From Lantana camara (lineage: Eukaryota; Streptophyta; Magnoliopsida; Lamiales; Verbenaceae), in assembly GCA_037501455.1 (NCBI GenBank), contig CM074858.1, positions 77,970,501 through 78,034,500 of the forward strand: a stretch of DNA of 64,000 nucleotides, given 5' to 3'. Numbering within the stretch: position 1 is the first letter of the stretch; every line of letters begins with the position of its first letter. The notes under the pieces were generated by a model. The model worked only from the letters and a program-made list of their open reading frames with translations, was not told the DNA's origin and did no database searches. Shown here piece after piece: positions 1 to 64,000 of the stretch. The position numbers and the translations under genes are program-made.

Positions 1-1405
1 TTCGCGCAATTAAGGAGCACACAAGTTATTCACATAAATTGAAATTCAAATGTTGCATATATTTCAATTAGTCACTTATTTAACAATTAAACAATGAAAT
101 TTAATTATAGAAAACACTAAAGACCAATTAATTTACGCAATTAAGTAAACATATACGTCATGCTGTACTAATAAAGAATTGGGGGGTTACATTGCATGTT
201 CGGTGATTACATGAAATGCGCTAAAGAGTTATATTGATCGAGGAATCTGTGGCCTTGCTGGAAGGTAAGAGATATCCTTGAAATAGATTTGCAAAAGTTC
301 GAATTAAGACTTTGGCCAAAGCACTTCACGTGATACGTCACCGAAGTTGTATGTTGAATGTGTTTCACATACAGAGAATTTGAACTTAAGACAAATCAAT
401 AAATTTCAAATTGGAGATGAAAAATAAATGATAGTAGTTGTAATTTATTTTTCATGGATATCTACACGGAGGAGTAAAATGCAAAATTATTCTAGATCGA
501 GAAATTCGTGGATAATTTAATTAATTTTAGAGTGCAACAATATTTATTTAGTTGAATTAAATATTGTTAAACGACAATTAATTATTATCATGGGATGATA
601 ATATATTAATCCGTTGGAGTTAAAATTAATTAGTCCTGCAGGTCCCCCTGCAAGCCTCAAATTGAAAACCCAAAGAGAAAATATTAAAAGGAGAAAGAGA
701 AATGAATTTTTCAAAGTGTTTGAAAATAGCCAAGGGATTCATTTTAAGAAAATAAATCAATTTCCAAAGAGTTGGAAATGCCCGGAATTTTATTTTGGAG
801 AAAATAAAATTTTAAATAAAAAAAAAAAAAAAAGCTGACGTGGCACTGACGTGTCACGCCACGTCAGCAGCGGGTCCTAGTCAGCGCTGGAAAAGCATCC
901 ACGTGGCGCGCCGCGTGTGCGGCTGAGATCGCGTCACGTCATCGCATTTGAACGGTCCAGATTAGATCTGACCGGGGTCGGTCAAAGGGGTCACGAATCG
1001 GGTCAACGGGTTGGTTCTCGGATAGGGTCGGATCGGGTCCGGTTCCGGGTCGGGTCGGGCCAGACCCGAACACGTGGCGGCACAGGAATCGGCCACGTCA
1101 TCAAGAAGCCCTAGCCGCGTGTACAACACATGCGCCACCTTATGGTGGCGCGTGAGGGCGCGTGCGGGGGTTTCTCGGCGAGCGGCCAGCGGTGTTGGAT
1201 TCACGGCGATGAGACCTTCCACGTGGTCACCTCGGTTTTTGTGTCCAAGTTGGAGATGTGAAATGACCATTTTGCCCTTGCTTTTGTGCATAAAATGACC
1301 GTTTTGCCCTCCGTTTTATGCCGATAAATAGGCTGATCCCCTTGCCATTTTTCTCATTCAATTTTGGGAGAGGTTTTGGCTAGTTCTTAGCTTTGAAACC
1401 ATATC
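1..1405. other. Non-coding AT-rich flank, origin unresolved
   Basis: No convincing coding region. The first 830 bases are AT-rich, ending in a run of 15 A just before 834. The rest is GC-richer, with repeated GGGTCGG-type words at about 970-1060 and a TATA-like box. After removing the solo LTR that interrupts it, this stretch continues into 5434. The layout (ACGT boxes, TATA, short transcribed-looking leader) resembles a retrotransposon U3/R or a gene promoter. I found no LTR ends or primer site to decide between them. Confidence 0.5.
834..1330 (+). promoter_or_regulatory. ACGT-box cluster with TATA-like box
   Basis: Eight ACGT cores lie at 838, 849, 861, 901, 936, 1072, 1095 and 1221, several as CACGTGG or TGACGTGG (G-box/C-box type, the usual bZIP targets in plants). 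The first and third form an 11-bp perfect inverted repeat (GCTGACGTGGC at 834-844, its complement at 858-868). ATAAATA at 1324-1330 could be a TATA box for plus-strand transcription. Promoter function is inferred from layout only. Confidence 0.4.
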
Positions 1406-4400
1406 TGTAACGCCCCGGTTTTTCATTTATACTAATGTGTCGTATTTGTTTATAAGTTGCGCAATTAAATTATCTAATTATGTGATTAATTGTTTATAAG
1501 TGTTTTAAATATTTAATTTTATTATAAATTGTTATTATTTTATTTTATTTTATTTATAATATTGCATCTCGTTAGTTTAATATTTTATTTTGTTAATCAA
1601 GTGATTAAAGTTAATTAAGTGTTATGCTAATTAATCATGCTTTAACTATATTAATTAATTAATTTGTATAATCACGTTTGACCTTGAATTTATTTAATTT
1701 TACAATTTCAAATGTTGGTTATAACTTATAATATGTGAATTATTACGAATATGTGCATGGTTGTTTAATTTGTGCATCGTTCTTGTATGAAATAATATTG
1801 AAATGTCATGGAAATGTAGTATGTCGTATATATATGTGTGATGAACATGCCTATATGCTCGGTTTATGTTTTCGAACTTATTTGACGTGTTAACGAATTT
1901 AATTTGAATTGTGGAACCAAATCGGGGGCTAATGAGCAATTAGCGCACCCTTGGTTCCGTACGTGATATCTTGAGCTCGGGAACTCGGATTCGAGTTCCG
2001 TCAACTCCGTTGAACTCGTATCGAATATTTGTGTTTAATAAACTTAGCCTTATATTTTTCCGAAATCATTTGAACCTTCGAAATCTAACCGAAAAACGAA
2101 ACGGTGACAAAACGGCCACCTTTTACTAAAAATGCCATAACTTATACAAACCTTGACCAAATTAACTATGGTTGGATGCTTTAGAACCCTAACTCAACCC
2201 TCTAACCAGACTTAAACACCCCAAACCGAGATAACCTTCTTCACATAAAGAAAACTCAGCCAAAACATTCTGATCTCCAGTTTTCCCGTAACCCTTGTGC
2301 ACCTTGGAGATTCAAAGCTCAAATCTCCTCCAAACCTCCATTAATCCACAAGGTAAGATTAGGGTTGTCATATACATTCAATATGTGTCATTTTATGCTA
2401 TGCATCCCCAATTTTGATCATGGTTTCATGAGTTTTTGGCTGAATTTGAAGAATATTAGGTTTCGAGCAATTGTGTTGATCTCATTCGTTTCTTATTGGT
2501 TTTGATTGATTCCAAGTTTGAATTTGATTTTTTTGATATCCTCTTCTCATTTATGATCATTGATTACATGGTAGTTGAAGTATTCATGAGATATCATTAT
2601 TGGCACTTTGAGGAAAATACTTGAAATGATCACTTATGCCTGCTTTTCACGTTCGATCCTTCTTAGGACTGATTTGTATGTTGTTTTGGAGTGTTTTTGC
2701 TGCATAATTGTTGCCTAGACTTACATGATCTTGTTGGTTAAAGATTGAATTTGTTGCTGCTCTGTTTCTATAAATTTTTGCCCTGTTTCGGATTGTTTTT
2801 CTTACTGTCGTTTGCTGTTCATTTCCCTTGCGGAACTGCTGTGTTTATCAGTCATTGTGGGAGTTTCTCGTGCCATTTTGTTGCTGCATAACCTACCTTG
2901 AGTGCTGCTTTTGCTGCTGTAGTTCATGCCAACGAAAACAGGGGATGTTTCGTGCTTGGTTTGTTGCTGCGTTCCTGGAATAGATCTCCCCGGGCGGGGA
3001 GATTTTTACCGTGAAAAGGCCCGGCCGGGTAATCTTTGTGCAGAAGCTTTCTGCACGAAACTCCCTGGGCGGGGACTTTTGCTGCACAAAACCTACCCGG
3101 GCGGGGAGATTGCTTCTGAACTGCTGTGCATGCTACTGCTGTCTTCTTTCTCTTCTTGAATAAATGCATGCATGCATATTGGTGTTTGTTTAATCCATGC
3201 ATGCAGATTGGTGTACGAACCTATATATATATATATGAGTAGTGTTTTGAAATGAATTGTTAATGCATGCAACCTATACATATGAATTTAAGTTTAAATA
3301 TTGCATACTATGTACGTGAATATATATATATATATTTACATATATGTTTATTATATATATTAAATATTATTTGATATAATTGAATTGTGGAAATTAAATT
3401 GTTATCCATTTCATGTTAGTTAATTCCCGATTATGATTTAAATGTAATTAAATGGTTATTTTCTAAGTGTTAATGTGCCTTAGTACGTGCCATGATCGTC
3501 ATTTAAATTCCTTGGATTGGTTTGATATGAAATATGAAATTCATGACTTAAAAGATTATGAAAGCTTCCTTGAACGAATGAATAACTCGTTTATGAGATT
3601 TAAATACATTATATATATAGTTGTGATTTCTTTAATTTAATTTACATGCATGGCTCTTTAATTTAATTTGCATGCATGATATATATATATATATTCTATA
3701 TTTTAAGTATTAATTGATTTATTTTAATTAGAATTTAAATGATATCTATTTCAGGTATTTAAAATTACCGAGTATGGCTTGAACATTTTATTTATTTTAT
3801 TTTTAATTGTAAACGTGAAATAGTACATGTTATGATTATTATATGAACTTCTTAGATTAAACTGATATGAAATGTGAACTTATGCACTTGAATGAATGAA
3901 TGAACGAATGCCTTGGTTATATGCCTTAAATTCCTTTATCGTGCACTTGAACATTTTCAAGACATAATATCATTTCTTATGCATTCACATCATGATCATA
4001 CATTGCCGTGCGTCATATATGGTTCTTTTGGAGAAATCTTGATCAAATAGGCACTCGGTAACTCGTATCCTTGTATCTTCATGGTCCAGGTGAGGGTGTT
4101 TTTGTTTTAGTTATATAACAAACCCTACAACCCTTATGTGAAAAGCTTTGGCCAAAACCTTATGAATATATATATATATATATATGGTATTTTCAAAGTA
4201 GAGTCCTCGAGTAATTTATGATCGAGTAAACCCTTTTCAAATGAATTATGAAATATGTTATGTTTCTTATGAATTGATATGTTTTGGTGAGATTATGCAT
4301 GTATGTTATGTTCACGGGCCCAGGAATTTAGTACATGTGGCTATCCGGGGAGGCAAGGGCCGACGGTGATCCCATGTGCTGATTCCATTATGTTTAACGG

Positions 4401-5428
4401 CGAAACGGACCTCGTCAAGGAGTTTTGACGAGGAAACGCTAACCGGGCTTTGAGGCCTCTTGAACCTCGTAGCCACAATGATATGTTTAGGTGGTCGGGC
4501 CTTGCAAACCCGTCCACCACCCTGAGGAAGAAGGTTGAAACTGATTTTTATGATTATGTTTATGTTTATGTATGATTGATATGCACCGAGCGGGAAGGCC
4601 GGGACACGGATAGCCCAAACAAATATGTTTTATGATATGATATATGATCTGTGTGTATTATGAGATATTGCATGATCACCTAATTAATATATTAATGATA
4701 TTTGTCGTACACGGTCGGAGTTTGGTTGGAGATGATGCACGCTCACTCGCCCAGCCTTTATGTTTATGTATGAATTATAAACTTAATAAATTTAATATGA
4801 TTAGTTGTAAAATCTGAGCATTGCTTAGTTATTCTCTTGCCCTTTTGGGAGCAAATAAAACCTTGCTCGGGATTTACGACTTGCATGTGCATGTTTTTGT
4901 ATATACGTATATTGCTCTTGTTCACTCAGTCTTCTAGAGACTGACCCTCTCCCTCCCCAACCTTTTAGTGCGCAGGTTTAGCTTTGGAGTTCGAGCTAGG
5001 CGGAGTTGTATGGAGTCTTTGAGTGGGTCAAGTTGAGTTAGGAGAGTCTCCACTCGCTTATGTATTTAAATTATGCATGATGCAATCCTATAATATTATG
5101 AACTTGAATCTTATGTAATGGTTATTGAATTGCCTTGTCGGGCTTGTTATGAATTAAAAGAGGCCTGAGGAGCCCAAGTCTGCCTGTGGTTCGAGTGTTT
5201 AATTTCGGCAGGCCCGTGGCCAATACATGTGTTTGAATTTAGTTCTCCGTTACATTATATCTTGTTGATTAGTTATATTTGCAGGGTCTAAGTTCCACCT
5301 AGCTTAGGAGGGTTTTTCTGTTTGTCTCCCGTTCGCTATGGTTTGATACGGGTGCGGATTTTACCATTTCATTACTCGTGTTGAGCCATAGTGCGGGGGA
5401 TGTGGCGCCTCACGTGTGGGGTGCTACA
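1406..5428 (+). mobile_element. Solo LTR 'A' of a Tekay-like Gypsy element
   Basis: A 4,023-bp solo LTR. It begins TGTAACGCCCC and ends GGGTGCTACA, and is flanked by a perfect 5-bp target duplication ATATC (1401-1405 and 5429-5433), the expected footprint of LTR-LTR recombination. Its last 100 bases match the 3' ends of the other LTRs here (a CGTTCGCTATG word, then GTGCGGGGG). It carries a donor-like CACAAG/GTAAGA at 2352/2353, a CTGAC-pyrimidine-GCAG acceptor-like block ending at 4975, and a palindrome cluster at 2984-3110. It has short TA microsatellites (for example 3319-3335 and 4164-4186). Nothing in it is coding. Confidence 0.9.
2984..3110 (+). repeat. Palindrome cluster in LTR A (4 units)
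   Basis: Four GC-rich palindromic units: ATCTCCCCGGGCGGGGAGAT at 2984-3003 (8-bp perfect arms, GGGC centre), CCCGGCCGGG at 3020-3029, a degenerate copy at 3061-3075 and another at 3093-3110. Spacers are unrelated T/G-rich sequence. The cluster lies about 0.6 kb after the donor-like site. Confidence 0.8.
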
Positions 5429-5433
5429 ATATC

Positions 5434-6151
5434 CCATTTTCTCCTAGTTAATTCTGATTTATTTTGGAATTAATTTTAATTAGGTGTTTATATAAAACGC
5501 CTAATTTTGGGAGATTAAACCATGAAAAGGGTTTTCTAGTTTAAAATTTTATTTTCTCTAAGTATTTAGAGAAATACTTTCGGAGCCCACACTCCGAGGG
5601 TTTCTCTGGGGTTATTGCAGGGAAGCTCTGCCGGTTTCATGAGGAGATCGGGTATCGGGTTCACTGGAGGTGAATTCGGGAGCTGGAAAAATACCGTAAG
5701 ATAACCATGTTTGCAGTATGGTAATATTTTACAGTTGTTTTATTTGAAGCATGATAAATTATGTGCTCTTAAGTGTTAATTGCATGTTAGATATTTATCT
5801 GCTTAAGTGATTTAAAATTTATTGTCAATTGCATGTATATACTTGAGTAGATCCGGCTAGTCTTCCGCTTTGTATTAAAATGTTTTAGAAATATTTTAAT
5901 ACTTGTATTATAATAAAATTTAAAAATGTGATCCCGGACTGCTACTGTTCTGGGCCTACCTCCCAGCACATAATGCCAAGTGCCAGTTGCCGATGGCGCC
6001 ACGTGTCAAAACGTGGGCCAAGCGGATCTTGACCCCATCATTTTGCCCCCCAATTCTACAGCCCCTAGTGATAAGGGCTGTAGAATTTTAGTCTTCTCAA
6101 TGCTGCGAGGGGAACGCTCGTTTTAAGAACCTTGCGTGTTGTGAGATCCTC
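5434..6151. other. Non-coding flank, continuation of 1-1405
   Basis: No gene seen. It resumes the sequence interrupted by solo LTR A and runs to the chromovirus left LTR. An exact inverted repeat lies at 6052-6064 and 6075-6087 (arms AATTCTACAGCCC, 10-base loop). The words around 5860-5940 (CTTCCGC followed by AT-rich sequence and GTGATCCC) are reminiscent of Copia LTR 3' ends, but no primer site follows, so I leave it unassigned. Confidence 0.4.
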
Positions 6152-8922
6152 TGTGATGCCCGAACGCGGGTCATCCACATCCCCCGCACCTAGACTCGGA
6201 CTCACGCATGAAATGGAAGTCCATACATGAGCCCTAGTCTAAGCGAACGAGGACCTAAACACACCCACTAGGCTAAGCGGGGCTAAACCGGAGACCAGAG
6301 TGCGCAAAAGAATTAGCAAAAGAGCGGAAGCAAGCAAGATCAACATTCATTAATACCAGTGTTAATATTCACATTGCCACACCGGGCCAAAAGAATAATA
6401 TACAAGATCAAGAATCCCAAAATATCAAACAAGAGTTCATAAAACTCCGAAACACAAAAGTATGAAATGCAGACTCAACCTAGACCAGCTAGTACGACAC
6501 CAGCCGCACTTCCCCGCCTAGCTCGAGCAACCCTGCACTAAAGGTGGGAAAAGGAGAGGGTCAGTCCAAACACTTGACTGAGTGAGGGGGGCTCACGCAC
6601 ACCCACACACTATATAAGTATAACAAAGCAAGTAACAAAGGCGATGTCTATGAACCGGGTTAGGGTTTTGCAAGCCAAAACCTTTAAAAGAATACGTATG
6701 TATACAAAGAAATCCCATCCCGATTCATAATCCATCTAGCATAAACAGAAACAAAGATCCGGCGAGTACGAATCATCCCTAACTCCTCAGAATATCATAA
6801 AACATATCAGAATCATAAATCAATCCTTCCCCATCCAATGGCAATCGAGAATCAAACCCAATTCGCCTACTTAACATATGCACGGGGGTTGCGATCCCAC
6901 AACGTGCTCGAAGATCCACGCCTCATAAACCTCCTGGAATCGCACGTGTCACCACGAATGGGAATCATACACAGGTATAACTCGACGGCCGTTGCCGTTC
7001 TCCTTACCCACAACTCCCGGGGCCCAACATACTTACCGGAACCAAATCCCATATTTCAGGGCTTACCTCGCACCAAACATAATAAAAACGTACCAAAACT
7101 TAAGCTTACTTACGCTTATACGTATATCTTTTCCATAAAGTTTGTAAAAGTTCTCATAAGACCATAATCGTATCTTAAACAGTCATACACAAAAGAATTT
7201 ATAAGATATATATATATTCGCATGCGGGATTAAAATCATCACATTTCGGCCATAGGTCAATAACTAATACAGAAAGATCCTAAACCTCACCTTGAAACAA
7301 AAGAACCGGTAGCAAAAAGGGTTGATCCGACACCTAAGCCTCGGGCTCAACAACGTCCTGGGGTAGCTCTGAGACAAACAAACATAATACCCAAGACTTA
7401 GACTAAAAAATGTACCAATTAGACGCTCGGCAATGCTTATGAATGCAATGGATGCGTATGAGATGCACAAACGTATCTCAAGGAACATAATGAAGCATAT
7501 TGAACCAAATCTTGATCAAATAAATAGTAGAAAATTTCCTAGATCCCCTGTACTTTTGAGTACCGACGGAAAAATTTTGAGTACTTACTCAACTGACGGT
7601 TTCAAGTAAAACGCCCCTGTACTTTCGAGTACCAGTGAAAATAATTTTGAGTATCTACTCAACTGCCGACTTTAAAAGTGCAAATTCGGCAAATTCGGCC
7701 AAAACAAATTCAAACCAAGCAAGAACACTCCAAAGCCAAACTCAACACCAACATAAAGCTATGAAATCAGGCATTAACATATATGGTATCAAAAAGCATC
7801 AAAGAGACATGAGATCAAATGCACATTCTCAAAGAAACGCACACAAACGCATTTAAGAGCAAAAACCGGTAAGGTTTGCATTCAAGAAGCCAAAATGAAA
7901 TCAAACTCAACATAAAGTCACCAAAGTAAATAAAACTCATCTATCACATAATATGGCATTCAAATGCTCAAATGGGGAGAAGGGGATCAAGGGTTCTTGC
8001 CCAAAACTCAATCAAAATCCAACAAGCATGCTTGAAATCATCAAATAGACACACATAAGGCACAAATTGATCAAGAACTCCAATACCCTAGCTTTCTCCC
8101 ACAAACCCACAAGTCTCATAAATGCTATAACCCCCTAATCTAACTACCAAACAAAGGAATCAATAAATGACCCAAGAATATGCAACAACCACCACAATGA
8201 ATGCTTATAAGTGCAACAAGAACCAAGGAAAAGCAAGAATGCAACAAGTGCCATGAGACCCCCTTACTATTCACCCTCTTGCCCAAAACATGCTTCCCAA
8301 CAAAAATTCAAAGATCAAGATGAATAAATGAGGTCACTCAAGCATGTGGATTACAAAAATAAACTTACCAAGCAAAGAAATTAAACACCCAAGAGTCTTG
8401 GAGCTTGGGGTCTTGCACAACAATGGAGTTTGAAGGTTTTAGGCTTCCTTTCTCTTCTTTTTCTGATAGGTCACGATTTGGGGAGGAAAAAATGAGGAAA
8501 AGGGGCTGATTTGGTATATGAGAGAGAAAGAGAAAGTTAACAAGTAAGGCTATGGGTCCCACATAGGTATTTTAGGTATGTTTCTTGTACGTATAAGTAT
8601 TCGGGTAGGTATTTCGGTCCAAAAAGAATACGGAGGGCTCAAGACCAACACAAAAACATATAATCAAGTTCTCGAATCATATTAGACACGCAAACACGCT
8701 CAAGAATCGAAAATCACAAAACACGTAACAACGAGCAACAAGGAATTCATGTTTCACGTACGTTCACATAATTCACGTAATTCACTTAATTTCAAATAAT
8801 ACAAGTAATTTAGATAAGAAAGGAATAAGAAAAGAGGTTAAACAAATAAATAAATCACATAATTAATAATTAAAACGCGCACATAATGCGTACCTCTTCG
8901 TCTGGCGGATCGGGGTGTCACA
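6152..8922 (-). repeat. 3' LTR of the chromovirus
   Basis: A 2,771-bp LTR, TG..CA bounded. On the minus strand it starts TGTGACACCCCG (at 8922). It pairs with 13602-15630 with only scattered substitutions and a 7-bp indel (near 7000 against 14452), so insertion was fairly recent. It holds a strong donor-like TTG/GTAAGT (GT at 8368-8367) and an acceptor-like TAGTGCAG ending at 6533. Small open frames inside it (for example at 6838 and 7635) have no support as genes. Confidence 0.9.
7550..7662 (-). repeat. Palindrome cluster in chromovirus 3' LTR (4 units)
   Basis: Alternating units: GTACTTTTGAGTAC (7550-7563), TTGAGTACTTACTCAA (7577-7592), GTACTTTCGAGTAC (7619-7632) and TTGAGTATCTACTCAA (7647-7662). 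Each has perfect 5- or 7-bp arms. The same four are found in the 5' LTR at 15006-15118. Confidence 0.8.
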
Positions 8923-8958
8923 ATCTCCCCTCCTTAAAAAGGACTTGTCCTCAAGTCC
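8923..8958 (-). other. Polypurine tract and adjacent hairpin
   Basis: Read on the minus strand, a purine run AAGGAGGGGAGAT touches the 3' LTR and would prime plus-strand DNA synthesis. Just upstream lies GGACTTG-AGGA-CAAGTCC (8941-8958), a 7-bp stem with a 4-base loop. It sits only a few bases beyond the pol stop codon. Variants of the hairpin recur at the same place in elements E, C and H. Confidence 0.75.
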
Positions 8959-8962
8959 GATC

Positions 8963-11323
8963 CTACTCATCAAACAACCCCGGATATAACCTTCTCATCT
9001 TTTCTTCGGTTTCCCACGTCGATTCCTCGGACTTCTGATCCCTCCAAAGAACTCTTACCAACGGAATCTGTTTATTCCTCAATTCCTGAATCTTTCTATC
9101 TTGAATTGCAACCGGATGCTTTACTATAGTTAAATCCGGCTTAACTTGAACATCCTCAACGGAGATGATAGAACTTTCATCGGGAAAGAACTTTCGAAGT
9201 TGTGAAACATGGAAAACATTATGAATTCTGGTTAATTGCGGCGGCAAGTCCAATCTATACGCCTTTTCTCCAATCCTTTCCAAGATCTCATACGGCCCAA
9301 GGTATCGTGGGTTGAGTTTCCTACCTTTACCTATTCGAGTGAGGCCCTTTCTAGGGGATGCTTTCAAGAATACCTTATCTCCTACTTCGAACTCGAGGGG
9401 CCTTCTTCTCTTATCGGCGTAACTTTTCTGTCTATCTTGAGCCGCTTTCATTCTCTGCTGAATCACACGGACCTTCTCAATTGTTGCCTCAATATCATTT
9501 CTCGGCGTTGCCCTTGTTAACCGATCTTTCTTAGTCCACTTCCAATCATCTATCTCCCAATAGACCGGTGATCTACACTTCCTCCCGTACAAAGCCTCAT
9601 ATGGAGCCATCTTTATTGAGGCTTGGTAGCTATTATTATAAGCAAACTCAACCAACGGGAGATGATCGTCCCACCTATCCTGAAAATCCAAAGCACATGC
9701 CCGGAGCATGTCTTCCAAATACTGTATTAACCGCTCAGATTGCCCATTTGTCTGAGGATGCGAAGCTGTACTGAAGAGAAGTTTAGTGTCCAAGTGCTTT
9801 TGTAAATTCTGCCAGAAAACGGAAGTAAACCTTAGGTCACGGTCTGAAACAATGCTCTTCGAAACTCCATGTAGCCGAACGATCTCCTTACAATACAATT
9901 CTGCCAACTTCGGATCCTTGTCGGTCATCCGAACCTTAAGAAAGTGTGCTGACTTGGTTAACCTATCCACGATAACCCAGATTCCATCGTACCCTCCTTT
10001 TACTCTGGGCAAGCCGGACACGAAATCTATAGTCACCTGCTCCCACTTTGATTCGGGAATCGAAAGTGGTTGGAGAGTTCCCCCCGGCTTCTGATGTTCT
10101 GCTTTAACTCTTTGGCAGGTGAGACAATGCTTCACAAAGTTGGCGACGTCCCTTTTCATTCCATTCCACCAGAATCTCTCTTTCAAGTCCCGATACAATT
10201 TCGTACTTCCCGGATGGATAGAATATCTCGAGCGATGCGCCTCCTCAAGTATAATCCTCTTGAGCTCTTCTGGGGCGCATATTCTCGCTTTAAATCTCAA
10301 TAAACCCGACTCATCAAAGTTAAACTTCGGATTAGGTGCCCGTTCTAACCTCTTCACCAACTTCTGTAAACCCGGATCCGATTTCTGAGCATCTAACAAC
10401 TGATTGAACAACTCTGGTTGCACGGTAAGATTAGATAACCAACAAGCTGAAGCCACTAAACTTGGACCTGAACTAGAAGAACCCATCTCCAAACTAGCCA
10501 CGCTTGCCTTTCTACTCAGAGCATCGGCTACAACATTAGCTTTACCCGGATGGTATTGAATCTTGCAATCGTAATCTTCTAAAAACTCCATCCAACGCCT
10601 CTGTCTAACGTTCAACTCCTTCTGAGTGAATAAGTACTTGAGGCTCTTATGGTCGGTAAACACTTCGAAGGTTGCCCCGTATAAGTACTGTCTCCATTTC
10701 ATCAATGCGAAAACCATGGCGGCTAATTCAAGATCATGTGTTGGGTAATTCTTCTCATACTCCTTCAACTTCCTTGAAGCATAAGCAACCACCCGACCAT
10801 GTTGCATTAAAACAGCTCCTAAACCTTCCTTGGAAGCATCTGTGTACACTGCATATCCATCTATACCCTCGGGCAACACAAGAATCGGCGCAGAAGTTAA
10901 CCTTTCCTTAAGAATCTGAAAGCTTTCCTCACAGTTGTCATTCCATTCAAATTTCTCATCTTTCTTGGTTAAATGAGTCAACGGGCCCGCGATCTTAGAG
11001 AAATCCTGAACAAAGCGACGATAATACCCCGCTAACCCTAAGAAACTCCTTATCTCCGAGGCATTCTTCGGCCTTTCCCAATTAGCAACCGTCTCCACCT
11101 TCGATGGATCAACTTCTATACTATTTCCCGAAATAATGTGGCCCAGAAACATCACCCGGTCGATCCAGAACTCGCATTTACTGAACTTGGCATAAAGCTT
11201 ATGTTTCCTTAGCGTCTCCAACACGATCCTCAAGTGCTGAGCATGCTCTTCGGTCGACTTTGAGTACACAAGGATGTCGTCAATAAAGATTACCACGAAT
11301 TTGTCCAAGAATTCCCTAAACAC
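8963..11323 (-). CDS. Gypsy pol: RT (C-terminal part), RNase H, integrase, chromodomain
   Basis: A 786-residue open stretch of polyprotein; the Met at 11323 is not a true start. It opens in the RT palm with FIDD (Asp15, Asp16). RNase H follows: TDAS (Asp162), TDHKS (about 223) and ADALSRK (about 267). Integrase has a zinc finger (His363, His370, Cys400, Cys403) and a catalytic triad Asp433, Asp494, Glu530 with the canonical 35-residue spacing. A GPYEI (GPY/F) module lies near 676. The last 50 or so residues read as a chromodomain (DRKI..LRNK..PLVRVLW, STWE, YPGLF). All catalytic residues are kept, but upstream breaks prevent a normal product. It is in the same frame as gag and protease (13402-11717), so the element once had a single gag-pol ORF. 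Chromodomains of this family bind histone marks and steer integration. Confidence 0.93.
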
Positions 11324-11649
11324 CCTGTGTGCATCATATCCATGAACACTGCAGGAGCATTTATCAACCCAAACGGCATCACAACAAACTCAAAATGCCC
11401 GTAACGCGTATTGAACCCTGTCTTGGATATGTCCTCCTCCCTAATCCGCAGCTGGTAATAACCCTGCCTTAAGTCCAATTTAGAATATACACGAGAACCC
11501 TGCAGAAGGTCGAATAGCTCTTCAATGTGAGGCAAAGGGTATTTATTCTTGACTGTCGTTCTGTTCAACTCTCGGTAATCTATGCACATCCGTAGCGTCC
11601 CACGGAGAAGTGCTCGGACGGATGTACCCACACGAGAGAAGCTCATCAA
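11290..11649 (-). pseudogene. Gypsy RT, N-terminal part, out of frame
   Basis: RT fingers/palm: [22 protein letters not shown], a [13 protein letters not shown] motif and [13 protein letters not shown]. It lies in a different frame from the protease upstream and the rest of RT downstream. Upstream, a deletion seems to have removed the residues normally found between TSPW and the DYREL motif (near 11600). Downstream, an extra CA dinucleotide near 11325 shifts the frame back. The two shifts compensate, but the segment between is lost to the polyprotein. Confidence 0.85.
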
Positions 11650-11716
11650 GCTGCGTCTTAAGCTCCTTAAGTTCTGCTGGAGCCATTCTGTAGGGAGTCT
11701 TCGAGAAAGGCTCTGA

Positions 11717-12418
11717 TCAGGGATAAAGGTCTATGACAAATTCGATGTCCCTATCCGGAGGCAAGGAGCCTAGGCTTTCAGGGAAAACATCGAGAAACTC
11801 TTGTACGACCTCCGTCTCTTCGAGTTTGGCCTGATCCTTGGGTTTATTCAAAAGATAGGCCACGAAACCCACTGCGCCGTCCCGGACCAATTCTCTAGCC
11901 TCTAAGAAAGAAACAAACGGGCTTGCCTTCAAACTCTTGCCCATGAACACAACTGATCCCAAGAGTACTTTCTTATCCCTACAATCCATAACCGCCTTGT
12001 GGTCGTAGAGCCAATCCATACCCAAGATTACACCGTATCTCTTCATAACCATTTCAATCAAGCCAGCCACAAACACCCGATCTTCAAAACTAACTGGACA
12101 ACCCCGATAGATCCTGCAAGTATTTACACTACCACCCAACAGAGAAGATATCACATAGTCATGCGCACACAAAGAAACAGGCAAGCACAACGAGGAAGCA
12201 ACATCCCGGGAAATAAAGGAATGAGTGGCCCCGGGATCAAACAATGCGTGCAATGCAATGCCATGAATGTTTATTGTACCTTCCACCACAGCATTTGGGT
12301 CGATCTCGGCATTTTCTTCCTCCTCTCCTCCGAGTGCATAGGCCCGAGCTTGAATAGCCGGCCTTTGATTTCCTCCTTGAGCAATCATTTGCCTCTTCTT
12401 CGGACAAGCATTCACCAT
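11717..12418 (-). pseudogene. Gypsy retropepsin-like protease and linker
   Basis: It starts after the second zinc knuckle (HMVNACPKK) and contains VEGTINIHG, then LFDPGATHSFIS. This is the aspartic protease active site with the usual D-S/T-G changed to D-P-G, so activity is doubtful even without the other breaks. Flap and GMDWL segments follow, then a linker ending [10 protein letters not shown], where a TGA stop (11717) cuts the frame just before RT. Same frame as gag (13402) and pol (11323). Confidence 0.85.
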
Positions 12419-12457
12419 ATGATCCGGTGATCCACATCCGTAACATCTATTGTGAAG

Positions 12458-12709
12458 TCAAAAGCATTTCTCCACCGGATGATTCCCCTGACAATGGGTG
12501 CAATGAATCGGGGCCGGAAGTGCTAAAGGTTGATGCTTTTGCCCTGCCGGTTTGAATTGCTTGTTTTGGGGCTTGGCTTGAGGGAAAACTTGATATGCGG
12601 GTCTCTTCCCAAACTTCTTTGATCCACCCGAGCTAGACCCTTGGCTAAAATGGAAACTTTTCCTCTTCATCACGACCCTCTCTTCAACCCTCAAGGCTTT
12701 CTCGGTCAC
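12458..12709 (-). pseudogene. Gypsy nucleocapsid segment with zinc knuckles
   Basis: Same frame as gag, resumed after the TAG at 12716. It is basic and Gln/Pro-rich and holds a first zinc knuckle CTHCQGNHPVEKC (CX2CX3HX4C). A TGA at 12458 interrupts directly after it. The second knuckle, CYGCGSPDHMVNAC (CX2CX4HX4C), lies past the stop at about 12408-12450 in the same frame. Two knuckles bind genomic RNA in this family. Confidence 0.8.
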
Positions 12710-12715
12710 TTTCGC

Positions 12716-13402
12716 CTACGTAGTAACATTTGAAGTGGCTAACGCGTCCTTCATGTCCTCGCAAAGGCCTTGGAAGAATTGTGAGGCCTTGCTCTCATCG
12801 TCGTTGGCTATGTTCGGGCAATAGCGTGAAAGCCTTTCGAATTCATTGATATATTCCGTAACCGTCATCTTCCCTTGTTTCAATTCCATGAATTCTCTCA
12901 TCCTTCGGCTCCTAACAGCTTGTGTGACATATTTGTTCTTGAATTCCCGCACAAAGGCATCCCACGTGATCTCCTCACCAATAGCCTCCAACTTCACTTC
13001 CACACTAGACCACCACTCGAAAGCTTGCCCTTGTATCATTGTCAACGTGCTTTGCAACTGCTCCATCAGCCCACCAGGTATGAGATTCCATATACGATTG
13101 ACTTGCACTAGCCATTGCTCGGCTTGAACGTCGGTTCCACCCGCAAAGACCGGTGGGTTTTGATTTTTGAATTCCTTGAGCACGGCTAGAATAGCTCCTC
13201 CGTTGTTGTTTCCTCCCGGGTTGGCATTATCACGGTCTCGTGCCCGTTGGTCTAGGTAAGTAGCAAGCCGTTCCATAAAGTCACCCGGGTCACGTTGGGG
13301 AGGTGGTGGTGGATGAGGATCTTCTTCATACCTTGGAGAGCGATCTCGGTGATGTCGAGGCTCTGGAGATCCCTCCCTACGATGGTGACGACGAGGAGGC
13401 AT
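12716..13402 (-). pseudogene. Gypsy gag (capsid) with premature stop
   Basis: 228 residues from a Met at 13402, the first ATG after the leader. The N-terminus is Arg/His/Pro-rich (MPPRRHHRREGSPEPRHHRD), followed by a retrotransposon Gag domain around residues 80-210: NPPVFAGGTD, AEQWL, MIQGQAFEWW, TWDAFVREFKNKY, LKQGKMTVTEYINEFERLS. A TAG (12716) ends it before the nucleocapsid; sequence after the stop is in frame. Gag would assemble the cytoplasmic particle. Confidence 0.88.
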
Positions 13403-13601
13403 GATTTACTACAAAACAAAGATTTCCAATACGTATGCGTGCGAGTCAATACATGTTCATGTGCACAATAAAGAAATAAAGACAAATGAGTCACATAAAT
13501 GCACACAAGGCCACATTGTCCTAAGCCGACCGACCTAGACTCACCCGATACGACTCTAGAGCTCCGGCATTGCATCCGGACGCTCTGATACCACTTAAGG
13601 A
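13403..13601 (-). other. Chromovirus leader with tRNA-Met primer site
   Basis: The minus strand carries TGGTATCAGAGC (13582-13593), complementary to initiator tRNA-Met, eight bases inside the 5' LTR. A hairpin (AGAGC/GCTCT plus CCGG/CCGG, 13558-13586) overlaps its edge. A conserved word TCTAGGTCG-N2-CGGCTTAGGA (13519-13539) follows. The same order is seen in E, G and H. Confidence 0.85.
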
Positions 13602-15630
13602 TGTGACGCCCGAACGCGGGTCATCCACATCCCCCGCACCTAGACTCGGACTCACGCATGAAATGGAAGTCCATACATGAGCCCTAGTCTAAGCGAACGA
13701 GGACCTAAACACACCCACTAGGCTAAGCGGGGCTAAACCGGAGACCAGAGTGCGCAAAAGAATTAGCAAAAGAGCGGAAGCAACCAAGATCAACATTCAT
13801 TAATACCAGTATTAATATTCACATTGCCACACCGGGCCAAAAGAATAATATACAAGATCAAGAATCCCAAAATATCAAACAAGAGTTCATAAAACACCGA
13901 AACACAAAAGTATGAAATGCAGACTCAACCTAGACTAGCTAGTACGATACCAGACGCACTTCCCCGCCTAGCTCGAGCAACCCTGCACTAAAGGTGGGAA
14001 AAGGAGAGGGTCAGTCCAAACACTTGACTGAGTGAGGGGGGCTCACGCACACCCACACACTATATAAGTATAACAAAGCAAGTAACAAAGGCGATGTCTA
14101 TGAACCGGGCTAGGGTTTTGCAAGCCAAAACCTTTAAAAGAATACGTATGTATACAAAGAAATCCCATCCCGATTCATAATCCATCTAGCATAAACATAA
14201 ACAAAGATCCGGCGAGTATGTATCATCCCTAACTCCTCAGAATATCATAAAACATATCAGAATCATAAATCAATCCTTCCCCATCCAATGGCAATCGGGA
14301 ATCAAACCCAATTGGCCTACTTAACATATGCACGGGGGTTGCGATCCCACAACGTGCTCGAAGATCCACGCCTCATCAACCTCCTGGAATCGCGCGTGTC
14401 ACCACGAATGGGAATCATGCACAGGTATAACCCGACGGCCGTTGCCGTTTCGGGGCTCCTTACCCACAACTCCCGGGGCCCAACATACTTACCGGAACCA
14501 AATCCTATATTTCAGGGCTTACCTCGCACCAAACATAATAAAAACGTACCAAAACTTAAGCTTACTTACGCTTATACGTATATCTTTTCCATAAAGTTTG
14601 TAAAAGTTCTCATAAGACCATAATCGTATCTTAAACAGTCATACACAAAAGAATATATAAGATATATATATATTCGCATGCGGGATTAAAATCATCACAT
14701 TTCGGCCATAGGTCAATAACTAATACAGAAAGATCCTAAACCTCACCTTGAAACAAAAGAACTGGTAGCAAAAAGGGTTGATCCGACACCTAAGCCTCGG
14801 GCTCAACAACGTCCTGGGGTAGCTCTGAGACAAACAAACATAATACCCAAGACTTAGACTAAAAAATGTACCAATTAGACGCTCGGCAATGCTTATGAAT
14901 GCAATGGATGCGTATGAGATGCACAAACGTATCTTAAGGAACATAATGAAGCATATTGAACCAAATCTTGATCAAATAAATAGTAGAAAATTTCCTAGAT
15001 CCCCTGTACTTTTGAGTACCGGCGGAAAAATTTTGAGTACTTACTCAACTGACGGTTTCAAGTAAAACGCCCCTGTACTTTCGAGTACCAGTGAAAATAA
15101 TTTTGAGTATCTACTCAACTGCCGACTTTAAAAGTGTAAATTCGGCAAATTCGGCCAAAACAAATTCAAACCAAGCAAGAACACTCCAAAGCCAAACTCA
15201 ACACCAACATAAAGCTATGAAATCAGGCATTAACATATATGGTATCAAAAAGCATCAAAGAGACATGAGATCAAATGCACATTCTCAAAGAAACGCACAC
15301 AAACGCATTTAAGAGCAAAAACCGGTAAGGTTTGCATTCAAGAAGCCAAAATGAAATCAAACTCAACATAAAGTCACCAAAGTAAATAAAACTCATCTAT
15401 CACATAATATGGCATTCAAATGCTCAAATGGGGAGAAGGGGATCAAGGGTTCTTGCCCAAAACTCAATCAAAATCCAACAAGCATGCTTGAAATCATGAA
15501 ATAGACACACATAAGGCACAAATTGATCAAGAACTCCAATACCCTAGCTTTCTCCCACAAACCCACAAGTCTTATAAATACTATAACCCCCTAATCCAAC
15601 TACCAAACAAAGGAATCAATAAATGACCCA
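13602..15630 (-). repeat. 5' LTR of the chromovirus, outer end deleted
   Basis: Colinear with 6152-8175 and nearly identical, including the four-unit palindrome cluster (15006-15118). Homology stops abruptly at about 15630 in the middle of the LTR. The missing piece is the U3 side, where the promoter should be. The next base belongs to LTR B in opposite orientation. Confidence 0.9.
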
Positions 15631-18333
15631 GGGGCGGCGGCACAGTGGCGGTGTAACGGTGGCGCTAGCTCTGAGGATTTTTCCGGTGAGCTACCTTAGG
15701 GCTTTCGAAGAGCTCATCACGGGTAAGACAATGCCTTTTACGGATCGTATTTTGGTTCATCGGTTTGGAAGTAATTTGGATTTGAAGATTTTAGGGTTTT
15801 CGTATTGTTGGATCTGAAATTGGTGACGATTGGCTTGGTTTTTCCAGAAATTGATTGAGGAATTGGAATGGGCACGAGGAATCCTTGCACGGATGATTTT
15901 TCGGGATTTTTTCGGCACGCTCTGGCGGCGGCCGCCCCTGTTCCGGTGGCGGCAATCCGCCGGGCTTCAGACAGAATATCCATCTCATTGTGGTGAGTCC
16001 GTTGCCGCTTTCCGTTCGTTAATCGGACACTCAGTTTATTTTCTGTGAATTTATTTGTATAATTGTGATTATTTAATTATTTGTTCTAATTGTGATTTTA
16101 ACGCGATATACTTGATTTGCCGATCGAATTGTACTTCAATGTATATGAAATGATAGTATGAAATTTAATTTAATATATTTGGACGTCTTGATTTGCAATT
16201 TGATTCTGGTTTGTTGAATTTGTTAATTGTTTAATTTAAGAGGGGGTGTTTGTGTAATTTCTGGAAAAGTATGAATTGTTTAATGTGAATTGGTAAACCT
16301 TAGTAATTAAATCTAATATGTTATACATGAATTGAATATGTAAAATATGAATTGTATGAATTGAGTAGGGTTAGAATTTGATTTGTAACGTCGTGAAATT
16401 TATATGAATTAGGAAGCATGCTATTATGAATTATTTGATTTATTAATATGTGTCAATTGTATGAAAGGTGCTACGTGAATTTGCATGAAATTAATTAAGT
16501 AAACTTTGTTAATTAAATTTGTTATACAATCCATGAATTGTTCGTGTGATAAATGAATAATATGATTTGATCAAATTATGCAATGTTTCTTCTGCAAATA
16601 ATTGCTAGGCATTTGATCCATGCTTGTGTGATTGCATTTGTCGTGCGTCTCTTTGGGGTTGTTTAAGTCTAAGTCTGAGTCTGAGTCGTGTGTTGTGTTT
16701 TGTGTGTCCAGTTGGTACAGGTGCACCCGGGGTGGTGACAAGTAAGTCATGCAGGTTCCGGGGTGAACCATTTGCTGTGTCTTCGGCTGTGTTTGGTGCC
16801 AGGTAAGGTTAGGATATAGTTATACCCTATTGCAACGTGCTCGTTTTCGAATGCATGCAGTTTATAAGCCTTATGTATATGTAGATATGTGTGAATTACG
16901 TATTTTACTGGTTTTGTCATATGATTTGATTTGAAAAGTACGAATCGCTATGTATGAGCCTATGTATGCTTTGTCTCAGTTCTGTTATGATTTCGAGGTC
17001 AGCATGTGTGATAAGTACGTGTGATATGATAAGCACAATATGCATGAGATAAGTCTGTATGTCTGTGTGTGCTGGGTTAAGTTTCTGATATATGTATGTT
17101 ATCTGTGTGATGGGCCCCGGAGTTGTGGGTAAGGGAGACCCGGGACGACCTTGGGGTCGCCGGTTACGACCCCTGTGCACTTCTCCACAAAAGGGAGACT
17201 TAGCCCACCTCGGGAGGTCTAGGGGAAAGCGGGTCTTCTTGAGCCGGCGGCATGCTACGTGACCCGTTGAAGGAGCGGGTGGATCCTCCGTCTCATTACA
17301 TTTCTGTGTGGGGGTTAAGAGGGGCACCTTTCTTCCCCAAACAATGTGAAGGAAGGTACGTTCGATTTGATTCCGTTTGTTTATGCCTGTGTGTGATCTG
17401 AGGAGTTTGGTTGGATTAAATTCGTACCCGCCGAGTGTTCTGTCTGTCCGTCTATCATAAGTTCGTGAAACGGGGGTAGATTCTTAAATTAAGATAAAAA
17501 TTGGATTTTTGCTATTAAACTAATAAGTTATATTTTGATACGTGTGCTAAGTCTGCATGAGTTGAACATATGTTTTGAGATATGCATAAGCTAAGTTTTG
17601 TTCGTTATGTTTTGATAAGTCTCCCTATATGTATATTATCACGGGAAAATGTTTTGGCGTGCAAAAACTAACCCCGGGTTCACGAATATTACTTCTACTT
17701 TGTGTTGTGCTCTATATATATGTATAGCGTGCGTGTGTTAACCCCTCGCTCAGTCTTTGGACTGCCCCTCCCCTTTTATGTTTTAGTTTGCAGGTTTTGC
17801 CTTGGAGTTCGTTGGAGCTAGGCGGCTGTTAGTGTTTGTCGAGTCAGTGTCAGTTTGTCTGAGTTGGATAAGTGTTTTATTCGAATTACGTTTGTTAATT
17901 TTGTACAAGCTATGATATATTTTATGCAGGTTCGTACTTATGATTTGAATGTATAGAATTCGGGACAAGTTAGGACAGATGCTCGGATTAGTCGAACCCG
18001 TTTGATTATATGTTTGATCGGGACAGGTTTCTAGGGCCAGTTGAACCCATTTTGTTGTATAGTTATTCGGGACAGGCTAGGACGGGTTGCCTTGTTTAGT
18101 TGAACCCATTTAGGTTGATGTTGTTTTACTTTCTGGATATATGAGTTTATGATTGCTTTCGCATTCAGGTTCTCCGTATCTGTTTCTGTACAGGGTTTAG
18201 GTACCGCCTAGCTTAGGTTGTTTTTCGTTTGTCACCCGTTTGCTGTGACTTGGTGCGTGTGCGGACCTTCTATTTCGTACACGTGTAGGGTCATAGTGCG
18301 GGGGTGTGGGGCCTCACCGCTTGGGGCGCTACA
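15631..18333 (+). mobile_element. LTR 'B', 5'-truncated, plus orientation
   Basis: Homologous, in reverse complement, to the LTRs of element H (for example 15690-16020 against about 57180-57560). It ends with the family 3' block and GGGGCGCTACA at 18333. The first kilobase or so is missing at the junction with the chromovirus. It has a donor-like TTGTG/GTGAGT near 15993 and an acceptor-like TTTGCAG at 17793. No palindrome cluster seen. Confidence 0.8.
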
Positions 18334-20602
18334 TGAACCCTCAAAAGCCCGATTCCCCTTCCTCGCTAAAACTCCTAACGAGGTCGGTTGCGTCAGAAAT
18401 CATAGTGGAACTAGCACATGGGATCACCGTCGGCCCTTGCCTCCCCGGATAGCCACATATACTAAGTCCCTGGGCCTGTGTTCATACATACATGCATAAT
18501 CTCGCCAAAACATTCATATCATGAGAAACATAATACATTCATAATCCTTGAGAAAAGATTTACTCGATGACTCCATTTGAAAATAATATATAGATATACA
18601 TTAGGGTTTTAGCTAAAACTTGTCACATAAGGTTGTAGGGTTCAATACATATCTAGAACGAAAACACCCTCACCTGGAACATGGCGATACAAGGATACAA
18701 GCTAGGCCGTGTGCCTAATGATCACAATATCTCCGCCCTAGAGATAAACTGTATAAGAGAAAGAAGTAATGTGTACTCGTGAGAAACGACTCAAGACCCT
18801 AAATGAACCATATATGACGCACGACATGTCATGCACAAGATATGAGATGCATAAGAAGTATAAGTTGTGCCATGAGGTCATATAATCAAATAATTCATGC
18901 AAACGTTCAATACATGGTGGTTTCATTTTCCTTAATCCTATCTTTCATGAACCATAACAATTGGAGCCATAAATTTCATATAGTATTCATAGCACCTACA
19001 TAAACAAGTTTACAATGCATATAATAATTATAAGAGCAAAAAAAATCACTTAAGATATCAAAATATTATAAGAAGGTACTTAACATTTCACGCATTAGCT
19101 CTTAAGTCATATAATATCATACTAGTTCGTTGCTCGACCAAAACATATCAATTCAAGTCATGAATTTCATATCATAACCATAACACATAATAATACATTT
19201 TAGCATAGCATAGAAGTCATAAAAGAGGTGGAGGAAGATCAAACAAGCGACGAAAAATGGAACCGGAGTATAAAAAATTAGCAGGACAGAATCCACCCCC
19301 ATGGATTCTGGTCAGAAACCCACTGACTCAAATCCACCCCCATGGATTTTTCCAAAAGGAAAAATCCACTCCCGTGGATTTGTGTCTGTGGAGAAAAAAA
19401 CACACACAAACAAAGTATGCACGAAAGAGAAGGGAAAAGATGCATGTTACCAACTTAAAACTCAATCAAAAGCATACATATTCATGTCATAATCTCATGT
19501 ATACAAGCTTGATCACATTAGATATTAAGAACTTCAAGGAAAACATCATGAATTCATAACAAAGATCATATTTCCAAGCTTCATCAATGGCAAGTCTATA
19601 AATCAACCAGAACCATGCAAGCTAAGTCCAAACCAACCTAATTATATGCTTTAGGATCACTTAGCACTCATACATCTCAAAGGAATTCCAAGGAATCAAA
19701 GGTGAAACAAGAAAAGGGCAAGAACTCCACTATTCATGAACTTCATCAACCCTAAATCAAAACTTGGTGAAATCATGTAAAATCTAGCATAAAATGATTA
19801 CAAGGAGATATACTACAAAAATATGAGCTTACCTTTAAGAAAGGATAAGGAATGGTAGGGAGATGAGCTCAAATCTCCAAGGGTTGCACTATTCCCTCTT
19901 CTTCTTCCCTTTTCTTCCTCTTTTCTTTCCTTGGTGATATTTTGTTAATGAGAGAGAGGGGGGCTCGGTTTTAGGGCTGATAAGAGAGAGAGAGAGTGTA
20001 GGCAATTGGGCTTAGGTCTTGGGTAGGGTTTAGGTGTGTCATTTAGGGCCGTAGCTTGGAGAAAAGTCAATAACTTATCGTTTTAGGTGTGAGGTGCTCG
20101 TTTCGGTTGAAATTTGGGGATCCATATGATCTTAGAAAAATATGAGGATTGACCCATAAGATCTGAATCGTCGATACGAGTCCAATGGAGGTGACGGAAC
20201 TCGATTCCGAGTTCCCGAGCTCAAGATATCACATCCGGAACCAAAGGTGCGCTAATTGCTCGGTAGCCCCCATTTTGGTTCCAAAACTAAAATTAAATAC
20301 AAAACTCAAGCAAAAGAAACCAAAATCATAAAACGAGCACATATACACATTCATAACACATATAGAGACAACCTATCAAATTTTCATGAAATTTCGAATT
20401 CATTCCAAATAGAAACGGCAAAAAAACAAGTCATACAAGCGCATATAGTTCAAGAATTCATATAAATTCAAATTCAAATAATTCAAATATTCAAGAATTG
20501 CAATTAATATAAAATCAAGACATATAGTCACGTAATTAGAATAAATTGAATGCGAACATAATTAATACATAAGTTACAAATCTGGAAAGCCGGGGCGTCA
20601 CA
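18334..20602 (-). mobile_element. LTR 'A-prime', minus orientation, 3'-truncated
   Basis: On the minus strand it starts TGTGACGCCCCGG at 20602 and is related to solo LTR A (for example the block around 18360-18480 against about 4310-4450). Its 3' part is missing where LTR B ends at 18333, as if B had inserted into it before the left flank was deleted. Donor-like AAAG/GTAAGC at about 19832. Confidence 0.8.
19289..19381 (-). repeat. Palindrome cluster in LTR A-prime (3 units)
   Basis: Three 20-base units: 19289-19308, 19330-19349 and 19362-19381. The last, AAATCCACTCCCGTGGATTT, is perfect (8-bp arms, 4-base centre). The others have one mismatch in the arms. The arm sequence is quite unlike that of solo LTR A. 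Confidence 0.85.
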
Positions 20603-21963
20603 TAATTCATATAGGTCATATAAGGGAGCCAAGGAAGTGAAAGGGATGCAATACGAAGGGTTTTGGTGAAGCTTGGTAAAACTGACAGTTTTTTTTGAAA
20701 TGCACATGCTGTCGGAAAACTGAAATATCTTAAGTTTTAGAATTTGGAATTGAGTTTTATTTGTTGCGTATCAAACTAGACACAAAGAACTTTCCGATGA
20801 TGTATGGCTCGTAATTTATTTCAAAGCGGAATGAAAATGGTTTAGGTCCAAATTTGGGTTAATGCAGATTCGCTACAGTTTGGCGGCACCAAATTTAAAC
20901 GGCCATAACTCACAAAAGAAAATAGATATTGACGAGCCGTAAAAAGGAGAGTGTTCTAAACTTCAAATACTTGCTACAGTAGAAAAACCAGAGCAATTAG
21001 AGCAGGGGAGGGGTGTAGGGAAAACTGGGGAGAGGCAGAAAATGATTCTCAAGCTATACCAACACCAAACCAAGGCAATTAAATTACTCCAAACCATCAT
21101 ATATCATGCATATATGTTCAAAGTATCATAAAATACAAGATAAACAATCAAACCATTCTTGGTCATCAAGATTTCCCCCTTTCTAGTTCATATAAAATTC
21201 CATCACATAAGCTCAAGTTTTGCAAGAATTCATGGATCAAATCATGGTATAATCATATATTCATGTCTCTAACAAGCAATAATCCATATATTTCATGAAA
21301 TCTCAAACCCTAGCTATCATGAAATTCATCAAAAGATCACCTACATAAACCTTCACACACCTTGAATGAAAATAAATGGAGGAAGAAGATGACTATGGAA
21401 GATTGAGCTCCAAAGCTTGAATTTTCTTGAAAAACTTGGATGAATTTGATGAAATCTCCTTTCTTCTCTCTTCTTGGATGAACCGTGATTATGAGGGAGC
21501 AAATTTTGATGAAATTTTGAATGAAGAATGAAATGGAAGCATGGAGAATGTATATTACGTGATTCACCAATTTTGAAATTGGTGAAATAATCAATTTACA
21601 ACTTAATCCCTCATTTGTCTATGTCATGCAATTAAGGATGAAAGTTTGCCAATTAATCCAATTAAGTCTAAGAAATGTTTATGCAATTTGGTCCTTGAAG
21701 TTAAAAAAATGATCATATAAGGATAATTTGGCAATTAGTTCACTTCCGGCAATTATTTCACGTAGCAATTATTTTCCAAGTCATGAAATAAATTCTCAAA
21801 TGATATAGATTCATATATTTCACATAAATATAATGATATGCAATTTTTAAAAATTATGATGTTATGTAGGAAACATTATAATTAATAGAATAAAATAAAT
21901 TCCTAACGCTCACAAACTCACACGTGGCGTGCTTACCTGTTCATCCGGCACCGGGGCGTTACA
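20603..21963 (-). mobile_element. LTR 'C-prime', minus orientation, partial
   Basis: The minus strand starts TGTAACGCCCCGG at 21963. It is related to LTRs C, D and F (for example 20603-21060 against the reverse of about 24940-25190). It is cut at 20602/20603 by LTR A-prime. A polypurine-like tract abuts it on the right, so it is the 3' LTR of a minus element. Donor-like AAG/GTGTGT near 21350. No clear palindrome cluster. Confidence 0.7.
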
Positions 21964-23711
21964 AAATTTCTCCCACTTCGTTCATCAAGTGTTACTCCGA
22001 TGGGGTCTTACTCGAATCAAGACAAGAAAAATATTGGATTGCAAGGTATATGGAATGAAAGGGAAAGGAAAATAAGGAGGCCTGGAAAGTAGAACTGGAG
22101 CTTGGAATGAAGGAAATAGGTTGTTGTCCCTACCAAACATTTCAAAGTGATCGTGAGCGAGATCACCAGACACGTAGTTTGGATAGAACAACTAGTACCG
22201 AGAAAGCTAAATTAGAGAATGGAAAATCTTCAATTGATAAGCGATGTAACAACCTCAATGGTTGGGGATATGAATCCTTAAGGGGGAGAGTCGATCAGGA
22301 GATAACTAAATTCAAGATGGCACTCGGATGAACTTCCTCTAGTGGGAACAATGGAAAATGCAAGAAGTAACAAGTAACCGGATTCTACGCCAATGGCAAG
22401 AGATGAAATGGAAGGTTTAGCATTCAAGGGAATTTTAAGATCGAAGTGAATGAAGCTTTGAGAATAATATTGGAAGAGATAAGTGTTTAGAAAGATGAAG
22501 ATACAAATTCAAGAAATGCTTGAGATTTGGAACTATAAGACAGGGTAAAAGATTGATCGCTAGTAACTTCGGTCTGAGAATCAGCATCGCTAATTTCTTA
22601 CTATGGGACTTACAAACTAAATCTACAAGGTTGAAAAGATCGTATACGACATAAGTATCTCATGCATTGGAGACGATGGGACCATGAAGGAATTACAAGA
22701 ATTGGTAAAGAGGGTATCGGATAACAAAAGCCGATCCGATCATCATATTCCACGATGATGAAGTGAGAGTCAATTTAATGAGAGATAGAAGTGGAAAATC
22801 TAGGCGAGATCACAACATAAGCAAGAGGAGTTGCCAATTTGTCATTCATTTCTCCGTGATGAACTGGGGATGATACTAAGACTTGAAGGCTAGGATTCGA
22901 GCCATTAAAGATTAGCTCAAGCATTTGAGGAGGTTGAGTATAATTCGTGGAGAAGGATGAATTAATTGGGTTAAGTTCAAGCACACACTCAAGATTAAAA
23001 ACTTTGGACCGTGATGTTTATTAAAGATAAGAGGATCGACCGTAGACCGAAGACATGGTGATTATTGAAGCCTTGAACACATTGTGCATTTTAAGCCATG
23101 GCACTAGGGATTAAAGGAATCCCTAACAGAGAATCCAGTGTTGAATCGGATCACTACAATGGAAGAATTTCGAACAACGGTGAACGGTACATCAAGCATC
23201 CATGGCATATGCATACATTCAACTTTAATTCGAATAATTTTATGATTCTAAGTGCTTTGGTTGCTTGTTGTCTTAACTACTTTTGTATGAGTGATACTTG
23301 ACGTATTTGGTATCCCCTACTTGTTTCTTCTGTGGTTGATGAGCGATTGTTTATTTAAGTGTTGTTTTGAGAGCTTGAGAGTTTTTCTTTCTTTGTGTTG
23401 GAGAGATGGGGTCCTCTCATTATCTGTTTGGGAGACGGGGTGCTCTCACTAGTTGTTCGAGAGATGGGGTTCTCTCTCTTTGTTGCACTACCTACTTTGT
23501 TTATCTAGAAATCCGAGTGTTTAGGCTTCGGTGAGTTAAGGGTCGTGACTTAACAACAACTGAAGACCCCTTGTTGCTTGAAGACATTTTTCCGAACTAA
23601 TTCCTGACGGGGAGTTGCTAACCCACGTGGCATGAACACGGGAAACCTGCTTAAGAGTCCAGAACTCAAGGCAGTGGACCTGGGGACTAGGTCCTCTTTA
23701 GGGGGAGAGGT
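21964..23711. other. Fused internal remnants of two opposed elements
   Basis: The left end carries a minus-strand polypurine-like tract (AGTGGGAGAAATTT) next to LTR C-prime. The right end carries a plus-strand tract TTTAGGGGGAGAGGT (23697-23711) and hairpin GGACCT..AGGTCC (23676-23694) next to LTR C. Between are non-coding internal remnants, including a faint protease start (GT..SIHG at about 23180-23215), three GAGAGATGGGG-type repeats (23400-23490), and a stretch (23560-23660) colinear with element G at about 42885-42975. The breakpoint is somewhere in 22000-22650. Confidence 0.6.
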
Positions 23712-26700
23712 TGTAACACCCCAATTTCTCGACCGTACAGGTACGCGCGCCACGCGTGTGAGTTTTGAGATTTAGGATTTATCTAATTTGAATTCTTGTG
23801 AATTAAATGATTTATAAACACTCATTTTATGGGTTTGATTACGTGAGTTTGTATTTAAATTCCCGAGCATGATTAAGTGTTTAATTATTTGCCATTTTGA
23901 GAATTCTATGCTTAATTGACCTTACTTGAAACTTTGTTTAACTTATGGACTTAATTGATAATTTCTTAAGGACTTATTTGTAACCTTTTATAAATGGAGT
24001 ACCTAATTGCATGACTTTAGAGTTATTAAGGACTAAGTTGCAATTTCCTTTTTCCTCTCTCTCCCTCTTATACGATATAACATATATACATACACACATA
24101 CCCTTTTTCTTCATTTTTCATTCAAGACCAAGAGGCAAGACTTTTCATTTCCTTTCCTTCTCGAAATCGATCCAAGGAGAAAGCCAAGAGCCAAGTATGT
24201 TTTTCCATTTTCAACAAGAATCAAGCTCAAGATCTTCTTACTTTCTTCCCCTTCATCTTCTCCTTCTTTCAAGATAAGATACATGTGTATATCTTTGGTG
24301 ATTCATGAAGGTTTTGGTTAGGGCTTTGGATGTTTGTTGGATTCATGAACTTAAATACATTATTTTTGAAGTTAGGGAGATAATATGTGCCTATTTGATA
24401 TGAGTTACATGAAGTTTAGAGCATAGATGATCATTTTCATTTTGGGGTTTCTTGAGTAAATTTTGATGGATCAAAGCATGCTTCTTTGGATTAAATGTGG
24501 CCTAAATGATATATTGGACTTATATGGATGATATGTGATTGATTTAAAGTGTTTTGGTTGAGATTTGAGGTAGTTTTGATGAACTTTGGTTTCTCCTGTG
24601 TTAACCCCTGTTTTTGCTGCGTTCTTTCTGCCCAGAATAACTTCCCCGGCGGGTAGATTTTTGAACTAAAAAGTACCCGAGTGGGTACTTTAGTCCAAAG
24701 GGTTTTCTGCACTCTTTTTCCCAGGCCGGGTAAATTTCTTTCTTGTTTTTCTCCGGCCTGGTACACCCTCATCTGAAGTTCGTTTGACTTTATTTTTGAT
24801 CTGTTTGAAACCTTTTGAAGTCTAGAACAATCTCCAATTGGAATCACCTCAATATAATTTCCCATTTGTGAGATATTATCAATTCTTTTTGGTGTCGCCA
24901 CTTTACAGACAATTTACGTTCATCCAACTTTGGCCCTACGCAATTTTCACCTCGTTTTGAAGCATGATCCGTGCCACATATCATTAGAAAGACCTATGTC
25001 TCTAATTTCATTTCCAACAAACAAAACCCAATTCCAATTTGTATAACTCAAGATATTCCCATTTTCCTACAGCTTGTGCATCCCCGAAAACTGTAAGCTT
25101 TTCCTAAACTTCACCAAAACCGTTCTTCTTGCTTTCCTTTCACCCGTTTGGCTCCTATATGTGACTTATATGAATTATATGCTTACTTAATTGGTAATTA
25201 TGCTCTTATGTGACACTCATTGGTCTTTACTTGCTTAAACTTGATTGTTTGAACTCGTACTTTATATATGAATTGAATTCGTTTGAGTAATTAAGCATAT
25301 GAACACGATCACACCATTCCATGAAATTCTTATGCTTTATTTCATATTGAAACACATCATGAGAAGTTTCATCACTTCATAAACATTCTTGCCGTGCGTC
25401 CTACTTGGTTCCATTTCGAGTCGTGTCTCACAAGTACACCATGTTTCCTTTCTTGTTTAGTGTTCTCCTCGGTGGAGACTTTCAGGCCTGTGGTTCTTCT
25501 CCTGCTTCTTTCATACGCTTGGAGGTGAGGGTTTTTCTTTATAAACGACCTATGACCTTGCATGAAGTGAAAGTATGCCAAATGTTTTTCATATTAAAGT
25601 TAGCCATATCCTTTATACCGGCTAGGTACCGAAAATGTTTTATAACTTGTGTAAGTGTTAACCTTGAGTTTGTTTTGTGAGATCATGTATGTGCCCCCAG
25701 CTCTTCTAGCGCTGGATTAGCCGAAGTGGTTCCTGTTCTTGTTCCTGGGGCCCAGGGGCTTGTGTATTGAGTGAACCGGGGAGGTATTGGGCGGACGATG
25801 ACCTCTTGCACGAGCCCCATCCTCTTGGACTACCCGGATACCCACCAGGACGTTTGGTGGGAGATGGGGCTCCGATCTGAGGGAGTCATGAACCCGAAGA
25901 TCACCCTAATCCGTGGATGTGGAGGTTAGCTACCGGCCACATTGCAACCGGAGAAAGGAGATTAATTTGTACTTGTTTTCCCGCCTGATAATTAATTATA
26001 AATCCTGTTTCCTGCTTGTTTCCTGACTGCCTGCTTGTACCTGTCATTTAATAGGTGAAAAGAGGAGTCTAGGATGGATTAACTACCCATTCTCGCTGGG
26101 TCCCCTAAAATATCAAGCATAGATATCCGTAACCTCTGGCATGCCCCCCCAGTCACTGTACAACACCTGAGCTCGTAGACGTTAAGGTAAAATGAGCATC
26201 AACAGAGGGCGTACGGATATCGACACATGCATTTTATATCCTGTTTACCTGACCTGCATGCTTGAACATAATTCCACCCGTACGTATTAACTTACTTCTG
26301 ATTCCTGTTCCCTGTTTCTTGTTTTAATAACGTACAGTGGAATTATGCCTGCCTGATTGCCTGTTTAGATATATATGCGTGGGTTAACCCCTTCACCCAG
26401 TCAGTTGACTGACCCCTCCCTCTCATTCTTATTAGTGTTGTCTTGCACGTTCAGTGGTCGTTAAGCGGGAGTCTTGTGAAGTCTTTGTTCGAGTCTTGGT
26501 CCTGCATACTGCATTGTACCGTTTACTTGTTTCCTTCTTTGTATTCGGGCCTTGTAGGCCATTTTGTATCTTTAATGTTTTATTGAACTCGGGACAGGAT
26601 CCTGAACTAGTGGAACTCGTATTTACCTTCCGTTTTTATTACATTTGTTCCATTGAATGATTGTCTTGCTTCCGCATTCCTATTTCATTAATTTGTGGAA

Positions 26701-26846
26701 TAGGGTCTAGTCCGCCTAACACAGGATGGTTTTTTTTGTTCTGTCTCCGTTCGCTGTGAGCTTGGTTCATGTATGGACTCTCCATTTCATGAGTGGACCG
26801 GGTTCACAGTGCGGGGGATGTGGGGCCCTCCGTTCAGGGTGTCACA
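23712..26846 (+). mobile_element. LTR 'C', complete, plus orientation (3' LTR)
   Basis: 3,135 bp, TGTAACACCCC to GGGTGTCACA, preceded by a polypurine tract, so it is a 3' LTR. The next bases GTACA (26847) match the inside of a sister LTR (F), suggesting that its element inserted near the start of F. The donor position reads ATAAGA (about 24275), a G-to-A change of the expected GT. Confidence 0.85.
24641..24763 (+). repeat. Palindrome cluster in LTR C (4 units)
   Basis: AAGTACCCGAGTGGGTACTT (24671-24690) is perfect (8-bp arms, GAGT centre). Degenerate relatives lie at 24641-24656, 24720-24733 and 24751-24763. Confidence 0.75.
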
Positions 26847-27212
26847 GTACAGGTGCCATGCGTGAGAGTTTTGAGAATTAGGTTTATTTAATTCTCTTGT
26901 TGATGTAATTACGTGATTTAATTCTTTTAATTTGATTACTTGTGATTTCTTTTAAGCCTTTAAATTATTTATTTTGTGAATTATGTCTTTTAATTATCCG
27001 AGCATGCCTAAGTATTTAATTATTTCATAATTGTAAGAATTTTACTTAATTGTAACTTTTGGAAACTTTCGGGATTCAGTTGATAATTTGATAAGGACTA
27101 ATTTGTCACATACATAACATTTCATACTTGATTGCATTCATTTGAATTTAACAAGGACCAAAGTGCAATTTGTTTCTTTTCTCCCCATATGGATCGATAT
27201 ATCTATATACAC
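26847..27212 (+). mobile_element. LTR 'F', first part (start missing)
   Basis: Begins GTACAGGTGCC, which in LTR C lies some 25 bases inside the LTR, so about 25 bases of F are absent. It continues after solo LTR D at 39449. The last five bases TACAC are the D target duplication. Confidence 0.8.
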
Positions 27213-27755
27213 TGTAGCACCCCTACACGTGGAGATGCCACACCCCCGCACTATAGGTCGATTCACACACGAAACGGGTAATCCGTACATGAACTAACCT
27301 ATAGCAAATGGGTGACAATGCAAATAAAACGACAAGCTAGGCAGGACTAACTCGTTCATGCAACACCATAACGCGGAAGCATAAATTGTTCACTATCACA
27401 TAACTATTAAAACATGCTATAATATTTATCATTCGTCAAGTAACTAGTATACTAGTTCACATATCAATACATTATCATCTCCGAACCCATAACAAATAAT
27501 CGTAATAATAAGTCTAGTACAACAATAAATAATATGCACCGTGCTTGACTCGATTACAAGGACTGGACTTGACTCGATTCCCGCCTAGCGTGCACCTACA
27601 ATAACCTGAAAGGTAGAGGCGTCAGTCTGTGAAGACCGAGTGAGGGGTTTAAATAAATATTAGAGCAGTTAACATGCAAATTATATTCCCGTGTAAAGAT
27701 TTAGAAAAGGTAAAATATAAGTTCAATAATTAAATATTCTTTGCCCGAGAATACA
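27213..27755 (-). mobile_element. Solo LTR 'D', 3' part
   Basis: Left portion of a minus-strand solo LTR flanked by TACAC (27208-27212 and 39444-39448). On the minus strand it ends GGGGTGCTACA here. It contains an acceptor-like block CTGAC..CTACCTTTCAG (last intron-like base 27606). Element E splits it at 27755. Confidence 0.9.
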
Positions 27756-30700
27756 TGTAACATCCCGCTCGCTCGCCCGTACAGGTACGCCACTTCGAGA
27801 TTTTTATATGAGCATTTAGATTAATTTAATTATGAAAATACGTGTTATTTTAATGATTATGTGATTATTTGAATTTATTTGAATTAATTTATATATTTAT
27901 AAAATTGAATATTTAAACGTTTTTAAGTTTTTAAACTTATTTTTAATTCGTTTGAGTTTCAATTCGTTTCGAAATTTCGTGAAAATTTGATATGCATGAA
28001 TTATACGTGTTATGAATTCATTTACGTGCTCGTTTTAGTTTTTCGGACTTGTTTGATATGGTAACGCACCATATTTTATTTGTTGGGGACTCGAGGGCCT
28101 AACTAGTTTTAGCGCGCCTTGTGTTCCGGAATTTATATCTTGAGCTCGGGAATTCGGATTCGAATTCCGGAAGTGACGCCGGAATCGTAACGAAGATTAC
28201 GAACTAAGGAACCTAGCCTTGTATTTTTCTAAGCCCGTTTGATCCTCCGAATTTCGCCCGAAAGGTGATTCTCGCACAGATTTACCACCCTTTACCGTTT
28301 TGCCCGTAATTTATTCGTTTTAACTCCGTTTGACCAGATTCTTTAACCTATTTCTTCCTAAAACACCTACCTACCTTCCCACTTGCTCATTTCCCTCATT
28401 TCAGCAGCATCTCAAGGACCGAGAAAGAGCAGGAGAAGAGAAGAGAGAGAGGGATTCCCATCACTATTCACCCAAGCCGGATTTTGATCTCGTTCGACCT
28501 CCATTCTTCATCAAATCGAAGAGGTAAGCACATATTACTGATGTACATCTTCTCCCCTTTCATTTGAGACCTCTTTTGCTTGCATTCATGGAGTTTTGGG
28601 CTGAATTGATTGAACTTGTGAATAGTAGCGGGTTTGTGGTAATTCCTTTATATCTTGCTCGTTTTTGATCCAATTCTTGATCGGTGAAGTGCTACGGGAC
28701 CCTTGTTGTATACTTGATCTATTACTTACCTTGAACTTCATGTGTGTTCCGAGTTTGAGGCTCCACCATTTCTGAATATTTGAGTTTTGGAAGCTTTGTG
28801 TTTAATTTGGGTATTTCATATTCTTCCTGGTATTTGCTTGATATTTGGCTCGATTTGTTGCATTTCCTTGCTTGCCTTGTTGTCTTGGTTTGTTCTTATC
28901 ATGCATAAGCCATGGCTGGACCTTCCCCTGCTCCCCTCCATGCCAAAACGCTGCTGTTGCTGCTTTATTTTCGAAAAGGAAGGGCCAACACGGACTTATC
29001 CGATTTCTTTGAAAAGTTGACACGGCCGTGTTGAGCTGTCGAGTTGGGGCTGCTATTTTTAATAAAATGTGACACAGCCGTGTCACATTATGCCTAAGAA
29101 TGAACATGGCCGTGTCCTAACTTTCGAATTGGAATTTATTTGTTAACTTTGCAACTGTTGCCGCCGTGCATGGGAGTGGAGATGGCTTGCTCATGTGTTT
29201 TGTTTCTTAATTGCTTTCATGCATTAATATTGTTTGTTTTAAATTGCTAACAACATTCATGATTGGATTATATAATAATATATGTATTGCAATTAATGTA
29301 AGTAGATTACAATTTGCTATAATATATAAATATGTTTGTCTTGTATTGTTAATTATGAATTTAATTAAAACCCTTTTTACGTGTTGATCTTTTGTATTGC
29401 GTGTGTGATTCTTATTCCGTGTTTTATTTCTTCTCGCTTCACCTATGCCTCGTATGTAATGTTAACTTGTTATATTATATGTTAAGATGTTTAATTTGAT
29501 TTTATGGACTTGTTTTCAATGTGTAAACGTGACCGGGATTGCATATTCGTTTTGATGCTATGTGTGAAACTTTCTTGAGCTTGTTGCATTCCTTGCTCGT
29601 TCTAACCTTGTATATGTACGAGTTGTGATATAATTTGCTATGTATGATGTTTATTTGACATGTTATGCTTTAATTCTTGCCTCATTCTTATGATTCGACT
29701 CTTGGGTACGTGCATGAACTTGAACGCTGAACGTGCTATATCTTGTTACTTCTTTTGCATCACTTGCATACATATGCATATGCCGAGCGTCTAATTGGTT
29801 CATGTTAAGTCTAAGCTTGTCATTTGCAATTTGTTTTGCTCTTAGGTTTGTCTCGAGGTCGAAGAGATGGTTCCTTTTGTTCGGTTTGGTCGACAAGGTG
29901 AGGTTTCTTTCTTTTAGTTATTATGACCTACAACCCTATATGTGATTTCAAGGCCTCATGTGACCTATACATATATTTATACTTAGATACGTGTTCGATA
30001 TGTAATTTGTGGGAATTGGCCCTTTTGTTATAAAACGTTTGAAAAAAACTTTTATGTATAAGTAAGCTATTTTCGTTCTTTTGTTTTGAAAAGGGTTGGC
30101 GTGTGTTTGTGATAGTTTTGGCGAGATAAGCTTTTTGTGATCAGTGTAAGTGTAAGTTTGGGACCCAGAGTTGTGTGGTTGGGAGACCCAGGACGACCAG
30201 CGGGGTCGCCGGTGCAAGCCCGGGACACTTCTCCACTAATAGGATCAACCCGAAACCCACTCGGAGGGAGGTGGGGGACGGAGTCCTTGGGCGTAAGTGT
30301 CATGAAACTCACGACCTTGACGTTTCAACGTGGATGCGAAGGGTGCCCACCCTTCCATCCCATGGAGTAAGGAGGTTTGTGTTTATGTTTTGTTTCGTAT
30401 CTTCGCGCGATAAGAGTATAGTTTTGCATTTTGAAGGAGATTAGTTGTAACTCGTTCTCGCCGAGTTAGTAGGATAAGCTTTGTTTCCGTCTAAGATTCG
30501 TGAAACGTGTGAGGACTTATAATCCTTAAAATTGGTTGATTTTGGCCTTCGGCCCTAAACTTTTTCTATATATGCTATCACGTGTCAAAATAATTTGGAT
30601 TGCAAAAACCACATCCGGTTCATGAATACTCTAAGATTTGAATATGCTATGCTCTATATTTTTGTACGGGTGCATGTGTTAGCCCCCTCAATAGTCTCTT

Positions 30701-31205
30701 GGACTGACCCCTCTTCGTGGTTTCTTTTTCCCCCTCTGCTTCTTGAGTTTGTAGGTGCAGGTCTTCGGTTCGTGCTAGGCGGTGTCTTTTACTTTGAGTT
30801 GTTCGAGTTGTATAGGAGAGTCCTTGCATCCTTGCATCTTTACTTTCAGTTTTGGTACTACGTATAAAAATGTATAAGTTTGGTACTATGTATAAGCTTT
30901 ATATGATTTATGATTCAGAATTTGAGCTTCTGTTATATGATTCATTTGGCCTTGGATGGGCATAACTTGTATAATTGGCATAAGTTTTGGCATGTATGTT
31001 TGTATTTTGCGATCTTGGTAGCTTCCGCTTTTGCTTTTGTGTATTTGCGCACTCTGTTTTGAGGGTCTTGACCGCCTAACTACATCGTGAGTTTTTGTTT
31101 ATCTCCGTTCGCTGTAGCTTGGTGCGGGTGCGGAGATCCCATTTCGTTACTCGCATTGGGCTATGGTGCGGGGAGATGTGGCACCCTTCGCTCTGGGGTG
31201 TTACA
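27756..31205 (+). repeat. 5' LTR of element E
   Basis: 3,450 bp, TGTAACATCCC to GGGGTGTTACA. Donor-like GAAGAG/GTAAGC (GT at 28524); acceptor-like TTTGTAG or GTGCAG ending at 30754 or 30760, behind a GACTGACCCCTC block. Close to the 3' LTR apart from scattered changes and a 53-bp difference in the palindrome cluster. No coding content. Confidence 0.92.
28988..29117 (+). repeat. Palindrome cluster in E 5' LTR (4 units)
   Basis: Units on the theme GACACGGCCGTGTC: 28988-29001 (degenerate), 29019-29032, 29071-29084 (GACACAGCCGTGTC) and 29103-29117. The 3' LTR has only three. Confidence 0.85.
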
Positions 31206-31300
31206 TCTCTAAAGTGGTATCAGAGCTCCGGGTTGCAAAACTAGAGCTCTAACGTCGTGTCGGGGCTGTCTAGGTCGTTCGGCTTAGGACTATGTGATTG
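31206..31300 (+). other. Element E primer site and conserved leader
   Basis: TGGTATCAGAGC at 31215-31226 (tRNA-Met). A 7-bp hairpin AGAGCTC/GAGCTCT (31222-31228 with 31244-31250) overlaps its edge, followed by TCTAGGTCG-N2-CGGCTTAGGA at 31269-31289. Order and spacing match the coding chromovirus. Confidence 0.85.
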
Positions 31301-31439
31301 TTTGCATTCATTTTCATCATTATATGATTTATTTGATTCTAATTGTATTAATAGTTCACGTGAACATGTACTAAACCCTGCACGCATCGATATTTTGGAA
31401 TCATTTTTCTTATCTCAGGATGAGTTCTTCATATCAACA

Positions 31440-33780
31440 TACATCATCAAAAGGAAGACAAGAGAAACAAGTGTCTTCGGTCTCTAGGAAGTTTGAAGAT
31501 TTTGATCCACCGAAGTGGTTTGGAGGCGACAGTATTGAACCGAAGAGTGGCTCTCCATGATGTTGTGGATTTGGAAAAGTTGTCTGGGAACCTCACAAGA
31601 GAAGTAAAGCACACTTCCCGCTTCCTACAAGGTGAAGTTTCAAAATGGTTCAAGGAAATAAGATCACATCTGAAGAAGTCAGGAGAAGAGCTTAGCTGGA
31701 AAAGGTTTATCCGAGGATTTGGTCCAAGCACATTCCTCTCAATGAATTGATTAGAAGACTCCAAAGATTCCTAGATCTTGAGCAAGAAGTGAAGATGATG
31801 GACGATCTTATGCTGGAGCTAGAAAGTTTGAAAGCTAACAAAGATTGTCCACAGGTCCGGAGATATATACAAAGACGTAGAGACGAGATTCAACAAGCTT
31901 TCCAAAGCCCACCGGTGCATGAATGGTCCGAGGAGGTTAGAGGAGTGGTTCCAGATGAAAGGGATAAGCAAGGGATGAAGTCTCACACTCTTAATGTGGG
32001 ACATGATTAAGAATCGAGCTCAAACTCAAGCAAGAGACCTATGTTCCGAGGGAAAACCTAAGAGCTTCAAGATGTCGACTACATCAAGAAGAAGAAGAAG
32101 CATCAACCACCAAAGATGAATTTGATACCGCCTTCGTGGGAGATAATTCAATGCTCCTATTGTCAAGGCCCTAACCATACCGAAGAAGTTGCCGAAAGAA
32201 GTTTAGGAGATGTTACAAGTGTGGAGAACCGGGGCTTATGGTGAAAGTTGCTCGAAGACTAAGAATTCAAGGACTATCAAGAGGCGTGATTCCAAGACTC
32301 CAAGTCCAATCCGAGTTGATATGATTGAAGAGGGAGAACGGGATACCAAGATCGACACTACCACCATGGTGAAAGGTACACCAAGCATTCATGGCACTAC
32401 ATACATGCATTTTATTTTAATTTGTGCTGATTTCCTTTCCTTGTTGTTTCTCGGTGCTTGTATGTCTTTGTTGTTGCTTGCTTGTTTGTAGCTCCCTTCT
32501 TCTTTTCTCTTTTGTGTTGGCTCTTTCTCTTTTTAGAGAGAGAGTTTGGTGAGGAGAGTGTCGAGTGTTTGGTGAGTTGCGAGGGCCAAGCTCGTCTGGC
32601 GGTTGTTCTCACCCGGTGGTTGTTCTCGTCCAGTGGTTGTTCTTGAAGGCGCTTTGTTCGTGCCAAGGTAATGGTGTTACCGTATGCGTTGGTGGTTCCT
32701 TTTAGGAGGTTCGATTGGGGCTCAACGATATCTACGGGTGTTAGATGGAAGGCTAACTCGTTTATATCCTTCGTCGAAGTGGTTGGTTATTCAGGGACGG
32801 TACGGCAAACTTTGTGGCTTACCCTTAGGGTGACTGAAGGGTCGGGCCAAGCTTGGTGAGACAAGGATCAAAGTAAGACTTTCTTGATGTTCCTTGAGCG
32901 GTGGAATTCGTTGCCGCTCAATAGGGATATTAAGGTTGTCGTGATCTTTATCCCGGAATTAGTCTTATTTGAAGATTCCCTACCAGATGACTCTAGGGTG
33001 GTTGTCGGAGTTCAAGACGTGGTCGATAGGCTCTTAGAAGATAGTTTCATCAATTCGGGTCCTTCTTTGTGGAGTACTTTCAATCCTATCTAAGAAGAAG
33101 ATGGGACTCTAAGATGAATACAAACTATCGTGAGCTACACGGGTTAACCGTGGAAGGTGAATACCCTTTTGTTTGTTTCAAGAAGTTGGTGATTCGTTCT
33201 TTTTCAGAGTTCGTGGGTGGGTCCGGGGGTGTTTTCAACAAGGTTTTTGTCGACTACGCATTCCGGTAGAAGAACCGAGAATTACCTCAGAGAGTTTAGG
33301 TCTCTAATGTTATCGGGATTCAACAGGAGGGTGGCCTTTCAGGGAGAAGCCATCCCGTGACATGAAAGACAAAGAAGAGGTACGGTTTGAGTGGGTAAGG
33401 CCTTGAAGAGAGTTGCCTTCGGCAGTCTCTTTGCTTAACCGAGGGTACTCGAAAACTCCTCCGTTACGATCGAGATGCTAAGGAAGACTTTGGTTGTGCG
33501 TTGTTAACGGAGAGTTGAAGCCTATGTCACTAGAAGTGCTTGTTCACGAGACAAATCCCACTCATGGTTCGAGGACTTGAAGAACCGGTCAAGGTGTTTT
33601 GGGCACAAGAAAGATATTGTGGACTTCGTGTAGCAATGTCAACGTGTCGTCGGTAGAAGACTGAGCATCAAGAACCGGAAGGATTTCCCCAACTACTTTC
33701 GAATTTTGATCGGAAGTGGGAGCAAACCGAAGTTGCTAAGGTCAAGGGGATTTACTCGGATTTGATGGGTAGCACCGAGT
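31440..33780 (+). pseudogene. Shrunken gag-pol remnant of element E
   Basis: Short colinear matches to the chromovirus polyprotein, in shifting frames. Gag: FLQGEVSKWFKEIRSH and SGEELSWKRF at 31620-31720. Two dead zinc knuckles at about 32140-32260 (CSYCQGPNH and CYKCGEPG, each lacking its final Cys and the second also its His). Protease start VKGTPSIHG at about 32370. Linker SFISF to LPLNRDIKV at 32750-32945. RT start NYRELHGLTVEGEYP at about 33120-33165. Integrase zinc-finger region near 33580-33650. Order is kept while most sequence is lost, so many separate deletions shortened an ancestral gag-pol of about 4.4 kb. No product is expected. Confidence 0.7.
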
Positions 33781-33893
33781 TACCGGGATATAAGAAGTAA
33801 TGTGACGAGGCGTATACAGCTTTCTTGGATCAGAGTAGTGCAGCGGAAGTGTGGTGTTGAGGTCAACTCGGAGACGTTCAAGATCTTGCAGTA

Positions 33894-33929
33894 GGACCTG
33901 AGGACAGGTCCTTTTGAAGGAGGGGAGTT
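33894..33929 (+). other. Element E hairpin and polypurine tract
   Basis: GGACCTG-AGGA-CAGGTCC (33894-33911), a perfect 7-bp stem, then TGAAGGAGGGGAGTT against the 3' LTR. Compared with the chromovirus hairpin, one base pair differs on both sides (T-A against C-G), leaving the stem intact. Confidence 0.8.
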
Positions 33930-36900
33930 TGTAACATCCCGCTCGCTCGCCCGTACAGGTACGCCACTTTGAGATTTTTATATACGCAATTAAATTAATT
34001 TAATTATGGAAATACGTGTTATTTTAATGATTATGTGATTATTTGAATTTATTTGAATTAATTTATATATTTATAAAATTGAATATTTAAACGTTTTTAA
34101 GTTTTTAAACTTGTTTTTAATTCGTTTGAGTTTCAATTCATTTCGAAATTTCGTGAAAATTTGATATGCATGAATTATACGTGTTATGAATTCATTTACG
34201 TGCTCGTTTTAGTTTTTCGGACTTGTTTGATATGGTAACGCACCATATTTTATTTGTTGGGGACTCGAGGGCCTAACTAGTTTTAGCGCGCCTTGTGTTC
34301 CGGAATTTATATCTTGAGCTCGGGAATTCGGATTCGAATTCCAGAAGTGACTCCGGACTCGTAACAAAGATTGGGAACTAAGGAATCTAGCCTTGTATTT
34401 TTCTAAGCCCGTTTGATCCTCCGAATTTCGCCCGAAACGTGATTTTCGCACAGATTTACCACCCTTTACCGTTTTGCCCGTAATTTATTCGTTTTAACTC
34501 CGTTTGACCCGATTCTTGAACCTATTTCTTCCTAAAACACCCACCTACCTTCCCACTTGCTCATTTCCCTCATTTCAGAAGGTCAAGGACCGAGAAAGAG
34601 CAGGAGAAGAGAAGAGAGAGAGGGATTCCCGTCACTATTCACCCAAGCCGGATTTTGAGCTCGTTCGACCTCCATTCTTCATCAAATCGAAGAGGTAAGC
34701 ACATATTATTGATATAAATTTTCTCCCGTTTCATTTGAGACCTCTTTTACTTGCATTCATGGAGTTTTGGGGCTGAATTGATTGAACTTGTGAATAGTAG
34801 CGGGTTTGTGGTAATTCCTTGATATCTTGCTCGTTTTTTATCCAATTCTTGATCCGTGAAGTGCTACGTGACCCTTCTTGTATGCTTGATCTATTCCTTA
34901 CCTTTTATTTCATGTGTGTGCCGAGTTTGAGGCTCTACCATTTCTGAATATTTGAGTTTTGGAAGCTTTGCGTATAATTTGGGGATTTCATGTTCTTCCG
35001 GGTATTTGCTTGATATTTGGCACGATTTGTTGCATTTCCTTGCTTTCCTTGTTGTCTTGGTTCATTCTTATCAAGCATAAGCCATGGCTGGACCTTCCCC
35101 TGCTCCCCTCCATGCCGAAACGCTGCTGTTGCTGCTTTATTTTCGAAAACGAAGGGCCAACACGGCCGTGTCCGATTTCTTTGAAAAGTTGACACGGCTG
35201 TGTCAAATTATGCCTGAGAATGAACACGGCCGTGTCCTAACTTTCGAATTGGAATTTATTTGTTAACTTTGCAACTGTTGCCGCCGTGCATGGGAGTGGA
35301 GATGGCTTGCTCACGTGTTTTGTTTCTTAATTGCTTTCATGCATTAATATTGTTTGTTTTGAATTGCTAACAACATTGACGATCAGATTATATAATAATA
35401 TATGTATTGCAGTTAATATAAGTAGATTACAATATGCTATAATATATAAATATGTTGGTCTTGTATTGTTAATTACGAATTTAATTAAAACCCTTTTTAC
35501 GTGTTGATCTTTTGTATTGCGTGTGTGATTCTTATTCCGTGTTTTATTTCTTCTCGCTTCACCTATGCCTCGTATGTAATGTTAACTTGGTATATTATAT
35601 GTTAAGATGTTTAATTTGATTTTATGGACTTGTTTTCAATGTGTAAACGTGACCGGGATTGCATATTCGTTTTGATGCTATGTGTGAAACTTTCTTGAGC
35701 TTGTTGCATTCCTTGCTCGTTCTAACCTTGTATATGTACGAGTTGTGATATAATTTGCTATGTATGATGTTTATTTGACATGTTATGCTTTAATTCTTGC
35801 CTCATTCTTTTGATTCGACTCTTGGGTACGTGCATGAACTTGAATGCTTAACGTGCTATATCTTGTTACTTCTTTTGCATCACTTGCATACATATGCATA
35901 TGCCGAGCATCTAATTGGTTCATGTTAAGTCTAAGCTTGTCGTTTTCCCTTTGTTTTGTTCTTAGGTTTATCTCAAGGTCGAAGAGGTGGTTCCTTTTGT
36001 TTGGTTTTGTCGACAAGGTGAGGTTTCTTTCTTTTAGTTATTATGACCTACAACCCTATATGTGATTTCAAGGCCGCATGTGACCTATACGTATATTTAT
36101 ACTTAGATACGTGTTCGATATGTAATTTGTGGGAATTGGCCCTTTTGTTATAGAACGTTAGAAAAACACTTTTATGTATAAGTAAGCTATTTTCGTTCTT
36201 TTGTTTAGAAAAGGGTTGGCGTGTGTTTGTGATAAGTTTTGGAGAGATAAGCTTTTTGTGATCAGTGTAAGTGTAAGTTTGGGCCCCGGAGTTGTGTGGT
36301 TGGGACTTGGGAGACCCCGGACGACCAGCGGGGTCGCCGGTGCAAGCCCGGGACACTTCTCCACTAATAGGATCAACCAGAAACCCACTCGGAGGGAGGT
36401 GGGGGACGGAGTCCTTGGGCGTGAGTGTCATGAAACTCAGGAACCTGACGTTTCAGCGTGGATGCGAAGGGTAGTAAGGACGTTTGTGTTTATGTTTTGT
36501 TTTGTATCTTCGCGTGATAAGCTTTGAGTTTTGCATTTTGAAGGAGATTAGTTGGAACTCGTTCTCGCCGAGTTACTAGGATACGCTATATTTCCGTCTA
36601 AGATTCGTGAAACGGGTGAGGACTTCTAATCCTTAAAATTGGTTGATTTTGGCCTTCGGCCCTAAACTTTTTCTATATATGCTATCACGTGTCAAAATAA
36701 TTTGGATTGCAAAAACCACGCTCAGTTCATGAATACTCTAAGATTTGAATATGCTATGCTCTATATTTATGTACGGGTGCGTGTGTTAGCCCCCTCACCA
36801 GTCTCTAGGACTGACCCCTGTTGGTAGTTTCTTTTTCCCCCTCTGCTTCTTGAGTTTGCAGGTGCAGGTCTTCGGTTCGTGGTAGGCGGTGTCTTTTGCT

Positions 36901-37311
36901 TTGAGTTGTTCGAGTTGTATAGGAGAGTCCTTGCATCCTTGCATTTTACTTTCAGTTTTGGTACTACGTATAAATATGTATAAGTTTGGTACTATGTATA
37001 AGCTTCATATGATTTATGATTCGGAATTTGAGCTTCTGTTATATGATTCATTTGGCCTTGGATGGGCATAACTTGTATAATTGGTGTATGTTTTGGCACG
37101 TATGTTTGTATTTTACGATCTTGGTAGCTTCCGCTTTTGCTTTTGTTTATTTGCGCACTCTGTTTTGAGGGTCTAGACCGCCTAGCTAGAGCGTGAGTTT
37201 TTGTTTATCTCCCTTCGCTGTAGCTTGGTGCGTGTGCGGAGATCCCATTTCGTTACTCGCGTTGGGCTATGTTGTGGGGAGATGTGGCGCCCTTCGCTCT
37301 GGGGTGTTACA
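33930..37311 (+). repeat. 3' LTR of element E
   Basis: 3,382 bp, TGTAACATCCC to GGGGTGTTACA, ending against duplication ATACA. Same donor-like site (34695). Palindrome cluster of three units at 35160-35235. Confidence 0.92.
35160..35235 (+). repeat. Palindrome cluster in E 3' LTR (3 units)
   Basis: ACACGGCCGTGT (35160-35171), GACACGGCTGTGTC (35191-35204) and ACACGGCCGTGT (35224-35235). The middle unit appears to be a fusion of units 2 and 3 of the 5' LTR. Confidence 0.85.
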
Positions 37312-37316
37312 ATACA

Positions 37317-39443
37317 ACTATCCAAGTCAATAATTTATTCATTTCAATTCATGTAATACTTGGCCCGGCAAGTGAGGGCATTCTCCAACCTTACTCCAAG
37401 TGTAAGTGAAACATGCTTACGTGATTATTTAACGATTGATCATGCAATTCAGTTACAGTGCATAGGTACAACAGTGTATTCAGACAATACAATCAAGGAG
37501 TGGAAATCATGCAATAACCCGAGGACAATCCGTGGTACCGGACCCGTCGCTAGTCTCCTTCTCCCTCCAATGATGGGAAGGTAGCTAGCCTTCACTATCC
37601 ACGACGTGTTGAGTAGAGGGTACATGAATCCCTAAGCACGGAACTCTTTCCTCCACTAATCTCCTAGCGGATTCAGGTGTCATCCCAATGTGGTGAGGAT
37701 AGCGCCAGAGTTACCCGTCAGCCCTTGCTTTCCCGGTTGGCTCAAGCCACTACCCTTGGGCCCAATCGTGAACATGCTTTACTCGCCAAACGTGCTTGAT
37801 TCATGACAATAACATAGATTGCTTGCTTCCTTTTCATGAACATGACTTGCTTGCATTTAAAGTGAATGGTTTGTAATCATGAATATGTTTATGGAAAACT
37901 ATAAATATAAATACCTTTTGTCCGAAAGTTCACGTAAGGGTTGTATAGGTTCTATGTAACTAGAATTAAACCTCACCTGACAGGCGACATGACGACTCAT
38001 GGATGCGTGAAGGTGCTCATGATCAACAATCTCCGTCCCGGAGAAGAATTGGACAAGAAAACGGGACAATGTATGTGCATGAGACAATAACTTAAGAATA
38101 TTATCAAATAGGACGAACGGTTTAACCACATAACGAGGTGACATGCATTCACGAATGTAGCATACAAATATCATATTATGACATGTAATTGATCATATAA
38201 TAACATGTTGGGGTCAATTAAGGGTAAAGAAAAGGAATTGAAAATCTTATTTTTATGCAGAATGTTTCTGCCTCTCCAGTGACTTGGGAACGGCTGTTCG
38301 GGGTTTTAGTACAAAGTGGGAAGGACCGTTCCCAGCTCCTCGACACTGTGCCCCGAAGATGGGAAGGGCCGTTCCCGTCTGTGAGACAAAGTGAGAACGG
38401 TCGTTCCCATCATCGCCGCCATGCACACCATTCAAAATATGGGAACGGCCGTTCCCAAATACAAAGGGAACGGGAAGGGTCGTTCCCGTTATGCAGACAT
38501 TACAGAAACAGAGCATGAAGAACAGGGGAGCTACGAACCCCAGCCAAAACTCACCAAAATCATCATAATCCAATTCCTAAATGTAGAATTTCATGAACTA
38601 CACATATATTCATGTTCAAGGTACCATAAAACTAATATAAACACTTAGCTCAAGCTTAGATCACCAAGAATTCAAAATTAGACCTCATGAACATATATAC
38701 CATGAAATTCCATAATTCTCAAGATATGAACATGAAATTCAAGTCTAAAGCTTAGAATCATGCTTCTAACAATTAAACACAAGTTATTACATAAGAATCA
38801 TAACCTTAGTTTCATCTAATAAATTCTTAAGAAATCACATATATAGCCATGTATACCTTGGAATGAAATAGATGGAAGAAGATGATGAAAATAGGTGATT
38901 GAGCTCCCAAAACATAAATTTCCTTGGAAAAACTTGATTAATTGGATGGAAGATAGCTTGATGATGATGATGAACTCCCACTTCTCTTCTTCTTTGATGG
39001 ATAGACCGAGAGATGGAGGTGATAGAGATGAATATGATTGATGATATAAAATGAAATGAAGGTTGTGGAAGAGATGCATATATCGTGATATATCTTGGAA
39101 CAGAGTGTTATTTGCTATTGAATCCTCCAAACATATAAGTCATACAATTAAGGACACAAAGATTAAAGAATGATCAATTTAGTCCACAAGGTTTTCATGC
39201 AATTTAGTCCTTAAAGAAAAGGGAATGAGCATTTAAGGACAATTAAGCAATTAAATTCCGTTTGCACAATCATTCTCAAATTGACACGTTTTCACATATT
39301 TTCACGTAGTCATGTTGAAATACAATTTATAAAATTACTATAGCACGTATAAATAGAATAACGAATTTAATAAAATAAAATCCTAACGCTCGAAACTCAC
39401 ACGTGTCGAGCGTACCTGACTGTCTGAATATTGGGGCGTTACA
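37317..39443 (-). mobile_element. Solo LTR 'D', 5' part
   Basis: Continues D after element E. The minus strand begins TGTAACGCCCC at 39443. Donor-like CCAAG/GTATAC near 38856. Together with 27213-27755 it makes a solo LTR of about 2,670 bp, related to C, C-prime and F. No coding content. Confidence 0.9.
38286..38487 (-). repeat. Palindrome cluster in solo LTR D (6 units)
   Basis: Six 16-base units on GGGAACGGCCGTTCCC: 38286-38301, 38318-38333, 38361-38376, 38393-38408, 38441-38456 (perfect) and 38472-38487. This is the largest cluster in the window. Confidence 0.88.
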
Positions 39444-39448
39444 TACAC

Positions 39449-41685
39449 ACACCATACATACACCTATTTCATCTTCTTCATCCTAAAAACAAGAAACAAA
39501 GCAAGATTTCTTCCATCTTTTCTCCCCTTCAATCGATCCCAACAAGGAAACAAGGGCAAAAGATTTTCCTCCATTTCTCTTCAAGGAATCAAGCTTTGAG
39601 CCATTTCTTCTCTTTCATTTTCCTCCATCTTCAAGGTATGATGAGATGAGCATATATTCGAATTCATGGACACAAGCTAGGGCTTTCAAATTTTATGAAT
39701 TCCATGGTATGTTTTGAACTGTTGCAACGATTTAAAGTTAGTTTCATGCATATATAACTTGAGATCATGGAATGTGGAGCATGGATGATTACTTGATGGG
39801 TTTTATATGAGAACATTTGTTGAATTCATGCATGAAAACTTGGATTATTTGAAGTTAAATTGAGATATATGATGCTTAAACATGTTTCCTTGAGTTATTT
39901 GGATGAATCCCTTGGTTGGGTTGGAGTTTAGCATGTGTTGGGGTTGTGGTTGATCAAGAAGAAGCCATGGAAGCTTGTTGTTGTTGTTGAGCTACGAGAA
40001 GAAGAAGAAACAGGGCATGCATCTCTGCATGGGGTAACGCCCGTTACCCCATTTACACTGGAGGGAGGTAACGCCCGTTACCTCCATGCTGCTGCGAAGG
40101 ATTGAGCCACTGACCTGGGTAATGCCAGTTGCCCATTTTCTTCATTGAGGCGCTAACACCCATTACTGGCCGCAGAGAAGGCTACTGACTCCCTTAACTG
40201 GAGTTCCTAGCCTTTGCCTTGAGGGGAGTAACCCCTGTTTCAACGTTTGAGTAGGGGATGTTTATGTAATTTCTCCATAGTTTCATTACTATTTGGTACT
40301 TTAATTACTTTCATCGTTTTCATTAATTCCTTGATTCAATTACGTGACTTTGGCATGATTAAGACTTCATTATGCAACATGGAACACTCCTGCCATATGA
40401 ACTTGCGCATAATATGATCTTATAAACATATCATGCATATTATTATCATTGTCGTGCTTCATACTTGGTTCATATTGAATCGAGTCTCACTCGTGTCTTG
40501 TTTCCTTGTCCAGAGAGTTCTCAGGAGAGCGACGAGCCTACTGTGTAGGGTCCTAGGAGTCTTCTTTGTCCTCTTTTTGTTCGGTACATGTGAGGAAATG
40601 TTAGGTGATTAATGTATAAATCCCTACAAGCCGGTTATGTGATATTTTGGCCAAAAACCTATTGTATCTATATATAAATACCTTACTTTAAAATGATCAA
40701 TTGATTTTAAATGTACCTTGAACACGATCCTATCCCATTTTGGCGAGAGATTTGCACTTCCTGGGGCCCAGGGGCTTGTGTATTGAGAGAACCGGGAAAG
40801 CATGGGCTGACGGCTATCTCTTGCATAGTATTGAGAGACCTTGGAGCAGCCCGGACGTCCATCAAGAGGTTTGGTGGACCGATGGGATTACGGTCAATGG
40901 GATTCATGTACCCATTGATCACCTTGTCCTGGGTGGTAAGGGCTAGCTACCCGAGCCACCAACCCAGAGGAAAAACGAGTAATTGCGTACGTGAAATTGA
41001 TCTTGTAACAAAGTGACACTTAATTAATTGCATGATCACCTAATAACTTATCCTGTACACTAAAGGAGTAAGGTTGGAGAATGCTCACTCGCCGAGCCAC
41101 TGTATCACTTTCCTGAGATGAATTTATTAAGTTGTAATGCCATACATTGAAAGATATATTTTACTTTTCTTCTGAAAACCTTGTATGGAATTATGGCTCG
41201 CATGAATTTACCGCTTTATATATCTTATTGATACCATTCACTCAGTCTTGTAGAGACTGACCCCTCCCTTCATTGTCCCTCAGGTTTCCTTGTAGCCTTA
41301 GCTAGGCTGGAAATTACTTTACTTATTGTAATTTCATATCTAGCTCGTGTCACACGGTTGATGTACCACACACTTATGTTTCAGTTTGTTATGTATTTTG
41401 ATTAGGCCGTGTAGGCCATATACTCTTGTTCTCTTGGAGGTAAACTTGATCTTGTGAATATTGGATATTCTATCGGCCTTATTATGTCATAGCTTCCGCG
41501 TTCTTGACTATACTCTTGAATATATTATGTTTGGATGCATGAATGGTTGGTACAGGGTTAGTCCTGCCTAGCCAGGGTCCGTGTTGTGTCTCCGTATGCT
41601 AGGATTAGACTGCTATACGGACTATATTTGTATATGAGTTTGGTCTTAGTGCGGGGGACGTAGGGTCCCACTCTCGGGCTTCACA
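39449..41685 (+). mobile_element. LTR 'F', second part
   Basis: Resumes F after D and ends TCGGGCTTCACA at 41685. Donor-like TTCAAG/GTATGA near 39635; acceptor block CTGACCCCTCCC..CTCAG ending at 41283. The next bases GACCC (41686) belong to LTR G, the apparent insertion target. No genes. Confidence 0.85.
40029..40170 (+). repeat. Palindrome cluster in LTR F (4 units)
   Basis: Unit 1 (40029-40052) has perfect 10-bp arms ATGGGGTAAC around GCCC. Unit 2 (40064-40085) has perfect 9-bp arms GGAGGTAAC around GCCC. Units 3 (40117-40134) and 4 (40151-40170) are degenerate. Confidence 0.88.
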
Positions 41686-42170
41686 GACCCCTCTTTCCAC
41701 CTCTGCAGTTTTCTTGCAGGTTTGCTAGGCGGAATTGAGTCTTAGTGTCCTTGATTGGTTACACATGCGCACTTGAGTCACATCTTATATTATCACATTT
41801 CATTGTATTATTTATTGTATTGAATTAATGTTCAGGCTTAGTAGTCGTTTATCAAATTATTGATGGATTGATTCGGGACAAGTTGCATGTTTAGTTGAAT
41901 CCATTGCTAGGGTACACGTTGGATTTTAATTATGTTATGGAATTGTTGGGGCTTGTAGCCTTGTTGGAATTTATGTTTAACTTTATTGCTTCTGCACTGC
42001 ATTTTTGGGTATTCTTGATTAATTGGTACAGGGTTAGTTTCTGCCTAGCCAGGTTGTTTTATTTTGTCACTCGTTCGCTATGAGTCCGGTTTATGCTTGG
42101 ATTACCCATTTCACGTGTGGACTAGACTTGTAGTGCGGGGGAGGTGGTGCCTATCGTTGTGGGTGCTACA
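41686..42170 (+). mobile_element. 3' end of LTR 'G' (5' LTR of element G)
   Basis: Starts just before an acceptor-like TTCTTGCAG (ending 41719) and ends GGGTGCTACA at 42170. A primer site follows, so it is a 5' LTR. The rest of the LTR should lie left of F but is not in the window, presumably deleted. Confidence 0.82.
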
Positions 42171-42978
42171 TCCTAAAGTGGTATCAGAGCCTCAGGTTAC
42201 AAAATCGGGGTTCACGTGTCTTGTCGTGTCAAGTTTAGGTCGAACGACATAGGAACAACTTGTCAACGTGTGCATTGAGTTGATCATCGTCGTTAATTAT
42301 TATAAATTACCTAACATTTAATAGTTGTACCTATTTAATTTAAATTTTTGCTGTTTATTTGTTGCATTTTGCATCGAGTATGTGACTTGTTGCTATAATT
42401 ATGTGACATACGCATTATTGACCTGCATGCATCCATATTCGAGCTGAATTTGTGATTGTAGGTTGTTACCAAGTTGTCAAAGCCACGATCAAACTCGATC
42501 ACAAATTCTCTTTTCCTAGTGTTGATGGACTTTCAACTAATACAAGGGATGAAGCAAGATCGCAAAGGTAACTTGTAGATGATTAAAGAACAAATGCTAC
42601 AACCTATTTGCAAGATCGAGATCAAAGAACAAGTGGTCGTGCTAAAATCACTACTACGGTGACAGGTTCATTGCATTTATAGCATGTGCATCATACCTTG
42701 CATTGATTTAATTTAATCCTTACCTTTATGCGCCTTAGTATTTTAATTGGTAATTTGATGTTGCATTTTCTTTTGTTGAATTATGTGCCCATACATTTGG
42801 TATCTTAACCCAACATGCATCGTTTTAATGTTTACTTGGTAGGATACTTCTCTGTCCCATACTTCAACTACCACTACAGCAATTGAAGATCCCCCTCGTT
42901 GCTTGAAAACCTATCCTGAACTAATTCCTCATGGGGAGTCGCGAACCTTGCGTGGGATGAATATAGGAAAGTTTCTCT
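42171..42978 (+). other. Leader and internal remnant of element G
   Basis: TGGTATCAGAGC at 42179-42190, then a diverged copy of the conserved leader word (42234-42254). The rest is non-coding; about 42885-42975 matches the sequence 150 bases before LTR C, so the whole G core is under 1 kb. The Copia element interrupts it at 42979. Confidence 0.75.
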
Positions 42979-44123
42979 TGTTAGGAATAGTGCCCTAAAA
43001 GCCGATTGTATATCCGCTTTGTACTTTTCCTTATTGTAATCACAGAAAATCTTTGAATAAAATAACGAATTGAGGTAACACTTCTTTATATGCTCTTGTT
43101 TGGTATGTGTTTGCTTTAGTTGTGCATGTATAAGAACTCCCCTAATCCTGATGACTTTAGGACTCTACCATTTAGGTGAAATGGTTCATGAAACGAGCCC
43201 TGTATCACATAAGTCATGATTAGTAAAATACTCCAAGCCGATGAGTCCTAGAGACAGTGGGAGTGTTAACCTGACTCCTCTAAGGCTTGCTTATGGGATC
43301 ATGCCCTTAAGAAGGACCACCTTGTTTCATGGAGGTGCAAAGTTTATAGTTGATACGTGCGTGATACATGAGGGTGTTTACTTCCATAAGTAAGTTCACT
43401 GAGGTGCTCCGTGTGAGAAGATTCCTAAATGGGAAAGGAAGTTTCTATTTCAGAAAATGGAAACTTCCAGATTAGGAAATATTTCACGAGTCATTGATGT
43501 GATTAATTGATCCTGAGACTTGAGGTTCCATGTCACTGTATGAGTTAACTCTGTAGTCTTATGTATAAGCTTTAAAGGGTATCGCCTTAGACAACTGATT
43601 CAAGGCTTAAGCTGGGGCTGCACAAGTGACTCATGAAATTGAATGAGAATCAAGAAAGGACCTACGCTTGCGTTTGCAAGGTGATCTCTTATTGTGTAAG
43701 TCATTCGTATGCCATATGGAGTCCTTGGTCAAGGCAGTAGATCAAGAAATCAAGAAAAGAGTTTCTTGGATTGAGATCAAATGAATATGAAATGTACTTA
43801 GCTTTAAGACCAGATTATTAGGGTTCTGATCATTCCCTTACCCTAGATCTTGGTTGAGAGATAGTAAGTAGGAGGATTGTATCTCACATGAATCAATGAC
43901 TTAAAGGTTCTGTCGAATCGAGGCATTCCAATTCAGCTAGGGGTTAAACACCTGTTGCTAGACTATGGTCGTTTAATTTGTGGACTAATTAATTAATTAG
44001 TGAATTAATTAATTAGGGTCACTGCTAATTGAATTGAGAACCTAGAGGGTCACACACAAAAACTTGTTTACATGAGTTGAGGCTTTAAAATGATTAAAGG
44101 AGTTCATCATACCTAGAGGGTTC

Positions 44124-44200
44124 CACACGTGTGAAACCACACGTGTGGGTCACGTCACTGGACACGTGTCATTGGGACATGTGTTCCACACGTATATAAT
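44124..44200 (+). promoter_or_regulatory. G-box cluster in Copia U3
   Basis: Two perfect CACACGTGTG palindromes (44124-44133, 44138-44147), GACACGTGTC (44161-44170), plus CACGTC and CACGTA, within 77 bases. Typical plant bZIP/bHLH targets (stress or ABA response). The role in element transcription is inferred. Confidence 0.5.
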
Positions 44201-44530
44201 TATTTATATGTTAAATAATTAATGTGTTAATTATTTAATAGACTTTGGTTTAATTTTGAATTAAAAAGAAAGTCTTATTTTGGAGAAAAAAATTAACCTA
44301 GTTAATTAATTACGAATTAATTAATTAGATAAAATAAGTTATTTATTTATTTAATAAATAAAGTATAATAATATCCAAAAGGGTCAGGATATTTTAGCTC
44401 TTTTAAAAGTTGATTTGAATAAGAATTCAAACTTAAAGTTGGAATTACTTGATGATCAAGTAATAAGAGAGAGAGAGGGACCAAATCCTTAGTCCATAAG
44501 GACTAGGATCGGCCGCCCCTCCTCTTGGCT

Positions 44531-44556
44531 AAATATAGGGGAGCTCGAGCTCCCCT
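44531..44556 (+). promoter_or_regulatory. TATA-like box with 20-bp palindrome at presumed start
   Basis: AAATATA is followed at once by AGGGGAGCTCGAGCTCCCCT (44537-44556), a perfect palindrome. If the box is used, transcription would start at or just past the palindrome. Confidence 0.4.
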
Positions 44557-44924
44557 TGATGATTGATTGAATTCTTTTGGTTCATGTGTTGAACACCATC
44601 CTTTCTCCAAGATAAAATAAACCCTAGGTTAAGTCTAAACACTAACTAGAGAACTAGCATCCTTACTAGTTAGATTGTAGTCAAGTTGGTGGACTATATC
44701 TAGAGAGCTTCAAGTTAGAAGTTTTTGAAGATTCGAGCTTTACCAAGGAGGGGGGATGAAGCCGTGAAAAGAACGTTCTTGTGTGGCTTGAAACGCTTCA
44801 AGAAAGATTATTGAAAAGTAAGTTTCTAATCTCTACGAATTTGGATTCACGATTGCGAGTATTCGATCCTTTTGTTGGAAAATTTTTAAATTTCCGCTGC
44901 GTTCTGATTCTTGTTTCCAACAAG

Positions 44925-44936
44925 TGGTATCAGAGC
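44925..44936 (+). other. Copia primer binding site
   Basis: TGGTATCAGAGC, complementary to the 3' end of initiator tRNA-Met, two bases after the LTR. Confidence 0.9.
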
Positions 44937-45304
44937 CACCTCGTTAATCGTGTTTCTGATTCGTCACAAATAACTGAATTTGGTAGAAATTCTTAGGCTT
45001 GATGCGATTGAGTATTTGTAATTGTTTTAGAAAGCCTGAATTACCAACCTGTATGTTTCCTGAAAGTTTCTGAAAACTGTTTTGTAAAATTTGTTTTGAA
45101 AACTGTTTTAGATTTGAAACTGTATAAACTGTCACTACAAAAAAACCAGCGAATTCCGACGGAACGTTCCGTCGGAATTCCCTCGGATTTTCGTCGGAAT
45201 TCGATAATTCCGACGGAAATCCGAGGGAATTCCGACGGGTCACAGTCCCTTGGAAAACCCTTCCTCGGAATTAACAAACCGAGGGAAAACCGAGGGAAAA
45301 CCGA

Positions 45305-45775
45305 CGGAAAAAATTCTAGAAAAAAAAAATCAAATAAAATTAATCCGACGGTGTTTCCGTCGGAAACCCGTCGGATTATGCATAAAATAAAAAGAAAATT
45401 ACATATAATCCGACGGAGTTTCCCTCGGTACTCCGTCGGATTCTGCATAAAATAAAAATAAAAATTAATTAAATCCGACGGAATTTCCCTCGGAAATCCG
45501 TCGGATTATGCGTAAAATAAAAAGAAAAATTAAATAAATCCGACGGTATTTCCCTCGGAAATCCGTCGGATTATGCATCAAATAAAAAGAAAAATTAAAT
45601 GAATCCGACGGAGTTTCCCTCGGAAATCCGTCGGATTATGCCTAAAATAAAAAGGAAATTTAAATAATTCCGACGGAATTTCCCTCGAAAATCGGTCGGA
45701 TTATGCTTGAAATAAAAAGGAAATTTTATTTAATCCGACGGAATTTCCGTCGCATTTCCGTCGGAGTATATTTAA
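45305..45775. repeat. CACTA left subterminal array, exact 65-bp period
   Basis: The GTCGGA core of the right half-site recurs at 45370, 45435, 45500, 45565, 45630, 45695 and 45760, an exact 65-bp step seven times. Each unit is a near-palindrome (CCGACGGAATTTCCCTCGG and its complement) plus an A-rich spacer. Confidence 0.9.
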
Positions 45776-46110
45776 AAAGATTTCATTAATTATTTGTAAT
45801 TTTTTATTTTTCGTTTTTTTTTGGGTACCTGCTGTTTTTCATATGCAATATACAAATTATATCCAATATTGAATAACTAAGAAAAGCTCCAAATATCATT
45901 TCGAAAAAATAAAAGCATACTAATCTTATATCCATCATTCAAAATACATTCATCATTTAAAAGTATACTAATCTTATATCCATCATTCAAAATACATGCC
46001 GCAAAATACATTCATCATTCAAAATCATGCCGCAAATTCAGCCACAACATTAGAAATATATATATATACGACGAAATTCATCTTACAATATTTACCCATA
46101 AGTACACTTA

Positions 46111-47117
46111 CTAATCTTCATCCTCCTCCTCCTCATCATCATGATCTTCATAAGCTGTAGGAGTTATGCGTGTGTCCTTATTGTGTTGCTTCCTTTTGGT
46201 CTTACGCCTTTTGCGAGTTTGTGAAGTTTGAATGATTAGATTAAGTGCTTGTGTTTGTAGCTCTATTTGTTTTTGTAATTGCTGCATTTGCTGTTGCATT
46301 TGCTCAGTTAACTGACCTGCATAAAGAATGACAAGTCATGTAAACAAGAAAGGAAACAAACAAGAGAAATGACAACAATACAGAATGCAAGTCTTCCAAT
46401 TCATACAGCTTAACCAACAATCACAACTCTGCACACCTGACATGTTGCATTTCAGTTTCTTTATAGAACAAGCATACATTAATTCCATCACATTACTTAG
46501 AACAAGCACACACCAATAGAATTATATAAGCTCACCTGACATGTAAAATTTGCCCTTTCAATGTTGTTATAATTTTAAACTCACACACATTACATTAGAA
46601 AATAATTCTAACCAAACTAATACAACTCCAAGTTTCAAAAACCCCCAAATTGAAGCTCTAAACACTAAGATCTATGCATAATACACAACTTAGACTTCAT
46701 TTGCATGCTTGTCTGTACAACCTATATCCACCATAGAGCATCCAATAACTATTGCATCATTTTTAGCATATTCACCTACAAGATCTAATCATAAAACCAA
46801 GACCACTAATTCACATGAACAAGCATTTCAACATATTGCCCACATATTGCATTTCAGTTTTTTTATAGAACAAGCATACATTAACTCCATCACATTACTT
46901 AGAACAAGCACATACCAATAGAATTATATAAGCTCACCTGACATGTTACCTAACGCCTGAGTAAGCTGCTCGTTTGTCACGTAGGGGCGACTCTCAGATG
47001 ATGGAGAGCCTGAAGTGTCATCTGATAATGCTGAAGGAACTACATTCTTTCTCTTTGGCATGTGGTTTAAACCAACAATCCTACCTTTCTTATCACGCCC
47101 CCCGGCTAGAAAGGCTT
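46111..47117 (-). pseudogene. C-terminal exons of a plant CACTA transposase-family protein
   Basis: Two exon-like blocks. The upstream one (about 47117-46938) reads AFLAGGRDKKGRIVGLNH, then ESRPYVTNEQLTQALGNMS. It ends CAG/GTGAGC. After a 621-base intron-like gap the downstream block (46316-46111) begins behind TTTATGCAG and continues in phase with a Gln-rich helix (QMQQQMQQLQKQIE), a basic patch (RKRRKTKRK) and an acidic tail to a stop. This resembles the end of the Ptta/En/Spm (Transposase_24) family by its Gln-rich coiled tail and KKGR..GL motif. There is a stop just before AFLAG. Confidence 0.55.
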
Positions 47118-47277
47118 AATCCAACCTATCAAACGCCTCCCTAAAAAAAATTTAATAAGGAAATATCCACAACAATAAGAATCACAATCCTTCGGAAAAA
47201 AAATACAATTGCATCACATCACAAGCACAAGTTTCACTATTTGTATTTGCATAATATGATGAAAAAAAGAAAAATAC

Positions 47278-48072
47278 CTGATCTGGATTCTAGCACAAGA
47301 CGAATACTATCAGCACGAGTCCAATGAAATCCCAAGCCAACAACAAGGTCAGAATCAAACTTTGATGGATCTCCTATCTAAGGCACAAGTTCAGCTTGAG
47401 TCCTATAACAAAATTTTGAAATATTCTCCCAATTAAACTAAGGATCAATATAATCCATGCATTTATGTAATAAATTCGGCAACACAAACACATGCACGCA
47501 CAAAAGAGACTAGTAAATCATAACAAATCAATAGAACAGTCAGCCTAGAACAGCAGGAAAAACTCATAATGTTTACAAAATGTTCTGTGATAATTTGGCA
47601 TATACTTAATAGTCAAAAGTGCAAGAAAAAGCTGTCGAGAAGTGAACCCTTATTCCAACTTGATGGGGGACAAAAATCCATAGCAGCAGATGGTAAATGA
47701 GGAGTGTGCTATAGAAACTTAATAAAGGGGTAAGAAGAAAGCCATGTCCACCTGGATTTCTAGAATCTTATTGTCAAAGATAGATATAAAAAGATATGTA
47801 ACACTGAAATGCTCAAGTATTGCATCAGTTCTGTACATTTAATCGCCTTTTCATTTACAATTTCTCCAGCAGACATACTTTTTCATCACAATATAGCAAA
47901 ATTATAAAGTAAAGGAAAATAGTAAGGATGAAATTCCTCCAAAGAGTTGAACTGGAATATTACCTAGGACTGTAACTTCGAGCAACGTATCTGCCATATT
48001 CAGCCCTTATATGAATAATAAGGGCATAAGGATCATCGACATCTTCAGAAATTCCAGACCACCATCCAACCT
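47278..48072 (-). pseudogene. Two exon-like blocks of unknown origin inside the CACTA
   Basis: The block at 48072-47944 encodes GWWSGISEDVDDPYALII and RAEYGRYVARSYSPR, preceded by AG and ending at GTAA. The block at about 47396-47278, behind TTGTTATAG, encodes KFDSDLVVGLGFHWTRADS and RLVLESRS, ending at CAG/GTAT. Joining them keeps the frame except for one TAG. I do not recognise the protein. It may be part of the CACTA protein or a captured host fragment. Confidence 0.4.
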
Positions 48073-49064
48073 GGGTGCAAGTTCAACAAATAAAACCTTA
48101 AATAATGAAATAAAATGCAACCAGCATAAGTATTAACACCCAATATTCTAGAAAATGGAACAATGCACCAACTAATCCCTTTTTCACTTGCTTTCTATTA
48201 GTAACAATGAAACTGCAGAAATGTGTACACACAAAAACTTGAACAATTTTAAGATTTGTCTAACTCACCAAACCCGCAGCAGATTAATCGGATAAAAAGA
48301 AGAGTTTAAAGGGAAGCCATTCCTAGAAGCAGACGGTAACCCCGAAGCAAACCCAGCCAGAATTGACACTCCAGAGGCAATCAATGGCTGTCGGTAAAGC
48401 TACTGCAGAGTCGATCATTTCAATATTTCGCTGAAAGACAAATGAGAAAAAAAAACTGAAAAAGGGAAGAAGATAATGTACAAGTTTTGGAGATGAAAGA
48501 TTAGAAAATTAACGGCCGGAGACGAGGTCGGCAGTGACGGCGCATTATCTTTCATCTGATGGAGGCGACGGCGGAGCAAGACTGACGGAGGTCAGCAGCG
48601 GCGGCGCATAACTCTTTCACAGAGAAATGGAAAGGAAATTAGGCTAACTGTGGATCTGCGAGTGAAATGAGCCGACCTCGAAGCAAGGCTGACGGGAGGC
48701 GACGGCGGGGCAACGCGGACGGAGGTCAGCAGCGGGCGGCGCGCAACTCTTTCAGCGGGAAATGGAAATAAGGCTAAGTGTGGATCTGGGAGTGAAATCA
48801 GATTTTGCCCTACCTTATTTAGTACTACTACACTTTCAATAGATTATTTAAAAGACATTTTCACTTTGCACCAACAATTCACGCAGGCTGACTGGTACAA
48901 AAGACCCACTAAGTCTCATGGGATCAAGGGTTCGAAACCCAGCCTCAGATCATTAATGCTTTTTAACAACTATTTACAATTTTTCATATTTTTTTCGCAT
49001 TTAATCTAAAATTATATTATACAATTTTTATTTTAATTCGTATTTTTAAAATTTATATATTAAA

Positions 49065-49432
49065 AATACCGATGGAATTACCCTCGGTATTCCGTCGGAA
49101 TTGTTTTATATTAATTTAAAATTTTACATTTTAATTATCTGACGGTATTCCGACGGATAACCTGTCGGAATTATTCAACTTTTTTTTTTCATATTTTACA
49201 TTTAAAAAAAACGACGGGATATCCCTCGTATTACCGTCGGAATTATTTTATATTATTATAAAACTTTGTATTTTAAATAATACGAGGGAATTCCGACGGG
49301 AATTCCCTCGGAATTATTTTTTTTTTTTAATTTTTTTTTTAAATATCCGTCGGAATCCCGTCGGAATTCCCTCGGGAATTCCGAGGGAATTCCGACGGCC
49401 ATGTTCCCTCGGAAATTTTCGTCGGAATATGC
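49065..49432. repeat. CACTA right subterminal repeats
   Basis: Irregularly spaced CCGACGG/CCGTCGG/CCCTCGG words in both orientations between AT-rich spacers, ending at the right terminal repeat. Unlike the left side there is no fixed period. Confidence 0.85.
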
Positions 49433-49451
49433 AGGATTTCTTGTAGTGTGT

Positions 49452-51394
49452 ATTTGGATTTCTTGGATTGGTTTTTCTTTTTGAACGAAAACACAAAACG
49501 GAAAAACCTGGATTACGAACACGCGAAACCCCGCGAGCGAAGGCATCGTGCGCGCGGGCCTCACACGCCACCACCCGCCTGTCCTAGGCGAGCGCATGGG
49601 CATCCCGCCCAGCCGCTCCCGCAACCGTGTGGGAGGCCTTCCGGCGCGCCCGCCCAGCAACGCCCGCACATGGCCGGGAGGGCCGCGCTTAGCAGCGAGC
49701 GTATTCGCACGGCCTTGGCCGTGCGCTGTGCGCGACTGCTACGCGCACGACCCTCTTCGCGTACGGGCCCCGTTTTCTCGTAATCCGTTTTCGTATTTCG
49801 TGCAATCCAGTCCCAATTTTAATTTTATTTTATTAAAAATTTATTTTATTAATATATATTTTAATAGAGCTTTAAATTGGGATTTTTGAGGAATAGAAAC
49901 GGTTTATATTTTGGGAAAATATATCTTTAATAAAATTATTAATTTCCATAAATTAATTGCAATTTTATTCGTTTTATTAAAAGCTTTTATAATTAAGACT
50001 CGCATCAAGTGATGTTTTAAGTCATTAGGACTTGAAATGAGAATTTTAATTTATTGGCTAAATTTAAATTCTCGCAAGTTGCATGTTAGGTGATCATGGG
50101 TTTAGACTTATGTATGGTTTTAATTTATGCACATGGATGGTTTAAATTGGGGTTGGAGCCCTATAGTTGTGTTTTTTCAATTGAGGTTGGAGCCTCACTT
50201 ATGTGCGTACTGTTATGTGATTTATTTTGTGGCTTTCCATATTACTGTTTTGGGGTCGGGGTAAGCCCCGTGTATTTGTCTAAGGCCAATATGATGATTG
50301 AGCCTTATTACTTTTCAATACTTTTTCATTTTTGAGAGTAGAATAGGTGGTGAGGTTTTATTTTCATTTTGGAGAAAATGCACCCATGGAGTAAGATGGA
50401 CCACATTCAAGTAACAAGGAGGCCATAAGTGAAGACCCCTCAAAATGTTAGGGAGGGGAATCTCAATTGTAAAATGTAATAGAGATAGGGCTCGTATTTT
50501 GTTACCGTTCTCCCTTATGTGATTTAAACTGTTTATGTGGCATGTATGTTGGAACTAGTGATTGTGGAGTGGCTCCCACATATCATGCATAAGATAGGTA
50601 GAACCCATGATCATCTCATGTTAGTATCATGCTAGGACATGTTATCTGTTTATGTGCTTGTTTGAAATGCATTTAAGTTGTACTTGCATTAATCAAGACT
50701 AATAAAATTGGATAACATATATGTTGGTGAGGTCGAACCGGAGAACTCTCCGGTTGATTCGAAAAATTCCCTTTAAATATTAAGCTAATTTCGAACAATA
50801 GGTGTTTAATTTGAGATGCAAATTTTGAATTAAATACCTAGCATTCCATCAATGGGTTTTAAGTTTAGTAAGTGAAACTAGTTATTGTCCACGAGTCGTG
50901 GGATAGCTAGTGGAGCTTATTAGTTCTTAGTTACCTAATTGATCATTTTAAATGATCAATATTTCGTTATCAATTTTGGAAAGGGCGATGTCCGCGAGTC
51001 GTGGATCGTTCGAACTAAGTTTTGATCATGATCTTATGATTGATGGGTCTAGCTTAACGCCTAAGTAAAACTGGATGTCGCACGACTCGTGGGTCCATAT
51101 TGAAAGAAAGGTGATGCAAAAACAATTACTAAGAGTTCTAAAGGTGTTAGAATTGTTAAGTTGTACCTACCTAGGGTTTTACTTAGAATGTCCGCGAGTC
51201 GTGGATTCGAGGTAAAATGCCTAGGATCTTAGTACCCATTGGGAAACGTGTTCCTCTTAGATCTTTGAAAAACAGTGGGAGCTACATTAGATTAAAGACC
51301 TTATGTTTTGTATATCGTTATAATTCAGCATGCTCACTAGTTCTCTGTCTTACCATTTAGGTCGTAGATTTTGTGATTCTCTACGTGTTTTGAA
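49452..51394 (+). other. Copia untranslated leader, continued
   Basis: No gene. A GC-rich patch at 49500-49780 gives long but unsupported open frames. A perfect hairpin AACCGGAGAACTCTCCGGTT lies at 50736-50755. The near-palindrome CCACGAGTCGTGG recurs at 50889-50901, 50992-51004, 51080-51092 and 51192-51204. In retroelements this zone holds packaging and dimerisation signals; the assignment here is inference. Confidence 0.6.
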
Positions 51395-52240
51395 ATGGCA
51401 ACCAAAAACCCTCTTATATCGATCCTCGAGTCAAACAAGTTGACTGGTCCCAACTATTCTGATTGGCTGAGGAATCTGAAAATCATTTTAGATTCTGAGA
51501 AGAGAAATTATGTTCTTTTCGAAGGGGAGCCTAGTCCCGAACGGGACGCTCCCACTCGGGCTGAGCGGGATGCGATCCAAAAGTGGAAGGATGATAATCT
51601 CCAAGCCCGTTGCCTTATGTTGGCTAACATGTATCCGGACTTGCAAAGGCAACATGAGGCTATGGAATTTGCTTGGGAGATTTACGACCACTTAGAGCAA
51701 CTTTACCACCCTCATGAACGTGTTACAAGGTATAACACTTCAAAGGAATTGTTCCACTTGAGAATGAGGGAAGGTTCAAGTGTTCATGAATATGGACTCA
51801 AGTTTCTCGCCCTTAATGAGAAACTTGCTTCCGTGGACATGCCACTGAAAGATGAGCTTTCAGTGGACTTGTTGCTAGCCTCGCTGCCACTATCATTCAA
51901 CCCATTTGTCCTTAACTTCAATATGAATCATGTTGGTGCTACTGTAGCTGAGCTGATTAGTCAGCTTGTGACTGCTGAAAGCACGGTCAAGAAGGACAAT
52001 AAGGTTCTGATGGTGAATGCTCCATCTTCCTCTTCCGGTCCTTCTAAAGTTAAGGGCAAGAAAGCCCATAAGAAGAAGAAGAAACCCCTTAGGCCCACTG
52101 GTAGCGTTTCGAAGGGGAAGGCCTAAAAGAAGAAGCGTGATCAGAAAGAGGATGTTTGCTTCCATTGTGGCAAAGCGGGACATTGGAGGAGAAACTGCCC
52201 AGAGTACAAGGCTACTCTAAAGAAAGGTATGTTTCTCATT
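51395..52240 (+). pseudogene. Copia gag with internal stop
   Basis: It starts MATKNPLISILE at 51395. The N-terminal domain reads LTGPNYSDWLRNLKI (plant Copia Gag signature), followed by an EIYDHLEQLY segment and a SVHEYGLKFLALNEKL helix. The frame stops at TAA 52124 after a Lys-rich tail. The same frame then reads a zinc knuckle CFHCGKAGHWRRNC (about 52154-52195) before another TAA at 52241. Both stops look like single-base changes. Confidence 0.88.
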
Positions 52241-52243
52241 TAA

Positions 52244-53884
52244 ATGAATCTTTCTATTAATTCTAGTTCTTGGGTACTTGATACTGGTTGTGGAAATCAT
52301 ATCTGTAATGATGTGCAGATTCTAAGTGAAGTCCAACAACTCAAAGAAGGAGAATGTGTCTTGAAGATCGACGATGGCTCAAATGTTGAAGCTCGAGCTT
52401 TAGGCACAATTAGTTTAGATTTAGGTAGTTTTGAGTTAGTCTTAAATAAAGTCCTTTATGTACCGAGTATTATTCGTAATATAATTTCAGTTCCAATTTT
52501 AGATTGTGAAGGTTATGAAACTTATATTAAGAATGGTAAATACTTTATCAAACGGAACAACTCTTCAGTTCACATCGATACTCTAAGTAATGGACTTTAT
52601 CTAACTCAGAATATCAATATTATGAATATACAACGAGAAATGAAACGTAAGAGAGATGACAAAGTTTCAGCTCACTTATGGCACGCTTCATTAGGACACA
52701 TTTCCAAGAACAGAATTAGCAAGATAAACACTTTAGGATCATTCTCTGAAAATGATCTGAAGGAGTTAACTTCTTGCGAGTCCTGTCTCAAAGGAAAGAT
52801 GTCCAAAGTTCCTTTTAAAGGAACTGTAGAACGTGCCATTAAGGTCTTGGATTTGATCCATTCTGATGTTTGTGGACCGCTTAGTGTAAGCACTAGAAAC
52901 AATCACCAGTATTTCATAACCTTTACTGACGACTTTAGTCGATATGGTTCTGTATACTTAATGAAGTATAAATATGAAGCTTTTGAGAAATTCCTAGAAT
53001 TTCAAAAGGAGGTTGAAAACCAAACTGGTTACAAGATCAAAGCACTTTGATCTGATTGAGGAGGCGAGTATCTTAGTGAAGAATTCCTTAATCATCTCAA
53101 AGATAATGGGATTATCTCTCAGTGGACACCTCCGGGAACTCCTCAACTCAATGGAGTTTCTGAGAGAAGGAATCGAACTCTACTTGATATGGTTCGTTCC
53201 ATGATGAGTTTCACTGACTTACCACCTTCTTTCTGAGGTTAAGCCCTAGAAAGTGCAGCAAAGATTTTGAATCTAGTTCCCTCTAAGTCAGTCCCTAAAA
53301 CGCCCTATAAAATGTGGCATGGTAAAATCCTTAGTTATTCTTACTTAAGAATTTGGGGTTGTCCTGGTTACATGAAGAGGACAATGGGAGATCAGTTAGA
53401 ATCTCGTTCTAATTTATGCTACTTTGTAGGTTATCCTAAGGAATCCATAGGATACTACTTCTATGATCAATCTGAGCAAAAGATGTTTGTTTCCAGAACT
53501 GCCACTTTTCTGGACGAACCGTTCCTTAAAGAAAAGAAAGGCAAGATCATAGAATTAGAGGAAGTAAAAAGTGACCCCACACGACCCACTGAAGAAACGT
53601 CCCCTTCTGACCAACCGCAACCAATCATGAATTTCGATACACACGCAAATACTCCTCTAAGGCATTGTGAACGCACTCCTAGACAACCGGAGAGATGGTA
53701 TGGATTCTTCCATGAGATCTCTCAAAAGGATAATGATCCTTTAACATATGAGGAGGCACTTTCAGATTCTGACTCTGAACAGTGGATAGAAGCCATGAAA
53801 TCCAAAATGGATTCCATGAACTCCAACCAAGTTTGGACCTTTGTAGATTTGCCTAATGGGGTCAAACCCATAGGTTGCAAATGA
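52244..53884 (+). pseudogene. Copia protease and integrase
   Basis: In frame with gag. Protease: SWVLDTGCGNHICND (catalytic D-T-G). GAG-pre-integrase/zinc finger: LWHASLGHIS with CESCLKG. Integrase core: Asp in SDVCGPLSV, SD-stop-GGEYL and the Glu of NGVSERRNRTL. Stops in frame at 53048, 53057, 53234, 53240 and 53882. No frameshifts. The C-terminal part has the GCPGYMKR and YFVGYP segments typical of Copia integrase. Confidence 0.9.
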
Positions 53885-54620
53885 GTCTTCAAGAGAAAGC
53901 TTGGAGTTGATGGAAGCATTGCAGCCTATAAGGCAAAACTGGTTGCAAAAGGATTCACTCAAAGACCCGGCGTGGACTTTGATGAAACCTTTTCGCGAGT
54001 TGCAATGCAAAAGTCTATTCGGATCATACTTGCCATTGCTGCATATTATAACTATGAGATATGTCAAATGGATGTGAAAACTGCCTTTCTCAATGGAGAC
54101 ATTGATAAAGACATTTATATGGAGCAACCCATAGATTTCACATTCAGTGGCGGTGCACAAAAGGTTTGCAAACTCCAAAGATCAATCTATGGATTGAAAT
54201 AGGCTTCTACGAATTGGAACATTCGATTTGATGAATCAGTCAAAGCGTTTGGCTTCATTCAAATTTCGAATGAATCATGTGTGTACAGAAAGGAATTGGA
54301 GACCTCAGTGCAATTCTTAGTACTTTATGTTGATAACATCCTTCTTATTGGGAATTCGAAGGATAACATGAAAGTAACTAAGTTATGGTTATCGAACCAA
54401 TTCGAGATGAAAGATCTGGATGATGCGTCCTATATCCTTGGAATTAAAATCTATCGAGATAGATCTAGAAGGTTAATAGGACTATCACAGTCGATGTACA
54501 TTGACAAAATATTGAAGAGATTCAATATGGAGTCAGCAAAGGTTAAGAACCTTCCTATGAGTGAAGGAACATCTATCTCTATGAAGATGTGTCCTAAGAC
54601 TATCCTGGAGAAGGAAAGAA
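53885..54620 (+). pseudogene. Copia reverse transcriptase, interrupted
   Basis: In frame with integrase: FKRKLGVDG, AKGFTQRPGVDFDETFSRVA, QMDVKTAFLNG, then a TAG after IYGLK (54200), and FLVLYVDNILLIGN. The catalytic YVDD reads YVDN, a one-base G-to-A change that would abolish polymerisation. The sequence stops at 54620, before RNase H, where the TRIM begins. Confidence 0.9.
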
Positions 54621-55135
54621 TGTAACAGCCCGAAAACCGAAAACCCGCCTGTCGATATTGTCCGCTTTGGGCAATCCGGTATAACCCGGCCTTCCCTCAC
54701 GGCTTTGTTTCTCACGGTGGAATTTAACCCCGAAGGCGCCCACCCAAGAAAAGGCCTCAACAGGGAAGAGGTATCCACCCCCTTATAAGGAAGGCTTCGT
54801 TCTCCTCTTCTTCCGATGTGGGAAGAGCACTTTGAGCTTTACAGTCCACCCCCCCATAAGGGCCCAGCGTCCTCGCTGGCACACCGGACCGGGTCCCAGC
54901 TTTGATACCATTTGTAACAGCCTGAAAACCGAAAACCCGCCTGTCGATATTGTCCGCTTTGGGCAAGCCGGTATAACCCGGCCTTCTCTCACGGCTTTGT
55001 TTCTCCCGATGGAATTTAAGCCCGAAGGCGCCCACCCAAGAAAAGGCCTCAACAGGGAAGAGGTATCCACCCCCTTATAAGGAAAGCTTCGTTCTCCTCT
55101 TCTTCCATTGTGGGAAGAGCACTTTGAGCTTTACA
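54621..55135 (-). mobile_element. TRIM (miniature LTR retrotransposon)
   Basis: 515 bp: two 223-bp LTRs (54621-54843 and 54913-55135) that differ by about a dozen bases, around a 69-bp core. The core carries, on the minus strand, a tRNA-Met-like primer site TGGTATCAAAG next to the right LTR and a purine tract ATGGGGGGGTGGAC next to the left LTR, so transcription would be minus. The phrase GGCCCAGCGTCCTCGCTGGC in the core is familiar from widespread plant TRIM/SMART repeats. Flanks AAGAA and GTCTT do not match, so no target duplication. Confidence 0.85.
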
Positions 55136-55149
55136 GTCTTACTTAAGGA

Positions 55150-58100
55150 TGTAACACCCCAAACGGAGGATGCCACATCCCCCGCACTATGACCCAGACC
55201 CGGAGCATGAAATGAAAGTCCATGCCCGAATCCGAATCAGAGCGAACGGGAGACCAACTCACACACTAGGCTAGGCGGATCTAACTTGACCAAAACTCAG
55301 AGTGCGGAAGCAATTAAAACCAACAACAATAGATAGCGGAAGCAATTAAAACAAAACATGCAAAGCAGGTGACGGGTTCAACTAGCATAAATCCCTAGTC
55401 CCGAATATCAACATAAAGTAATAATCATCAAGTGCCACAAGGGGCCGAATGAGAGTGCCACGCCGGGCTACCGAATAGTAAAATATAATCTCAAGTCTAC
55501 AAGACAAAGCATAAGTAAAGTGTATGAAAAGACAAATGCAAATAGAAAGACTAGATCGACGAAGTGCAACTCAAAGGACTCACTTCCGCCTAGCAAACGC
55601 CAACAATCCTGCAACTAAAAGTGTAAAGGAGGGGTCATTGAACTTGACCGAGAGAGGGGGCTAACGCACACCCACAATAGATATATATAAGAAGCATAGC
55701 ACAGAATAAAAATGATGGACTCATAAACCGGGGATAGGTGTTACATACCAAAACGTTTTGAAAGAACCCGAATAAGATATAGATATAAATTTACAAACCA
55801 TTTTCCAGAAAGACTCTGTCCCGATTCATAATTCCATAACATAACATAATCAACTGCTACACTAATGATGGAGGGGATGTACAGTCCCCAAAACCATCTA
55901 TAATAACACCGTCTAAAATAGACTCGATCTCAAGAGGGTAGCGAACCCACAAGAGTCATCCCCGGATAAAACACCGAAGGCTCAAGATATCACGCCTCCC
56001 TCATCACCCTAAGGTCGCGCAATGATATCTCAAATGGAAACTAGCACAGTGGCTTATCCGACAACCCTATGCCGTACCGGTCTCCACTCGTACCAGCTCC
56101 TGGATCCACATACAGAACAGTACAGAATAGAACAGATACCATATATCATGGCTAACTCGCTACAGAATCATAACACCACTAAATTTTCCAAAATAGCTTA
56201 CATATGCCTCAAAAACTGGTTTTATATTTACACCCTTCCTACGCGATGGAACTTTAAGCCTCATGACCTCCATCCACACAGGACTCACACAAGATCATCA
56301 ACATATCATATTCAGCACATACATATCTATAATAGAGTATACTCGCATGCAAGGGTAGAAATCAACATGTAAAGGCCATAGGTCACGTAACTATACAAAA
56401 TCCTAAACCTCACCTCGTGAAAGTAGAGTCTGAGAGTGTGAAGGGCCAAACACTCTAAACCTCTGGCCCACCGGCACCACCAAACTCTGTGACAAGACAT
56501 ACAGAAGCCCACACTTAGACTCTATATGAACCAAACAAGACGCACGGCGTTGCTCAACATGATCGTGGTTATACATAAGTGTTCATGTTGTGCTTGGATA
56601 AGGTGTCATGGTTATTCAAGGCATATCAATGCTCAACAAAGATCGTATTTACAAGCAACCATCACGCAATTCCATATTCAAAGATGCAAGATCAATTTAG
56701 GAAGTCAATGTATTCACAAAATGCATATTAAATCATCCAACGTCACAGGGTTCAATTATAATATTAGAATTAAGCATCAAGTTCGTGTCGAGTTATAAAG
56801 TGCATAAGTAAGAGCAACTTGATCATATAAACATACAAAGTTGTTGTACGTAGATGGCATGCTTGATACAAATAAAGAGTGCATCTAATTCACTTAAGAT
56901 CATACTTTACAAATTCACAACATGTTTGGTATACAAGCTCAAGTCACATTCATAGTTTCATAAATATTACACTAACACCCCTTCATATCTAAACACATAG
57001 TATAAATTCATCACATCGGGATTGAAATTGTAAATCGAAATATTCATGCGTATCACAATCCATTCAATACATGTTTTCGTATACGATTGGAATACATCTC
57101 GATCAACAAACCAACAATAACCAATTTATTTGCACTTAAAATAATTAATTCAAATAATCACAATTACACAAAATAATTCGTAATAAATTGATTGAGTTTC
57201 CAATTAACGAACGGAAGGTGGCATTGAACTCACCACAACGAGACGAACATTCTGACCAGACGCCGCCGGAACGCCACCACTGCAGCTGCCAGAATTTGGC
57301 CGGGCCGCCGCCGAAGGTCGCCGGAAAAATCTCGAAAACTCACTCCTGAATGAAGTCTTCGTGCCCGTTCCGAATCCTCGATCAATTTCTGGAAATTCCA
57401 AGTCAATCTCCTCCAATTTCAGATCTACGAACACGAAAACCTTAAATCTTCAAACTCAAATTACCTCCAAACCGGTGAACCAAAATGCGATCCGTAAAAG
57501 CTATTGTCTTACCCATGACGAGCTCTTCGAAAGCCCTAACGTAGCTCGCCGGAAAAATCCTCGGAGCTAGCGGCTCCGTTGCACCACCACTTTGCCGCCG
57601 CGATCCACCGCCAAACCACAGAATCTGGAGTCACCTGATCACACGCCACTAGTTCTCGTCGTTCCGAACAACTTTCGTGAAGAGCCCGAGGCCAAAAGAT
57701 GGCTGGAAAAGGCCCCCGTTGGCCGCCGAAGTTTTTTCCGCCGCCCACGTCACCAGAACCACCACCTACGGCCAAGATCTGGTGAAATTGATGACGGAAA
57801 TGAAATCAGGGGGTCAAAAAACCTTGGAAACCATCAAGCCCCATCGAAAACCACCGCCGGAGGCGGCGGAATCGCGCCGCTATAGTAACCCGCGCCGCCG
57901 CCGCGAGCTTCAGGCGGCGCGTGCGGCTCCGTCGCTGGTCCGATGGCCTCGCTGCCGACATCAACCGATGCGTCGGGATGTCTACTTTCTGGGTCTCCGG
58001 CGCGTGTAACAAGGAGGTGGCTGGAAAACGCCGCGAAATGCCGGCGAAGTGGCGGCGGTCTGACAGCTCCGCCGCTGCTACTGAAATCCGGCCATAACTC

Positions 58101-58247
58101 CACCATCGTTCGTCCTTAGGCCTTGAATTTAGTACTCTTGCGTCGGTCTCGCCGAGATAATCGAAATGGACTATTCGTTTGTTGAATTCCATCGAGAAAC
58201 GATCGAGTTATGGGCTCGTAACCGAAGCCGTGCATAGTGACCCGCAG

Positions 58248-58278
<31 letters not shown>

Positions 58279-58749
58279 GATTGGGAGAAATGTGTCTTGT
58301 GCACAAGCTAAATGCAACCGGGTATCCTTATCGCTTAGCAAAGAGACATATCGCGTACAAATAATCGTAAATAAAATTGGTAAAGTTACGAATAAAGATT
58401 CAAGCTCCGAATTAATTTTACAAATTAAAATGAAATAGAGATTTACCAATTAGAGTTTAATTCAATTTAATTTTTAGAAACCTTTCGTACAATTTAACGA
58501 CACTTCGTAAACACATGATTGATAATTAATCTCAAGGAATTCAAGTAAACCGAAATTAAACAAGTTAAGTAACATGATGGATTTAAAATCAACTTAACCA
58601 TTAATTTTAGAATAATCCAAATGATCACATATTAAATTGGATTTATATTAAATCACATAATTCAAGAACTCTTAAATTAAACACACATAAGTGTAGAGAC
58701 TTACTTGTTGATGTCGTAAGGACGCCCTTCGAGAAAATGGGGCGTCACA
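55150..58749 (-). repeat. 3' LTR of element H
   Basis: TG..CA bounded; the minus strand begins TGTGACGCCCC at 58749. Donor-like TTGTG/GTGAGT at 57233, acceptor-like GTTGCAG ending 55609. Between 57230 and 58110 it is rich in CCGCCGG words that give open frames on both strands without protein character. A GA repeat lies at 58247-58273. It lacks a 62-bp segment present at 61834-61895 in the other LTR. No palindrome cluster. Confidence 0.88.
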
Positions 58750-58785
58750 ACCTTCCCCCCTTAAGAGAACCTGGTCCCCAGGTTC
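58750..58785 (-). other. Element H polypurine tract and hairpin
   Basis: On the minus strand TTAAGGGGGGAAGGT abuts the LTR. Beside it lies a perfect 8-bp hairpin (GAACCTGG/CCAGGTTC with 3-base loop, 58767-58785), equivalent to those at 8941, 23676 and 33894. Confidence 0.78.
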
Positions 58786-61125
58786 CACTGCTAAAATGTA
58801 GATCCTCGAGTTGTAGTGCTCCAACCCTTTTCCCAAACTCGCGTGAGATCATAACTCTAATGGTGAGGCTTACTCCGGTCATCTATACTAAACCTCCTTT
58901 AGGATGTCTTGTTATCGTCGAGGTCCGTGCGAGTACTTGATCCGCTAGTTGTTCGAACTCGATCGGTCATTCCCATGATCGGATAGCTGCAACTGCACCC
59001 AACCTCGATGTCGTCTCAGATACACCACTTGCTACCCGTAGTCAGATCAACGCGTAACGCAACCACAACAAATAAGAGAGAATCCAATCTCTCAACACGT
59101 AAGTGAGAGAACCCCGTCCCTCAGCACCCACAAGAGAGAGAACCCCGTCTCTCGAGCACATATAAAAGAGAGAGCCCCGTCTCCCAAACACATAATTGAG
59201 AGAACCCTGTCTCTCAACCTAAGTCGGGCAGATTCCAACATCTCCCAACATTCTAGTTTGAGAAAATCTAGCATTCCTCAAACCCCTAGATTCAAGAGAA
59301 TCCAGCATCCCTGAATATCTAAGGACAAGAGAATCCAACATCTCTCACTCACAAAACTTAGAAAGATTCCAGCATCTTTCTACCACATAAATAGAGAGAA
59401 TCCTACATCTCTCCAACATATAAATCCACTGATCAGTTATTCATACATACACACATCATAGTATCACTTGACGAAAAGTATGCGATGCATGTTTGGTGTA
59501 CCTTATACAACTGATATCGATGTCCCTTGAGTATAGATGCAACGCTCATACCTCAACTCAAGGGGGATATCGCGATGGAATCCCTATAAAACAGGGTTAC
59601 AGTATGTATGTATGTTATATGAGAAGTTAGTGAGCAATCAAAAGAATTTTAAATCACATAAGCATGAATAGTTCACATAAGTACATAACTCATTCATTTC
59701 AGCAACAACTCAAAATAAGTAGAAATTTCAATTTATAAATACTAGATCAGGTATCCAAGTTATCACAATTAAAATAGCAATAGTCATCACCCACATCAAG
59801 CAAAACAAGGTAAGAGTATTTAAACGATGCATGTATGCAAATGCCATGAATGCTTGGCGTACCGTCAACCAAAGTGTAAAAGTCTTGACAAGAAAGTCAA
59901 GATGAAGCGGTAGGAGTTGATTAAGCCGACAATGATGCAACCCTCGTCATCCGAACTTCTTTGTCTTGAGTCTTTTCATAAAGTGGTAACTCAGCAAAGC
60001 TCTTTATCACCAAAGCCCTTACTAGACCGTAATCCTTGCTCAACTAGAATCATCTTCAGTTTCTCCCAAGAATTCTCATTCATGTGTTAAATCTTAGTCT
60101 GCTCATCTTCAAGGAGTTGTTCATGATTCGTTTGTCAATTAGATATTTACCTCAGAGTTTCGTTGGATGATCGTGGTGCTAAGTACTTCCCAAAGCAATC
60201 CATGGTATATAATTCTGAAACTTGGATAAAGTCTTTCTTCATTTAGGTATTCCATTCGCACATCAACAATGTCTTCCATCTCATCTTGAAGAAACACCCA
60301 AAGAGCTAACAATCAATCTTGTCTTGTCGTTCGTTAACTCTAAACGGCACCAAAACCTTCAACACTCACCGATGGTTTGTAGCTCGTTGTTTAAGTAACA
60401 TGGTTACCTATCCACATTCCTTGAACTTGCTCAGATCTTATTTGATCGGATTCTTCTACATTAACTCGTTTCCATCAACAAGGTGACTACTTCCAAATAA
60501 ACGAACCATCAAGGCGAAAACTCATCAAACTCCTTCAAAACGGTTCTACTTGGTCAGATTCTCCTCCATTGGCTCATTTCCTCAGCAAGGTGATTACTTC
60601 CAAATAAACGAATCATCAAGGTGAAAATTCATCAAACTCCATCTTTCAATTGACTTTAAGATAGTAAGTCAACATATCAAATCTCATTCCTTCAACACTG
60701 AACCTTTTCATGACCATTGATCTTGGTAAAGAATCCTTTCATCTTCGAATTATGGCGTGTTTCCGTTGTAGTACCAATAGGTAGTGTTGACGGAGGGAAA
60801 TCTTAGTGTTGACTCATAGGGTACCCTGAAATTCGAACACTAAATTCGATGCATGTGGATTAAGATGCAAATGAAATGTAGCAAGTACAACACGAAAATG
60901 CAACAATTAGTTGTAATTTATAAAGCACATAAAATAAGATGTTGCATAATTAAGGTCACAATGTGCGCATAATCATACAATCACGAAACAATTCGTGCCC
61001 AAGGGTCAAAATATCAAGTCAAACAAATGCAATGCGCAGTTATTCTTATGCCGTACGACCTAGACAGACTCAACACGACTCAAGAGCTCGGTTTTGCAAC
61101 CTAGAGCTCTGATACCACTTAAGGA
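58786..61125 (-). other. Non-coding core and leader of element H
   Basis: No gene recognised. A minisatellite lies at about 59065-59430. The right end carries the leader: word TCTAGGTCG-N2-CGGCATAAGA (61044-61064), hairpin AGAGCTC/GAGCTCT (61083-61110) and primer site TGGTATCAGAGC (61106-61117), eight bases from the 5' LTR. Confidence 0.75.
59065..59430 (-). repeat. Minisatellite of GAGAGA..TCTCTC hairpin units
   Basis: About eleven units of 27-36 bases, most built as GAGAGAACCCCGTCTCTC or variants (GAGAATCCAACATCTCTC). Arms pair with each other, so each unit can fold. A three-copy version is at 23400-23490 in the core before LTR C. Confidence 0.75.
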
Positions 61126-64000
61126 TGTAACACCCCAAACGGAGGATGCCACATCCCCCGCACTATGACCCAGACCCGGAGCATGAAATGAAAGTCCATG
61201 CCCGAATCCGAATCAGAGCGAACGGGAGACCAACTCACACACTAGGCTAGGCGGATCTAACTTGACCAAAACTCAGAGTGCGGAAGCAATTAAAACCAAC
61301 AACAATAGATAGCGGAAGCAATTAAAACAAAAATGCAAAGCAGGTGACGGGTTCAACTAGCATAAATCCCTAGTCTCGAATATCAACATAAAGTAATAAT
61401 CATCAAGTGCCACAAGGGGCCGAATGAGAGTGCCACGCAGGGCTACCGAATAGTAAAATATAATCTCAAGTCTACAAGACAAAGCAGAAGTAAAGTGTAT
61501 GAAAACACAAATGCAAATAGAAAGACTAGACCGACGAAGTGTAACTCAAAGGACTCACTTCCGCCTAGCAAACGCCAACAATCCTACAACTAAAAGTGTA
61601 AATGAGGGGTCAGTCAACTTGATCGAGTGAGGGGGCTAACGCACACCCACAATAGATATATATAAGGAGCATAGCACAGAATAAAAAGGATGGACTCATG
61701 AACCGGGGATAGGTGTTACATACCAAAACGTTTTGAAAGAACCCGAATAAGATATAGATATAAATTTACAAACCATTTTCCAGAAAGACTCTATCCCGAT
61801 TCATAATTCCATAACATAACATAATCAACTGCTCGGCGAGTACGAGCTTCCAACCGTTACTCCTCAGAACATAAATCACAATCAATCCAACCGTTACACC
61901 AATGATGGAGGGGATGTACAGTCCCCAAAACCATCTATAATAACACCGTCTAAAATAGACTCGATCTAAAGAGGGTAGCGAACCCACAAGAGTCATCCCC
62001 GGATAAAACACCGAAGGCTCAAGATATCACGCCTCCCTCATCACCCTAAGGTCGCTCAATGATATCTCAAATGGAAACTCGCACAGTGGCTTATCCGATG
62101 GCCCTATGCCGTACCGGTCTCCACTCGTACCAGCTCCTGGATCCACATACAGAACAGTACAGAATAGAACAGATACCATATATCATGGCTAGCTCGCTAC
62201 AGAATCATAACACCACTGAATTTTCCAAAATAGCTTACATATGCCTCAAAAACTGGTTTTATATTTACACCCATCCTACGCGATGGAACTTTAAGCCTCA
62301 TGACCTCCATCCACGCAGGACTCACACAAGATCATCAACATATCATATTCAGCACATACATATCTATAATAGAGTATACTCGCATGCAAGGGTAGAAATC
62401 AACATGTAAAGGCCATAGGTCACGTAACTATACAAAATCCTAAACCTCACCTCGTGAAAGTAGAGTCTGAGAGTGTGAAGGGCCAAACTCTCTAAACCTC
62501 TGGCCCACCGGCACCACCAAACTCTGTGACAAGACATACAGAAGCCCAGACTTAGACTCTATATGAACCAAACAAGACGCACGGTGTTGCTCAACATGAT
62601 CGTGGTTATGCATAAGTGTTCATGTTGTGCTTGGATAAGGTGTCGTGGTCATTCAAGGCATATCAATGCTCAACAAAGATCGTATTTACAAGCAACCATC
62701 ACGCAATTCCATATCCAAAGATGCAAGATCAATTTAGGAAGTCAATGTATTCACAAAATGCATATTAAATCATCCAATGTAACAGGGTTCAATTATAATA
62801 TTAGAATTAAGCATCAAGCTTATGTCGAGTTATAAAGTGCATAAGTAAGAGCAACTTGATCATATAAACATACAAAGTTGTTGTACGTAGATGGCATGCT
62901 TGATACAAATAAAGAGTGCATCTAATTCACTTAAGATCATACTTTACAACTTCACAACATGTTTGGTATACAAGCTCAAGTCACATTCATAGTATCATAA
63001 ATATTACACTAACACCCCTTAATATCTAAACACATAGTATAAATTCATCACATCGGGATTCAAATTGTAAATCGAAACATTCATGCGTATCACAATCCAT
63101 TCAATACATGTTTTCGTATACGATTGGAATACATCTCGATCAACAAACCAACAATAACCAATTTATTTGCACTTAAAATAATTAATTCAAATAATCATAA
63201 TTACACAAAATAATTCGTAGTAAATAGATCGAGTGTCCGATTAACGAACGGAAGGTGGCGTTGAACTCACCACAACGAGACGAACATTCTGACCAGACGC
63301 CGCCGGAACGCCACCACTGTAGCTGCCGGAATTTGGCCGGGCCGCCGCCGAAGGTCGCCGGAAAAATCTCGAAAAATCATTCCTAAATGAAATCTTCATG
63401 CCCGTTCCGAATCCTCGATCAATTTCTGGAAATTCCAAGTCAATCTCCTCCAATTTCAGATCTACGAACACAAAAACCCTAAATCTTCAAACTCAAATCA
63501 CTTCCAAAACGGTGAACCAAAATGCGATCCGTAAAAGCCATTGTCTTACCCATGACGTGCTCTTCGAAAGCCCTAAGGTAGCTCGCCGAAAAAATCCTCG
63601 GAGCTAGCAGCTCCGTTGCACTACCACTTTGTTGCCAAACCACAGAATCTGGAGTCGCCTGATCACAGGCCACTAGTTCTCATCGTTCCGAACAACTTTC
63701 GTGAAGAGCCCGAGGCCAAAAGATGGCCGGAAAAGGCCCCCGTTGGCCGCCAAAGTTTCTGCCGCCGCCCACGTCGACGGAACCACCACCTACGGCTCAC
63801 ATCTGGTGAAATTGATGCCAGAAATGAACTCAGGGGATCGAAAAATCTTGGAAACCATCAAGCCCCGTCGAAAACCACCGCCGGAAGCGGCGGAATCGCG
63901 CCGCTACAGTAACCCGCGCCGCCGCCTCGAGCTTCAGGCGGCGCGTGCGGCTCCGTCGCTGGTCCGATGGCCATGCCGCCGTCGTCAACCGATGCACCGG
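61126..64000 (-). repeat. 5' LTR of element H, partial at window end
   Basis: Colinear with 55150-58022 with scattered changes and the 62-bp extra segment at 61834-61895. By comparison it should end near 64,700-64,800. Confidence 0.88.

What the first reader, a model, noticed from the sequence alone, without database searches (positions are those of the whole stretch)
2984..40170. Element-specific palindrome clusters at one fixed place in Tekay-type LTRs
Nine LTRs from seven elements carry 3-6 short palindromes about 0.9-1.7 kb from the LTR start: 2984-3110, 7550-7662, 15006-15118, 19289-19381, 24641-24763, 28988-29117, 35160-35235, 38286-38487 and 40029-40170. Units within one LTR share arms (for example GGGAACGGCCGTTCCC six times in D, GACACGGCCGTGTC in E, AAATCCACTCCCGTGGATTT in A-prime). 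Arms differ completely between elements, while most keep a 4-base G/C-rich centre (GGCC, GCCC, GGGC, GGGA). Surrounding LTR sequence is alignable, so the clusters are replaced or converted as sets. Possible roles, all inference: RNA stem-loops acting as a self-recognition or dimerisation code, protein operators, or small-RNA sources. LTRs B, C-prime and H lack them. I know of no published description.
Basis: partly seen in the sequence, partly recalled or inferred. Interest (0 to 1): 0.87.

Follow-up and report, generated by a model that had tools for sequence, protein, structure and literature searches.

The report
Paired palindrome arrays in plant retrotransposons
A large group of plant jumping genes carries, at one set place in its long end repeats, short mirror-image DNA words arranged in pairs about 32 letters apart; each family uses its own word but keeps the layout, which looks like a docking platform for a DNA-binding protein.

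Summary
Seven elements (nine LTRs) carry them 0.93-1.7 kb from the LTR start. Among copies examined in the same 1.27-Gb plant genome, 25 of 30 E-type, 30 of 30 D-type, 19 of 20 G-type (3 units or more), 12 of 12 F-type (2 or more), 16 of 20 A'-type and 5 of 6 X-type (31-32-bp doublets) keep them. The unit is a dyad of 14-18 bp; the module is a doublet of like dyads with near-fixed centre spacing: mostly 31-32 bp in E, D, G, X and A', 34 in F, 28-29 in C. Of 9096 exact E-type neighbours 25-55 bp apart genome-wide, 5236 lie exactly 32 bp apart and 33 at 33-40. In D and E, units are more conserved than spacers, and cores show no excess of compensatory changes. This favours DNA sites read by a dimeric or tetrameric protein over RNA hairpins. 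Arms do not differ completely: E, X, D and F share an ACGG|CCGT-like core. Closest known: Sirevirus repeated palindromic motifs. The binding protein and the function are inferred.

The parts
1406..5428 (+). LTR A (solo, ATATC on both sides)
2984..3110 (+). array A: 4 like dyads, centres 2993.5, 3024.5, 3068.5, 3100.5 (31, 44, 32 bp)
6152..8922 (-). 3' LTR of element C
7550..7662 (-). array C (3' LTR): two kinds of dyad alternating, 28, 41, 29 bp; no CGG core
13602..15630 (-). 5' LTR of element C, truncated at its start; PBS-like site at 13582-13593
15006..15118 (-). array C (5' LTR)
18334..20602 (-). LTR A' (5' part)
19289..19381 (-). array A': 3 dyads, centres 19298.5, 19339.5, 19371.5 (41 and 32 bp); 9 of 20 fetched relatives have 4 or more
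23712..26847 (+). LTR G (3' LTR, purine tract just upstream)
24641..24763 (+). array G: 4 dyads of the type TACCCGG[G/C]CGGGTA, 32/45/31 bp
39444..42170 (+). LTR F, main part (first part 26848-27212, cut off by the D insertion); PBS-like site at 42179
40029..40170 (+). array F: 4 dyads of the type GGTAACGCCCGTTACC, 34/51/34 bp
37312..39443 (-). LTR D, main part (solo LTR starting at 39443; rest at 27213-27755, interrupted by element E); TACAC on both sides
38286..38487 (-). array D: 6 dyads of the type GGGAACGRCCSTTCCC, 31/48/32/43/32 bp in element orientation
27756..31205 (+). 5' LTR of element E (ATACA on both sides of the element; PBS-like site at 31215)
28988..29117 (+). array E5: 4 dyads of the type GACACGGCCGTGTC (the first decayed), 32/52/32 bp
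33930..37311 (+). 3' LTR of element E
35160..35235 (+). array E3: 3 dyads, 32/32 bp; one unit fewer than E5, as if two units had recombined

Best explanation
Each cluster is a cis-regulatory DNA array in the 5' half (probably U3) of the LTR. It is built of doublets of like dyad sites about three helical turns apart. A sequence-specific protein binds each dyad as a dimer, and the two dimers of a doublet contact each other from one face of the helix. Usually two or three doublets together recruit the factor that sets transcription of the element or its escape from silencing. The CGG|CCG-like core is the common contact; the outer 3-5 bases give family specificity. Arrays evolve by recombination between units and doublets, and arms change symmetrically through the units of an array. 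SHOWN: the arrays, their place, the spacing, unit conservation above spacers in D and E, unit gain and loss, symmetric arm differences between families. INFERRED: protein binding, dimer or tetramer geometry, location in U3, regulatory role. My first guess is a host transcription factor; its identity is unknown.
For: Doublets: D 86 of 147 and E 48 of 71 neighbour intervals at 31-32 bp; G, A', X at 30-32 and F at 34. Exact E-type neighbours 25-55 bp apart: 9096 places, control 0; 5236 at exactly 32, 33 at 33-40. The 50 plus-strand places listed fall at 31-32 (27), 41-43 (5) and 51-54 (18), near 3, 4 and 5 turns. D-type: of 99 listed places 71 at 31-33, 24 at 41-49, 2 at 26, 2 at 38. Units against spacers: D 0.93 against 0.85 column identity (29 copies); E 0.93-0.97 against 0.69-0.73 (19 copies), and between subfamilies S1 and S3 82-94% against 14-21%. 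Compensated cells in cores: D 3 seen, 3.2 expected; E 0 and 0.6; G 0 and 1.0. In E the array is a conserved island (0.88-0.93) between variable stretches (0.55-0.74) (15 copies).
Against: No binding, start-site or expression data. In G units (0.83-0.92) and spacers (0.77-0.86) overlap. In D the array is not an island: flanks downstream are as conserved as the spacers or more, and in E the later LTR half is more conserved than the array (0.91-0.98). Units were found by likeness to the family motif, which biases unit conservation up and compensation counts down. Copies share descent, so the spacing counts are not independent, and spacers of some family pairs keep up to 10 of 15-16 matches at the best shift. 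F uses 34 bp, C 28-29, and gaps of 45-48 in D, G and X are not whole turns. No common TATA-like site. Predicted RNA folding is strong.
Confidence: 0.58

Rival explanations
1. Self-recognition code: the arrays are bound by a protein from the element or its autonomous partner (as VANC proteins bind motif arrays of their own VANDAL family), and arms diversify with that protein to escape silencing or cross-talk.
For: Family-specific words in one conserved geometry and symmetric arm differences are what a co-evolving pair would give. VANC precedent in passages of PMC5735166. A discussion passage of PMC12844716 says active sunflower Tekay elements encode an extra ORF whose product resembles dsRNA-binding proteins.
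Against: Element C has no ORF of 200 aa or more besides those matching gag, protease and RT to chromodomain, and its pol ORF ends 41 bases from the 3' LTR. Element E has 2.7 kb inside and no Pfam match in the 7 ORF pieces tested of 17 ORFs listed, so any factor would act in trans there. VANC21 motifs lie in one orientation (passage); these are dyads.
Confidence: 0.15
2. RNA hairpins: the palindromes act in the transcript as stem-loops for dimerisation, packaging or as a source of small RNAs, as proposed for maize Sirevirus LTR palindromes.
For: Low folding energies on both strands. Sirevirus palindromes are small-RNA hotspots (citing passages). The outer extensions in E show 24 compensated cells against 9.1 expected, though subfamily descent alone can give this.
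Against: No excess of compensation in cores, with the caveat that units were found by motif likeness. Separate hairpins need no fixed 32-bp spacing. In D position 6 stays C while its partner, position 11, is C or G, so that pair is not kept. Small RNAs may be a host consequence. No Rfam match at gathering threshold in the window.
Confidence: 0.17
3. Mutational by-product: short palindromes spread and homogenised by template switching and unit-unit recombination, carried without function; the fixed spacing is inherited from a few ancestral arrays.
For: Unit loss and gain are common: E3, L021 and L028 with fewer units, L048 with one more, L105 with six. Copies are related, so spacing classes may reflect few ancestors; weak spacer likeness between families.
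Against: Units stay alike while spacers turn over in D and E, and 31-32 bp recurs in five arm types. Of 9096 E-type neighbours only 12 lie at 34-40 bp.
Confidence: 0.1

Closest known systems
Sirevirus (Ty1/copia) repeated palindromic motifs, RM boxes (Bousios 2010, PMC2829016: section 9 and passages read; Bousios 2016 Genome Research not held, seen only in citing passages)
   Same: Element-specific palindromic boxes clustered at one place in the LTR, alike within an element and different between elements, mostly with a CGG-CCG signature
   Different: Other superfamily (here a gypsy element with a chromodomain-like end); arrays start 0.93-1.6 kb rather than mostly 0.2-0.4 kb into the LTR; doublets near 32 bp, not mentioned in what I read. 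Copy number per LTR overlaps (3-6 here; 3-14 in the 3' LTRs of their Table 3)
VANC target motif arrays of Arabidopsis VANDAL transposons (PMC5735166, passages read)
   Same: Family-specific short motif arrays in non-coding DNA that multiply and diverge together
   Different: DNA transposon; 9-bp motif in one orientation, not dyads; the encoded binding protein is known there, unknown here
Tnt1 U3 BII boxes (PMC3316501, passages; that they are 31-bp tandem repeats is recalled only)
   Same: LTR boxes said there to bind defence-induced DNA-binding factors
   Different: Copia element; nothing on paired dyads or changing arms in the passages seen

Membership tests
Sirevirus RM boxes | carried by a Ty1/copia Sirevirus | tested here: not met
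   Element C: gag, RVP_2, RT, RNase H, integrase zinc domain, Tf2-1 SH3 and a chromo domain (22.1 bits, below the 25.1 cut-off); the other six elements were not tested for pol
Sirevirus RM boxes | several near-identical palindromic boxes clustered in the LTR | tested here: met
Sirevirus RM boxes | CGG-CCG core (12 of their 13 motifs) | tested here: inconclusive
   At the dyad centre in E, X and D, partly in F, G, A and A', absent in C
Sirevirus RM boxes | at least 8 copies per element | tested here: inconclusive
   3-6 units per LTR; internal regions not counted
Sirevirus RM boxes | cluster starting 200-400 bp into the LTR | tested here: not met
   Starts at 930-1579 bp
Sirevirus RM boxes | upstream of the TATA box | tested here: inconclusive
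   Well-conserved TATA-like sites about 0.85 kb downstream in E; none downstream in D
Sirevirus RM boxes | small-RNA hotspot | not testable with these tools
   no small-RNA data
VANDAL/VANC anti-silencing system | element encodes the protein that binds its own motif array | tested here: inconclusive
   No extra ORF of 200 aa or more in C; no Pfam match in 7 ORF pieces of E; autonomous partners not examined
Tekay-type chromovirus | gypsy pol order with C-terminal chromodomain | tested here: met
   Element C only, chromo domain weak
Tekay-type chromovirus | reverse-transcriptase tree placement in Tekay | not tested

The most novel reading that the evidence does not exclude
Probability: 0.15. Interest if true: 0.92.

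Novelty: new variant of a known kind. Interest (0 to 1): 0.72.

Why it matters
The arrays are very abundant: exact E-type neighbours number 9096 places, and D-type ones 17,926 forward and 17,402 reverse matches, in one genome. A fixed site geometry with changing words gives a testable handle on how large gypsy families stay separately regulated. It predicts a binding assay with a sharp spacing optimum, and it extends the palindrome idea from copia Sireviruses to a second superfamily. It also marks thousands of like potential binding platforms scattered through a plant genome.

Tried and rejected
Plain dyad density in single LTR copies: weak, cluster best in 3 of 8. RNA covariation as the constraint: no excess in cores, though units were found by motif likeness. 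A strict helical-turn rule for all families: rejected, since F is 34, C 28-29 and some gaps 45-48. Fully unrelated spacers as proof of constraint: softened, since several family pairs keep weak spacer likeness and S1 spacer 1 resembles S3 spacer 2 at 11 of 18. Known RNA families: none at gathering threshold. A promoter anchor: no common TATA-like site found. Prior description for Tekay-type LTRs: none noticed in the listings of searches, nor in the passages opened of PMC6911290, PMC11963269, PMC11302176, PMC8282616 and PMC3212565; most listed papers were not opened and the library lacks most subscription papers.
Full report
ANATOMY. Boundaries come from self-comparison, terminal motifs and primer-site matches and reading the junctions. 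A is a solo LTR (+, 1406-5428). C is an element on the minus strand (LTRs 6152-8922 and 13602-15630, the latter truncated). A' starts at 20602 (-), D' at 21963 (-) and G at 23712 (+). F is a 5' LTR in two pieces (+). D is a solo LTR (-, starting at 39443) interrupted by E, an element (+, 27756-37311). H is a further element (-, 3' LTR 55150-58749). A, D and E have matching 5-base flanks. Pieces of C match gag, protease, RT, RNase H, an integrase zinc domain, Tf2-1 SH3 and a weak chromodomain. E has 2.7 kb between its LTRs and no Pfam match in the 7 plus-strand ORF pieces tested of 17 ORFs listed, so it looks non-autonomous.

OBSERVATION. All nine clusters are there. From the LTR start they begin at 930 (G), 951 (F), 957 (D), 1222 (A'), 1231-1233 (E), 1260 (C) and 1579 (A). 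Repeated G+C-rich dyads occur 14 times in the window and 0 times in each of 30 shuffles; 9 of the 14 are in the clusters of D, E and F. Counting any dyads in single, decayed copies is not enough: the cluster is the best window in 3 of 8 LTRs, and A' and F have a better window elsewhere that beats shuffles.

GENOME COPIES. The window's assembly (1.27 Gb) was searched with LTR pieces beside the clusters. E: 25 of 30 loci (two of them the window's own) carry the cluster; in the other 5 the LTR likeness breaks between anchor and cluster zone. D: 30 of 30 (one the window's own) have 5-7 units, 25 of 30 exactly 6. G: of 20 fetched out of 40 places listed, 15 have 4 units, 4 have 3 and 1 has 1. F: of 12 fetched, 12 have at least 2 units and 11 a 34-bp doublet. 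X, a family sharing part of the F anchor at about 80%: 6 of 23 listed places were fetched; 5 of 6 show 31-32-bp doublets, and L096 has one unit beside what looks like the end of a nested LTR. A': of 20 fetched out of 41 rows listed, 16 show 31-32-bp doublets, L108 and L116 have other spacing, L113 two distant units, L100 none.

ARCHITECTURE. The repeating module is a doublet. Typical centre spacings: E 32/52/32; D 32/47/32/43/32; G 32 or 31/45/31; X 32/45/32/43/32; A' 32/41/32; A 31/44/32; F 34/51/34 (with 41/34 beyond in L091); C 28/41/29. In E, each of the 25 cluster-bearing loci has at least one 32-bp interval. Without any LTR anchor, two exact E-type 12-mers 25-55 bp apart hit 9096 places (control 0). 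Exactly 32 bp: 5236. 33-40 bp: 33, of which 21 at 33 and 12 at 34-40. The 50 plus-strand places listed, all on contig C1, fall at 31-32 (27), 41-43 (5) and 51-54 (18). For the D-type pattern (17,926 forward, 17,402 reverse) the 99 listed places fall at 31-33 (71), 41-49 (24), 26 (2) and 38 (2). Listed places are the first on one contig, not a random sample, and copies are related by descent.

UNITS. E GACACGGCCGTGTC; X GGAAACGGCCGTTTCC; D GGGAACGRCCSTTCCC; F GGTAACGCCCGTTACC; G TACCCGG[G/C]CGGGTA; A' AATCCA[C/T]GGGGGTGGATT. D, X and F differ by one symmetric base (GGG, GGA or GGT before AACG), so these arms are variants on a shared core rather than unrelated. C is the exception.

EVOLUTION. 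D: 0.928 column identity in units, 0.854 in spacers, 0.795 upstream and 0.862 downstream (29 copies, one of 30 left out). E: 0.93-0.97 in units, 0.69-0.73 in spacers (19 copies chosen for complete geometry). G: 0.83-0.92 and 0.77-0.86, overlapping (14 copies). Between E subfamilies S1 and S3 units are 82-94% alike and the 18-base doublet spacers 14-21%; S1 spacer 1 does resemble S3 spacer 2 (11 of 18), so doublets may be shuffled as modules. Some spacers keep weak likeness between families. Core pairs show no excess of compensatory change (D 3 against 3.2 expected, E 0 against 0.6, G 0 against 1.0). Units were located by motif likeness, which biases these measures. In E the array is a conserved island in a variable stretch, but the later LTR half is more conserved still; in D there is no island. 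Unit loss by joining of neighbours is seen in E3, L021, L028 and L066.

READING. Base-specific conservation, symmetric half-sites and near-fixed spacing of about three turns fit dimers of a DNA-binding protein on one face of the helix. Strong predicted RNA folding follows from palindromes in general and is not by itself evidence for an RNA role. That the arrays lie in U3 and govern transcription is inference; no common TATA-like site was found.

KNOWN WORK. Sirevirus RM boxes are the closest relatives in kind (PMC2829016, section 9 read; small-RNA link through citing passages). That paper calls the motif Sirevirus-specific and absent from the classic retrotransposons it compared. For Tekay-type LTRs I noticed no description in the listings of searches or in the passages opened. 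VANC arrays (passages) supply the self-recognition analogy.

Noticed in passing
1980-1999 (A), 20196-20215 (A'), 28149-28168 (E5), 34323-34342 (E3): A second, single palindrome (GGAACTCGGATTCGAGTTCC type) lies at offset 388-594 in three elements, with a symmetric double change between A and E.
   Followed up: no
45141-45777 and 49028-49380: Tandem and inverted arrays of a CGAGGGAATTCCGACG-like unit in two blocks about 4 kb apart, near a second primer-site match (44925) and an integrase-like HHCC motif of copia look (52682).
   Followed up: partly
856-908: A doublet of ACGTG-type dyads 52 bp apart, outside the LTRs described.
   Followed up: no
L030:240-300 and L095:140-360: Palindrome-rich stretches of the GTGTCCGACACGTGTCGGACAC type, apparently from other inserted sequence.
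   Followed up: no
31206-33929: Element E has 2.7 kb between its LTRs and no Pfam match in the pieces tested; four pairs of E-family loci lie 6.1-6.4 kb apart, as if related copies were equally short.
   Followed up: partly
23712-27212: LTR G ends where LTR F begins, with the first bases of F missing: two unlike LTRs abutting directly.
   Followed up: no
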